Shown here: piece after piece, positions 1 to 48,980 of the stretch
Layout: every line of letters begins with the position of its first letter
How positions within the stretch are numbered: position 1 is the stretch's first letter
DNA from: Oscillospiraceae bacterium
GTDB taxonomy: Bacteria; Bacillota; Clostridia; Oscillospirales; Ruminococcaceae
Direction: 5' to 3'
NCBI GenBank assembly: GCA_017545185.1
Contig: JAFWQJ010000050.1
Location: 1-48,980, forward strand
Length of the DNA: 48,980 nt
Made by a program: the position numbers and the translations under genes
The notes under the pieces: generated by a model
Seen by the model: the letters and a program-made list of their open reading frames with translations, nothing else
The model's database searches: none
What the model was told of the DNA's origin: nothing

Positions 1-258
1 CGCGGGGCGCGATTTCGGGGGTGACAACCCAGGGGGACAGGGGGATGCGCTCCTTCGTCGCTTATTCCCCCTATCCCCCTAGGTTTTCGCCCCCGAGCCC
101 CCGCTTTCCTGACCCCTTGACCCCCTTGGGGCGCACCGCATACCTTTTATCTGTTCGCTGCTTTCAGTTCTGCGTATCGTTTCGTTTACGCGCTGTGAAT
201 GGGGGCTTCTCCCGAATTGGCTCCCTGTGCTTATACGCGGTCATCTCCCGGGCGGCAT
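1..258. other. Non-coding stretch at window edge
   Basis: No convincing gene. The first 140 bases are rich in runs of G and C (GGGGG and CCCCC blocks), and the two short open frames here have no ribosome site and no recognisable protein. It could be the tail of an upstream intergenic region or of a decayed element; nothing further can be supported. Confidence 0.5.
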
Positions 259-421
259 TCACTATTCACTGAATTGGGATTACCGGTATGCTGTCGGCAG
301 GCTTCAGCATTGGGAGAAGTGAATCCAAAGAAGCCGCGATCAGCGGCGTGTACTGCGAAGGTTGGGAGTGCTTCGCCAACCGTCTCCGGAGGGAAACGGC
401 TGTCGGCCCTGCCGACCCCGC
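259..421 (-). repeat. Dispersed intergenic repeat, copy A
   Basis: Read on the minus strand this matches the elements at 18228-18354 and 48685-48800 in the same block order: GCGGGG, TTTCCCTCC, a CTCCCAA block, ACGCCGCT, a short hairpin, GCGGCTTCTTTGG, then CTCCCA. The hairpin here is GCCGC-GATCA-GCGGC (333-347). The minus-strand tail GTGAATAGTGA (259-269) is shared with copy B. No coding capacity is evident. It behaves like a small non-autonomous or structural repeat. Confidence 0.7.
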
Positions 422-422
422 C

Positions 423-451
423 TTGAAATGTTCATAATATCGTGGTATACT
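423..451 (+). promoter_or_regulatory. Promoter for the GNAT gene
   Basis: TTGAAA (423-428), a 17-base spacer and TATACT (446-451), about 35 bases before the ATG at 487. The ribosome site GAGGAGG lies at 473-479. It probably drives both 487-1251 and the flavoprotein gene that follows. Confidence 0.7.
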
Positions 452-486
452 ATGAGCTGAACAAAATAAACTGAGGAGGTGCCGAT

Positions 487-1251
487 ATGGCAGAGATTCA
501 GCTGAAACCGCTGGAACCTTCCGACCGGGAACAGTTTATCCGGGACAATCAGGAGGCGTTCCGGTACGGCGCACTGGAAGAATTCGGTCAGCGGGACGAT
601 CACTTTGAGGAGGAAGGCGAGATCATCTCCCGCAAAACGATCGAGCAGTCGATCGACGGCGGCAGGGCTTACCGCATTCTGCAGGACGGCAAGCCGGTCG
701 GCGGCACGGTCATCCGCACCGAATACGATCAAGGCGACTTGGAGCTGCTGTTCGTCTCCCCTGCCGTGCACAGCAAAGGCATCGGCTTGGCGGCATGGTG
801 CGCGCTTGAGGCGATGCATCCGGAGGTCACCGTCTGGGAAACCGTGACGCCGTATTTTGAAAAGCGCAATATCCATTTTTATGTGAACCGCTGCGGCTTT
901 CATATTGTCGAGTATTTCAACGAGCACCACTGTGATCCGCAGGATACAGACGGAGAGCTGTTCGAGATGTTCCGCTTTGAAAAGATCCTGCCCGGAACGC
1001 CGGAATCCCTGCAGGCACAGACCGCGCGCATCTCGCATTACGAAAACCTGATGCGGCAGGCGGAGACGCTGAATGCGGACGATCCCGCGCAGGGTGACGC
1101 GCTCCGTGCGCTGTCGGGCTACTACGGCAGCGATGCGTGGAAGCGCGATCTTGCCGCCGATGAAGCGGGGCTGCTCCCGCCGGAGCTGCTGCGCGGCGTG
1201 CTCTCCGAGGACGGGCTCTATGATCTGCTGGAACAGCACGATATGCTTTGA
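487..1251 (+). CDS. GNAT acetyltransferase with C-terminal DUF4298 domain
   Basis: 254 residues. The first ~155 residues look like a GCN5-type N-acetyltransferase: the strand around GTVIRTEYDQGDLELLFVSP and the following SKGIGLAAW correspond to the acetyl-CoA-binding region. Residues ~170-252 match the DUF4298 pattern, with the YYGSDAWKRDLAADEAGLLP stretch and a closing RGVLSEDGLYDLL. DUF4298 is usually a small separate protein, so this is a two-domain form. The substrate is unknown. The ATG has a GGAGG site 7-8 bases upstream and a clear promoter. The next gene follows within 30 bases on the same strand, suggesting co-transcription with the flavoprotein. The acetyltransferase assignment is fairly safe; the role of DUF4298 is unknown to me. 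Confidence 0.82.
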   Translation: MAEIQLKPLEPSDREQFIRDNQEAFRYGALEEFGQRDDHFEEEGEIISRKTIEQSIDGGRAYRILQDGKPVGGTVIRTEYDQGDLELLFVSPAVHSKGIGLAAWCALEAMHPEVTVWETVTPYFEKRNIHFYVNRCGFHIVEYFNEHHCDPQDTDGELFEMFRFEKILPGTPESLQAQTARISHYENLMRQAETLNADDPAQGDALRALSGYYGSDAWKRDLAADEAGLLPPELLRGVLSEDGLYDLLEQHDML

Positions 1252-1281
1252 AGCAAACAACATACAGAAAGGGTGTATACA

Positions 1282-2931
1282 ATGAACAGTTCAATCAACG
1301 AAACACAAATCACGGCACAGGAGCTTGCGGATTCCGTCTGCGAAAGCGGAACGATCACACACGGCCGCACGCTGGATTTTGACATTGTGGTCGTCGGCGC
1401 GGGCGCGGCAGGCGTACCGGCAGCGGGCTGGGCGGCAGAGCTCGGCGCAAAGACCGCGCTGCTGCAAAAGGAATCGAATGTCGTTTCGCAGGGCAACTGC
1501 GGCTCTGCGATCATCCGCTCCCGCTCAACGGAAGCGGGCATCGCAAAATGGATCCACCACACGAACAGCCTCTGTGCATGGCGCGCCGATACGAAGCAGC
1601 TGCGTGCTTATGCCGAGCACTCCGAGGAAGCGATGATCTGGTTTCTGAACCGCGCGGGTCTGACCGCGGAGACGGAATACGGCGACGGCAGCCGCGTGGA
1701 CAGCAACACCGAAAGCGCCAAGCTGCTGAACGACGGCGACAAGCTCTGCGCATTCCGCAGCACGAGCGGCGATTTCACGGGGCTGTGGCAGGATCGCGGC
1801 AACACCTACGATTACGGGGACGATCACTGTTATTTCTGGGCGCCGTGGATCGGGCCGAAGCCGCTGAACGTCGGTCATGCGCTGCGGAAGGTGCTGGATA
1901 ACGTGACGGCGAAATGCCCGAATCTGGAACTGTTCTTCTCGACGCCGGCCGTGCAGCTTGTGACCGAAAACGGCAGAGTGACCGGCGTCATCGGCAAGAG
2001 CAAAGACGGCAGCTATACGCTGTTCCGGGCGGCAAAGGCGGTCATCCTCGCGACGGGCGACTACACGAACAATCCGGCCATGGTCGCGCGCTGGTGCCCG
2101 GATATCGCGAAATTTGACAAAAAGCAGTTCGGCAAGACCGGCGACGGCCATATTCTCGCGGTCAGCGCGGGCGCACACATGGAGCCCGCAGGACATACCA
2201 AAATGATGCACGATTTCGATTCCGCGCTGATGTTCGAGGAGCCGTTCCTCTATCTGAACATGAACGGCGAACGCTTCACGAATGAATACACCGGCTTTGT
2301 GTATATGGGCAATCTGCTGCGCGATCAGCCGGCCTATAAGGGCAGTATGCTCGACGCGGATCATCCGGACGGCTCGAAGGGCTGGTACTGCACGGTATAC
2401 GACAGCAACTACATGGAATGGGATAAGGATTCCTTTGTGGACGGCCCCGTGCCGCCGTTCGTCATGGAGAAATTCATTCCCGGTGCGGTGGAGAACCCGC
2501 AGGGCGTGTTCAAAAATCTGATCGACCTGCACCGCTGCGATACGCTGGAAGAACTTGCCGCAGAGCTCGGTCTCCCCGCAGAGAACATGCTCGCATCCGT
2601 TGAACGCTACAATCAGCTCTGCGAACAGGGCTGCGATACCGATTTCGGCAAGCCTGCAAAGTATCTGCATCCGATCCGGAAGCCGCCGTTCTGGGGTGCG
2701 CGCAAGCATATCCGCGTTTCTGCGGGCGTTTCCGGCATCCGGATCAACGAACACGCACAGGCACTGGATGCGGACGGCAGGCCGATCCCGGGGCTCTACT
2801 GCGCGGGCAATCTCGGCGGGCCGTTCTTCGGCGGCGCGGATTATCCGTTCCATCAGACCGGACTGTCGCTCGGCCGCTGCTACACCTTCGGCATGATCGC
2901 TGCAAAGCACGCAGCGGGCGCGGCTTTCTGA
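1282..2931 (+). CDS. FAD-dependent oxidoreductase, fumarate reductase flavoprotein-like
   Basis: About 549 residues. Near the N-terminus FDIVVVGAGAAGVPAAGWAA is the dinucleotide-binding GxGxxG fold for FAD, and the C-terminus (GLYCAGNLGGPFFGG, then a conserved His-Gln-Thr-Gly) closes the FAD site as in the FAD_binding_2 family (fumarate reductases, ketosteroid dehydrogenases, 3-oxosteroid and urocanate reductase relatives). There is no N-terminal FMN-binding domain and no signal peptide, so it appears cytoplasmic and needs a separate electron donor. The start is taken at ATG 1282 because AGAAAGG at 1266-1272 is correctly spaced for it; the GTG at 1273 lies too close. It lies 30 bases downstream of the GNAT gene. 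The actual substrate cannot be told from sequence. Confidence 0.8.
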   Translation: MNSSINETQITAQELADSVCESGTITHGRTLDFDIVVVGAGAAGVPAAGWAAELGAKTALLQKESNVVSQGNCGSAIIRSRSTEAGIAKWIHHTNSLCAWRADTKQLRAYAEHSEEAMIWFLNRAGLTAETEYGDGSRVDSNTESAKLLNDGDKLCAFRSTSGDFTGLWQDRGNTYDYGDDHCYFWAPWIGPKPLNVGHALRKVLDNVTAKCPNLELFFSTPAVQLVTENGRVTGVIGKSKDGSYTLFRAAKAVILATGDYTNNPAMVARWCPDIAKFDKKQFGKTGDGHILAVSAGAHMEPAGHTKMMHDFDSALMFEEPFLYLNMNGERFTNEYTGFVYMGNLLRDQPAYKGSMLDADHPDGSKGWYCTVYDSNYMEWDKDSFVDGPVPPFVMEKFIPGAVENPQGVFKNLIDLHRCDTLEELAAELGLPAENMLASVERYNQLCEQGCDTDFGKPAKYLHPIRKPPFWGARKHIRVSAGVSGIRINEHAQALDADGRPIPGLYCAGNLGGPFFGGADYPFHQTGLSLGRCYTFGMIAAKHAAGAAF

Positions 2932-2970
2932 ACGGACTTCTCCCGATGCCGAAGCGCGGCAAAAATACAG

Positions 2971-3014
2971 AAAAAAAGGGACACTGACCGCACAAAGCCA
3001 GTGTCCCTTCTGTT
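2971..3014. terminator. Bidirectional terminator
   Basis: Stem AAGGGACACTG (2976-2986) pairs with CAGTGTCCCTT (2999-3009). On the minus strand it is followed by seven T residues; on the plus strand by CTGTTTTATT. It sits between two convergent genes, so it can end the flavoprotein transcript and that of the DUF3267 gene. Confidence 0.85.
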
Positions 3015-3677
3015 TTATTCTTCTTTCCCGCTTTCCGCTGCGCCGGCGTCCTCCCCTTTCAGGAACGCCAGACATCCGCATTCGCTCGGGTGATCGAGCA
3101 GCATGGCCTGTTTGCCGGTATACTTCCGGATCACCAGTGCGATCGTGAGGTCACCGCCCGCCAGCAGGATATTGACCAGCCCGATCGCCAGCAGCATGAC
3201 GTTTCCGACCGCGATCGCAATGAGTGACGGCAGCAGTCCGAGCACTGCGAACGGCATCAGCAGGCCGCGGTAATAGCTCTTGACGTCCATTGGCTCCTTA
3301 CAGTTGCAGTACGGTGTCAGCGATGACCACATCACGCCGAAGCGGATGCTCTTCCAGCCGTTTTTGCAGGAGGACACCCAGCCCAGCCCATGCAGAAACT
3401 CATGAACCGGAATGGAGATCAGCATCGCGAGCCAGAACACGATGCCTCTGAAATCGGAAAAGGCCGTTTCGCGCCTGATGACGTTCACCAGACCGTAAAG
3501 CAAGCCCAGCAGAATGCATATCGGCAGTGAGGTAACAAGCATCATGAGGTTTGCTTTCAGGATCGAGATTGTTGCATCCTCACGGACATAGCCCTGCTGT
3601 TCCAGCTCTGCCTGAATGCGCGCACATTCCGCCTTCCGCGCCTCTGCAGCGGTCTGTTTTTTTGTATCCTGTTCCAT
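3015..3677 (-). CDS. DUF3267 membrane zincin-like protein
   Basis: 220 residues. Hydrophobic segments flank the motif VHEFLHGLGW, an HExxH zinc-binding site of the gluzincin type in the DUF3267 family of putative membrane metallopeptidases. The first ~35 residues are charged and likely cytoplasmic; further membrane segments follow in the middle (LLMPFAVLGLLPSLIAIAV and MLLAIGLVNILLAGG). The ATG is preceded by AAGGAG. It lies 10 bases downstream of mntP on the same strand and is probably co-transcribed with it. Neither proteolytic activity nor a substrate is shown; family members are mostly uncharacterised. Confidence 0.75.
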   Translation of the reverse strand: MEQDTKKQTAAEARKAECARIQAELEQQGYVREDATISILKANLMMLVTSLPICILLGLLYGLVNVIRRETAFSDFRGIVFWLAMLISIPVHEFLHGLGWVSSCKNGWKSIRFGVMWSSLTPYCNCKEPMDVKSYYRGLLMPFAVLGLLPSLIAIAVGNVMLLAIGLVNILLAGGDLTIALVIRKYTGKQAMLLDHPSECGCLAFLKGEDAGAAESGKEE

Positions 3678-3687
3678 TTTCCGCTCC

Positions 3688-4275
3688 TTATCCGACCATG
3701 TGAGAGATAAAGATCTCCAGTCCGATGCCGATCAGCAGCAGGCCGCCGAGCACCGTTGCCTTCCCTGCCAGCTTCATGCCGAATTTCCGGCCGAGCTGGA
3801 TGCCCGCCATGCAGATCGCAAAGGTCACAGCTGCAATGATGAATGCCGCGCCCAGCGCGTGCGCGAGATCGTAATCCGCGATCGTAAAGCCGACCGACAG
3901 CGCGTCAATGGACGTCGCGATGCCCTGCAGCAGCAGTGCGCCGAGTCCCAGCGCCGCTGTGGTTTCCGTTTCCGGCGCCGACTTGCTGCGCAGTCCCTCG
4001 ATGACCATTTTGCCGCCGATCGCCGCAAGCAGGATCAGCGCGATCCACGGGATCATCTTTTCAAAGGCGCGGAAATGCTCCGCGACCGTGCGGACGCAGA
4101 ACCAGCCGAGCAGCGGCATCGCTGCCTGAAAGCCGGCGAATACGCCCGAGATCCGCGCCGCGCCGCTGCGCCGCATCTTCGGATCGTTCAGTCCGTTGGC
4201 CAGTGAAACCGTAAAGGCGTCCATGGCAAGTCCCGCGCCGAGCAGGATATTCGTCAGAAGAAATGCAATTGTCAT
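3688..4275 (-). CDS. mntP: Manganese efflux pump MntP
   Basis: 195 residues, the usual MntP (formerly YebN/DUF204) length, almost wholly hydrophobic with about six membrane helices. The two inverted repeats each carry the expected acidic motif: MDAFTVSLANG near the N-terminus and SIDALSVGF in the second half, where the Asp residues line the Mn2+ path. It exports Mn(II) from the cytoplasm. A consensus promoter lies just upstream (4321-4349). The leader is only ~45 bases, so there is no room for the yybP-ykoY manganese riboswitch that often precedes this family. The ribosome site (AAAGGG) is rather far, about 13 bases, from the ATG. The DUF3267 gene follows. Confidence 0.92.
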   Translation of the reverse strand: MTIAFLLTNILLGAGLAMDAFTVSLANGLNDPKMRRSGAARISGVFAGFQAAMPLLGWFCVRTVAEHFRAFEKMIPWIALILLAAIGGKMVIEGLRSKSAPETETTAALGLGALLLQGIATSIDALSVGFTIADYDLAHALGAAFIIAAVTFAICMAGIQLGRKFGMKLAGKATVLGGLLLIGIGLEIFISHMVG

Positions 4276-4320
4276 ATCAACGTAACAGCCCTTTCTCGTT
4301 TTTCATAAAATCGCCACGTT

Positions 4321-4349
4321 ATTATAACACAAACTGAAAGAAAACGCAA
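4321..4349 (-). promoter_or_regulatory. Promoter of mntP
   Basis: On the minus strand TTGCGT (4344-4349), a 17-base spacer and TATAAT (4321-4326). The -10 is perfect. Confidence 0.75.
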
Positions 4350-4440
4350 GCGATTCGCAGGATTTATCCGCTGACAGCAGCCCGCCGGGAAACGGACATG
4401 ATGCCCCGTACCCATAATATGCAGGAAAATGCCGGAAAAG

Positions 4441-4517
4441 CATAAAAAGTGAACAGCTGCGGCTTCGCCTTCGGCGGAAAAACATATCCGCCGGCAGAGA
4501 ATACCGCAGCTGTTCAC
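4441..4517 (-). terminator. Large nested terminator hairpin
   Basis: A perfect 14-bp inverted repeat, GTGAACAGCTGCGG (4449-4462) and CCGCAGCTGTTCAC (4504-4517), encloses a second perfect 7-bp hairpin, CGGCGGA (4472-4478) with TCCGCCG (4487-4493). On the minus strand it is followed by TTTTTATG. It lies 25 bases beyond the stop of the DUF3592-like gene. Confidence 0.8.
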
Positions 4518-4541
4518 GGTCAGCGTTCAGCTGCATTTCTG

Positions 4542-5042
4542 TCAGTGCTGCTGTGCGTCAGAATGTGACGCCGCGACCCGCGACCGGATCTCCTGAAAAA
4601 GCAGCGGGAAGCCCTTGTATCCGAAAACGAGCCCGAAAAAGAGAAAACCGATGATCCTGACAGGATCCGGACGGGTATCGGATGCAATGACAGCCTCCTT
4701 CAGATCCTCGGAGCACCGGATCGGGATGCTTTCTCCCTCCTCCAGCGTTCCGGAGACATTGTCTTTCGAGAATGTCAGCGGCGTACCGTCTGCACCGTCG
4801 TACCGGATGACGATGTCGCTGTAATATTTTCTGCGGCTTTTGCTTTTGCCTTTGGTGCTGTGATGCTTTGCACTGATGACCGTCCCGCTCATTGAGACCG
4901 GACAGCGCTTGTCATTCTGCTTCGGTTTTACGTATGCATTGACTGATAAAAACACAAACAGCAGTGCGATCAGGCATACGATGATGCATCCGATCAGATA
5001 GGAAAGAGGCTGCCGCTCTGATTCTTGCTTTTTGATTTCCGT
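4542..5042 (-). CDS. DUF3592-like membrane protein, apparent ACG start
   Basis: About 166 residues if started at 5042. Residues ~12-32 form a membrane helix (SYLIGCIIVCLIALLFVFLS), followed by a soluble beta-rich part (TVISAKHHSTKGKS, YYSDIVIRYDGADGTPLTF) and a second hydrophobic stretch near the C-terminus (IIGFLFFGLVFGYKGFPLLF). This is the DUF3592 architecture; the function is unknown. Start problem: a strong AGGAGG lies at 5050-5055 and, at ideal spacing, the in-frame codon at 5042 is ACG. There is no ATG, GTG or TTG between the upstream in-frame stop and the GTG at 4955, which has no ribosome site and would delete the helix. The gene either uses ACG or has lost its start by a T-to-C change. 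Confidence 0.6.
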   Translation of the reverse strand, partial: TEIKKQESERQPLSYLIGCIIVCLIALLFVFLSVNAYVKPKQNDKRCPVSMSGTVISAKHHSTKGKSKSRRKYYSDIVIRYDGADGTPLTFSKDNVSGTLEEGESIPIRCSEDLKEAVIASDTRPDPVRIIGFLFFGLVFGYKGFPLLFQEIRSRVAASHSDAQQH

Positions 5043-5146
5043 AAGAAGCCCTCCTTTTTGTCAGTTGTTGTCATTATAACATATTATGTAGTAAAAAGCA
5101 AGGTGCGCGCAGTATTTTCATGCAGCAACCAGCCTGCCGGCGAACT

Positions 5147-5869
5147 TCAGGAATCGCCCGCGGGGGCTGCCCCGCGCAGGATATATGCGGCGTATGCGAG
5201 GTAGATCACGCAGACCGGAATGAAGAACCACATATGCTCCGGTTCCGTACTGCCGATGAAGCTCAGCGAATTGTGCAGGATATGCAGCAGCACACCGGGA
5301 AGCAGGCTTTTGCCGGTCACCAGCAGCGCACCGCTGCAGATGCCGAAGCAGCATGCAAATCCGACCTGCATCAGCGTATCCCCGACCGGTGCGCCGTAGG
5401 CGATGTTCACAAGATGCCCGATGCCGAAGCTCAGTGCCGCGATCCAGAAGGCGCGGCGCTCGTTCTCTTTTGCGATCGCATGATACAGGATGCTCCGGAG
5501 GATCAGCTCCTCAAGGAAGGGGCCGAACACGCCGATCGCGAGCACGCCGAGCAGATTGGCTGCCGCGCTCTGTTCCCGCAGGCCGAAGCCCGACCAGATA
5601 TTGACCGTCGCAGCGATCAGCGGCGGGATCAGATACAGAGCGCGTTTCATATCCCCGCGGAACCGGCAAAGCCCGAAATGCTCCGCAAGCCCGTTCTTCC
5701 GGATAAACAGCAGCAGCACCGCGCAGATCACCAGTCCGGCAGCGATCTGCAGGGCGTAATTGATCACCGGATCTTCTGTCTGGATGCCCGCCGAGCCGAA
5801 CCCGACCACATAGATCACGATCCAGATGACCGCAAACAGTACCGGCTTATTCTCATAAAGCTTCTTCAT
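5147..5869 (-). CDS. CPBP family intramembrane metalloprotease
   Basis: 240 residues with about six to seven membrane helices. The Abi/CAAX (CPBP) motifs are present in order: EELILRSILYH (the EExxxR motif), GIGHLVN and LLHILHNSL, giving the Glu and His residues of the intramembrane active site. Family members cleave prenylated proteins in eukaryotes; in bacteria many are linked to bacteriocin immunity or have unknown substrates. The ATG follows AAAGGAG. It overlaps the end of the tetR-family gene by 17 bases on the same strand, so the two are translated from one message and the regulator probably controls it. Confidence 0.85.
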   Translation of the reverse strand: MKKLYENKPVLFAVIWIVIYVVGFGSAGIQTEDPVINYALQIAAGLVICAVLLLFIRKNGLAEHFGLCRFRGDMKRALYLIPPLIAATVNIWSGFGLREQSAAANLLGVLAIGVFGPFLEELILRSILYHAIAKENERRAFWIAALSFGIGHLVNIAYGAPVGDTLMQVGFACCFGICSGALLVTGKSLLPGVLLHILHNSLSFIGSTEPEHMWFFIPVCVIYLAYAAYILRGAAPAGDS

Positions 5870-6437
5870 GTTCTTCTCCTTTCACGGCGGCGACTGCACC
5901 GAACAGGCTGCGGGTCAACAGCCTTTCGCAGTATGCCGCATCATACTGCATCGCATTGTTTGCAAGCAGACAGGCACAGCCGTGCACGGTCATGAACAGC
6001 TGCGCAAAGACCGCCTCTGCCTGTTTCGGCGTCAGCTTTGCCTCCGCCGCGACCGCTTCCAGCAGCGGGGCATTCTCCGGTGCGGCGGTCAGCGCGGCAA
6101 GCGGCGTATCCGGCAGCATCCCCGACTGGAACAGGAACCGGAACAGATCGCACTCCTCCGCGGCAAAACGGATATACCGCAGGCCGATGCAGAGCAGCCG
6201 GTTCTCCCCTTCTGCGGGCGGCTGCATCAGGAATGCGGTGTGGAACGCATCAGCCTGCACAAAGACCGCGGCCTTCAGCGCCTCTGCGGTATGATAATGG
6301 TACATGACCGGCTGTGTCGAGCAGCCGAGCTTTTTGGCGACGCTCCGGATATTGAGCGCCTCAAAGCCGGATTCCCGCACAAGCTGAAAGCCGGCCTCCG
6401 CGATCATCTCCGCGGTGATCTTTGCCTTCGGCGGCAT
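5853..6437 (-). CDS. TetR/AcrR family transcriptional regulator
   Basis: 194 residues. The N-terminal ~60 residues form the TetR helix-turn-helix (ITAEMIAEAGFQLVRESG, then IRSVAKKLGCSTQPVMYHY). The remainder is the all-helical ligand and dimer domain. Three ATG codons occur in a row (6443, 6440, 6437); only the third has correct spacing (7 bases) from AGGAGG, so 6437 is chosen. The promoter is fully consensus, and a 28-bp near-palindrome (6452-6479) overlies its -10 and start point, which suggests autorepression. The downstream partner is the CPBP protease; the ABC transporter is divergent and may also respond. The ligand is unknown. Confidence 0.88.
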   Translation of the reverse strand: MPPKAKITAEMIAEAGFQLVRESGFEALNIRSVAKKLGCSTQPVMYHYHTAEALKAAVFVQADAFHTAFLMQPPAEGENRLLCIGLRYIRFAAEECDLFRFLFQSGMLPDTPLAALTAAPENAPLLEAVAAEAKLTPKQAEAVFAQLFMTVHGCACLLANNAMQYDAAYCERLLTRSLFGAVAAVKGEEHEEAL

Positions 6438-6451
6438 CATCATCCCTCCTT

Positions 6452-6506
6452 ATAACGAATGTTATATAACACTTGTTATTATACATATCACAGCGTATTT
6501 TGTCAA
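6452..6506 (-). promoter_or_regulatory. TetR-gene promoter with palindromic operator
   Basis: TTGACA (6501-6506), a 17-base spacer and TATAAT (6478-6483) on the minus strand. Overlapping the -10 and extending downstream, 6452-6479 reads as a 28-bp palindrome with 24 of 28 positions symmetric and the centre GTTATATAAC. Its place over the transcription start is typical of a TetR-type autoregulated operator. Confidence 0.8.
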
Positions 6507-6680
6507 GAGCCGACAGATACGATTCGGAAGAATGCACAAAAAGAGAATTGTAAAACTATACGGATGCACAAAACGCCGAAATCTCTTTCGTATCACAGAA
6601 CATACACATTTTTATGATATACTCCCCACATATTTCGGTACGGGATGCCGGAATATCAATCTTTGAAAGGTCGTGATACT

Positions 6681-9600
6681 TTGCTCGGACTGAAAGGGAT
6701 TACCAAGGATTATCTCTCCGGAGATACCGCGGTGCACGCACTCAGAGGGATCGACATCCAGTTCCGTCAAAACGAATTTGTCGCGGTGCTGGGACCTTCC
6801 GGCTGCGGCAAGACCACGCTGCTGAACATCATCGGCGGTCTTGACCGTTACACGGAGGGCGACCTGACCATTGCGGACAAATCGACCAAAGAATACAAGG
6901 ACAGAGACTGGGATCATTACCGGAACCATACGATCGGATTTGTCTTTCAGACCTATAACCTGATCCCGCACCAGACCGTGCTCTCCAATGTGGAGCTCGC
7001 ACTGACGCTCTCGGGTATTTCCAAGACGGAACGCCGCGAGCGCGCCGTCAAAATGCTGGAGCGCGTCGGACTGGGCGACCAGCTCAAAAAGAAGCCGAAC
7101 CAGATGTCCGGCGGTCAGATGCAGCGCGTCGCGATCGCGCGTGCGCTCATCAACGATCCGGAGATCCTGCTCGCCGACGAGCCGACCGGCGCACTCGATA
7201 CCGAGACCAGCGTGCAGATCATGGATCTGCTGAAGGAGATCGCGAAAGACAGACTGGTCATCATGGTCACGCACAACCCCGACCTTGCAGAGCAGTATGC
7301 AACGCGCATCATCCGTCTGCTGGACGGCAAGGTGCAGAGCGACTCGAAGCCCTATTCCGAAAAGCAGGCAGAGGCCGACCGCAAAAAGGCGCTGAAAAAG
7401 AAGGAAAAGGAAGAAGCCGCCGCCGCGAAAAAGAGCAAAAAAGTCTCCATGAGCAGCGGCACGGCACTGTCGCTTTCGCTGAACAATCTGCTGACGAAAA
7501 AGGGCAGAACGATCCTGACGGCGTTCGCGGGCAGCATCGGCATCATCGGCATCGCGCTGATCCTGTCGCTCTCGGACGGCTTCCAGACCTTTATCAATAC
7601 CGTGCAGGAAAACACGCTTTCCTCGTATCCGCTGACGATCATGTCGCGGGCGGTCGATCTGACGAGCCTGATCGAGAATGTGACGGGGCAGGCGGAGCAT
7701 ACCGACCAGCACCCGCTTGACAAGGTCTATTCTACCGGACAGGAAGCGAAAATGCTCAACACGATGATGTCCGAGGTCAAGCAGAACGATATGGCAGGCT
7801 TCAAAAAGTATATTGAAGATCATGCCGACGAGCTGGACAAATACAACATCGCGTATAACTATAACATTCAGCCGCAGGTGTTCATGGCGGATACCAGCGA
7901 AAAGGTCACGCCGGTCAACCCGAATCCGCTGCTCGATGCCTACTATCAGGCACTCGGCTACGATATGGGCAACATGTCGTCATCCTACGCGGAGCTGATG
8001 CAGACGAGCACGAACAGCATGGATATCTGGACGCTGCTCTACGGCGACCGTGCGCTGCTCGATCAGCAGTATGATGTCATCAGCGGTCACTGGCCGGAGA
8101 ACATGAACGAGGTCATCCTCGTGGTCGATGAGTACAACGAGATCAACGGCATGACGCTCTACGGTCTCGGCCTGCGCGACCCGTCCGAGATCTCGGAGAT
8201 GATGACGCAGATCATGGAAGGCGAGCAGATCAAAGAGGAATACGCAAGCTATCACTATAAAGACCTCATGAATATGCAGTTCAGCGTCATCCTCAATACG
8301 GATTACTACGAATTTGACAAGGCCGCGAACTGCTGGAAGGACCGCACCCGCGATGACGAATATATGGCGAAGAAGGTCGATGACGGCGTGCAGGTGCATA
8401 TCTCCGGTATCGTCCGCAAGAAAGAGGGCGCCGTCAGCGGTGCGCTGATGCCCGGAACGATCTGCTATACGCAGGAGCTGGTCGATTATCTGCTTGACGA
8501 GATCGCCGATACCGAGATCGTCAAGGCACAGCAGGACGACCCGGATACCGACGTTTTCACCGGCTATGAGTTCGAGGCTCACGACGATGTGACCATTGAC
8601 GATGTGTACGAATATCTCGACAATCTGAGCGAGGCGGAATTTGCGCAGCTGCAGATGATGTTCTCCAATATGTACGGCAATTCGATCAAGCCGGAGGATG
8701 TGATCGGCAGCCTCAATTCCATGAGCGACGAGGAGCTGGTCGAGGCCGTTGCGCCGTCCGTCATGGGCGACGTCAAACTGGAGGACGCAAAGGCATTCGC
8801 CGCGACCGAACAGGGTCAGGGCGCACTCATGATGATGCTCGCGGAGCAGGCCGGCACCGACCCCGATCCCGCAATGCTCGCAGACCTTGACGATGACACG
8901 CTGCTGACACTCTATACAGAGATCGTCAAGTCGCAGCTGACCGCCGACGTCCTGCGCGAGAAGATCGCGAACATGAGTGAGGAGGAGGTCACGAAGCTGA
9001 CCGAATCGCTCAATCCCGCAAAGGACAGAGAGAGCATGAAGGCCGCGCTCAAGACGATGGACGAGGAAATGCTGCTCAAGGTATTCCGGGAGCAGATCCT
9101 TGCGCAGAACACCGACAACACCTACGAGGGCAATCTGCAGAAGCTCGGCCTGCGCGACCCCGACAGCCCGTTTGCGATCCAGATCTACTCCGAAAGCTTT
9201 GCGGCAAAGGAGGAGTTCGAGGACTTCATCAAGGGCTACAACGACAGCCAGAAGGATGATGACGGCAAGATCGAATACACCGACTATATCGGCATTCTGC
9301 TGAGATCGGTCACGAAGATCATCAACATGGTCTCCTATGTGCTGATCGGCTTTGTTTCGATCTCGCTGGTCGTGTCGTCCATTATGATCGGCATTATCAC
9401 GTATATCTCGGTGCTGGAGCGCACAAAGGAGATCGGTATTCTCCGTTCGATCGGCGCCTCCAAGCGCGATGTCAGCCGCGTGTTCAATGCGGAGACGTTC
9501 ATCATCGGACTGGTCGCCGGACTGATCGGCGTGGCGGTCACGGTGCTGCTGGATATCCCGATCAATATGATCATCGAGAAGGTCTCCGGCGCGGCGCATG

Positions 9601-9731
9601 TCGCATTCCTGCGTCCGGCTTACGCGGCAATTCTGGTTGCGATCTCCGTTGTGCTGACACTGATCGCGGGCATCATTCCTGCAAGACTGGCCGCCAAGAA
9701 AGACCCGGTCATCGCCCTCAGAACAGAGTGA
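6681..9731 (+). CDS. ABC transporter, fused ATPase and FtsX-type permease
   Basis: About 1016 residues. N-terminal ATPase: Walker A GPSGCGKTT (38-46), signature MSGGQMQRVAIARAL, Walker B ILLADEPTGALD and the switch His in MVTHNPDLA. A lysine/alanine-rich linker leads to the first membrane helix (ILTAFAGSIGIIGIALILSL), then a ~550-residue acidic extracytoplasmic region, then three closing helices with the FtsX/MacB-type permease ending in LAAKKDPVIALRTE. MacB-like members act as mechanotransmitters or export peptides and antimicrobials. The start is put at TTG 6681 because GAAAGG lies ~10 bases upstream and family proteins begin this way; ATG 6645 has no ribosome site. It is divergent from the TetR gene. 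The external domain is much longer than that of MacB. The cargo is unknown. Confidence 0.85.
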   Translation: MLGLKGITKDYLSGDTAVHALRGIDIQFRQNEFVAVLGPSGCGKTTLLNIIGGLDRYTEGDLTIADKSTKEYKDRDWDHYRNHTIGFVFQTYNLIPHQTVLSNVELALTLSGISKTERRERAVKMLERVGLGDQLKKKPNQMSGGQMQRVAIARALINDPEILLADEPTGALDTETSVQIMDLLKEIAKDRLVIMVTHNPDLAEQYATRIIRLLDGKVQSDSKPYSEKQAEADRKKALKKKEKEEAAAAKKSKKVSMSSGTALSLSLNNLLTKKGRTILTAFAGSIGIIGIALILSLSDGFQTFINTVQENTLSSYPLTIMSRAVDLTSLIENVTGQAEHTDQHPLDKVYSTGQEAKMLNTMMSEVKQNDMAGFKKYIEDHADELDKYNIAYNYNIQPQVFMADTSEKVTPVNPNPLLDAYYQALGYDMGNMSSSYAELMQTSTNSMDIWTLLYGDRALLDQQYDVISGHWPENMNEVILVVDEYNEINGMTLYGLGLRDPSEISEMMTQIMEGEQIKEEYASYHYKDLMNMQFSVILNTDYYEFDKAANCWKDRTRDDEYMAKKVDDGVQVHISGIVRKKEGAVSGALMPGTICYTQELVDYLLDEIADTEIVKAQQDDPDTDVFTGYEFEAHDDVTIDDVYEYLDNLSEAEFAQLQMMFSNMYGNSIKPEDVIGSLNSMSDEELVEAVAPSVMGDVKLEDAKAFAATEQGQGALMMMLAEQAGTDPDPAMLADLDDDTLLTLYTEIVKSQLTADVLREKIANMSEEEVTKLTESLNPAKDRESMKAALKTMDEEMLLKVFREQILAQNTDNTYEGNLQKLGLRDPDSPFAIQIYSESFAAKEEFEDFIKGYNDSQKDDDGKIEYTDYIGILLRSVTKIINMVSYVLIGFVSISLVVSSIMIGIITYISVLERTKEIGILRSIGASKRDVSRVFNAETFIIGLVAGLIGVAVTVLLDIPINMIIEKVSGAAHVAFLRPAYAAILVAISVVLTLIAGIIPARLAAKKDPVIALRTE

Positions 9732-9790
9732 GCGCGGAGCCCGCGCGGGCGTAACCGCTATTCACACTTCACTATTCACTATCATAAAAC

Positions 9791-9824
9791 GTGCCTTCCT
9801 TGTGAAAAAGGGAGGCACATTTGT
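9791..9824 (+). terminator. Probable weak terminator after the ABC transporter
   Basis: Stem GTGCCTTCC (9791-9799) with GGGAGGCAC (9810-9818), one G-T pair, followed by ATTTGTT. The T run is poor. Just upstream, 9758-9785 holds a CTATTCAC / TTCACTATTCACTAT string like the tails of repeat copies A and B. Confidence 0.55.
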
Positions 9825-9900
9825 TATATAAGGATCATTCATCCGGCCGAAAGCAGTTCACGCGGATATCATGTAATAAAACATTGCATTTTCCGGCGCG

Positions 9901-10092
9901 ATGTGTTATAAGCGGGTAGAACCCGCCTCCATTTTAACGCCCATGCAGCGAAATCCGAAACTTTTTCGCCCTTCTCCCATTGAAATTCACCGGATAATGT
10001 GTTATAAGCGGGTAGAACCCGCCTCCGTTTTAACGCCCATGCAGCACACCCTGAAACTTTTTCGCCCTTCTCCCATTGAAATTCACCGGATA
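9901..10092. repeat. Two tandem 96-bp repeats carrying promoters
   Basis: Unit 1 is 9901-9996 and unit 2 is 9997-10092; a third copy begins at 10093 but breaks off after ten bases. The units differ at only a few positions. Each contains a perfect short hairpin GCGGGT-AGA-ACCCGC directly after a -10-like TATAAG, and ends with TTGAAA placed 17 bases before the next -10. Part of the unit (ACTTTTTCGCCCTTCT) recurs near 48838-48854. An expression-modulating promoter duplication is inferred. Confidence 0.85.
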
Positions 10093-10104
10093 ATGTGTTA
10101 TAAT
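10076..10104 (+). promoter_or_regulatory. Promoter of the dockerin protein gene
   Basis: TTGAAA (10076-10081), a 17-base spacer and TATAAT (10099-10104), with an extended -10 TG. An upstream duplicate, TTGAAA (9980-9985) with TATAAG (10003-10008), has the same spacing. Confidence 0.8.
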
Positions 10105-10160
10105 AAATAACAGCCGGCGCGTTCCGGCTGAAATGTGGAAAGGCAGGAAAATAAAACAAC

Positions 10161-11807
10161 ATGAGTAAATTTCAGAAAACAGCAGCGGTCAGTGCGGCAG
10201 TTCTCGCACTGACCGGTACCGCAGCCGCGCTGCCGGCAGCACCGTTTCTCGCAGCGATCACAGCTTATGCAGAAGAAGCAAACCGCGTCACGGTCGATGA
10301 CGTCGAGTACACACTGTATGAAGATCATGCTGCCGTTTATGATTATCTCGGCAGAAACAGATCAGAGATCACAATCCCGGATACCGTGGAGGGTCTGCCC
10401 GTAACAGCCGTCGAAGAAAACGCTTTTAACGGCACATCCCTCAAGAAGGTGATCCTGCCGGAAAGCGTGGCCGTGATCGGCAAGGGTGCATTCGCTTCAA
10501 ACTACAGTCTGGAAAGCGTCACCTGTCCCGGTGTCAAAGAGATCGGCATGATGGCGTTTTATGTGTGCGAAGTACTGCAGTCCGTGACGCTGCCGGAGGG
10601 TCTTACGACAATCGGATATTCGGCATTCAACGGCTGCAAGGCTTTGACGGAGATCAAGGCACCGTCCACGCTGACCGAGATCGGCGCACAGGCGTTCCGC
10701 GGAACGGGGTGGCTTGAGGCACTGCATACAGAAGGCGTGCCTGTCGTGCTCAATCACATTGTCATCGACGGAACAAAATGCAAGGGCACTGTCACGCTTT
10801 CGACTGATGTCACAACGATCGGCGCGGATGCATTTGCGGACAATGCGGAGCTGACCGAAATCAAGATCCCGGGCAGCGTCACCGAAATCAGAGCCGGAGC
10901 TTTTTCCGGATGCACCGGTCTGAAAAACCTTGCCCTGCCGGACAACGTCACGGAGATCCCGGATTCTATGTGCAGCGGCTGCACGGCACTGGAAGAAATC
11001 ACATTTTCCGACAAGCTGACTAAGATCGGAGAATATGCATTCATGAAAACCGCACTCAGGGAAATCCAGCTTCCGGAAGGTGTGACCGTCATTGCAGATC
11101 ATACTTTTGAAGAATGCAAGGCGCTGAAAACCTTTCAATATTGGAAACTGGAAAAAATCGGCAAAAGTGCTTTCAGGGACTGCACCAGTCTGTATTTCTT
11201 CGTGAACGGTGAGATCGAGGAAATCGATAATAATGCGTTCCAGGGCTGCACATCCCTTGAGACAATATTATTCCCGCTGGCACTGAAAAAAATCGGAAAC
11301 CAGTCCTTCAGAGGCTGCACAAAGCTGCGCAAAGTCACTATCATGTATCATCTCAGAAGCATTGACAATGGTGCATTCATGGAATGCACGGCACTGGAAC
11401 AAGCCGATATCAAAGAACCCTTTGCTGAACTGGATGATCAGGCATTCAGCGACTGCCCGAAGCTCGTGCTCCGCGGTTATGACGGTTCCACGACGGAAGA
11501 ATATGCCACAGCACATAATCTGCAGTTTGAGTCGCTCGGCGCGATCCAGAAGTCTGACGAGACCAGAGGCGATGTCACCGATGACGGTGAGGTCAGCATT
11601 GACGATGTACAGACCGCACTGAAAGCCTATACCGAACGGGTTGCCGGCAAAGATCCCGGACTGACAAAAAGACAGCTCTGGAATGCAGATGTGGACTACA
11701 ACGGCAAACTGGAGCTCGAAGATGTGCAGTACACGCTGAAATACTACACCGTGAACATCGTGGCGCTCAAAAAAACTTCATGGAATGCCATTCTCTCAAA
11801 CAAATAA
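10161..11807 (+). CDS. Secreted leucine-rich-repeat protein with C-terminal dockerin
   Basis: 548 residues. A signal peptide covers ~1-38 (basic start, hydrophobic core, cleavage near AYAEE). Residues ~60-455 are BspA-type LRR_5 repeats of ~23 residues, each with the pattern I-x-x-x-A-F-x-x-C-x-x-L (for example VTEIRAGAFSGCTGLKNLALP). Residues ~470-533 form a type I dockerin with two calcium loops beginning GDVTDDGEVS and ADVDYNGKLE, each followed by a helix with D-V-Q-x-x-L-K. A dockerin anchors proteins to cohesins of a cellulosome or to surface scaffoldins; LRR_5 proteins usually mediate adhesion or protein contact. It stands alone between a duplicated promoter and a terminator. No catalytic domain is seen. 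Confidence 0.87.
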   Translation: MSKFQKTAAVSAAVLALTGTAAALPAAPFLAAITAYAEEANRVTVDDVEYTLYEDHAAVYDYLGRNRSEITIPDTVEGLPVTAVEENAFNGTSLKKVILPESVAVIGKGAFASNYSLESVTCPGVKEIGMMAFYVCEVLQSVTLPEGLTTIGYSAFNGCKALTEIKAPSTLTEIGAQAFRGTGWLEALHTEGVPVVLNHIVIDGTKCKGTVTLSTDVTTIGADAFADNAELTEIKIPGSVTEIRAGAFSGCTGLKNLALPDNVTEIPDSMCSGCTALEEITFSDKLTKIGEYAFMKTALREIQLPEGVTVIADHTFEECKALKTFQYWKLEKIGKSAFRDCTSLYFFVNGEIEEIDNNAFQGCTSLETILFPLALKKIGNQSFRGCTKLRKVTIMYHLRSIDNGAFMECTALEQADIKEPFAELDDQAFSDCPKLVLRGYDGSTTEEYATAHNLQFESLGAIQKSDETRGDVTDDGEVSIDDVQTALKAYTERVAGKDPGLTKRQLWNADVDYNGKLELEDVQYTLKYYTVNIVALKKTSWNAILSNK

Positions 11808-11821
11808 ACACGGCAAAGAAA

Positions 11822-11852
11822 GAGCCGGGGTTCGCGCCCCGGCTCGTTTTTT
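11822..11852 (+). terminator. Intrinsic terminator
   Basis: Perfect 9-bp stem GAGCCGGGG / CCCCGGCTC (11822-11830 and 11837-11845) with loop TTCGCG, then GTTTTTT. It ends the dockerin gene. The minus-strand T run is weak, but the hairpin also lies just beyond the mnmA stop. Confidence 0.9.
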
Positions 11853-11857
11853 CGGAT

Positions 11858-12937
11858 TCAATTGGGCTCCGGCAGGATGATGCCGCCGCAGAGCACCCGT
11901 CCTTCGGAGTCATAGGCGACGGCGGACTGTCCCGGTACCGCGGCTCTGACCGGTTCCCGGAAGCGGATGTGCAGAGTGCCGTCTGCAAGCATTTCGCAGA
12001 CCGCCGCCTGCGCCGGATGATGATACCGGATCCTGACTGCCGCCGCAAGCTGTTCACCGGGCTGCAGCGCGGGAATCCCCATGAAGCAGAGGTCTCCGCA
12101 CAGAACCGTACCGGTCATCAGAGATGCCGCATCCCCGAGGATGATCCTGTTCGCTTCCGCGTCGATCTTCTGCACATAAACAGGCTTTCCCGCAGCAACG
12201 CCGAGCCCTCTGCGCTGCCCGACCGTATACCGGTAAATGCCGTGATGCCGCCCGAGGACGGCGCCTGTCCCGTCAGTGAAGTCACCGTCAGGCGGCAGCT
12301 GCTGTTCCGCGTTTTCCTCGATAAAGCCGGCATAATGCCCGTCCGGCACAAAGCAGATCTCCTGTGAATCCGCCTTCTCCGCAACCGGGATCCCGGCATA
12401 TTCCGCAATGCCGCGCACTTCGTCCTTGGACAGTCTGCCCAGCGGCATCAGCGTCCGCGCAAGCTGTTCCTGCGTCAGACGGTACAGCATATAGGACTGA
12501 TCCTTCCGGCTGAACGCGCCCCTTTGCACCGTATACCGGCCGTCCGGCGTCCGCACGACAGAGGCATAATGGCCGGTCGCAATATAGTCCGAATGCATCG
12601 CATCGGCGGCGTCCAGCAGCCGGCTCCACTTGACCGCGCTGTTGCAGATCACGCAGGGGTTCGGCGTTCTCCCGCGGAGATATTCCCGCACAAACGGACG
12701 GGTGATCTGCTCGCGGAACTCGGGCAGGCAGTTCTGCACGTAATACGGGATCCCGAGCCGGTCACAGACTGCCTGCGCATCGCCGATCTCGCAGCAGCGG
12801 CTTTCCCGGCCGTCCGCGCCGACCCATGTTTTCAGCGTCATGCCGATGACATCATATCCGGATTTTTGCAGCAGATACGCGGTTACGGCACTGTCCACGC
12901 CCCCGGACATCCCGACGAGCACGCGCCGGCGGCTCAT
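11858..12937 (-). CDS. mnmA: tRNA-specific 2-thiouridylase MnmA
   Basis: 359 residues, the normal length. The PP-loop ATP site SGGVDSAV is at the N-terminus. The catalytic Cys pair is seen in NPCVICNSAVKW (nucleophile) and SQEICFVPDG (persulfide-receiving Cys). The enzyme activates U34 of Lys, Glu and Gln tRNAs with ATP and inserts sulfur derived from a cysteine desulfurase. It is the last gene of the suf transcript, overlapping the Rrf2 gene by 4 bases, so SufS or SufU is the likely local sulfur donor. The C-terminal beta-barrel is complete. Confidence 0.96.
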   Translation of the reverse strand: MSRRRVLVGMSGGVDSAVTAYLLQKSGYDVIGMTLKTWVGADGRESRCCEIGDAQAVCDRLGIPYYVQNCLPEFREQITRPFVREYLRGRTPNPCVICNSAVKWSRLLDAADAMHSDYIATGHYASVVRTPDGRYTVQRGAFSRKDQSYMLYRLTQEQLARTLMPLGRLSKDEVRGIAEYAGIPVAEKADSQEICFVPDGHYAGFIEENAEQQLPPDGDFTDGTGAVLGRHHGIYRYTVGQRRGLGVAAGKPVYVQKIDAEANRIILGDAASLMTGTVLCGDLCFMGIPALQPGEQLAAAVRIRYHHPAQAAVCEMLADGTLHIRFREPVRAAVPGQSAVAYDSEGRVLCGGIILPEPN

Positions 12938-13368
12938 ATCACATAGTTCCCGCTGTCATCCGCGCATATCCCCTGCTCGATCAGCTCGGCAAGCGTCATG
13001 CGGTCGGTACATGCGCGCATCGCGCCGTTCATTTTGTCCCAGAGACAGTCCTTGATGTTCCGGCGCAGTCCGCTCTCGGAACCGATTTCTGCAGCATCTG
13101 CGAGGATACTGCTGTCCAGTGCGTTCAGCACATCCGAAATGTGGATGCCGGATGCGGGCCTCATGAGCGAATAACCGCCCTTCTGCCCCTTGGACGCACG
13201 AATCAGGTTTGCCTGCCGGAGCTGCAGCAAAATCTGCTCCAGATACTTGTGCGAAATATTCTGCCGCTGCGCGATCTCAACGGTCGTGGTCTTTTCTCCT
13301 TGCTCGGAATGAATCGCAATATCCGCCAAAGCGGCAAGCCCGTATTCGGCCTTCGCTGTAAATTTCAC
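12934..13368 (-). CDS. Rrf2/IscR-family transcriptional regulator
   Basis: 144 residues. The N-terminal winged helix (KAEYGLAALADIAIH, then SHKYLEQILLQLRQANLI and SKGQKGGYSL) is classic Rrf2. IscR-type members bind a 2Fe-2S cluster through three closely spaced Cys in the region ~90-105. Here that stretch has none; the Cys residues are at 108, 120 and 135, so cluster binding is uncertain or uses a different arrangement. Its place inside the suf operon (15 bases after sufU, 4-base overlap with mnmA) points to feedback control of suf, and twin palindromes flank the suf promoter. Confidence 0.88.
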   Translation of the reverse strand: MKFTAKAEYGLAALADIAIHSEQGEKTTTVEIAQRQNISHKYLEQILLQLRQANLIRASKGQKGGYSLMRPASGIHISDVLNALDSSILADAAEIGSESGLRRNIKDCLWDKMNGAMRACTDRMTLAELIEQGICADDSGNYVI

Positions 13369-13383
13369 GGTTACCTCCTGTCG

Positions 13384-13812
13384 TCAGTCTTCTGTTTCAT
13401 GCAGCAGAAGCTCGAGCGTTTTCCAAGCAAGCACGGCACATTTCACGCGCGCCGGCATTTTGGAAATATTTTGAAGTGCCCCGGCTTCCTCCAGCTCGTC
13501 AAGCGCGTCATCGGTGATCTCACCGGAAATCATGCGGCGGAACAGATCGGCAAGATGCAGCGCCTCCTCCTTCGTCCGTCCGATGATGAGATCAAGCATA
13601 ATATCAGCAGATGCTTGCGAAATCGCGCAGCCGACGCCGGTATACGAGCCGCTCTCGACCACACCGTTTCTGATCTGAAGATGCAGCGTGATCTCGTCGC
13701 CGCAGCTCGGGTTCAGCCCCGCGTGCGAACATGTCGCACAAGGGAGCTCATGCAGATGCTGCGGGTGCAGATTGTGATCGAGCAGCACCTCGTTATAAAA
13801 ATTATCCGTCAC
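13384..13812 (-). CDS. sufU: SufU sulfur-transfer / Fe-S assembly protein
   Basis: 142 residues. It has the IscU-like fold with Cys37 followed by Gly-Asp (the zinc-ligand Asp39), Cys62 in GCAISQAS, and Cys125 in RVKCAVLAW, the three Cys and one Asp that bind Zn in Gram-positive SufU. SufU accepts sulfur from SufS and passes it to the SufBCD scaffold. The insertion between residues ~80 and 120, a SufU hallmark compared with IscU, is present. It overlaps sufS by 11 bases. Confidence 0.94.
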   Translation of the reverse strand: MTDNFYNEVLLDHNLHPQHLHELPCATCSHAGLNPSCGDEITLHLQIRNGVVESGSYTGVGCAISQASADIMLDLIIGRTKEEALHLADLFRRMISGEITDDALDELEEAGALQNISKMPARVKCAVLAWKTLELLLHETED

Positions 13813-15010
13813 AGCCCATACGCCTCCTGATCGTTTTCAATGTATTTACGAATCTTTCGATATCCTGTTCGTCATTATACAGCCCGATGCTCATGCGGGC
13901 TGTGGACGGTACACCGAGATGCCGGTGCAGCGGCTGCGCGCAGTGATGTCCCGCCCGGATCGCAATATTGTCTGCGTCGAATATTGCGGCAATATCGTGC
14001 GGATGAACGCTGTCAACCGTAAACGTGATAATGCCGTGATGCGCCGCAGCATCCTCCGCGCCGATGATCTGCACGCCCGGAATATCGCGCATCTGCGAGA
14101 AAGCAAGCTCCGTCAGATGCTGCTCGTGCTGCATGACCGCATCAAAGCCGATGCTGTTGAGGTAACCGATCGCCGCGTGCAGACCGACCGCTCCGCCGAC
14201 ATTGACCGTTCCCGCCTCGAACTTGTGCGGCAGCTCCGCGTAGGTCGCGGACTCGCGCTGCACGTACTCGATCATCTCGCCGCCGGACAGAAACGGCGGC
14301 ATTTCCTCGAGCAGCTCCCGTCTGCCGTACAGCACGCCTATGCCCATGGGCGCGTACATTTTGTGGCCGGAGAAAGCAAGAAAGTCCACATTCAGTTCCT
14401 GTACATCGACCGGGATATGCGGCACGCTCTGCGTTCCGTCGCAGACGATCAGCGTGCCGTTTTCATGGCAGATATCCGCAAATTCCCGGATCGGATTCAA
14501 ATTGCCGAACACATTTGAAATCTGCGTAACTGCAAAGATTTTCGTATGCGTTGTCAATGCATTGCGCAGCGATTCCGCGGGATAGATCCCGTCTTTGCCG
14601 CATTCCAGAAAACGAAGCTTCGCGCCGGTTTTCTGCGAGACGATCTGCCACGGGACGAGGTTGCTGTGATGCTCCGATATTGCGATCAGAATTTCGTCGC
14701 CCAGGCAAAGATTCTGCATTCCCCAGCTGTACGCGACGAGGTTCAGGCTCTCGGTCGCATTGCGCGTGAACACGATCTCCTTCGTGCTTTTCGCGTGAAT
14801 GAAGTCCCGCACGGCGGTGCGCGCATTTTCGTAGGCGTCGGTCGCTTTGACGCTCAGATCGTAGAGGCCGCGCAGGGGGTTTGCGTTTTCCGCCGCGTAA
14901 TACCGCGCAACTGCGTCGGTGACGCACTGGGGTTTCTGGCTCGTTGCCGCGCTGTCTAGATACACCGTCTCCGGATACGCCGCGAAGATCGGGAAGTCCT
15001 GTTTATGCAT
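13802..15010 (-). CDS. sufS: Cysteine desulfurase SufS
   Basis: 402 residues, type II cysteine desulfurase. The PLP lysine is in SGHKMYAPMGIGVLYG, and the active-site Cys is in the C-terminal RAGHHCAQPLHRHLG. It removes sulfur from L-cysteine as a persulfide for SufU. The ATG has GGAGG 5-6 bases upstream, inside the end of sufD (8-base overlap), so translation is coupled. Confidence 0.96.
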   Translation of the reverse strand: MHKQDFPIFAAYPETVYLDSAATSQKPQCVTDAVARYYAAENANPLRGLYDLSVKATDAYENARTAVRDFIHAKSTKEIVFTRNATESLNLVAYSWGMQNLCLGDEILIAISEHHSNLVPWQIVSQKTGAKLRFLECGKDGIYPAESLRNALTTHTKIFAVTQISNVFGNLNPIREFADICHENGTLIVCDGTQSVPHIPVDVQELNVDFLAFSGHKMYAPMGIGVLYGRRELLEEMPPFLSGGEMIEYVQRESATYAELPHKFEAGTVNVGGAVGLHAAIGYLNSIGFDAVMQHEQHLTELAFSQMRDIPGVQIIGAEDAAAHHGIITFTVDSVHPHDIAAIFDADNIAIRAGHHCAQPLHRHLGVPSTARMSIGLYNDEQDIERFVNTLKTIRRRMGCDG

Positions 15011-15884
15011 CGTCCGCCTCCTTTCCGAGCAGCCTGCCGACCGCCTGCTCCGTTTCTGCGTCGCCGATCTGCTTTACGATGCTGCCGAGCTGCGACTGCG
15101 CAAGAATCTCATAAATCTGCTTTTCCGGGATGCCCCTCGACTGCATATAAAAGATCTGCTTCGGGTCGATTTGTCCGATTGTCGCGCCGTGCGAACCGAC
15201 AACATCCTCCTCCGCACAGAGGATCACCGGAACCGTTTTGTTGACGACATGTTCATCCAGCAGCAGGACGTTTTCCTGCTCTGTACCGGACGCGCCTTCC
15301 GCACCGTTTTTGAAGTCGATCGTGCCGCGGAACACTTTTTCCGCATGTCCGCGCAGGACGCCCCTGACCGTTGTATCTGATGCGGTTTTCTTCCCGTTCT
15401 GCACGATGTTCAGATTGATGTCAAGCCGGTCATCATCCGCAAGAACATAACCGATATGCGACGTAAACACGGACTTTCTGCCGTTCATGGCAATTTCAAT
15501 TCCGCTGACCGCATCTGCTGTATTCAAATAAATTTGTACCAGTTCCAATGACGCATTTTCAGCGAGATCAGCCTGCAGAGCCGAAACGGTCTCACCGCCG
15601 GAAATGATCTGCACAAGCCGGATCTGCTGACCGGCATCTGCATGAACTGCCGTCCGGATCACAGCTTTCTCTGCACGGATATGCATGACAACGAGCTGCG
15701 GATCCACACCGCCGTTCACCGTTACCTTTGTACTTTTTTGAACGTCAATTTTTGTGACGCTTTCATCCCTGCCGGAGATCACAATTTCTTCCGCAAGATC
15801 GTCCGGTATTTCGCGCTCCGTCCCGTTGACGCCGAGCCATGAAAAGGTCGGCGCGGGGAGCTGATTCAGTTTCACTGCTGCCAT
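15003..15884 (-). CDS. sufD: Fe-S cluster assembly protein SufD
   Basis: 293 residues, shorter than many SufD (~420). The right-handed beta-helix core of the SufB/SufD family is visible in the middle (strands around VTVNGGVDPQLVVMHIRAEK). The C-terminal helical part contains SHGATIGQIDPKQIFYMQSRGI, the SufD region with the conserved His at the SufB-SufD interface. SufD pairs with SufB in the SufBC2D scaffold. The shortened N-terminus is common in Clostridia. There is a 9-base gap from sufB. Confidence 0.9.
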   Translation of the reverse strand: MAAVKLNQLPAPTFSWLGVNGTEREIPDDLAEEIVISGRDESVTKIDVQKSTKVTVNGGVDPQLVVMHIRAEKAVIRTAVHADAGQQIRLVQIISGGETVSALQADLAENASLELVQIYLNTADAVSGIEIAMNGRKSVFTSHIGYVLADDDRLDINLNIVQNGKKTASDTTVRGVLRGHAEKVFRGTIDFKNGAEGASGTEQENVLLLDEHVVNKTVPVILCAEEDVVGSHGATIGQIDPKQIFYMQSRGIPEKQIYEILAQSQLGSIVKQIGDAETEQAVGRLLGKEADDA

Positions 15885-15893
15885 AAGCCCTCC

Positions 15894-17303
15894 TTATCCG
15901 ACCGCCCCGGTCATTTCCAGACGGATGAGATTGTTCATCTCGACCGCGTATTCCAGCGGCAGCTCCTTCGATACATTGCCCGCAAATCCGCTGACGATCA
16001 TCGCGCGCGCTGCCTGCTCGTCCATGCCGCGGGACATCAGATAAAACACCGCATCATCGCTGATCCTGCCGATTTTCGCCTCATGGCCGATGTCGCATTT
16101 GTCCGTGCGGATATCCATGACAGGCACGGTATCCGAACGCGAAATGCCGTCCAGCATCAGGGATTCGCAGCTCACCGACGACCGGCTGCCGACCGCGTTC
16201 TCATGCACCGTGACCGCGCTCCGGAATGTGCTGATGCCGCCGCTTTTCGAGATCGACTTTGTGTCGATGTGCGACGAGGTCTCCGGCGCATTGTGCACGA
16301 TCTTCGCACCGGTATCGAGGTTCTGCCCCTCGCCCGCGAAGGTGATGCCGGTGAACTCCGCCGCCGCGCCGCGCCCGTTCAGAATGCTCATCGGGTAGAG
16401 GTACGACACATGTGAGCCGAAGCTGCCGGAGACCCATTCGATGCGCCCGCCTTCTTCGACCAGCGCGCGCTTCGTGTTGAGATTGTACATGTTCTTCGAC
16501 CAGTTCTCGATCGTCGAATAGCGCAGTTTTGCGTGCTTTCCGACATAGAGCTCCACGCATCCGGCGTGCAGTCCCGCCTCGTAGTATTTCGGTGCCGAGC
16601 AGCCCTCAATGAAGTGCAGCTCGCTGTTTTCTTCGAGGATGATCAGCGTATGCTCGAACTGCCCCGCGCCCTTTGCATTGAGCCGGAAATACGACTGCAG
16701 CGGGATCTCCAGCTTCACGCCGGCAGGCACATACACGAACGAGCCGCCCGACCAGACCGCGCCGTGCAGCGCCGCAAATTTGTGGTCTGTCGGCGGGACA
16801 AGCTTCATGAAATGTCTGCGGATGATGTCGGCATACTGCGGGTCGTGCATCACGCTTTCGAGGTCGGTATACACGACGCCCGATTCCGCGACCTCCTTGC
16901 GGACATTGTGATAGACGAGCTCGCTGTCATACTGCGCGCCGACGCCGGCCAGCGATTCGCGCTCCGCCTGCGGGATGCCGAGACGCTCAAACGTCTCCTT
17001 GATATGCTCCGGCACATCGTTCCAGTCGCTGTTCATGCGGGATTTCGGACGGATATATGTGACGATATTGCGCATTTCCAGACCGTCAACAGGCGGCCCC
17101 CAGACCGGCATTTTCATGCGGGAAAAGATCTCCAGCGATCTCAGCCGGAAGTCCCGCATCCAGTCCGGATCGCCCTTTTCTTCTGATATCTCGCGGATGA
17201 TCTCCGGTGTGATGCCGCTGGACAGAAAATCTGACGCGTCCTCGTCATACCGGAAATCATAGAGCGAACGGTCGATATCCGCGACCTGTGCCTTTTGTTT
17301 CAT
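15894..17303 (-). CDS. sufB: Fe-S cluster scaffold SufB
   Basis: 469 residues, full length. It begins with the DFRYDEDASDFLSSG and PDWMRDFRLRSLEIF region typical of SufB. The beta-helix core holds EGCSAPKYYEAGLHAGCVELYV, and the C-terminal part AKIGRISDDAVFYLMSRGM carries the conserved features. It is the scaffold on which 4Fe-4S clusters are built with SufC and SufD. Its start overlaps the sufC stop by 4 bases (ATGA). Confidence 0.96.
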   Translation of the reverse strand: MKQKAQVADIDRSLYDFRYDEDASDFLSSGITPEIIREISEEKGDPDWMRDFRLRSLEIFSRMKMPVWGPPVDGLEMRNIVTYIRPKSRMNSDWNDVPEHIKETFERLGIPQAERESLAGVGAQYDSELVYHNVRKEVAESGVVYTDLESVMHDPQYADIIRRHFMKLVPPTDHKFAALHGAVWSGGSFVYVPAGVKLEIPLQSYFRLNAKGAGQFEHTLIILEENSELHFIEGCSAPKYYEAGLHAGCVELYVGKHAKLRYSTIENWSKNMYNLNTKRALVEEGGRIEWVSGSFGSHVSYLYPMSILNGRGAAAEFTGITFAGEGQNLDTGAKIVHNAPETSSHIDTKSISKSGGISTFRSAVTVHENAVGSRSSVSCESLMLDGISRSDTVPVMDIRTDKCDIGHEAKIGRISDDAVFYLMSRGMDEQAARAMIVSGFAGNVSKELPLEYAVEMNNLIRLEMTGAVG

Positions 17304-18049
17304 ATTGCTTCCTTTCCGGTCAGCTGCTCAAAGCCGTGCGCATTGATCTCCGCGATCAGCTCCGCGCCGCCCTCTCTGACGATCTTGCCGTCCGCGATGA
17401 TATGCGCGCGGTCAACGGAAAGCGACTCGAGGATCTTCGTGTTATGCGTGATGATGAGCAGCGAGCCGCCGCAGCTTTCGCGGTATGCCGCAATGCCCGC
17501 CGAGACCGTGCGCACCGCGTCCACATCAAGGCCGGAATCTGTCTCGTCAAGGATCGCGAGCTTCGGCTTCAGCATCAGCAGCTGCAGGATCTCCGCCTTT
17601 TTCTTCTCGCCGCCGGAGAATCCGACGTTCAGGTCGCGGTCTGCATAGGCCGCATCCATCTGCAGCACATCCATTGCTGCTTTCAGCTGCTTTTTGAAGT
17701 CCCAGAGCTTCATGCGCTGCCCGGTGACCTGCTCCAACGCATTCCGCAGGAAGTCGGAAAGCGTGATGCCCGGGATCTCGACCGGATTCTGGAACGACAG
17801 AAAAATGCCGCGCTTCGCCCGTTTATCCGGCGTCTCCTGCGTGATCTCCGCGCCGTCAAAAAAGATGCTGCCGCCGGTGACCTTGTATTCCGGGCTGCCC
17901 ATGACCGTATACCCGAGCGTCGATTTGCCCGTCCCGTTCGGCCCCATGAGCACATGGGTCTCACCGCTGCCGACCTCCATGGTGACGCCGTGCAGCAGCT
18001 CCTTTTCTTCAATTTCAACAGACAGGTTTTCGATTGTCAGCAATGCCAT
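17300..18049 (-). CDS. sufC: SufC ATPase of the SUF system
   Basis: 249 residues, ABC-type ATPase without membrane parts. Walker A is GPNGTGKSTL, the signature is SGGEKKKAEILQLL (SufC form, with three Lys), and Walker B is LAILDETDSGLDVDAV. The H-loop His is in IITHNTKILE. It is first in the operon, preceded by AAAGGGTG, with a consensus promoter ~75 bases upstream. Confidence 0.96.
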   Translation of the reverse strand: MALLTIENLSVEIEEKELLHGVTMEVGSGETHVLMGPNGTGKSTLGYTVMGSPEYKVTGGSIFFDGAEITQETPDKRAKRGIFLSFQNPVEIPGITLSDFLRNALEQVTGQRMKLWDFKKQLKAAMDVLQMDAAYADRDLNVGFSGGEKKKAEILQLLMLKPKLAILDETDSGLDVDAVRTVSAGIAAYRESCGGSLLIITHNTKILESLSVDRAHIIADGKIVREGGAELIAEINAHGFEQLTGKEAI

Positions 18050-18073
18050 ATTGCTTCACCCTTTCATATTATC

Positions 18074-18133
18074 CCTATCGAATAAATAGGCTATGAATGT
18101 ATTATAGCATACATTTCCTACCTTGTCAATAGG
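18074..18133 (-). promoter_or_regulatory. suf operon promoter with twin operator-like palindromes
   Basis: Minus strand: TTGACA (18124-18129), a 17-base spacer and TATAAT (18101-18106), an extended consensus promoter. Two 17-base imperfect palindromes of form CCTAT-N7-RTAGG flank it: one over the -35 (18117-18133) and one downstream of the start point (18074-18090). Their centres are 43 bases apart, about four helical turns. They are candidate sites for the Rrf2 protein encoded in this operon. Confidence 0.72.
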
Positions 18134-18227
18134 GAAAGGCAGAAAACCGGCTGATATGCTGTTTTCCGGCACATCCGCCATGATTTTTTGCAGTGCTGAA
18201 CGCCTTTCTGTGCATATTTGAAAGCCG

Positions 18228-18354
18228 GCGGGGAGCCCCCGCGGGCATTTCCCTCCGGGGGGCGGTGTACGAAGCTCTCCCAATATGCTTCACTTCACGC
18301 CGCTAAAGCGGCTTCTTTGGCGTTGCTGCTCCCAGCAATTTCGGTGAATAGTGA
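18228..18354 (+). repeat. Dispersed intergenic repeat, copy B
   Basis: Same block order as copies A and C. The hairpin is GCCGCT-AA-AGCGGC (18299-18312), followed by TTCTTTGG, CTCCCA and, at 18344-18354, GTGAATAGTGA. It lies between the suf promoter and the end of the ammonium transporter gene. Confidence 0.75.
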
Positions 18355-18387
18355 TTAACGAAGAATAAAGAGTGAATAGCGGAATAC

Positions 18388-18424
18388 CAGAAAACGGCAA
18401 GGGCACGGTCGCAGAACCGTGCCC
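18388..18424 (-). terminator. Terminator of the ammonium transporter gene
   Basis: On the minus strand GGGCACGGT (18424-18416) pairs with ACCGTGCCC (18409-18401), loop TCTGCG, then TTGCCGTTTTC. The T tract is imperfect. On the plus strand the hairpin is followed by CTTTGTAAGGA, a string seen after other hairpins in this window. Confidence 0.6.
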
Positions 18425-18466
18425 CTGTCGCTTTGTAAGGAAATGAGATAAAAGAGGAAGTCAGTG

Positions 18467-20248
18467 TTATGCCGTTTCGGGCTCGGGCATTTCCTCGCTC
18501 TGCAGCGCGTCGTAGCCTGTGGAGCCTGTTCGGACCTTGATGACCTGCTCGACCGGGTAGACGAAGATCTTGCCGTCGCCGACCTGACCGGTATAGAGCA
18601 CCTCGCGGGCGGTCTTGATGACGGTATCGACCGGCACCTTGCAGACGACGATCTCCGCCTTGATCTTCGGGTGCAGCGTCGCGCTCATCTTCGCGCCGCG
18701 GTAGTAGCTGTTCGACTTCTGGATGCCGCAGCCCATAACATTCGTGACGGTCACGCCCGTGATGCCGATGCGCTCCATCGCGTGAATGAAGTGGTGCAGC
18801 TTCTCCTGATTGAACACGACCGCGATCTTGGTCATCTTCGGATACTTCTTGTTGCCGGAATCGTTCGGCACATTGTTTGCAGATGCAGCAGCCGGAACTG
18901 TCTCGACCGGGACAGCTTCCTCTGCCGGAACCTTCTGGACGCTCTTTGCGTCACCCTTGACATAGCCTGCGATCGCAGTCTCGCTCATTGCAGGCATAAA
19001 GTCTGCGTAGGAGCTGACCAGACCGTGCTCTGTTGCGTCCATGCCGAGGATCTCCTCCTGCTCGGAAGCGCGCAGGCCGATCGTGTGCTTGATGACGAGG
19101 AATACGATTACCATTGTGACTGCTGCCCATGCTGCGACCGATGCAAAGCCGAGCAGCTGTGTGCCGAGCAGCGAGAAGCCGCCGCCGTAGAACAGACCGT
19201 TGTAAACATCATTGCCGGGTGCGGAGGTCGTTGCGAACAGACCGACTGCCAGCGTGCCCCAGATACCGTTCATCATGTGGACGGCGACTGCACCGACCGG
19301 ATCGTCGATATGCAGCACATAGTCGAGGAGCCAGACGCCGAAGCAGACGAGCAGACCGGAGACGATACCGACAATGCCTGCGCCTGCAGCGTCCATGACG
19401 TCACAGCCTGCGGTGATGCCGACCAGACCGGCCAGCGAAGCGTTCAGACACATCGAAACATCAGGCTTGCCGTACTTGATCCATGTGAAGATCATGCAGG
19501 TAACAGTTGCAACTGCCGGCGCGATCGTCGTGGTGACGAACACGGATGCGAGCTGACCGGTGCTTGTACATGCCGCACCGTTGAAGCCGTACCAGCCGAA
19601 CCAGAGGATGAAGCAGCCCAGTGCGCCGAGCGTCAGGTTGTGGCCGGGGATCGCATTCGGCTGAATGCTGCCGTCGGACTTCTTCGTGAACTTGCCGATA
19701 CGCGGTCCGAGGATCTTTGCGCCGACCAGTGCGGCGATACCGCCGACCATGTGGATCGCGCAGGAGCCTGCGAAATCGTGGAAGCCGAGCTGAGCAAGCC
19801 AGCCGCCGCCCCAGATCCAGTGCGCTTCGATCGGATAGACCAGCGCGCTGATGATGCCGGAATAGATGCAGTAGGACAGGAACTTGCAGCGCTCTGCCAT
19901 TGCGCCGGAAACGATCGTCGCGGCCGTTGCACAGAACACGAGGTTGAACACGAAGTTCGACCAGTCAAAGCTTTCGTAAGCGGTAAAGACGTCAAGACCC
20001 GGCTTTCCGATCAGGCCGCAGAGGTCCTCACCGAGGAACAGGCCGAAGCCGATCAGCACGAACATCGGGGTGCCGATACAGAAGTCCATGAGGTTTTTCA
20101 TGATGATGTTGGCGGCATTCTTGGCACGGGTGAAGCCCGTTTCTACCATGGCGAAGCCCGCCTGCATAAAGAACACGAGTGCTGCGCCGATCAAAAACCA
20201 TATCGCAAACACTTCACTGTCAACTGCCTGCAGCAATTCATTCTGCAT
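18467..20248 (-). CDS. Ammonium channel Amt fused to a PII signalling domain
   Basis: 593 residues. Residues ~1-430 form an Amt channel with eleven membrane helices (GFAMVETGFTRAKNAANI; the pore His regions FAGSCAIHMVGG and VHMMNGIWGTLAVG). After an Ala/Pro/Val-rich linker, residues ~480-590 are a complete PII (GlnB/GlnK) domain: T-loop with the conserved YRGA, and GDGKIFVYPVEQVIKVRTG at the end. Amt imports ammonium; PII normally binds separately and plugs it according to ATP/ADP and 2-oxoglutarate. Here plug and channel are one chain. The start at 20248 is preceded by AAGGGAG; longer frames upstream run through the leader terminators and are rejected. Expression is probably governed by the two leader attenuators. 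Confidence 0.93.
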   Translation of the reverse strand: MQNELLQAVDSEVFAIWFLIGAALVFFMQAGFAMVETGFTRAKNAANIIMKNLMDFCIGTPMFVLIGFGLFLGEDLCGLIGKPGLDVFTAYESFDWSNFVFNLVFCATAATIVSGAMAERCKFLSYCIYSGIISALVYPIEAHWIWGGGWLAQLGFHDFAGSCAIHMVGGIAALVGAKILGPRIGKFTKKSDGSIQPNAIPGHNLTLGALGCFILWFGWYGFNGAACTSTGQLASVFVTTTIAPAVATVTCMIFTWIKYGKPDVSMCLNASLAGLVGITAGCDVMDAAGAGIVGIVSGLLVCFGVWLLDYVLHIDDPVGAVAVHMMNGIWGTLAVGLFATTSAPGNDVYNGLFYGGGFSLLGTQLLGFASVAAWAAVTMVIVFLVIKHTIGLRASEQEEILGMDATEHGLVSSYADFMPAMSETAIAGYVKGDAKSVQKVPAEEAVPVETVPAAASANNVPNDSGNKKYPKMTKIAVVFNQEKLHHFIHAMERIGITGVTVTNVMGCGIQKSNSYYRGAKMSATLHPKIKAEIVVCKVPVDTVIKTAREVLYTGQVGDGKIFVYPVEQVIKVRTGSTGYDALQSEEMPEPETA

Positions 20249-20272
20249 AATGATCTCTCCCTTATTCTGAAA

Positions 20273-20322
20273 CGAAAAAGGGTGCATGAGCTGTACTGTC
20301 AGCATCATGCACCCCATTGTGC
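20273..20322 (-). promoter_or_regulatory. amt leader attenuator 2 (hexaloop plus terminator)
   Basis: Terminator: 10-bp stem GGGTGCATGA / TCATGCACCC (20305-20314 with 20280-20289) then TTTTTCG on the minus strand. A competing hairpin GCAC-AATGGG-GTGC (20309-20322) uses the 5' arm of the terminator. Its six-base loop has A at position 1 and G at position 4. The terminator tip also holds GCTG-ACAGTA-CAGC, again an AnnGnn loop. Confidence 0.7.
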
Positions 20323-20351
20323 GTTCCGTAATTGATTTGCATTGCGCTTTG

Positions 20352-20402
20352 CAAAAACACCAAAAGGCTGCGGAGTTCTGTTTCTCCGCAGCCCCTTTGC
20401 TG
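20352..20402 (-). promoter_or_regulatory. amt leader attenuator 1 (hexaloop plus terminator)
   Basis: Terminator: perfect 10-bp stem GGCTGCGGAG / CTCCGCAGCC (20384-20393 with 20366-20375) then TTTTGGTGTTTTT on the minus strand. The hairpin CAGC-AAAGGG-GCTG (20389-20402) overlaps its 5' arm, so only one can form. It lies about ten bases after the start point. Confidence 0.7.
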
Positions 20403-20412
20403 TTCTGACTGT

Positions 20413-20441
20413 AGTATACCACATTGTGAAAGGTTTGTCAA
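20413..20441 (-). promoter_or_regulatory. Promoter of the amt-PII gene
   Basis: TTGACA (20436-20441), 17 bases, TATACT (20413-20418). The spacer shares 14 of 17 bases with that of the glutamate synthase promoter at 26866-26894, including TTTCACAA (20424-20431). Confidence 0.88.
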
Positions 20442-20510
20442 GCGTTTTTCTGCATTTCGGAATGCAGTATAAAACTTTCTGCTCTGTTCAGACAAATTTT
20501 GTCATTTGGA

Positions 20511-21929
20511 TCATTTATCCTCAAATTCACTGACCAGCGAGGACACCGTCTGCTTTGCGTCGCCGTAGATCATGATCGTGTTGTCGTTCGTAAACAGCGG
20601 GTTTTCCACACCGGAGAAGCCGGCGCCCTTGCCGCGCTTCAGCACAAATACGGTGCGTGCCTCATAAGCATTGATGATCGGCATTCCGTACAGCGGCGAG
20701 GATTCGTCGGTCTGTGCGGAGGGGTTGACGACGTCGTTTGCGCCGATGACGATTGCGACGTCGGTGTTCGGCATCTGCGGATTCATCTCATCCGCGGTCT
20801 TGAGCTGTTCATAGGGCACATTTGCCTCTGCGAGCAGGACGTTCATGTGGCCGGGCATACGGCCGGCAACCGGGTGGATCGCAAAGCTGACCTCTGCGCC
20901 GTTTTCCTCCAGCTTATCGCAGAGCTCCTTGACGGCGTGCTGTGCCTGCGCAACTGCCATGCCGTAGCCGGGGATAAATACAACAGAGGAAGCCGCTTCG
21001 AGAATGAGATAAGCGTCCTCAACGGACATGGACTTCGGCTCCTTTCCGCTGCCTGCCGCACTCTTGGACTTCGATGCACCGAAGCTGCCGAACAGCAGCG
21101 CATAGAGCGTGCGGTTCATTGCCTTGCACATGATGAGCGTCAGGATCAGGCCGGAGGTGCCGACCAGACAGCCGGAAACGACCAGCACGGAGTTATTGAG
21201 CGCGAGACCTGCAAATGCCGCCGCCAGACCCGAAAATGCATTCAGCAGCGAGATAATGACAGGCATATCGCCGCCGCCGATCGTGACGACCATCGTAAAG
21301 CCGAGGATCAGGAAAGCAGCCGTGACGGCGATCATGCCGATGAAGCCGAGCTGCGTATTGCTGCCGCTGAACGCGTACAGGCAGATGCCCGCCAGACCGG
21401 CAAGCGCAAGCACCGCATTGAGTGCATTCTTCGCCGGGATCGTCACGGACTTCTTGAACATTTTGCCGGAGAGCTTGCCCCATGCGACCACGGAGCCCGT
21501 GAATGCGATCGCGCCGATCGCGACGGTCAGACCCATGGTGATGCCCTCAAACGGCTGCGCATCCGCGCCGAGCGTGCGGTAGTTCGCATACTGCGCGAGC
21601 GCGACCAGCAGCGAGGACAGACCGCCGAAGCCGTTGAACAGTGCAACCAGCTGCGGCATACCGGTCATCTCGACCTTTTTCGCCCAGACCGCACCGATGA
21701 TGCTGCCGACGATCACCGCAGCAGCAATCAGCAGATAGCTGTTCAGTCCTGCCGCCATGACCTGCTTTTCAAACAGAACCGTGATGACTGCGATCAGCAT
21801 ACCGACCGCGGAAAGCCCGTTGCCCTTTCTTGCGGTATCCGCCTTGCCGAGCAGCTTGATGCCGCGGATAAACAGCACGGCCGATACCATATAAAGAACG
21901 GTGATGATAACGTCTCTAAAGTCGTTCAC
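20511..21929 (-). CDS. pntB: NAD(P) transhydrogenase beta subunit PntB
   Basis: 472 residues. The N-terminal ~270 residues have about eight to nine membrane helices forming the proton path; the C-terminal ~180 residues form the NADP(H)-binding domain III, with GYGMAVAQAQHAVKEL and HPVAGRMPGHMNVLLAEA. With PntAA and PntAB it couples proton entry to hydride transfer from NADH to NADP+. Its start overlaps the pntAB stop by 4 bases. Confidence 0.95.
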   Translation of the reverse strand: MNDFRDVIITVLYMVSAVLFIRGIKLLGKADTARKGNGLSAVGMLIAVITVLFEKQVMAAGLNSYLLIAAAVIVGSIIGAVWAKKVEMTGMPQLVALFNGFGGLSSLLVALAQYANYRTLGADAQPFEGITMGLTVAIGAIAFTGSVVAWGKLSGKMFKKSVTIPAKNALNAVLALAGLAGICLYAFSGSNTQLGFIGMIAVTAAFLILGFTMVVTIGGGDMPVIISLLNAFSGLAAAFAGLALNNSVLVVSGCLVGTSGLILTLIMCKAMNRTLYALLFGSFGASKSKSAAGSGKEPKSMSVEDAYLILEAASSVVFIPGYGMAVAQAQHAVKELCDKLEENGAEVSFAIHPVAGRMPGHMNVLLAEANVPYEQLKTADEMNPQMPNTDVAIVIGANDVVNPSAQTDESSPLYGMPIINAYEARTVFVLKRGKGAGFSGVENPLFTNDNTIMIYGDAKQTVSSLVSEFEDK

Positions 21930-22231
21930 TTCTGATTGTCCCCCTTCTTCTTGAACATGCCGAGCATTCTGTCAGTGACCAGATAGCCGCCGACCACGTT
22001 GATCGCGGCGAGTACGATCGCAATGATGCCGAACACCATGCCGATCGTGCTGCTCGGTGCCAGAACTGCGACCGCCGTTGCGGACATCGCGCCGACGATC
22101 GTGATGCCGGAGATCGCATTCGTACCGGACATCAGCGGGGTGTGCAGCTGGGACGGAACCTTGGAAATCAGCTCAACGCCGAGAAAGCCGGCGATGACAA
22201 AAACAAAAATCAGCAGCATGATCTCGTGCAT
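21926..22231 (-). CDS. pntAB: NAD(P) transhydrogenase alpha subunit, membrane part
   Basis: 101 residues with three to four membrane helices; LISKVPSQLHTPLMSGTNAISGI is the characteristic signature of the alpha-2 (PntAB) polypeptide. It is the membrane anchor of the alpha half, separate from PntAA as in many bacteria with a three-gene enzyme. It lies one base after pntAA and overlaps pntB. Confidence 0.95.
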   Translation of the reverse strand: MHEIMLLIFVFVIAGFLGVELISKVPSQLHTPLMSGTNAISGITIVGAMSATAVAVLAPSSTIGMVFGIIAIVLAAINVVGGYLVTDRMLGMFKKKGDNQK

Positions 22232-22232
22232 A

Positions 22233-23357
22233 TTATGCCTCCTTAAACCGGTCGTGGATGATCGCGCCGCCCTTTGTCAGCAGACATCCGCGCATGATCT
22301 CATCCTCGAGATTGACAACAAACTCGCCCTGTTCCTTGTTGTAGAAATGCGTGAGGAATGCCGTGAAGTTGCCCGAAAGCATCTTCGAGGCATCGAACGG
22401 GACCTGACGCTCCAGATAATCGCCGGACATGATGATGACGCCGTTGTCCGTGACGACCTCCTCAAACAGCCTGGAGCCCTCGACATTGCCGCCGGTCGAA
22501 ACTGCCATATCGACGATGATCGAGCCCGGCTGCATCCGGTCGATAACATCCTTGCCGATCAGACGCGGTGCCTTGCGGCCGAACACCTTTGCAGTCGTGA
22601 TGACGATATTCGAGCGCTCGCAGACCTTTGCCTGCGCCTCCTGCTGCTTTTTGATCTGCTCAGGGGTCAGCTCCTTTGCATAGCCCTGATCGGTCTGTCC
22701 CATTTCACCGAGGTCGATCTTGACAAAGCTCGCGCCGAGCGACTTGACCTGCTCCTCGACGACCGGGCGGGTATCGAACGCGTCCACTCTCGCGCCGAGA
22801 CGCTTCGCGGTCGCGATCGCCTGCAGACCGGCAACGCCGACACCGATGATAAACACACGCGCCGGATTGATCGTACCGGACGGCGTGACCATCATCGGCA
22901 GGATCTTCGGGAGACGCGCCGCCGCATTGACGACTGCGACATAACCCGCCAGCGAGGTCTGCGAGGACTGAACGTCCATTTTCTGTGCGAGCGTCGTGCG
23001 CGGGATCATCTCCAGCGAGACAGCCTGAATGCCCTTCTCCGCAAACTCTTTCAGCAGCGCCTTTTCATTGAACGGGTCAAGGTAACTCAGGTGCAGCGTA
23101 TCCTTTTTCAGGCCGTCCGCGCTCTGCGGCTTCAGAATGCGCAGGACGATCTCGGAATCATAGCCCTGCTCCTCCTTGTCGATCAGCACCGCGCCGGCTT
23201 TTTCATAGGCAGCATCGGAAACGCCGCTCTTGATGCCCGCACCGCGCACGACCTTGAACGAAAAGCCCATGCCGATGAGCTTTTTGATATCGTCGGGGAT
23301 CAGCGCGACTCTCGTTTCACGCGGATCGGTCTCCCGACAGACGAGTACAGTTTTCAT
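22233..23357 (-). CDS. pntAA: NAD(P) transhydrogenase alpha subunit, NAD-binding part
   Basis: 374 residues, soluble. It begins MKTVLVCRETDPRETRVALIP and carries the Rossmann site VFIIGVGVAGLQAIATAKRLGARVDAFD for NAD(H), domain I of the proton-translocating transhydrogenase. It is related to alanine dehydrogenase, but the partner genes settle the identity. The ATG is preceded by AGGAG. It lies downstream of gdhA on the same strand with a 48-residue reading frame and a hairpin between. No strong separate promoter was found, so it may be read from the gdhA promoter. Confidence 0.95.
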   Translation of the reverse strand: MKTVLVCRETDPRETRVALIPDDIKKLIGMGFSFKVVRGAGIKSGVSDAAYEKAGAVLIDKEEQGYDSEIVLRILKPQSADGLKKDTLHLSYLDPFNEKALLKEFAEKGIQAVSLEMIPRTTLAQKMDVQSSQTSLAGYVAVVNAAARLPKILPMMVTPSGTINPARVFIIGVGVAGLQAIATAKRLGARVDAFDTRPVVEEQVKSLGASFVKIDLGEMGQTDQGYAKELTPEQIKKQQEAQAKVCERSNIVITTAKVFGRKAPRLIGKDVIDRMQPGSIIVDMAVSTGGNVEGSRLFEEVVTDNGVIIMSGDYLERQVPFDASKMLSGNFTAFLTHFYNKEQGEFVVNLEDEIMRGCLLTKGGAIIHDRFKEA

Positions 23358-23396
23358 CTCATTCTCCTCTCAGGCAATATCATACATACAGCAAGA

Positions 23397-23430
23397 GATA
23401 CGCCCCCTGCATCCTTGAAAGGGGCGTATC
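23397..23430 (-). other. Hairpin between the small gene and pntAA
   Basis: Perfect 10-bp stem GATACGCCCC / GGGGCGTATC (23397-23406 with 23421-23430). Neither strand has a T run after it, so it is probably not a full terminator. It might set the level of read-through or protect the message end. Confidence 0.55.
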
Positions 23431-23444
23431 CTTATTGTATTCGG

Positions 23445-23591
23445 TTAATCCCATGTCTGCGTATCGCGGGAGAAATCGGTTTCCGCCGCGACCGGCTCAA
23501 AGGGGTTTGCAGGCGGCGTTTCGATCTGCATGTCCGCCTGCTTCATCGGGAATCCGGTGAACGGGATCCCTCTCAGATCAAATTTCTCCAT
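23445..23591 (-). CDS. 48-residue small protein between gdhA and pntAA
   Basis: A short frame with ATG at 23591, AGGAG 8 bases before it and a TAA stop at 23445. The product is 48 residues, acidic and Pro-rich, without membrane segment or Cys; key parts are MEKFDLRGIPFTGFP, QIETPPANPFEP and a closing DTQTWD. I do not recognise it. It lies 45 bases after gdhA on the same strand and 87 bases before pntAA. The good ribosome site and the position suggest a real gene, perhaps a small partner of GdhA or the transhydrogenase; that is inference. Confidence 0.6.
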   Translation of the reverse strand: MEKFDLRGIPFTGFPMKQADMQIETPPANPFEPVAAETDFSRDTQTWD

Positions 23592-23636
23592 ATAAAATTC
23601 TCCTGTGTTGCGGGCGTAGTGAGCAGCGGTCTGCGC

Positions 23637-24995
<1,359 letters not shown>

Positions 24996-25027
24996 TCACC
25001 GGCAGCAGCCGATAAACTTGCATAATA

Positions 25028-25057
25028 ATCATACCGGATTTTCTGCGGGAAAGTCAA
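25028..25057 (-). promoter_or_regulatory. Promoter of gdhA
   Basis: Minus strand TTGACT (25052-25057), 18 bases, TATGAT (25028-25033). The leader contains only a short CGGCTGCTGCCG and no terminator, unlike the amt, glutamate synthase and glnN leaders. Confidence 0.65.
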
Positions 25058-25121
25058 CGAACATTCCCCTGCAAATATCCGACATCTGCCTGCATTTATC
25101 CGCGCACCGGCATGATTGCCC

Positions 25122-25150
25122 TTGTGGTGCGGCGGCGATTTCCGTATAAT
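25122..25150 (+). promoter_or_regulatory. Promoter of the small receiver-like gene
   Basis: TTGTGG (25122-25127), 17 bases, TATAAT (25145-25150), divergent from gdhA. The -35 is weak. Confidence 0.5.
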
Positions 25151-25189
25151 TGGAGATACGAAAATGAACGATGCAAGGGGTATCTGAAT

Positions 25190-25522
25190 ATGAAAACGAT
25201 CCGTATTTTATCGGAATCCGCGGCGGTCGGAATGCGGCTGCGCGAAATCCTCTATCAGGCGGGATACGCGGATATCCTGCTGTCCGATCTCTCCGCGATG
25301 CCGGCGGAACGGCAGGACAGCCTCCTGATGATCTATGCGAAAACGCATATCGCTTCCGTCATGCAGAATGCCGCAGACAGCGGATGTCCCGTTGTGCTGC
25401 TGCTCAACCCGGACTGCTACGCGATGTATCTCGACCGTGCCAGATATCTGGGGATCACGCTGCTGCTGATGCCTGCCGCGCCCTATATGCTGCTGGACGC
25501 CGTGCAGAATGCTATTTCCTGA
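25190..25522 (+). CDS. Stand-alone degenerate receiver-like protein
   Basis: 110 residues. The alternating strand/helix layout (TIRILSES, then VVLLLN, then GITLLLMPAAPYMLLDAV) resembles a response-regulator receiver, especially the N-terminal part of ANTAR-type regulators. The phosphorylation Asp and the conserved Lys are not present (an Asn and an Ala at roughly these places). There is no output domain. The ATG at 25190 follows AAGGGG; the longer frame from 25112 overlaps the promoter and is rejected. It converges with the AraC-type gene, overlapping 11 bases. A role as a truncated competitor or sensor partner is speculative. Confidence 0.6.
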   Translation: MKTIRILSESAAVGMRLREILYQAGYADILLSDLSAMPAERQDSLLMIYAKTHIASVMQNAADSGCPVVLLLNPDCYAMYLDRARYLGITLLLMPAAPYMLLDAVQNAIS

Positions 25523-26273
25523 CGGCAGACGGCGTATGCCCGGTGTGCTTTTTGAATACGCGCGTGAAATAATCCGGCGTGGAAAAGCCGAGCAGACGGC
25601 TGACCTCCAGTACCTTGAACTGCCCTGTTTCAAGCAGCCGTTTGGCATAGCCGATCTGGAAGCTCTTGTAGAACTCCCCGAAGGTCATGCCGAATTTGCC
25701 CTTGAAGTACCGGCCGAAATAGTCGCGGTTGAAGCCGAAGTAATCCGCTGCCAGCTCGACGGTCGCGGTCTGGTGCTCCATTTTCTGCAGGAATGCGCGC
25801 AGCTTCTCCAGAACCGGCTGCAGCTCCTCTGCCTGCGGCAAAGCATCAAGTGCTCCGTCCGCCGCGGCGCGGTATTCCGCTTCGATCAGCTGCTCGTGGA
25901 TCATGGAGCCCGCCCTGGAAAGCGCCGCGATCAGATCCTCCGGCGGGATCGGCTCGGATAAAAAGTCGATCGCGCCGAGCAGAAAGCACTCGCGCATCCG
26001 CTGGGAATCGTCCTGCTCGCTGATGATGATCGCGGGGAGCCTGCGATCCTTTCCGCCGGTCAGGCGCAGCAGCTTGGCCGCGATGTATTCCGGCGCACGG
26101 TTGATACACAGGAGGATATCATACTGTCTGCTGAGCACGAGATTCACCGCTTCATTGAGGTTTGACGTGCACCGGCCGACCGCAAAATCCGTATCCTCCA
26201 GAACGGAAAAGAGGCTGTTCAGATTCTTTGCGGTTCGTTCGCCGGAATCAGCAACTAAAATCTGCAGCTTCAT
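25512..26273 (-). CDS. AraC-type regulator with a degenerate receiver domain
   Basis: 253 residues. Residues ~1-120 fold like a receiver (LQILVADSGE, ILLCINRAP, AIIISEQDD, AIDFLSEPI), but the phospho-acceptor Asp position holds Cys56 and the conserved Lys position holds Glu107, so phosphorylation control is unlikely. Residues ~155-253 are an AraC/XylS double helix-turn-helix (VELAADYFGFNRDYFGRYFK, then VSRLLGFSTPDYFTRVFKKHTG). The ATG at 26273 is correctly spaced from AAAGGAGG; the ATG at 26291 lies upstream of it. No histidine kinase is adjacent. It neighbours gdhA and the glutamate synthase operon, and its own leader has a terminator with competing hairpin. Targets are unknown; nitrogen genes are a reasonable guess. 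Confidence 0.82.
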   Translation of the reverse strand: MKLQILVADSGERTAKNLNSLFSVLEDTDFAVGRCTSNLNEAVNLVLSRQYDILLCINRAPEYIAAKLLRLTGGKDRRLPAIIISEQDDSQRMRECFLLGAIDFLSEPIPPEDLIAALSRAGSMIHEQLIEAEYRAAADGALDALPQAEELQPVLEKLRAFLQKMEHQTATVELAADYFGFNRDYFGRYFKGKFGMTFGEFYKSFQIGYAKRLLETGQFKVLEVSRLLGFSTPDYFTRVFKKHTGHTPSAVRK

Positions 26274-26300
26274 CTGAAATCCTCCTTTCATACATCCGTC

Positions 26301-26349
26301 AAAAAAACAGGGCTGCTCCGCCTTTTTTCAGCGGAACAGCCCCATTGCT
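26301..26349 (-). promoter_or_regulatory. Leader attenuator of the AraC-type regulator
   Basis: Minus-strand terminator: 12-base arms GGGCTGTTCCGC (26342-26331) and GCGGAGCAGCCC (26321-26310), one mismatch, then TGTTTTTTT, all between promoter and ribosome site. The hairpin AGC-AATGGG-GCT (26338-26349) overlaps the 5' arm. The loop equals that of amt attenuator 2. The hairpin stem is short, three pairs plus two after a mismatch. Confidence 0.62.
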
Positions 26350-26362
26350 TTTCCTTGGCCTC

Positions 26363-26391
26363 ATTCTAGCACAATCGTCCTGCAAAGTCAA
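26363..26391 (-). promoter_or_regulatory. Promoter of the AraC-type regulator
   Basis: Minus strand TTGACT (26386-26391), 17 bases, TAGAAT (26363-26368). Confidence 0.72.
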
Positions 26392-26395
26392 TATT

Positions 26396-26860
26396 TCGCC
26401 GCAGAGTTGTCTGTTTTTTTACGGGATAAGTCGGGATTTATACAAACTCCTGAGATGCCCGCAAAGCCGCGGGGCATATCAAAACCGACGTCCCGAAACA
26501 ATACCGCGCAGCAGAGCAGGCTGCCGCGCGGTATTGCTTTGTAAGGATGATGGCAGAGGCTATGGAGAACCCCGCATCTCCGTTATCATAGCACAGGGCG
26601 CACCGTCATGCAAGAGGCGCCGCGGAAGATGTCGGTTTTCTGATTGGAAAACGCGGGATTTTATATGGTCCCTCTCTTTCTCCGGATCCGGACTGCGTAC
26701 ATGTGACCGCAAATCAAACCGCAGACCGTTCGGCAAACACCGGATCAGCGGACGCGGCGACTGCCTGCTTGTCAAAAAACGACAATTTTCTTTTCACGGC
26801 AGCGGGAAGATTCCGGTCACTGTTCCGAAATCGTACTCCGGATGCGGAAAACTGTCCGCG
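26396..26860. other. Intergenic region with one long hairpin
   Basis: No convincing gene on either strand. It holds a hairpin, CAATACCGCG (26499-26508) pairing with CGCGGTATTG (26527-26536), with an inner CAGC/GCTG pair. CTTTGTAAGGA follows, as after the hairpin at 18401-18424. The rest (26550-26860) has no ribosome site or protein similarity I can see and could be a decayed gene or regulatory DNA. Confidence 0.45.
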
Positions 26861-26865
26861 GGATA

Positions 26866-26894
26866 TTGACAAAACTTTCACAATATGCTATAAT
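26866..26894 (+). promoter_or_regulatory. Promoter of the glutamate synthase operon
   Basis: TTGACA (26866-26871), 17 bases, TATAAT (26889-26894): full consensus. TTTCACAA lies in the spacer (26876-26883), as in the amt promoter. Confidence 0.9.
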
Positions 26895-26908
26895 AGCGGC
26901 AATGATGA

Positions 26909-26970
26909 AATGAACAAAGGCGTTCATTCGGAACACAGGTTACCTGTCTCCGGATGGACGCTTCTTTTTT
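26909..26970 (+). promoter_or_regulatory. Leader attenuator of the glutamate synthase operon
   Basis: Terminator: a 14-pair stem (26918-26931 with 26950-26963, including G-T pairs) followed by CTTTTTT. The competing hairpin AATGAAC-AAAGGC-GTTCATT (26909-26928) has a perfect 7-bp stem and a six-base loop with A1 and G4. It overlaps the terminator's 5' arm almost completely. This is the strongest of the five hexaloop hairpins. Confidence 0.78.
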
Positions 26971-26990
26971 ATCTGCAAGGAGGAATTGAG

Positions 26991-28085
26991 ATGAGCCCAT
27001 TAGAAGGTCAGGTGCGCATTCCGTCCGGCTGTGCGGTCTCCGCGATGATCTCGCGCGACGGCAGACGCATGAACGGCGAAAGCATCATTCAGAGCATGAT
27101 CCCGATGCACGACCGCTCCAACGGTCTGGGCGGCGGCTTCGCGGCATACGGCATCTACCCCGAATACCGCGATTTCTACGCGCTGCACATCTTCTTCAAC
27201 AGCAAAAGTGCACAGGCCGAATGTATGACGCTCCTGAAGGAGTATTTCGAGATCGTGCAGGACGAGCACATCAAGGTGCGCAAAATGCCGCAGATCACCG
27301 ATGAGCCGATCATCCGGCGCGTGTTTGTCTCGCCGATGCAGTCCGTGCTGCGGCATCTGCAGATCGACGACAAGGAGCTGGTCGTGCGCGTGGTCAACCG
27401 CATCAACGCACAGCTGGACGGCAGCTATGTGTTCTCCTGCGGCAAGAATATGGGCGCATTCAAGGCGGTCGGCTTCCCGGAGGACGTCGGCCGGTACTAC
27501 CGCCTCGAGGAATACGAGGCTTACAGCTGGACGGCGCACGGCCGCTATCCGACGAACACCCCCGGCTGGTGGGGCGGCGCGCATCCGTTCTGTATGCTCG
27601 ATTATTCGATCGTGCACAACGGCGAGATCTCATCCTACGACGCGAACCGCCGCTTTATTGAAATGTACGGCTACAAATGTACGCTGCAGACCGATACCGA
27701 GGTCATCACCTATATCGCGGACTATCTGATAAGGCGGCAGGGCCTGACGCTCGACGAGACCGCTGCGGTCATCGCGGCGCCGTTCTGGTCCACGATCGAG
27801 GGCAAGTCCGAGGCGGACAAGGCGAAATACACCTATCTGCGGACGGTATTCCCGAGCCTGCTGGTCACCGGGCCGTTCTCGATCATCCTCGGATTCAACG
27901 GCGGACTCATGGCGCTGAACGACCGCCTGAAGCTGCGTTCCATGGTCGTCGGCGAGCAGGACGATATGGTCTATATCGCCAGTGAGGAAGCCGCGATCCG
28001 CGTCATGGCGCCGGAGATCCAGAATATCTGGTCGCCTGCCGGCGGCGAGCCGGTCATCGTTCGGGTAAAGGAGGGAGCATTTTGA
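26991..28085 (+). CDS. Glutamate synthase amidotransferase domain protein (GltB1 type)
   Basis: 364 residues. Class II glutamine amidotransferase corresponding to domain 1 of the GltB large subunit, encoded alone as in archaea and many anaerobes. The likely nucleophile is Cys14 in RIPSGCAVSAM; since class II enzymes need an N-terminal Cys, removal of a 13-residue leader peptide is implied (inference). Typical segments follow: MHDRSNGLGGGFAAYGIYP, YPTNTPGWWGGAHPF and HNGEISSYDANRRF. It releases ammonia from glutamine for the synthase domain in the next gene. The start was chosen at 26991 because of AAGGAGG; the longer frame crosses promoter and terminator. It overlaps the next gene by 4 bases. 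Confidence 0.9.
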   Translation: MSPLEGQVRIPSGCAVSAMISRDGRRMNGESIIQSMIPMHDRSNGLGGGFAAYGIYPEYRDFYALHIFFNSKSAQAECMTLLKEYFEIVQDEHIKVRKMPQITDEPIIRRVFVSPMQSVLRHLQIDDKELVVRVVNRINAQLDGSYVFSCGKNMGAFKAVGFPEDVGRYYRLEEYEAYSWTAHGRYPTNTPGWWGGAHPFCMLDYSIVHNGEISSYDANRRFIEMYGYKCTLQTDTEVITYIADYLIRRQGLTLDETAAVIAAPFWSTIEGKSEADKAKYTYLRTVFPSLLVTGPFSIILGFNGGLMALNDRLKLRSMVVGEQDDMVYIASEEAAIRVMAPEIQNIWSPAGGEPVIVRVKEGAF

Positions 28086-29578
28086 ATTTCTATCCGGAAT
28101 TTGAGGTCGTCCGCAATGACAGCCGCTGCATCCGCTGCAGAGTCTGCGAACGGCAGTGCGCCAATGAGGTGCATTGGTACGATGAGGACGGCAAGGTCAT
28201 GCTCTCCGATGAATCCAAGTGCGTGAACTGTCAGCGCTGCGTGACGCTGTGTCCGACCAGAGCGCTGAAGATCGTCAAGAGCGACTGCCGTCTGCGCGAG
28301 AACGCGAACTACTCCGATCAGACGATCAAGGAGATCTACCGGCAGGCGGAGACCGGCGGCGTGCTGCTCTCCTCAATGGGCAATCCGAATCCGCTGCCTG
28401 TTTACTGGGACAAGATCCTGATCAATGCCTCGCAGGTGACGAACCCGCCGATCGACCCGCTGCGTGAGCCGATGGAGACCCGCGTGTTCCTCGGCAAGAA
28501 GCCGGATCACATCACCAGAAATGCGGACGGCTCGCTGGATACCAAGCTTGCCCCGCAGCTGACGCTCAGTATGCCGGTCATGTTCTCGGCAATGAGCTAC
28601 GGTTCGATCAGCTACAATGCACACGCCTCCCTTGCAAGAGCGGCATCCGCGCTCGGCATCTACTATAACACCGGTGAGGGCGGTCTGCACGAGGACTTCT
28701 ACAAATACGGCAAGAACACGATCGTTCAGGTCGCGTCCGGACGCTTCGGCGTGCATAAGGATTATCTCGAAGCCGGCGCGGCGATCGAGATCAAAATGGG
28801 ACAGGGCGCAAAGCCCGGCATCGGCGGACATCTGCCCGGAACCAAGGCGGTCGGCGACGTCTCCAAGACGCGCATGATCCCCGAGGGCAGCGACGCGATC
28901 TCCCCTGCCCCGCATCACGATATCTATTCGATCGAGGATCTGCGGCAGCTGGTCTATTCGCTGAAGGAAGCGACCGAATACCGTCTGCCGGTCATCGTCA
29001 AGGTCGCGGCGGTGCACAATATCGCGGCGATCGCGAGCGGCATTGCGCGCTCCGGTGCGGATATCATTGCGATCGACGGCTTCCGCGGCGGTACCGGTGC
29101 GGCTCCGACGAGGATCCGCGACAACGTCGGCATTCCGATCGAGCTGGCACTCGCGGCGGTCGATAAGCGGCTGAGAGATGAGGGCATCCGCAACAATGTT
29201 TCCATTATCTGCGGCGGCTCGGTGCGCTCGGCGGCGGATGTGGTCAAGGCGATCGCGCTCGGCGCGGATGCCTGCTATATCGCGACGGCGGCATGTCTGG
29301 CAATGGGATGTCATCTCTGCCGGAGCTGCCATACCGGCAAGTGCAACTGGGGCATCGCAACGCAGCGGCCCGATCTGGTCAAGCGTCTGAATCCGGATAT
29401 CGGCTCGCAGCGGCTCATCAATTTAATGGACGCATGGCGGCATGAGATCAAGGAGCTGATGGGCGGCATGGGCATCAATTCGATCGAGGCGCTCCGCGGC
29501 AACAGACTGATGCTGCGCGGTGTCGGACTGACCGAAAAAGAGCTTGAGATCCTCGGCATCTCTCATGCGGGCGAATAA
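28082..29578 (+). CDS. Glutamate synthase FMN domain protein with N-terminal ferredoxin (GltB2 type)
   Basis: 498 residues. The N-terminus carries two 4Fe-4S motifs (CIRCRVCERQC and CVNCQRCVTLC). The remainder is the glutamate synthase central/FMN domain: PVMFSAMSYGSISYNAH, GEGGLHEDFYKYGKN, IKMGQGAKPGIGGHLPG and a Cys cluster in MGCHLCRSCHTGKCNWGIA. It condenses 2-oxoglutarate with ammonia from GltB1 to glutamate using electrons through the Fe-S centres. The start is TTG at 28082 with GGAGGGAG before it, overlapping the previous stop. This is the archaeal-type small glutamate synthase rather than the 1500-residue form. Confidence 0.93.
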   Translation: MNFYPEFEVVRNDSRCIRCRVCERQCANEVHWYDEDGKVMLSDESKCVNCQRCVTLCPTRALKIVKSDCRLRENANYSDQTIKEIYRQAETGGVLLSSMGNPNPLPVYWDKILINASQVTNPPIDPLREPMETRVFLGKKPDHITRNADGSLDTKLAPQLTLSMPVMFSAMSYGSISYNAHASLARAASALGIYYNTGEGGLHEDFYKYGKNTIVQVASGRFGVHKDYLEAGAAIEIKMGQGAKPGIGGHLPGTKAVGDVSKTRMIPEGSDAISPAPHHDIYSIEDLRQLVYSLKEATEYRLPVIVKVAAVHNIAAIASGIARSGADIIAIDGFRGGTGAAPTRIRDNVGIPIELALAAVDKRLRDEGIRNNVSIICGGSVRSAADVVKAIALGADACYIATAACLAMGCHLCRSCHTGKCNWGIATQRPDLVKRLNPDIGSQRLINLMDAWRHEIKELMGGMGINSIEALRGNRLMLRGVGLTEKELEILGISHAGE

Positions 29579-29594
29579 AGCGGGGGCGTGAAGT

Positions 29595-30038
29595 ATGAAA
29601 CGAATCTATGTGAAAGAGGAATGGTGCCTCGGGTGCCATTTGTGCGAATACAACTGCGCCTTTGCCAATTCCGGCATGACGGACATGGTCAAGGCACTGC
29701 GCGGCAAAACGATCTATCCGCGCATTCAGGTCGAGACGGACGAGAACGGCGTGACCTATGCGGTCTCCTGCCGCCACTGCAATGACCCGCTCTGCGTCAA
29801 GAGCTGCATCGCCGGTGCGCTCTCCAAAAAGGACGGCGTCATCGAGATCGACCACAGCAAATGCGTCGGATGTCTGACCTGCGTGCTCGTCTGTCCCTAC
29901 GGCGCGGTCGTCGAGGACGGCAGCGGTGTCGCGCAGAAATGTGAGCTGTGCATGAAGAATACCTGCGGTGCGCCGGCCTGTGTCAAGGGCTGTCCGAACG
30001 GCGCGATCGTATACGAGGATCGGGGTGAGGCAGAATGA
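29595..30038 (+). CDS. 4Fe-4S polyferredoxin-type electron transfer protein
   Basis: 147 residues with four Cys groups in the HycB/CooF/DmsB pattern: CLGCHLCEYNC, CRHCNDPLCVKSC, CVGCLTCVLVC and CELCMKNTCGAPACVKGC, enough for up to four 4Fe-4S clusters. There is no signal peptide, so it is cytoplasmic. In this operon it most likely links the neighbouring oxidoreductase with the synthase subunit. It overlaps the next gene by 4 bases. Confidence 0.88.
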   Translation: MKRIYVKEEWCLGCHLCEYNCAFANSGMTDMVKALRGKTIYPRIQVETDENGVTYAVSCRHCNDPLCVKSCIAGALSKKDGVIEIDHSKCVGCLTCVLVCPYGAVVEDGSGVAQKCELCMKNTCGAPACVKGCPNGAIVYEDRGEAE

Positions 30039-31273
30039 AGAAATACGTTATCATCGGCAACGGTGTGGCTGCGGCGGGATGTATCGAAGGCATCCGCTCC
30101 GCGGATGCGGAGGGCAGCATCACGGTCATTTCCGCGGAAAGCTATCCGGTCTACTGCCGCCCGCTGATCTCCTATTATCTCGAAAACAAGACCGATCTGC
30201 AGCGCATGAACTACCGCGGCGAATCGTTCTATGCGGATCACAATGCGGCGGTGCTGTACGGCAAAAACGCCGCTGAGATCCGCACGGATGCAAAGCAGAT
30301 CATTCTGGACGACGGAAGCAGCATTGCATACGATGCGCTCTGCTGCTGCACGGGTTCCTCGCCGTTTGTCCCGCCGATGCAGGGACTGGATACCGTTGAG
30401 AAGAAGTTCAGCTTCATGACGATCGACGATACGCTTGCACTGGAAAAAGCGGTCACGCCGGAGAGCCGCGTGCTCATCATCGGTGCGGGTCTGATCGGAC
30501 TGAAATGCGCAGAGGGTCTGCATGATCGTGTCAGAAGCATCACGGTCTGCGACCTTGCGCCGCGTGTGCTGTCCTCGATCCTCGATGACAGATGCGCCGC
30601 GATGATGCAGAAGCATCTTGAGGATCACGGCATTTCGTTCATTCTCGGGACGAGTGCAAAGGAATTTCAGGGCGGTCATGCCGTCATGCAGAACGGCACG
30701 GAGGTCGATTTTGACGTTCTGGTGCTGGCGGTCGGCGTGCGCGCCAATACCGCGCTTGTGAAGAATGCAGGCGGCAATGTCGGCCGCGGCATTGCGGTCG
30801 ATGATGCGTGCAGAACCTCGCTGCCGGATATCTATGCCGCGGGCGACTGCACCGAATATCACGATATTTCGTCCGATTCGGTCAAGGTCATGGCACTGAT
30901 GCCGAATGCCTATATGCAGGGACGCACCGCCGGCGTCAATATGGCGGGCGGCGAAGCTGCGTTTGACAATGCGATCCCGATGAACTCGATCGGCTTTTTC
31001 GGGTTCCACTGCCATACTGCCGGCTCCCAGCCGGAGGGCTGCGAAATGTACGAGGAAGCGGACGAAAACCATATCAAGCGGCTGTTCGTCAAGGACGACA
31101 GACTGACCGGCTTCATGATCCTCGGGACCATGCACCGGACAGGTATTTATACGGCACTGATCCGCAATCAGACGCCGCTGTCGTCGGTCGATTTTGACCG
31201 GCTCAGGATCGAGCCGCAGCTCGCTGCCATGGGCAGCGCATACCGCGATAAAGTATTGAAAGGAGCGGTCTGA
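30035..31273 (+). CDS. NAD(P)/FAD-dependent oxidoreductase of the glutamate synthase operon
   Basis: 412 residues, pyridine nucleotide-disulfide oxidoreductase superfamily. The FAD site is YVIIGNGVAAAGCIEGI at the N-terminus and the NAD(P) site is RVLIIGAGLIGLKCAEGL in the middle. A third motif, DIYAAGDCTEY, closes the FAD site. No redox-active CxxxxC pair is seen, so it is a one-chain electron donor like nitrite reductase or rubredoxin reductases. It probably passes electrons from NAD(P)H to the 4Fe-4S protein upstream. It is contiguous with the gltB3-type gene. Confidence 0.88.
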   Translation: MKKYVIIGNGVAAAGCIEGIRSADAEGSITVISAESYPVYCRPLISYYLENKTDLQRMNYRGESFYADHNAAVLYGKNAAEIRTDAKQIILDDGSSIAYDALCCCTGSSPFVPPMQGLDTVEKKFSFMTIDDTLALEKAVTPESRVLIIGAGLIGLKCAEGLHDRVRSITVCDLAPRVLSSILDDRCAAMMQKHLEDHGISFILGTSAKEFQGGHAVMQNGTEVDFDVLVLAVGVRANTALVKNAGGNVGRGIAVDDACRTSLPDIYAAGDCTEYHDISSDSVKVMALMPNAYMQGRTAGVNMAGGEAAFDNAIPMNSIGFFGFHCHTAGSQPEGCEMYEEADENHIKRLFVKDDRLTGFMILGTMHRTGIYTALIRNQTPLSSVDFDRLRIEPQLAAMGSAYRDKVLKGAV

Positions 31274-31996
31274 ATGGAACTGAATGTATCGGCAATGGGT
31301 TTTTCCGAGGTCAACGAGCAGATGCGGCAGACCGCGGACAGCGAGATCACGCTGACGGGCTGCATCGGGCAGCGATTCCTTGCAGCCGGAACCAGCGGAA
31401 AATATGTGAAGATCAGCGGCATTGCAGGCAATGCGCTCGGCGCATATCTGAACGGTACGGTGATCGAGACCTTCGGCAATGCGCAGGATGCGGTCGGCGA
31501 CACGATGAACGAGGGCGAGATCATCGTCCACGGCAACATCGGTGACGCGGCAGGCTATGCGATGCGCGGCGGCAAGATCTTCGTGCAGGGCAATGCCGGC
31601 TACCGCGCAGGCATCCACATGAAGGCCTATCAGGACAAGGTGCCGGTCATGGTGATCGGCGGCAGGACAGGCAGCTTCCTCGGGGAATATCAGGCGGGCG
31701 GCATCATCATCGTGCTGGGGCTTTCCGGCGGCGAGCGTCCGATCGTCAGCAATTTCCCCTGCACCGGTATGCACGGCGGCAGGCTGTTCCTGCGCTCGGA
31801 CTGCGAGGGCATCCACTTCCCGCATCAGGTACATCACCGCATCGCGTCCGCGGAGGAGCTTGAGGAGATCCGCAGCTATGTTGAGGAATACTGCAGACAT
31901 TTCGGCGGCGACCCCGACGAGATCCTGAATGCGGAATTTACACTTGTCACGCCGGACAGCGGCAATCCGTACAAGCAAATGTACGTTGCAAACTGA
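31274..31996 (+). CDS. Glutamate synthase GXGXG domain protein (GltB3 type)
   Basis: 240 residues. The beta-helix with repeating G-x-x-x-G turns (GNAQDAVGDTMNEGEIIVHG, GNIGDAAGYAMRGGKIFVQG, GNAGYRAGIHM) is the C-terminal structural domain of GltB, here as its own gene. It starts directly after the upstream stop (GGAG site inside that gene). It completes the split glutamate synthase: amidotransferase, FMN domain, two electron carriers and GXGXG domain. Confidence 0.93.
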   Translation: MELNVSAMGFSEVNEQMRQTADSEITLTGCIGQRFLAAGTSGKYVKISGIAGNALGAYLNGTVIETFGNAQDAVGDTMNEGEIIVHGNIGDAAGYAMRGGKIFVQGNAGYRAGIHMKAYQDKVPVMVIGGRTGSFLGEYQAGGIIIVLGLSGGERPIVSNFPCTGMHGGRLFLRSDCEGIHFPHQVHHRIASAEELEEIRSYVEEYCRHFGGDPDEILNAEFTLVTPDSGNPYKQMYVAN

Positions 31997-32118
31997 GCGG
32001 GCAGTACCCGCAGCCGTTTTGCTTCGCCTTTATTTTGCGTAATGAACGGCACAAAGCATGATTCTTTCAGTTGGGCGCGCTGACCGCGCGCATGATGATC
32101 GCAGTTTTGGAGGGTTGA

Positions 32119-33738
<1,620 letters not shown>

Positions 33739-33755
33739 CAGGGTTCCGTTCACTG

Positions 33756-33773
33756 CCGGGGTCATGACCCCGG
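33756..33773. other. Perfect 18-bp palindrome upstream of purF
   Basis: CCGGGGTCATGACCCCGG is fully self-complementary, 31 bases before the purF ATG. It could be an operator for a dimeric regulator or form an RNA hairpin in a pyrG-purF message. It lacks a T run. Confidence 0.6.
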
Positions 33774-33803
33774 ACCCCGTTACGAAATCATGAGGTTTAT
33801 AAT

Positions 33804-35222
33804 ATGGGATATTTGCATGAAGAATGCGGCGTGTTCGGCATCCTGTCGCCGCAGCCGGAGAACCTTGCACACCTGACCTACTGCGGACTGTTTGCGCTGC
33901 AGCACCGCGGGCAGGAGGGCGCCGGCATCACGGTCAATGAGGACGGCGTGTTCACGACGCACAAGGATCTCGGGCTGGTCGATCATGTGTTCCCGCCGCA
34001 GATCCTGTCCGGCTTCCCGCACGGCACCATGGCGGTCGGTCATACACGCTACGGCACGACCGGCGGCAATCAGCGGCGGAACTGTCAGCCCATGGAGGTC
34101 AATCACCAGAAGGGCAAAATGGCACTTGTCCACAACGGCAATCTCAGCAATGCCGGCAGACTGCGCAGCGTTTTAGAACAGCGCGGCGCGATCTTCCACA
34201 CGACGAGCGACACCGAGATCATCGCGTATCTTATCACGCAGGCGCGGCTGCAGACCGATTCGATCGAGGACGCCGTCCGCCTTGCTGTGCCGCAGCTGGA
34301 GGGTGCCTTTTCGCTGATCGTCATGTCCGCGCAGAAAATGATCGCTGTGCGTGACCCGCACGGATTCCGGCCGCTGTGCATCGGCAAACGGGCAGACGGC
34401 GGCTTTGTGCTCGCTTCGGAAAGCTGCGCGCTGAATGCGGTCGGTGCAGCATTCCTGCGGGACGCCGAACCCGGCGAAATGATCGTGCTGACGCCGGACG
34501 GCAGGATGCAGTCCGACCGCAGATACACAGGGACCGCACCGAAGCGCACCTGCATTTTTGAATATATTTATTTTGCCCGCCCTGATTCGGTTCTGGACGG
34601 CGTTTCCGTTCATGCGGCCAGAAAAAAAGCCGGCGCGCTGCTCGCGGAGGCACACCCCGCGAATGCGGACGTCGTCATCGGCGTGCCGGATTCGGGACTG
34701 GATGCCGCGCTCGGATTTGCGGAAGCATCCGGCATTCCCTACGGCATCGGGCTCATCAAGAACAAGTACATCGGCCGCACATTCATCGCGCCGTCGCAGT
34801 CCGAACGCGACAGCGGCGTACAGCTCAAGCTGAGCCCGGTCTGTGATACGGTCGCAGGCAGTCGCATCGTGCTGATCGACGACTCGATCGTCCGCGGCAC
34901 GACCAGCCGCCGCATCGTTTCACTGCTGCGGAAGGCCGGCGCAAAGGAGATCCACTTCCGCGTATCCGCCCCGCCGTTCCTGCATCCCTGCTATTACGGG
35001 ACCGATATTGATTCGGAGGAAAACCTGATCGCGAATCACCACACCGCGGATGAGATCGCGAAGATCATCGGCGCGGATTCCCTCGGATTCCTCCCCGTTT
35101 CATCGCTGCCGCAGCTCGCAAAAACAGACGGCATCTGCACGGCCTGCTTTACCGGCGACTATCCGACCGCTGTCGAGGACGATGAGGCGAAGGACCGCTT
35201 TGAACGGAAGATTCACGGTTGA
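33804..35222 (+). CDS. purF: Amidophosphoribosyltransferase PurF
   Basis: 472 residues. A 7-residue leader precedes the class II nucleophile Cys8 in EECGVFGI, as in B. subtilis PurF, which is matured by leader removal. The glutaminase half has TRYGTTGGNQRRNCQP; the PRTase half has the PRPP loop IVLIDDSIVRGTTSRRIV. Cys residues near the C-terminus (GICTACFTGDYP) correspond to ligands of the 4Fe-4S cluster of the Bacillus-type enzyme. First step of purine synthesis. Its stop codon lies inside the -35 box of the glnA promoter. Confidence 0.96.
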   Translation: MGYLHEECGVFGILSPQPENLAHLTYCGLFALQHRGQEGAGITVNEDGVFTTHKDLGLVDHVFPPQILSGFPHGTMAVGHTRYGTTGGNQRRNCQPMEVNHQKGKMALVHNGNLSNAGRLRSVLEQRGAIFHTTSDTEIIAYLITQARLQTDSIEDAVRLAVPQLEGAFSLIVMSAQKMIAVRDPHGFRPLCIGKRADGGFVLASESCALNAVGAAFLRDAEPGEMIVLTPDGRMQSDRRYTGTAPKRTCIFEYIYFARPDSVLDGVSVHAARKKAGALLAEAHPANADVVIGVPDSGLDAALGFAEASGIPYGIGLIKNKYIGRTFIAPSQSERDSGVQLKLSPVCDTVAGSRIVLIDDSIVRGTTSRRIVSLLRKAGAKEIHFRVSAPPFLHPCYYGTDIDSEENLIANHHTADEIAKIIGADSLGFLPVSSLPQLAKTDGICTACFTGDYPTAVEDDEAKDRFERKIHG

Positions 35223-35248
35223 CAAAAGCCGTCCCGATGTGGTATGAT
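35219..35248 (+). promoter_or_regulatory. Promoter of glnA
   Basis: TTGACA (35219-35224) overlapping the purF TGA, 18 bases, TATGAT (35243-35248). The leader is only ~20 bases with no room for an attenuator. Confidence 0.75.
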
Positions 35249-35275
35249 AAGAAAAAACGATTGGATGTGAACGAA

Positions 35276-36502
35276 ATGATGAATGTTTCACAGCGCGAGG
35301 CCGCAGAGCTGATCGAAAGCAGTGATATCAAATTTGTGCGCCTCGCTTTCTGCGATGTGTTCGGCGTACAGAAAAATATTTCGGTGCAGGCCGCGGAGAT
35401 CGCGCGCGCCTTTGAACAGGGCATCGCGTTTGATGCGTCGTCGGTCGCGGGCTTCCGCGATCCGTCGCACTCCGATCTGTTCCTGTTCCCCGATCCCGCA
35501 ACGATGGCGCTGCTGCCGTGGCGCCCCTCCAGAGGCGGCGTCGCACGCTTTTTCTGCGAGATCAGAAATCCGGACGGCACGCCGTTTTCTGCGGACTGCC
35601 GCAGATTTCTTGCCGATACCGAGCAGCTTTTAGCAGAGCATGATCTCCGCTGCGATATCGGTGCAGAGTGCGAATTCTACCTCTTTAAGCTTGACGAAAA
35701 CGGCAATCCGACCGATACGCCGATCGACTGCGCTGGCTATTTCGATATCGCACCGGCGGACGGCGGCGAGAATGTCCGCAGAGAGATCTGTCAGACGCTG
35801 GAAAGCATGGGCATCCAGCCGGAGCGCTCGCACCATGAGCAGGGCCCCGGTCAGAATGAAATTGATTTTCGCTACAGCAATGCATTGAGCGCCGCGGACA
35901 ATGTCGTGACGTTCAAACAGGTCGTCAGTACGGTCGCCGCACGGAACGGGCTCTGGGCATCGTTCGCGCCGAAGCCGATCAAGGGCGAGGCCGGAAACGG
36001 CTTCCACATCAACTGCTCCATTTCCCATTCGGATATCCGCGCAGGTGCTGACGAATCGCTGTTCCGGTCGTTTATGGCGGGCGTGCTCGCCCATACGCCG
36101 GAAATGACCGCAGTTCTCAATCCGCTCGAAGAATCCTATGTGCGGCTCGGCAGGGACAAGGCGCCGAACCGCGTCTCGTGGTCGCCCTCGAACCGCTCGC
36201 AGCTGATCCGTATTCCGGCAGCAGATGCCTCACATCAGCGCATGGAGCTGCGCTCGCCGGATGCGTCCGCAAATCCGTATCTCGCATTTGCACTCGTGAT
36301 GCGCGCTGGGCTTGACGGCATTCTCCGCGGCATGACCCCGCCGCCCCCCTGTAACCAGAATCTGCTGGATGTGCCTGCGGAAACCGCAAATCAGTACCTG
36401 GCTCTGCCCGCCGACCTCAATGCTGCCAAGCGCCTTGCGGCAGAGAGCGCATTCATGCAGGAATCGCTCCCTGCACATCTGCTTGTTGCCTTTACGGAGT
36501 GA
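35276..36502 (+). CDS. glnA: Glutamine synthetase, type I
   Basis: 408 residues from ATG 35276, slightly short for GSI (~440). Visible motifs: N-terminal VRLAFCDVFGVQKNI; the metal and glutamate site IGAECEFYLF; QGPGQNEIDFRYSNAL; GNGFHINCSIS; and the Arg-containing NRVSWSPSNRSQLIRIP with the closing MELRSPDASANPYLA. It joins ammonium to glutamate using ATP. A longer frame starting at the -35 box is rejected since it precedes the transcription start. The ribosome site is weak (GGATGTGAACGAA). The ANTAR gene follows after 6 bases and shares the message. A second, unrelated glutamine synthetase (type III) lies 850 bases downstream. Confidence 0.92.
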   Translation: MMNVSQREAAELIESSDIKFVRLAFCDVFGVQKNISVQAAEIARAFEQGIAFDASSVAGFRDPSHSDLFLFPDPATMALLPWRPSRGGVARFFCEIRNPDGTPFSADCRRFLADTEQLLAEHDLRCDIGAECEFYLFKLDENGNPTDTPIDCAGYFDIAPADGGENVRREICQTLESMGIQPERSHHEQGPGQNEIDFRYSNALSAADNVVTFKQVVSTVAARNGLWASFAPKPIKGEAGNGFHINCSISHSDIRAGADESLFRSFMAGVLAHTPEMTAVLNPLEESYVRLGRDKAPNRVSWSPSNRSQLIRIPAADASHQRMELRSPDASANPYLAFALVMRAGLDGILRGMTPPPPCNQNLLDVPAETANQYLALPADLNAAKRLAAESAFMQESLPAHLLVAFTE

Positions 36503-36508
36503 CGGAAA

Positions 36509-37099
36509 ATGCTGACGCGCTTTGAGCAGAAAGAGGTTTTCGTCATTTCCTCGAACGAGAATTTTCACCGTTACGTGCGGGAAAATCTGCCCGACGGCGA
36601 CTTTACCGTTTCCGGCGGCGCGGATTCCTGCACGGAAGCACGCCAAAAAATGATGGGCAATTCCTGCGCGGTCGTTCTCATCAATATCCCGCTGACAGAC
36701 GAATGCGGCACGGAGCTTGCAAGCGATCTGGCGGAAAATACGCCGTCTTCGGTCGTGGCTGTCGTCAAGAACGAGCAGGAACCGGAGTTCCGGCAGTCTC
36801 TGGAGCCGGCCGGCATTTTTGTGCTCGGCAGGCCGTTTCCGCATACGACGTTTCATCAGGTGCTCTATGACGCCGCTTCTGCATACGCGAGAATGCAGAT
36901 CATGTCGCAGGAGAATCAGCGTCTGCAGATCAAGCTGATCGACCTGCGGATCGTCAACCGCGCGAAGTATGCGCTGATCCAGTATCTCGGCATGAGCGAG
37001 GAGCAGGCGCATAAATATATCGAGCAGCAGGCGATGAATCAGCGCATCTCCAAGCGGAAGGCTGCGGAAAATATCCTAAAAACATATGAGAATCATTGA
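36509..37099 (+). CDS. ANTAR-domain RNA-binding regulator with degenerate receiver
   Basis: 196 residues. Residues ~8-120 resemble a receiver, but the phospho-acceptor place holds Asn59 (VVLINIPLT) and the conserved Lys is Arg108 (VLGRPF). Residues ~122-146 form a coiled-coil helix. Residues ~140-192 are an ANTAR domain (IVNRAKYALIQYLGMSEEQA, then AMNQRISKRKAAENIL). ANTAR proteins bind RNA hairpins with six-base loops having A1 and G4 and prevent a nearby terminator from forming (AmiR, NasR, EutV). Five such hairpins overlap leader terminators in this window, and the closest, for glnN, begins ~90 bases after this gene. It is translated with glnA. Most likely it senses nitrogen state through a partner protein rather than phosphorylation. 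Confidence 0.9.
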   Translation: MLTRFEQKEVFVISSNENFHRYVRENLPDGDFTVSGGADSCTEARQKMMGNSCAVVLINIPLTDECGTELASDLAENTPSSVVAVVKNEQEPEFRQSLEPAGIFVLGRPFPHTTFHQVLYDAASAYARMQIMSQENQRLQIKLIDLRIVNRAKYALIQYLGMSEEQAHKYIEQQAMNQRISKRKAAENILKTYENH

Positions 37100-37146
37100 G
37101 GATTCATGGGCAAAGCGTCAAACCTTGTGAAATTCCTGTCAAAGTC

Positions 37147-37175
37147 TTGACAAGCGAAGAAAAATGTGCTATCAT
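37147..37175 (+). promoter_or_regulatory. Promoter of glnN
   Basis: TTGACA (37147-37152), 17 bases, TATCAT (37170-37175). The box TTGTGAAA, the reverse complement of the TTTCACAA in the amt and glutamate synthase promoters, lies at 37125-37132. Confidence 0.85.
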
Positions 37176-37186
37176 GTAACACAGAA

Positions 37187-37240
37187 AACAGCAACGGTGC
37201 TGCTTCGGGAAGATTCCCGAAATGCCGTTGCTGTTTTTTT
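37187..37240 (+). promoter_or_regulatory. Leader attenuator of glnN
   Basis: Terminator: perfect 11-bp stem AACAGCAACGG / CCGTTGCTGTT (37187-37197 with 37225-37235) then T to 37240, with an inner TTCGGG-AAGATT-CCCGAA hairpin. The competing hairpin CAGC-AACGGT-GCTG (37189-37202) has loop A1/G4. It starts within ~10 bases of the transcription start and lies ~115 bases before the start codon. Confidence 0.75.
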
Positions 37241-37352
37241 GTTGATCTGAAATCCCGTTTTCGCGCGGAACCGGAGATTCAGGAACAAACCGATTTTGCT
37301 TCATAAATCAATGGCAGCGGGTCAGACCCCGCCGCGGAAAGGATGTTATATT

Positions 37353-39422
<2,070 letters not shown>

Positions 39423-39440
39423 TTACAACAATTTTGCGGT

Positions 39441-39467
39441 GCCGCATTGTATCCGATACAGTGCGGC
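39441..39467 (+). other. Hairpin between glnN and carA
   Basis: 13-base arms GCCGCATTGTATC / GATACAGTGCGGC (one mismatch) around a tight tip. No T run follows, so it is not a clear terminator. It shows neither the PyrR binding loop nor an antiterminator. Confidence 0.55.
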
Positions 39468-39495
39468 TCGCCGTGTAAATATCAGGAGTGAGGAA

Positions 39496-40599
39496 ATGAA
39501 CGGTACGGAGATGAAGCCGGGCTGTCTGGTGCTGGAAAACGGCATGGTTTTTCACGGGATGCGGCTCGGAGCGCAGAAGAATGTGACTGCGGAAATCGTA
39601 TTTGCAACCGGCATGAACGGGTATCTGGAAACGCTGACCGACCCGAGCTATTACGGGCAGGCGGTCGTGCAGACCTTCCCGCTGATCGGAAACTACGGCG
39701 TGATCCCGGCGGATTTTGAATCGCGGAAGCCGTTTTTATCGGCTTATATTGTCACGGAAATGTGCGATGCACCTTCCAATTTCAGATGCGAAGGACAGCT
39801 TGCAGAATGGCTGGCCGCGCAGCAGATCCCGGCACTGACCGGCGTTGATACGCGGACACTGACAAGAGTGCTCCGGGATCACGGCACTATGAACGGCATG
39901 ATCTGCGATTCGCCCGATGAAGCGGATATGGAGAAGATACGCGGATACCGCGTGACGGACGCAGTAAAGAACACGACCTGCCATCAGGCGTATACGCTCG
40001 GCGATGCCGATGCAGAGCGGCATATTGCGCTGCTCGATTTCGGCGCAAAGGCGAACATCGCCAGAGAGCTTGTGAAGCGCGGCTGCAAAGTGACTGTGCT
40101 GCCGGCATATACAAAATGTGAGGAAATTGCAGCACTGGCTCCCGACGGCATCATGCTTTCCAACGGCGCCGGAGACCCGGCCGACAATCCGGAGATCATT
40201 GCGGAGCTGCAGAAGATCATGACGCTGAACATCCCGACCATGGCGATCTGCCTCGGGCATCAGCTGCTGGCACTGGCCAACGGCATCCCGACCGCAAAGC
40301 TGAAATTCGGTCACCGCGGCGCGAATCAGCCGGTGCTGAATCTCCTGACAAAACGCATGGCTGTCACGACGCAGAACCACGGCTATCAGGTGCAGTATGA
40401 TCCGGATGACGCGCATTGCCGCGAGACCGCCGAGCTGCTGTACGTGAACCTCAACGACAACACCTGCGAGGGACTGCGCTACAAAAACATCCCGGCGATG
40501 TCGGTGCAGTTCCACCCGGAGGCCTGTGCAGGCCCGCAGGATACTGCGTTCATTTTCGATGAGTTCATGCAGATGACGGAGGTGCAGAAATGCCGCTGA
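39496..40599 (+). CDS. carA: Carbamoyl-phosphate synthase small subunit
   Basis: 367 residues. The N-terminal half is the CarA-specific domain (LVLENGMVFHG, FATGMNGYLETLTDPSYYGQ, LTGVDTRTLTRVLRDHG). The C-terminal class I glutaminase has the nucleophile Cys in MAICLGHQLLALA and the catalytic His/Glu in VQFHPEACAGPQDT. It supplies ammonia to CarB through a tunnel. The start ATG 39496 follows AGGAG by 7 bases. It overlaps carB by 10 bases. Confidence 0.96.
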   Translation: MNGTEMKPGCLVLENGMVFHGMRLGAQKNVTAEIVFATGMNGYLETLTDPSYYGQAVVQTFPLIGNYGVIPADFESRKPFLSAYIVTEMCDAPSNFRCEGQLAEWLAAQQIPALTGVDTRTLTRVLRDHGTMNGMICDSPDEADMEKIRGYRVTDAVKNTTCHQAYTLGDADAERHIALLDFGAKANIARELVKRGCKVTVLPAYTKCEEIAALAPDGIMLSNGAGDPADNPEIIAELQKIMTLNIPTMAICLGHQLLALANGIPTAKLKFGHRGANQPVLNLLTKRMAVTTQNHGYQVQYDPDDAHCRETAELLYVNLNDNTCEGLRYKNIPAMSVQFHPEACAGPQDTAFIFDEFMQMTEVQKCR

Positions 40600-43500
40600 A
40601 TCGTGATATTCATAAGGTGCTTGTCATCGGCTCCGGCCCGATCGTCATCGGACAGGCAGCGGAGTTTGACTACTCCGGCACACAGGCCTGCCGCGCACTC
40701 AAAGAGGACGGCATCGAGGTCGTGCTCGTCAATTCCAACCCGGCGACGATCATGACCGACAGCCAGATCGCCGATAAAATCTACATGGAACCGCTGAAAT
40801 CAGAGGTCATCAAGCGCATCTGCCTGAAGGAACAGCCCGACAGCATTCTTTCGGGTCTCGGCGGACAAACCGGCCTGAACCTCTGCGCGGAGCTCGCCGA
40901 AAGCGGATTCCTCGCTGCGCACGGCATCAAGCTGCTCGGCGCAAATCCGGAGACGATCGCGAAAGCCGAGGACAGAAAGCTGTTCAAGGAGACAATGGAC
41001 AGCATCCATCAGCCGTGCATCCCGTCCGGCATTGCGGAGGACATGGACACCGCACGGCAGATCGCGGCGGAGATCGGCTATCCGGTCATTATCCGGCCGG
41101 CCTTTACGCTCGGCGGAACCGGCGGCGGCATTGCCGAAACGTCCGAAGAATTTGACAATATTGCGGAGAACGGCCTGCGCCTTTCCCCGATTCACCAGAT
41201 CCTTGTGGAGCGCTGCATCGCGGGCTGGAAGGAGATCGAATTTGAGATCGTGCGCGATGCCGACGGCAACAAGATCACGGTCTGCTCCATGGAGAATCTC
41301 GACCCGGTCGGCATCCATACCGGCGATTCGATCGTCATTGCACCGGCGGTCACGCTCTCGGACAAGGAGTATCAGATGCTGCGTACCGCCGCACTGAAAA
41401 TCGCGGAGGTACTAAAAATCGAAGGCGGCTGCAACTGCCAGTTCGCACTGAATCCGAATTCGTTTGAATACGCGGTCATCGAGGTCAATCCGCGTGTCTC
41501 GCGTTCCTCGGCGCTCGCGTCGAAAGCGACCGGCTATCCGATCGCCAAGGTCGCCGCGAAGATCGCGGTCGGCTTCCGGCTGTACGAGATCGCGAATAAG
41601 GTTACCGGCAAAACGTCCGCGGCTTTTGAGCCTGCATTGGACTATGTTGCGGTCAAGATGCCGAAATTCCCGTTCGAGAAATTCGCGGGCGCATCACACC
41701 GGCTCGGCACGCAGATGAAGGCGACCGGCGAGGTCATGGCGATCTCCGATACCTTTGAATCCGCACTTCTGAAAGCACTCCGCGGCGCGGAGGTCAAGCA
41801 CAGCGCGCTGCTCGTGCGCGATCTGCGCAGCGTTCCGGACGACAAGCTCCGGGAGCATCTGATCCACGCGGACGATATCCGGCTGTTCGCGGTCGCAGAG
41901 GCACTCCGCCGCGGCATGACAGTCTATGAGATCCACACATTATCGAAGATCGACGCATGGTTTTTGAGCAAGATCGAAAAGCTGATCCGCTGCGAATGCA
42001 GTCTGGAAGCCGACCCGCTGACGGATGAACTTTACCGGTCGGCAAAGCGTTTCGGCTATCCGGATGCGGCGATCCACGCGATCTCCGGCCATGATCTGCC
42101 CGCGGAGCGCATCCGTCCGGTCTACCGCATGGTCGATACCTGCGCCGGTGAATTTGCAGCAGAAACGCCGTATTTCTACGGTGTATACCAGACGGATGCA
42201 ATGCCGGAATCGAACGAGGCCGCGCATTTTCTGGCCGGCGCACAGCATCAGACAGTCGTCGTGCTCGGCAGCGGCCCGATCCGCATCGGACAGGGCATCG
42301 AGTTCGACTATTCGGCTGTCCATTGCGTGCAGGTGCTGAAACATGCAGGCTATGAGGTCGTGCTCATCAACAACAATCCGGAGACCGTTTCGACCGATTT
42401 CGACACCGCCGACCGCCTGTATTTTGAGCCGCTGACGCCCGAGGATGTGCTCTCGATCCTTGCGCTGGAACAGCCCGTCGGCGTCGTGACCGCATTCGGC
42501 GGTCAGACCGCGATCCGGCTTGCACGCACGATCGAGGAAGCCGGCTATAAGCTGCTCGGCGCGACCGCTGACAGCATTGACCTCGCCGAGGACCGCGAGC
42601 GCTTCGACGCGCTGCTCGAATCGCTGCAGATCGAGCGTCCGCGCGGCTGCACGGTCAATACGCTGGACGAAGCGGCAGAGGCCGTCAGTACGCTCGGCCT
42701 GCCGGTTCTGGTGCGTCCGTCCTACGTGCTCGGCGGTCAAAATATGAACATCGCGTTTGAGAAAAGCGACGTAGCTGCGTTCATGTCGAACATTCTTGCG
42801 GACGGCATCGACAACCCCGTGCTGATCGACCAGTACATCCGCGGCACGGAGATCGAGGTCGATGCGATCTGCGACGGCAGAGACATCCTCATCCCCGGCA
42901 TCATGGAGCATATCGAGCGCACGGGCGTACATTCCGGCGATTCGATCGCGATCTGCCCGCCGGTGCACATCGACGACGACATGCGGAAGAAGATCCTCAC
43001 AGATACGAAGAAAATCTGTCTCGGACTGCACGCGGTCGGCCTCATCAATCTGCAGTATATCGTCAAGGGACAGTCGCTCTATGTGATCGAGGTCAATCCG
43101 CGCGCATCGCGGACGGTGCCGTTCATGAGCAAGCTGACCGGCCTGCCGCTCTGCGACTGTGCCATGCGCGTCTGCCTCGGCGAGAAATTAAGCGAAATGG
43201 AATACGGCACGGGCTACTACAAGACCCCGCCGTTTACCGCGGTCAAGGTGCCGGTGTTCTCGTTCCAGAAGATCGGCGGCGAATCGCAGCTCGGCCCCGA
43301 AATGAAATCGACCGGCGAGGTCATCGGCATCGGCAAAACGCTGACCGAGGCACTTTACAAGGGACTTCGCGCGGCGGGCTACCGGCTTGAGGACACCGGC
43401 AAAAACAAAAACGGCGTCCTGCTGACCGTCTGCGATGCGGATAAGCCGGATATCGTCGAAATTGCGCGCAAATTCGCAAAGCTCGGCTTCATGCTCTATG

Positions 43501-44651
43501 CGACAGGCGGCACCGCAGCGGCACTCAGCCGCGCAGGACTTGCAGTGCATACGCTCAGCAAGCTGCACTCCGGCGATACCGAAACATTTACGCTCATGGA
43601 GAACGGCACGATCCGCTATATCGTCTCCACGGACGCAAATGCGCGCATGGCCGCCCGCGACGGCGCGAAGATCCGCAAGAAGGCGGTCGAGCTCGGCATT
43701 CCCTGCCTGACCTGCACCGATACCGCGGCGGCAGTTGCGAACTGCCTGCATACCGGCTACCGGGATTCCAATGTGGAGCTGATGAATATGAACGAACTCA
43801 GAACAGCCAAGCGGCGCATCCCGTTTGTGAAGATGCACGGCTGCGGCAATGATTATATCTATGTCAACTGTATGGAAAAGCGCATAGATGCGCCGGAATC
43901 GCTCAGCGTGCAGCTGTCCGACCGGCACTTCGGCATCGGCGGCGACGGGCTTGTCCTGATCGAAAGCTCCGACTGCGCGGATGCAAGGATGCGGATGTTC
44001 AATCTCGACGGCAGCGAGGGCAACATGTGCGGCAACGCGATCCGCTGCGTCGCAAAGTATCTCTACGACAACGGCATCTGCCCGAAAAAGGAGATCGTCA
44101 TCGAGACGAAAAGCGGCCTGCGGACGGTCACCGTCACGACGCAGAACGGCGTTGTGACGCGTGCGGCGGTCGATATGGGCAAGGCGATCTTTGATCCGAA
44201 GCGGATCCCGGTACGGTTTGAGGGCTCCGAAATGATCGCAGAACCGCTGACCGTTGCCGGAACGGAATATACCGTCACCTGCGTGTCCATGGGCAATCCG
44301 CACTGTGTCGTGTTCGGCGACAATCCGGAGCTTCTTGACCTTGCGGCGGTCGGCCCGGAATTTGAGCATCATCCGGCTTTCCCGGAGCAGGTCAATACGG
44401 AATTTGTGCAGGTGATCGACGATCACACGCTGCGGATGCGCGTCTGGGAACGCGGCTCCGGCGAGACCATGGCATGCGGTACGGGTGCCTGCGCGACGGT
44501 CGCGGCGGCGGTGAAAAACGGCTATTGTCAGCCGGATACCGACGTCACGGTGCACCTGAACGGCGGTGATCTGGTCATCCGCTATACCGAAGATACGGTC
44601 ATGATGACCGGCGAGGCCGTGCTGATCTTCAGCGGCGAAATTGAGGTATAA
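40590..44651 (+). CDS. Carbamoyl-phosphate synthase large subunit fused to diaminopimelate epimerase
   Basis: 1353 residues in one uninterrupted frame. Residues 1-~1063 are CarB: two homologous ATP-grasp halves (starts VLVIGSGPIVIGQAAEFDYSG and VVLGSGPIRIGQGIEFDYSA) and the MGS-like allosteric domain (FMLYATGGTAAALSRAG). Residues ~1067-1353 are a complete DapF: PFVKMHGCGNDYIYVN at the front, then the two catalytic Cys regions GNMCGNAIRC and GETMACGTGACAT. CarB makes carbamoyl phosphate for arginine and pyrimidines; DapF converts LL- to meso-diaminopimelate for peptidoglycan and lysine. An internal GGAG with ATG at 43782/43788 (residues 1065/1067) might also allow separate DapF. dapL and lysA follow, matching DapF's pathway. 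A sequencing error removing a stop is possible but would need to keep frame. Confidence 0.92.
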   Translation: MPLNRDIHKVLVIGSGPIVIGQAAEFDYSGTQACRALKEDGIEVVLVNSNPATIMTDSQIADKIYMEPLKSEVIKRICLKEQPDSILSGLGGQTGLNLCAELAESGFLAAHGIKLLGANPETIAKAEDRKLFKETMDSIHQPCIPSGIAEDMDTARQIAAEIGYPVIIRPAFTLGGTGGGIAETSEEFDNIAENGLRLSPIHQILVERCIAGWKEIEFEIVRDADGNKITVCSMENLDPVGIHTGDSIVIAPAVTLSDKEYQMLRTAALKIAEVLKIEGGCNCQFALNPNSFEYAVIEVNPRVSRSSALASKATGYPIAKVAAKIAVGFRLYEIANKVTGKTSAAFEPALDYVAVKMPKFPFEKFAGASHRLGTQMKATGEVMAISDTFESALLKALRGAEVKHSALLVRDLRSVPDDKLREHLIHADDIRLFAVAEALRRGMTVYEIHTLSKIDAWFLSKIEKLIRCECSLEADPLTDELYRSAKRFGYPDAAIHAISGHDLPAERIRPVYRMVDTCAGEFAAETPYFYGVYQTDAMPESNEAAHFLAGAQHQTVVVLGSGPIRIGQGIEFDYSAVHCVQVLKHAGYEVVLINNNPETVSTDFDTADRLYFEPLTPEDVLSILALEQPVGVVTAFGGQTAIRLARTIEEAGYKLLGATADSIDLAEDRERFDALLESLQIERPRGCTVNTLDEAAEAVSTLGLPVLVRPSYVLGGQNMNIAFEKSDVAAFMSNILADGIDNPVLIDQYIRGTEIEVDAICDGRDILIPGIMEHIERTGVHSGDSIAICPPVHIDDDMRKKILTDTKKICLGLHAVGLINLQYIVKGQSLYVIEVNPRASRTVPFMSKLTGLPLCDCAMRVCLGEKLSEMEYGTGYYKTPPFTAVKVPVFSFQKIGGESQLGPEMKSTGEVIGIGKTLTEALYKGLRAAGYRLEDTGKNKNGVLLTVCDADKPDIVEIARKFAKLGFMLYATGGTAAALSRAGLAVHTLSKLHSGDTETFTLMENGTIRYIVSTDANARMAARDGAKIRKKAVELGIPCLTCTDTAAAVANCLHTGYRDSNVELMNMNELRTAKRRIPFVKMHGCGNDYIYVNCMEKRIDAPESLSVQLSDRHFGIGGDGLVLIESSDCADARMRMFNLDGSEGNMCGNAIRCVAKYLYDNGICPKKEIVIETKSGLRTVTVTTQNGVVTRAAVDMGKAIFDPKRIPVRFEGSEMIAEPLTVAGTEYTVTCVSMGNPHCVVFGDNPELLDLAAVGPEFEHHPAFPEQVNTEFVQVIDDHTLRMRVWERGSGETMACGTGACATVAAAVKNGYCQPDTDVTVHLNGGDLVIRYTEDTVMMTGEAVLIFSGEIEV

Positions 44652-44740
44652 TGCATTTACCGTTTATTTTGGGATTTACACACAGTTTGTAAGGAATAAC
44701 GGCAGCGCAGTCCGCTGCCGGCAGAAAGGACAAATTTGTT

Positions 44741-45913
44741 ATGAAAGTCAATCACCATGCGCTCGAGCTGGAACAGAATTATCTGTTTTCCGAGGTCGCA
44801 AAGCGCATTCGTACATTTCAGGCTGCAAACCCGGACAAGGAGCTGCTGAAGCTCAGCATCGGCGACGTCACCCGCCCGCTTGCGGCAGTCATCACCGATG
44901 AGATGAAGGCCGCCGCCGAGGACATGTCTCATGCGGAGACCTTCCACGGCTACGGCGCGGAGCAGGGCGAGGCGTTTCTCCGTGCAGCGATCGCGCAGTA
45001 TTATGCGAAGCGCGGCATCACCGTTGATGCGGAGGATGTGTTCGTCAGCGACGGCGCAAAATGCGATCTCGGCAATCTCTGCGACCTGTTTGACGCGGAC
45101 AATACCGTGCTGCTGCCGAATCCGGTCTATCCGGTCTACTACGACACGAGCATCATGTCAGGCCGCCGCGTGATCTTCGCGGAGGGCAGCAAGGAAAACG
45201 GCTTCCTGCCGATGCCCGACAGCAGCGTTCATGCGGACATCATTTATCTCTGCTCGCCGAACAACCCGACCGGCGCGGTGTATACGAAGGAACAGCTTGC
45301 GGAATGGGTCGCCTATGCGAAGAAGAACGGCGCACTGATCCTGTTCGATGCGGCGTATGAAGCCTACATCCGCGACCCGGCGCTGCCGCACAGCATCTTC
45401 GAGATCGCCGGTGCGGAGACCTGCGCGATCGAGATCAATTCGCTCTCGAAAACCGCAGGCTTTACAGGCGTTCGCTGCGGCTGGACGGTCGTGCCGCGCA
45501 CGCTGCAGTTTGAGGCATCCCTGCACGACATGTGGTTCCGCCGCATGGCGACAAAGTACAACGGCAATTCGTATATCATCCAGCGCGCCGCAGCAAAGGT
45601 GTTCACTGATGAGGGCCTTGCAGCCGTGCACAAGGACATTGACTACTACATGGAAAATGCGCGCATCATCAAGGCGGCACTGACAAAGGCCGGCATCCAT
45701 TCCGTCGGCGGCGAGAATGCGCCCTATGTCTGGATGGAGACGCCGAATCATGCGGATTCGTGGGATTATTTCGATCATCTGCTGTATTCCTACGGCATTG
45801 CCGGAACACCGGGCGTCGGCTTCGGTACGGCAGGTCAGGGATGGCTGCGGTTCTCGTCCTTCGGCACAAGGGAGACCGTTGAAAAGGCTGCGGCTTATCT
45901 GGCTGCGCTGTAA
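44741..45913 (+). CDS. dapL: LL-diaminopimelate aminotransferase
   Basis: 390 residues, fold-type I PLP aminotransferase. DapL features: LLKLSIGDVTRPL at the N-terminus, ETFHGYGAEQGEAFLR, CSPNNPTGAVY, and the PLP Lys in SLSKTAGFTGVRCGW. It converts tetrahydrodipicolinate directly to LL-diaminopimelate, the substrate of the DapF domain encoded just upstream. The gap of 89 bases contains a GGCAGCG-CAGTC-CGCTGCC hairpin before the ribosome site GAAAGGA. Confidence 0.93.
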   Translation: MKVNHHALELEQNYLFSEVAKRIRTFQAANPDKELLKLSIGDVTRPLAAVITDEMKAAAEDMSHAETFHGYGAEQGEAFLRAAIAQYYAKRGITVDAEDVFVSDGAKCDLGNLCDLFDADNTVLLPNPVYPVYYDTSIMSGRRVIFAEGSKENGFLPMPDSSVHADIIYLCSPNNPTGAVYTKEQLAEWVAYAKKNGALILFDAAYEAYIRDPALPHSIFEIAGAETCAIEINSLSKTAGFTGVRCGWTVVPRTLQFEASLHDMWFRRMATKYNGNSYIIQRAAAKVFTDEGLAAVHKDIDYYMENARIIKAALTKAGIHSVGGENAPYVWMETPNHADSWDYFDHLLYSYGIAGTPGVGFGTAGQGWLRFSSFGTRETVEKAAAYLAAL

Positions 45914-46050
45914 TCGATCGGAAACATACAGAACCGGCAAAAAAGATTCCGGAATCTGCATTCAAACCGCACGCTTCCGCCGTGCTTCAGATCAATGCCT
46001 GCGGGCGATGCCCGCCCCGTACTTTGTAAGGAAACATGGAGATTTGAAAA

Positions 46051-47319
46051 ATGAAAAAAGTACCGTTTATCACGAAATCACAGGCGGAGGAGATCGCCGC
46101 ACAGTACCCCACGCCGTTTCACATTTATGACGAGCGCGGCATCCGCGAGAATGCACGGCTCGTCAGACAGGCGTTCGCATGGAACAAGGGCTTCCGCGAA
46201 TATTTTGCGGTCAAGGCGACCCCGAATCCGTTTATCCTCAGGATCCTGCAGGAGGAGGGCTGCGGCGTGGACTGCTCCTCGCTGACCGAGCTGCAGATGT
46301 CCGATGCCTGCGGATTCTCCGGCAGCGATATCATGTTCTCGTCGAATGTGACCCCCGCCGCGGACTATCAGCTTGCGTACAAGCTCGGCGCGTACATCAA
46401 CCTCGACGACATTACCCATATCGACTATCTCGATCAGCTGACCGGCATTCCGGAAACGATCTGCTGCCGCTTCAATGCGGGCGGTGATTTCAAGATCTCG
46501 ACATTTGTCATGGACAAGCCGCAGGATGCAAAATACGGCTTCACCCGCGAGCAGATGTTCGAGGGCTTCCGGATGCTGATGCAGAAGGGCGCAAAGCATT
46601 TCGGCATTCACGCATTTCTCGCGTCGAACACCGTCACGAATGAATACTACCCGACGCTTGCGCGGCAGATGTTCCGGCTGGCCGCCGATCTGAAACAGGA
46701 GACCGGTGCGGATATCCGCTTCATCAATCTGTCGGGCGGTGTCGGCATCGCATACAGACCCGACCAGACCCCGAATGACATTCTCGCGATCGGCGAGGGC
46801 GTGCGGAAGGTATACGAGGAGATCCTCGTTCCGGCAGGGCTCGGCGACGTCGCGATCTTCACGGAAATGGGCAGATTCATGCTTGCGCCATACGGCGGAC
46901 TGGTCACGCGCGTGCTGCACAAAAAGCATATCTACAAGGAATATGTCGGCTGCGATGCCTGCGCCGCGAATCTGATGCGTCCGGCGATGTACGGCGCGTA
47001 TCATCATATCACGGTGCTCGGCAAGGAGGACGAGCCCTGCACCTATCTCTGCGATGTGACAGGCGGTCTCTGCGAAAACAACGATAAATTCGCGGTTGAC
47101 CGGATGCTGCCGCCCGTGGAGATCGGCGACCTGCTGTTCATCCACGATGCAGGTGCGCACGGCTTTTCCATGGGCTATAACTACAACGGCAAGCTGCGCT
47201 CTGCAGAGCTGCTGCTCTGCGAGGACGGCTCCGTGAAAATGATCCGCCGCGCCGAAACACCGGCAGATTACTTTGCGACCTTTGATTTCTGCGATATCAT
47301 GGACAAATACCGGAAATAA
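46051..47319 (+). CDS. lysA: Diaminopimelate decarboxylase
   Basis: 422 residues, alanine-racemase-type barrel. The PLP Lys is in EYFAVKATPNPFIL; the substrate Cys and following motif are in CDVTGGLCENNDKF. The usual EPGR phosphate-binding motif reads EMGR here (FTEMGRFMLAPYGG). It makes L-lysine from meso-diaminopimelate, completing the dapF-dapL-lysA branch. GGAG precedes the ATG. A strong terminator follows. Confidence 0.95.
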   Translation: MKKVPFITKSQAEEIAAQYPTPFHIYDERGIRENARLVRQAFAWNKGFREYFAVKATPNPFILRILQEEGCGVDCSSLTELQMSDACGFSGSDIMFSSNVTPAADYQLAYKLGAYINLDDITHIDYLDQLTGIPETICCRFNAGGDFKISTFVMDKPQDAKYGFTREQMFEGFRMLMQKGAKHFGIHAFLASNTVTNEYYPTLARQMFRLAADLKQETGADIRFINLSGGVGIAYRPDQTPNDILAIGEGVRKVYEEILVPAGLGDVAIFTEMGRFMLAPYGGLVTRVLHKKHIYKEYVGCDACAANLMRPAMYGAYHHITVLGKEDEPCTYLCDVTGGLCENNDKFAVDRMLPPVEIGDLLFIHDAGAHGFSMGYNYNGKLRSAELLLCEDGSVKMIRRAETPADYFATFDFCDIMDKYRK

Positions 47320-47334
47320 GCATCATATAAAGCG

Positions 47335-47368
47335 AACGGGAACCGGCACAGAGCGGTTCCCGTTTTTT
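47335..47368 (+). terminator. Intrinsic terminator after lysA
   Basis: Perfect 11-bp stem AACGGGAACCG / CGGTTCCCGTT (47335-47345 and 47354-47364) followed by TTTT. Confidence 0.92.
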
Positions 47369-47394
47369 GTTTTGTATCAGGCGGCGCAGCGGCA

Positions 47395-48588
47395 TTATCT
47401 GACCGTAAAATCCGCACCGACATTGAGCTCGAACCCCGAAACAGTCGAGATCCCCGTTTTGCCCTCGGCATAGTATATTTCGGCAGCTTTGCCGACTCCG
47501 CTCATCGTGATCAGCTGACTGAAAACGAACTTTGAGCGGCCGCCGAGCAGTTCGGTTTCCATCGCATGAAGAACGGCCTTCCGGATCGCGGGATAGTCTG
47601 AAAGCTGCGTTCTGTAGGCAGTGACCGCTTTTCCGTCCGGATACAGGACTGTGAGCGTATCATCGACCTGCAGCTTGTCCGAATAACAATACTCTGCAAT
47701 GATATCCGCAATGAACCTGCGGCATTCCGTTGCCAGCGTGAGATCATGGATCACGCTGTCGGTATCCGCAATGATCCGGTCATACATTTCCTGCGAATCG
47801 ACCAGACTGAACAGCTGCAGATAGGTGTCAACCGCCTTTTGAATCTTGATTTCGCCGCCGATGTCTTCATAGGGATACGCGGTTTTCGTTTCCGGATCCT
47901 GCACAAGGAAGAAAAACTGTTTTTCGGAAACGTAACCGGCAGCAGACCACTGCTCCGCGACAGCAGCGATTTTTTTGCTGATTTCCGGAACGGGGATATC
48001 GTTGATGCGGCATTCCCCGCTGATATGATCGCCGATCTTTCCCAGAAAGACCTTGACATACACCACATTCTGATTGCCGAGCCGCTTTATTACATCCCCG
48101 CGGATCAGTTCCCAGTATTCCGAAACGGCAGGCGCGGTTTTCTGTCCGGTACCCGTGAGATTGCCCGCATAGACATTCCATTTGTGCGGATTCCCTGCAA
48201 ATTCAGATGTGACCGTCTCTTTGCTCCGGTGATCCGCAATATTTTTCAGGCCCTGCAAAAAGGAAAACGCGAATGTTCCGAGCGAAAGCCCCAGTGCCGT
48301 CTGAGCATCCGGCCCGACGCCTGAGCTGAATTCGGTCAGCTCCGTTTTCCACAGCGCACTGTACATTCTGAAAAAAACACCGGCTGTATTATCACTGATC
48401 CTGTCCACGGTCGGTTCGATCGAGAGCTGCAGCTCCGGAAGATAGACCGTCCGGCCTCTGCGCTGAGTCTGAAGCGTTGTCAGGCGGGAAAGGCCGCCGT
48501 TCAGGATATATGCAAGCACCTGTTCTTTCGTCATTCTGCTCTTGTTCGGGGGAATGCGGTTTGAATTGCTGTCAAAGAAACGATGCAT
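47395..48588 (-). CDS. Hypothetical protein
   Basis: 397 residues from ATG 48588, which has AAGGAGG 5-6 bases before it. The longer frame upstream runs through repeat copy C and is rejected. No signal peptide or membrane helix. The N-terminal part (NKSRMTKEQVLAYILNGGLSRL) looks helical. The middle shows a mixed alpha/beta pattern (YLPELQLSIEPTVDRI, VVYVKVFLGKIGDHI, FFFLVQDPETKTAYPYED), and the C-terminus ends in strands around TLTVLYPDGKAV. I do not recognise a family with confidence. It converges with lysA and shares the intergenic terminator zone. Base composition and codon use look like the neighbours, so recent transfer is not suggested. Confidence 0.75.
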   Translation of the reverse strand: MHRFFDSNSNRIPPNKSRMTKEQVLAYILNGGLSRLTTLQTQRRGRTVYLPELQLSIEPTVDRISDNTAGVFFRMYSALWKTELTEFSSGVGPDAQTALGLSLGTFAFSFLQGLKNIADHRSKETVTSEFAGNPHKWNVYAGNLTGTGQKTAPAVSEYWELIRGDVIKRLGNQNVVYVKVFLGKIGDHISGECRINDIPVPEISKKIAAVAEQWSAAGYVSEKQFFFLVQDPETKTAYPYEDIGGEIKIQKAVDTYLQLFSLVDSQEMYDRIIADTDSVIHDLTLATECRRFIADIIAEYCYSDKLQVDDTLTVLYPDGKAVTAYRTQLSDYPAIRKAVLHAMETELLGGRSKFVFSQLITMSGVGKAAEIYYAEGKTGISTVSGFELNVGADFTVR

Positions 48589-48684
48589 ACTTTCCTCCTT
48601 ACGCGCTCTGCAAATGCATCTCCGGATGCGCGGCAGAGCATCTGTCCTATCTGAAATTATACAGCAATCCCCCGCATAAGTCAA

Positions 48685-48800
48685 GCGGGGAGCCCCCGCC
48701 GGCGATTCCCTCCGTGCGCGGTGAGCGGAGCTCCCCCAATTTGCCAGGCACACGCCGCTAAAGCGGCTTCTTTGGCGTCTTTTCTCCCAATGCTGATGCC
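48685..48800 (+). repeat. Dispersed intergenic repeat, copy C
   Basis: Matches copies A and B block by block; the hairpin GCCGCT-AA-AGCGGC is at 48754-48767. The GTGAATAGTGA tail is missing. At 48838-48854 it is followed by ACTTTTTCGCCCTTCT, a string also found inside the 96-bp tandem repeats. Confidence 0.75.
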
Positions 48801-48892
48801 TTCCGCCGTGATATTCCCCCTAAAGCAAGCGCAAAAACTTTTTCGCCCTTCTTGTTATGATACAATAGATAGGTAACAGAGGGGATAGAAAA

Positions 48893-48955
48893 ACAACTTC
48901 CAAAATGATATAATGTTAAGTACCACCCAAACACCAATATCAAAAAGGAAGTTGT
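48893..48955 (+). promoter_or_regulatory. Promoter -10 and inverted repeat before the edge gene
   Basis: TATAAT at 48909-48914. The inverted repeat ACAACTTCC (48893-48901) and GGAAGTTGT (48947-48955) surrounds it; the right arm holds the ribosome site of the following gene. Transcripts entering from upstream could fold and hide that site, whereas one started at the internal -10 would not. Confidence 0.5.
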
Positions 48956-48957
48956 CT

Positions 48958-48980
48958 ATGAACAGTATAACACAAGAAGC
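48958..48980 (+). CDS. Start of a gene cut by the window edge, possibly a transposase
   Basis: Only eight codons are visible (MNSITQEA) after an AAGGAAG ribosome site 7 bases away. The beginning resembles IS481/IS3-like transposases of Clostridia as I remember them, and the A+T-richer upstream with an inverted repeat fits an insertion sequence end, but the evidence is thin. Confidence 0.35.

Follow-up and report, generated by a model that had tools for sequence, protein, structure and literature searches.

A predicted ANTAR antitermination regulon with single 5' hexaloop hairpins in the nitrogen gene leaders of an Oscillospiraceae bacterium

The window, that is, the whole stretch of DNA that was analyzed, comprises positions 1 to 48,980 of the forward strand of contig JAFWQJ010000050.1 (assembly GCA_017545185.1) of an Oscillospiraceae bacterium. 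The organism is a rumen bacterium. Four units predicted to be regulated by the leaders described here are encoded: an ammonium transporter-PII fusion gene (amt-PII; 18467..20248, minus strand; Pfam PF00909 and PF00543), an AraC-type regulator gene with receiver-like and HTH_18 domains (25512..26291, minus strand; Pfam), a glutamate synthase operon of five ORFs, three of them analyzed with Pfam (26991..31996, plus strand), and glnN, which encodes a type III glutamine synthetase and starts with ATG (37353..39422, plus strand; Pfam PF12437). The gene of an ANTAR protein with a receiver-like domain (36509..37099, plus strand) lies directly 3' of a glnA-type glutamine synthetase ORF (35219..36502, plus strand; Pfam).

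An earlier note on this DNA had placed strong promoters before all the leaders of these units. Promoters scoring 10-12 of 12 were found for four leaders: TTGACA-17-TATACT for amt-PII (20413..20441, minus strand; similar in leaders of the genus), TTGACT-17-TAGAAT for the AraC-type regulator (26363..26391, minus strand), TTGACA-17-TATAAT for glutamate synthase (26866..26894, plus strand) and TTGACA-17-TATCAT for glnN (37147..37175, plus strand). The second, tandem amt site (amt2), which follows the terminator of the first (amt1), is without a promoter of its own. Start sites are predictions from the promoter consensus.

In all five leaders a hexaloop hairpin of the form C[AANGGN]G overlaps the 5' arm of an intrinsic terminator with its loop, its 3' arm or both, as the earlier note had described, so that each has the A1/G4 hexaloop hairpin over a terminator that marks ANTAR targets. 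The hairpins are CAGC[AAAGGG]GCTG at amt1 (20389..20402, minus strand; loop 20398-20393, with the -10 box 10 nt before), GCAC[AATGGG]GTGC at amt2 (20309..20322, minus strand; loop 20318-20313), GGAA-AAGC[AATGGG]GCTG-TTCC at AraC (26333..26354, minus strand; loop 26346-26341), AATGAAC[AAAGGC]GTTCATT at glutamate synthase (26909..26928, plus strand; loop 26916-26921; covariance model E 5e-11, as a training member) and CAGC[AACGGT]GCTG at glnN (37189..37202, plus strand; loop 37193-37198). The terminators of amt2 (20275..20314, minus strand), glutamate synthase (26920..26970, plus strand) and glnN (37189..37240, plus strand) have a U-tract, and that of AraC (26306..26346, minus strand) is followed by one reaching to about 26301. 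At amt1 (20362..20397, minus strand) the U-tract is short (TTTT then GGTG), and for this reason the strict scan missed the site. The AraC hairpin has 3 bp next to the loop and 4 more past a 1x1 mismatch, a position held by a bulged G in most relatives, and loop positions 1 and 6 of glnN are able to pair.

The ANTAR protein carries a C-terminal ANTAR domain (PF03861, residues 138-190, 48.2 bits against a cut-off of 27.3). It was the only ANTAR domain detected in the genome (assembly 95% complete), which makes control of all four units by one protein the economical reading. The positions of the RNA-contacting residues K143 and K147 of EutV are basic (R147 and R151), and His168 is aligned with Tyr164, the EutV residue that stacks on G4; the ANTAR helix of AmiR also has His at this position. 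The phospho-acceptor Asp of the receiver is absent, with Asn59 in its place; this position was non-Asp in 36 of 41 proteins of the family and Asp in 19 of 29 others. The glnA-type ORF was the upstream neighbour of the ANTAR gene in 40 of 52 loci, and this glutamine synthetase may be the sensor partner of the ANTAR protein. The ORF at 25193, compared with the ANTAR receiver for a sequence link, gave no significant match.

The distribution of the element was analyzed with a covariance model of promoter plus hairpin that was blind to terminators and to ANTAR presence. The training set of 53 sequences came from 67 promoter-linked A1/G4 rows after exclusion of 14: 8 that on visual inspection were judged spurious, 5 from close relatives that nearly duplicated others, and L055, which precedes glnA. 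In 148 genomes of the family the element tracked the presence of ANTAR. Matches at E<=1e-4 were found in 65 of 85 untrained ANTAR-positive genomes, leaving 20 without, against 6 of 39 ANTAR-negative ones, a comparison whose p-values are optimistic since the genomes are mutually related. Of these six ANTAR-negative genomes with a match, three lacked such a hairpin-terminator and three look real (G030, G034 and G057). An overlapping terminator was present in all 30 top-of-list model loci fetched, 9 of which were training sequences. Leaders of glnN carried the element in 11 of 15 ANTAR-positive loci against 2 of 28 ANTAR-negative ones, one of these two (L215) looking real. The search of the organism's own genome gave 149 matches at E<=10, headed by the four promoter-linked sites of the window, which are training members. 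The next 26 (L090-L115), among them four loci truncated by a contig end, had no A1/G4 hairpin-terminator at the match, and a rescan of all 26 over their whole length revealed five incidental A1/G4 hairpins, spread over four loci, none with AANGGN; this inspection covered the best 30 of the 149 matches, and promoterless sites like amt2 elsewhere would escape it. The co-occurrence and the lone ANTAR domain support the earlier proposal that the ANTAR protein controls all four units, presumably by binding and antitermination.

The earlier note had also suggested a single-hairpin variant of the ANTAR site, and this is supported by the promoter-to-hairpin spacing and by a search for the first hairpin (P1) with a positive control. 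The distance from the -10 box to the hairpin had a median of 10 nt in loci of the family (n=29) and 35 nt in other families (n=11), so that, provided the starts have been predicted correctly, most transcripts would offer no room for an upstream P1; gaps of 21-55 nt occurred in 4 of the 29 family leaders. The strict search found no P1 in 47 family loci or in 26 leaders of close relatives and the window, where the 3-bp AraC site falls under its cut, and found one in 7 of 26 loci of other families. It is unlikely that these are canonical dual-hexaloop sites whose first hairpin was overlooked because of another loop size, bulges or a position further upstream. Some bulged P1 stems in dual leaders of other families do escape the strict scan, as seen by eye (e.g. 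L141), and a looser definition gave a few candidates: 1 of 26 in close relatives and the window, 4 of 47 in the family and 10 of 26 in other families. However, the first two counts were at or under the mean of other loop classes, and the looser count stood at background in the close relatives and in 40 loci of the family; in a third leader set (6 of 44) it was above the other-class mean and equal to the maximum. The amt leader does contain two tandem hairpins, but they are about 80 nt apart and each has its own terminator. On the other hand, the tight AANGGN loop, which the earlier note had read as a possible sign of the variant, had to be rejected as such, since leaders of other families, dual ones included, have nearly the same loop.

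The hexaloop might instead be a by-product of the terminator, an A-rich stretch plus GG pairing with CCUUU, the leaders being constitutive attenuators or subject to another readout with no protein involved. A-tracts are common before terminator stems, and in three leaders the terminator fold constrains the loop independently: in glnN and amt1 bases of the loop pair with the terminator 3' arm, in amt2 with the U-tract. We consider this explanation very improbable, since the same scan showed no enrichment of other loops. The window contained 5 A1/G4 hairpin-terminators against a mean of 0.37 and a maximum of 3 in 60 dinucleotide shuffles, and 4 promoter-linked ones against exactly 0 in 60. Hairpin-terminators with any loop also exceeded the shuffles (14 in the window, mean 4.5, maximum 10), which makes the comparison between loop classes the better control. 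All four promoter-linked hairpin-terminators of the window were A1/G4, and this was the sole enriched class among overlapping hairpin-terminators, with 65 cases, whereas none of the other 15 classes had more than 15; the promoter-linked count was 67, the 8 spurious ones included, against at most 8. Moreover, the GCTG 3' arm of the glnN hairpin is unpaired in an internal loop of the terminator, yet close relatives retain it in 15 of 15 cases. Likewise, folding of the AraC and glutamate synthase leaders leaves A1 and A2 unpaired, yet A2, never a selection criterion, was A in 22 of 22 AraC leaders and in all 53 training leaders. Finally, glnN leaders of ANTAR-negative genomes are mostly without the element.

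Retention of the terminator with loss of the loop in relatives, named in the earlier note as evidence against its reading, was not the pattern found: the loop was AANGGN in 66 of 67 leaders of the genus, the window's own included (amt1 22/22, amt2 22/22, AraC 22/23), and the lone exception was a distant paralogue. By orthology the element was found at glnN (24/31), glutamate synthase (21/30) and amt (8/10) and was absent or rare at purF (0/17), carA (0/19), pyrG (1/25) and glnA (3/41), all lower bounds because the strict scan misses weak U-tracts (amt1 is an example) and, as for glnN of L038 and L048, leaders situated further upstream in an operon. In the arms of the hairpin (P2), both sides changed in 5 of 6 pairs and 88% of cells were paired, against 25-47% when slid, a pairing partly built in because the set was pre-chosen for hairpins of at least 3-4 bp; two of the five covariation measures were reached by shuffles (57 and 47 of 500).

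Leader attenuation by other systems exists, but control by another RNA-binding antiterminator, a T-box or a riboswitch is scarcely credible here, since the window had no Rfam match at gathering score, the only two matches that 20200-37400 gave at E<=5 were weak, far under threshold and away from the leaders, and the loop fits the published A1/G4 rule and co-occurs with ANTAR.

Very probably, then, amt-PII, the AraC-type regulator, glutamate synthase and glnN are under nitrogen-responsive antitermination by the product of the ANTAR gene at 36509-37099, which acts through a single 5' hexaloop without P1. Transcription is predicted to start a few nucleotides 5' of the AANGGN hairpin. With no ANTAR protein bound, the overlapping, stronger terminator would displace the hairpin and transcription would stop; when nitrogen is short, the protein would bind the single hexaloop on its emergence and hold the hairpin, thereby blocking the terminator. 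The amt-PII gene would have two such gates in series, and the recruitment hairpin P1 would be unused. Sequence and comparison show how the leaders are built, that this build is conserved and goes together with ANTAR, and that no P1 can be detected; we infer the binding of ANTAR to the leaders and the direction of the nitrogen response. The signal presumably arrives through protein contact, with glutamine synthetase or PII, and not through phosphorylation.

As described in the EutV papers, the eut leaders of Enterococcus faecalis likewise have an A1/G4 hexaloop over a terminator, an ANTAR protein and an antitermination logic, but they need two hexaloops at a set spacing, whereas the present leaders have a single one, located where the RNA is predicted to begin, and EutV is activated by phosphorylation, whereas the window protein has Asn for the acceptor Asp (PMC3369931, PMC8934654). 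In the same accounts EutV binds isolated hexaloops, yet antitermination needs both, so that sites with one loop are at odds with the system studied best (PMC3369931, PMC8934654). The 2022 EutV structure showed a dimer gripping one hexaloop at a time, raised the question of why two are needed and left open the role of single-hexaloop sites (PMC8934654). The nitrogen regulons of Ramesh 2012 (Desulfotomaculum and others), as outlined there, include the same genes for ammonium transporter, PII and glutamate/glutamine synthesis, with ANTAR leaders and terminators, but came from a dual-hairpin model unfit to describe the present leaders (PMC3369931). AmiR of Pseudomonas likewise has a pseudo-receiver and no phosphorylation, but it acts with AmiC as partner on an amide operon, and its amiE leader contains both P1 and P2-like structures (PMC3369936). 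NitR of solventogenic clostridia is likewise an antiterminator tied to ammonia assimilation. It is described as also relying on an antisense RNA (PMC4676874).

ANTAR control of nitrogen genes through dual hairpins is already known; what is new is a form found across the family, with one hexaloop at the 5' terminus and a receiver that in most cases lacks the phospho-acceptor. We think it fairly likely that it represents a distinct class of ANTAR antiterminator, with one extreme-5' hexaloop, no recruitment hairpin or phosphorylation and His for the G4-stacking Tyr, which serves as the main nitrogen switch of the family. If so, the recruitment-then-transfer model of EutV would not be general. The present leaders offer a natural example, conserved throughout the family, of sites where one hexaloop appears sufficient, and their short length suits them to clean transcription in vitro. 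Such targets are expected to be overlooked by searches with dual-hairpin models. For a group of rumen bacteria the analysis points to the likely nitrogen switch, and in relatives the predicted regulon extends to gdhA, asnA, purA, purF and others.

The nitrogen cluster of the window comprises an amt-PII fusion, a glutamate dehydrogenase gene (gdhA, named from sequence, outside the Pfam run), an AraC-type regulator, a five-ORF glutamate synthase operon, glnA, the ANTAR gene (36509-37099, forward strand) and glnN; its host is judged from relatives to be a Ruminococcus-like rumen bacterium. As the earlier note had described, all five leaders (two sites before amt-PII and one each before the AraC-type gene, the glutamate synthase operon and glnN) contain an intrinsic terminator and, overlapping its 5' arm, a hairpin whose six-base loop has A1, A2, G4 and G5. 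In four of them a promoter that agrees with the consensus at 10-12 of 12 positions directly precedes the hairpin, and the fifth hairpin-terminator is a second gate within the amt leader. No such A1/G4 hairpin-terminator was seen upstream of the window's own gdhA. Folded alone, each leader was terminator-like (-28.7 to -36.7 kcal/mol), and the small hairpin alone was weaker (-4.7 to -7.6 kcal/mol), indicating that it needs help to win.

Sixty dinucleotide shuffles of the window gave on average 0.37 A1/G4 hairpin-terminators (maximum 3) against 5 observed, and no promoter-linked ones against 4. Since hairpin-terminators of any loop were also above the shuffles (14 versus a mean of 4.5, maximum 10), shuffling understates the background and comparison between loop classes is the better control. 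When the window was pooled with 55 loci from relatives, A1/G4 stood out as the sole enriched class, with 65 cases against at most 15 in each of the other 15 classes; with a promoter there were 67 against at most 8, 8 of the 67 looking spurious.

Relatives that keep the terminator without the loop would argue against the proposal, and the loop was retained. Among 30 genomes of the genus, counting that of the window, it was found at amt site 1 in 22 of 22 readable leaders (the start could not be read in 7 of the 29 loci retrieved) and at site 2 in 22 of 22; the AraC site was present in 22 of 23 genus loci including the window's, the lone miss being a distant paralogue. The glnN leader was nearly unchanged across 15 close relatives, all of which keep the GCTG arm that is unpaired in the terminator. 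When leaders were picked by gene, the hairpin not being a criterion, the element preceded glnN (24/31), glutamate synthase (21/30) and amt (8/10), compared with purF 0/17, carA 0/19, pyrG 1/25, the ANTAR gene 1/36 and glnA 3/41 as controls. The hairpin arms covary (CAGC/GCTG, GAAC/GTTC, AGGC/GTCT and others), with both sides changing in five of six pairs. Paired cells made up 88.4% of the hairpin alignment versus 25-47% when it was slid, a pairing partly built in because the sequences were chosen for hairpins. The covariation score exceeded all 500 shuffles; the number of changing pairs was reached by 57 of them and the number of pair types by 47.

To relate the element to ANTAR, a covariance-model search of the kind suggested in the earlier note was run on 148 family genomes, 109 of them with ANTAR, using a model of promoter and hairpin, terminator left out, trained on 53 leaders. 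At E<=1e-4 there was a match in 88 of the 109 genomes with ANTAR and in 6 of the 39 where ANTAR was not found, and the element still followed ANTAR (65/85 versus 6/39) without the 24 genomes known as training sources. Three of the six ANTAR-negative matches (G038, G004, G145) showed no A1/G4 hairpin-terminator at the match; those in G030 (purA), G034 (ketopantoate reductase gene; assembly 70% complete) and G057 (gdhA; 83%) look real. The hairpin and overlapping terminator were present in all 30 loci from the top of the model list, 9 of which were training sequences. Twenty-five lie directly upstream of glnN, glutamate synthase, amt, gdhA, asnA or a circularly permuted ATP-grasp gene (asnA and one ATP-grasp on a Pfam basis); in L059, L060, L069 and L083 another gene comes first, with glnN 1.1-1.4 kb downstream, and L077 falls outside these groups. 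Further down the list, 13 more ANTAR-positive loci were examined: 9 had the hairpin-terminator at the match, one (L135) about 95 nt away, and 3 had none.

The most telling evidence is the glnN leader, which has the element in 11 of 15 cases from ANTAR-positive genomes versus 2 of 28 from ANTAR-negative ones (Fisher p 1.4e-5; p-values are indicative only, since related genomes are not independent). One of those two ANTAR-negative leaders looks real. Of the four ANTAR-positive misses, L028 and L046 show by eye a weak form of the element, and in the other two it precedes the gene upstream of glnN. With Pfam finding a single ANTAR domain in the genome and the element tracking ANTAR in the family, the leaders are most simply linked to one ANTAR protein, as proposed, its control of them being predicted.

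Predicted regulon members in other species include asnA, circularly permuted ATP-grasp, purA, gdhA, an aconitase-family gene and purF (L061, L081, L082, L116, L080, L120, L130, L238). Separately, the central glutamate synthase gene was matched (E<=1e-50) in only 3 of 39 ANTAR-negative genomes, one match partial; on this count, which covers the ANTAR-negative set, the operon may be retained or lost along with ANTAR.

The window ANTAR protein could be aligned with Rv1626, AmiR and EutV. Its phospho-acceptor position is Asn59; Asp is absent there from 36 of 41 family proteins and present in 19 of 29 others. By alignment numbering, R147 and R151 take the places of the EutV contacts K143 and K147, and His168 that of EutV Tyr164, which stacks on G4 (PMC8934654). 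Of the family proteins, 38 of 41 have His at this position; 24 of 29 others have Phe or Tyr. The three family members lacking His (L018, L040, L043) also carry the acceptor Asp, and their loci, at most 20 kb long, showed no nitrogen-gene leader; L022 and L052 have Asp and keep His. In 40 of 52 loci glnA is the immediate upstream neighbour of ANTAR, which hints that glutamine synthetase is the sensor partner. Some family proteins have a pair of neighbouring ANTAR matches within a single frame (G006:C2, G029:C19, G075:C16, G088:C64, G140:C6).

The single-hairpin variant suggested earlier was supported by promoter-hairpin spacing and by the search for P1, the upstream hairpin of the dual site. 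The four window leaders with a promoter have 8-14 nt between the -10 box and the hairpin (11-14 nt if the arms are delimited slightly differently); the median gap was 10 nt in family loci (29 leaders, 4 at 21-55), 11 nt in close relatives plus window (25) and 10 nt in model matches (41), against 35 nt in other families of the phylum (11 leaders; 20 ANTAR loci). With so short a gap the predicted RNA 5' end lies a few nt upstream of the hairpin. A strict P1 (A1/G4 hexaloop, >=4 contiguous pairs, linker <=30 nt) was found in 0 of 47 leaders in family loci and 0 of 26 in close relatives plus window, against 7 of 26 leaders of other families (p 0.0004 versus the family loci). Allowing mismatches gave 10/26 in other families, 4/47 in the family, 1/26 in close relatives plus window and 6/44 in model matches; the means for other loop classes were 3.3, 4.3, 3.6 and 3.2, so that only other families and model matches were above them, the two family sets being at or below. 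Some leaders of other families have no detectable P1, and single sites could thus occur beyond the family. Of 118 genomes outside it, the model at E<=1e-4 matched five, each ANTAR-positive, in seven loci; a hairpin-terminator lies near glutamate synthase or purF-like genes in L237/L242 (one place), L238 and L240, and none was found on scanning L239, L241 and L243.

The loop itself does not mark the variant. In the 53 leaders, selected for A1 and G4, A2 occurred in 53, G5 in 49 and a closing C-G in 53; leaders of other families have nearly the same loop (A2 24/26, G5 19/26, closing C 23/26), which makes the tight loop general and does not support taking the tighter consensus as a sign of a single-hairpin variant, as the earlier note had done.

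Other features of the cluster were also observed. A palindrome, AAAGCGCTTTG/CAAAGCGCTTT, occurs in 12 of 21 relative amt loci (L180-L197, L205-L207; whole-locus scan), by eye between the two amt terminators, where the window has a degenerate copy (20353-20338, reverse strand). It resembles a catabolite-control (cre) operator and may join carbon and nitrogen control. A 109-aa ORF (25193-25522, forward), tail to tail with the AraC-type gene (25512-26291, reverse), shows conservation at 20 of the 23 loci of the genus, that of the window among them; it had no Pfam match at E<=0.001 and by eye looks like a lone receiver-like domain. The AraC-type receiver also seems, by eye, to be without a phospho-acceptor (...LLCINRAP...), and the cluster may therefore hold several non-phosphorylated receiver-like proteins.

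Dual-hexaloop ANTAR control of nitrogen genes is already known (PMC3369931). According to PMC3369931 and PMC8934654, antitermination by EutV requires the two loops in vivo together with a fixed linker; the latter source adds that isolated hexaloops are also bound, and its authors left single-hexaloop function open. No earlier report of a single-hexaloop regulon was among the matches listed from the open-access literature, which covers few subscription papers. Whereas EutV needs two loops, the window regulon is predicted to have one hexaloop per terminator, and judged by its sequence it appears to be the missing natural case of single-hexaloop function.
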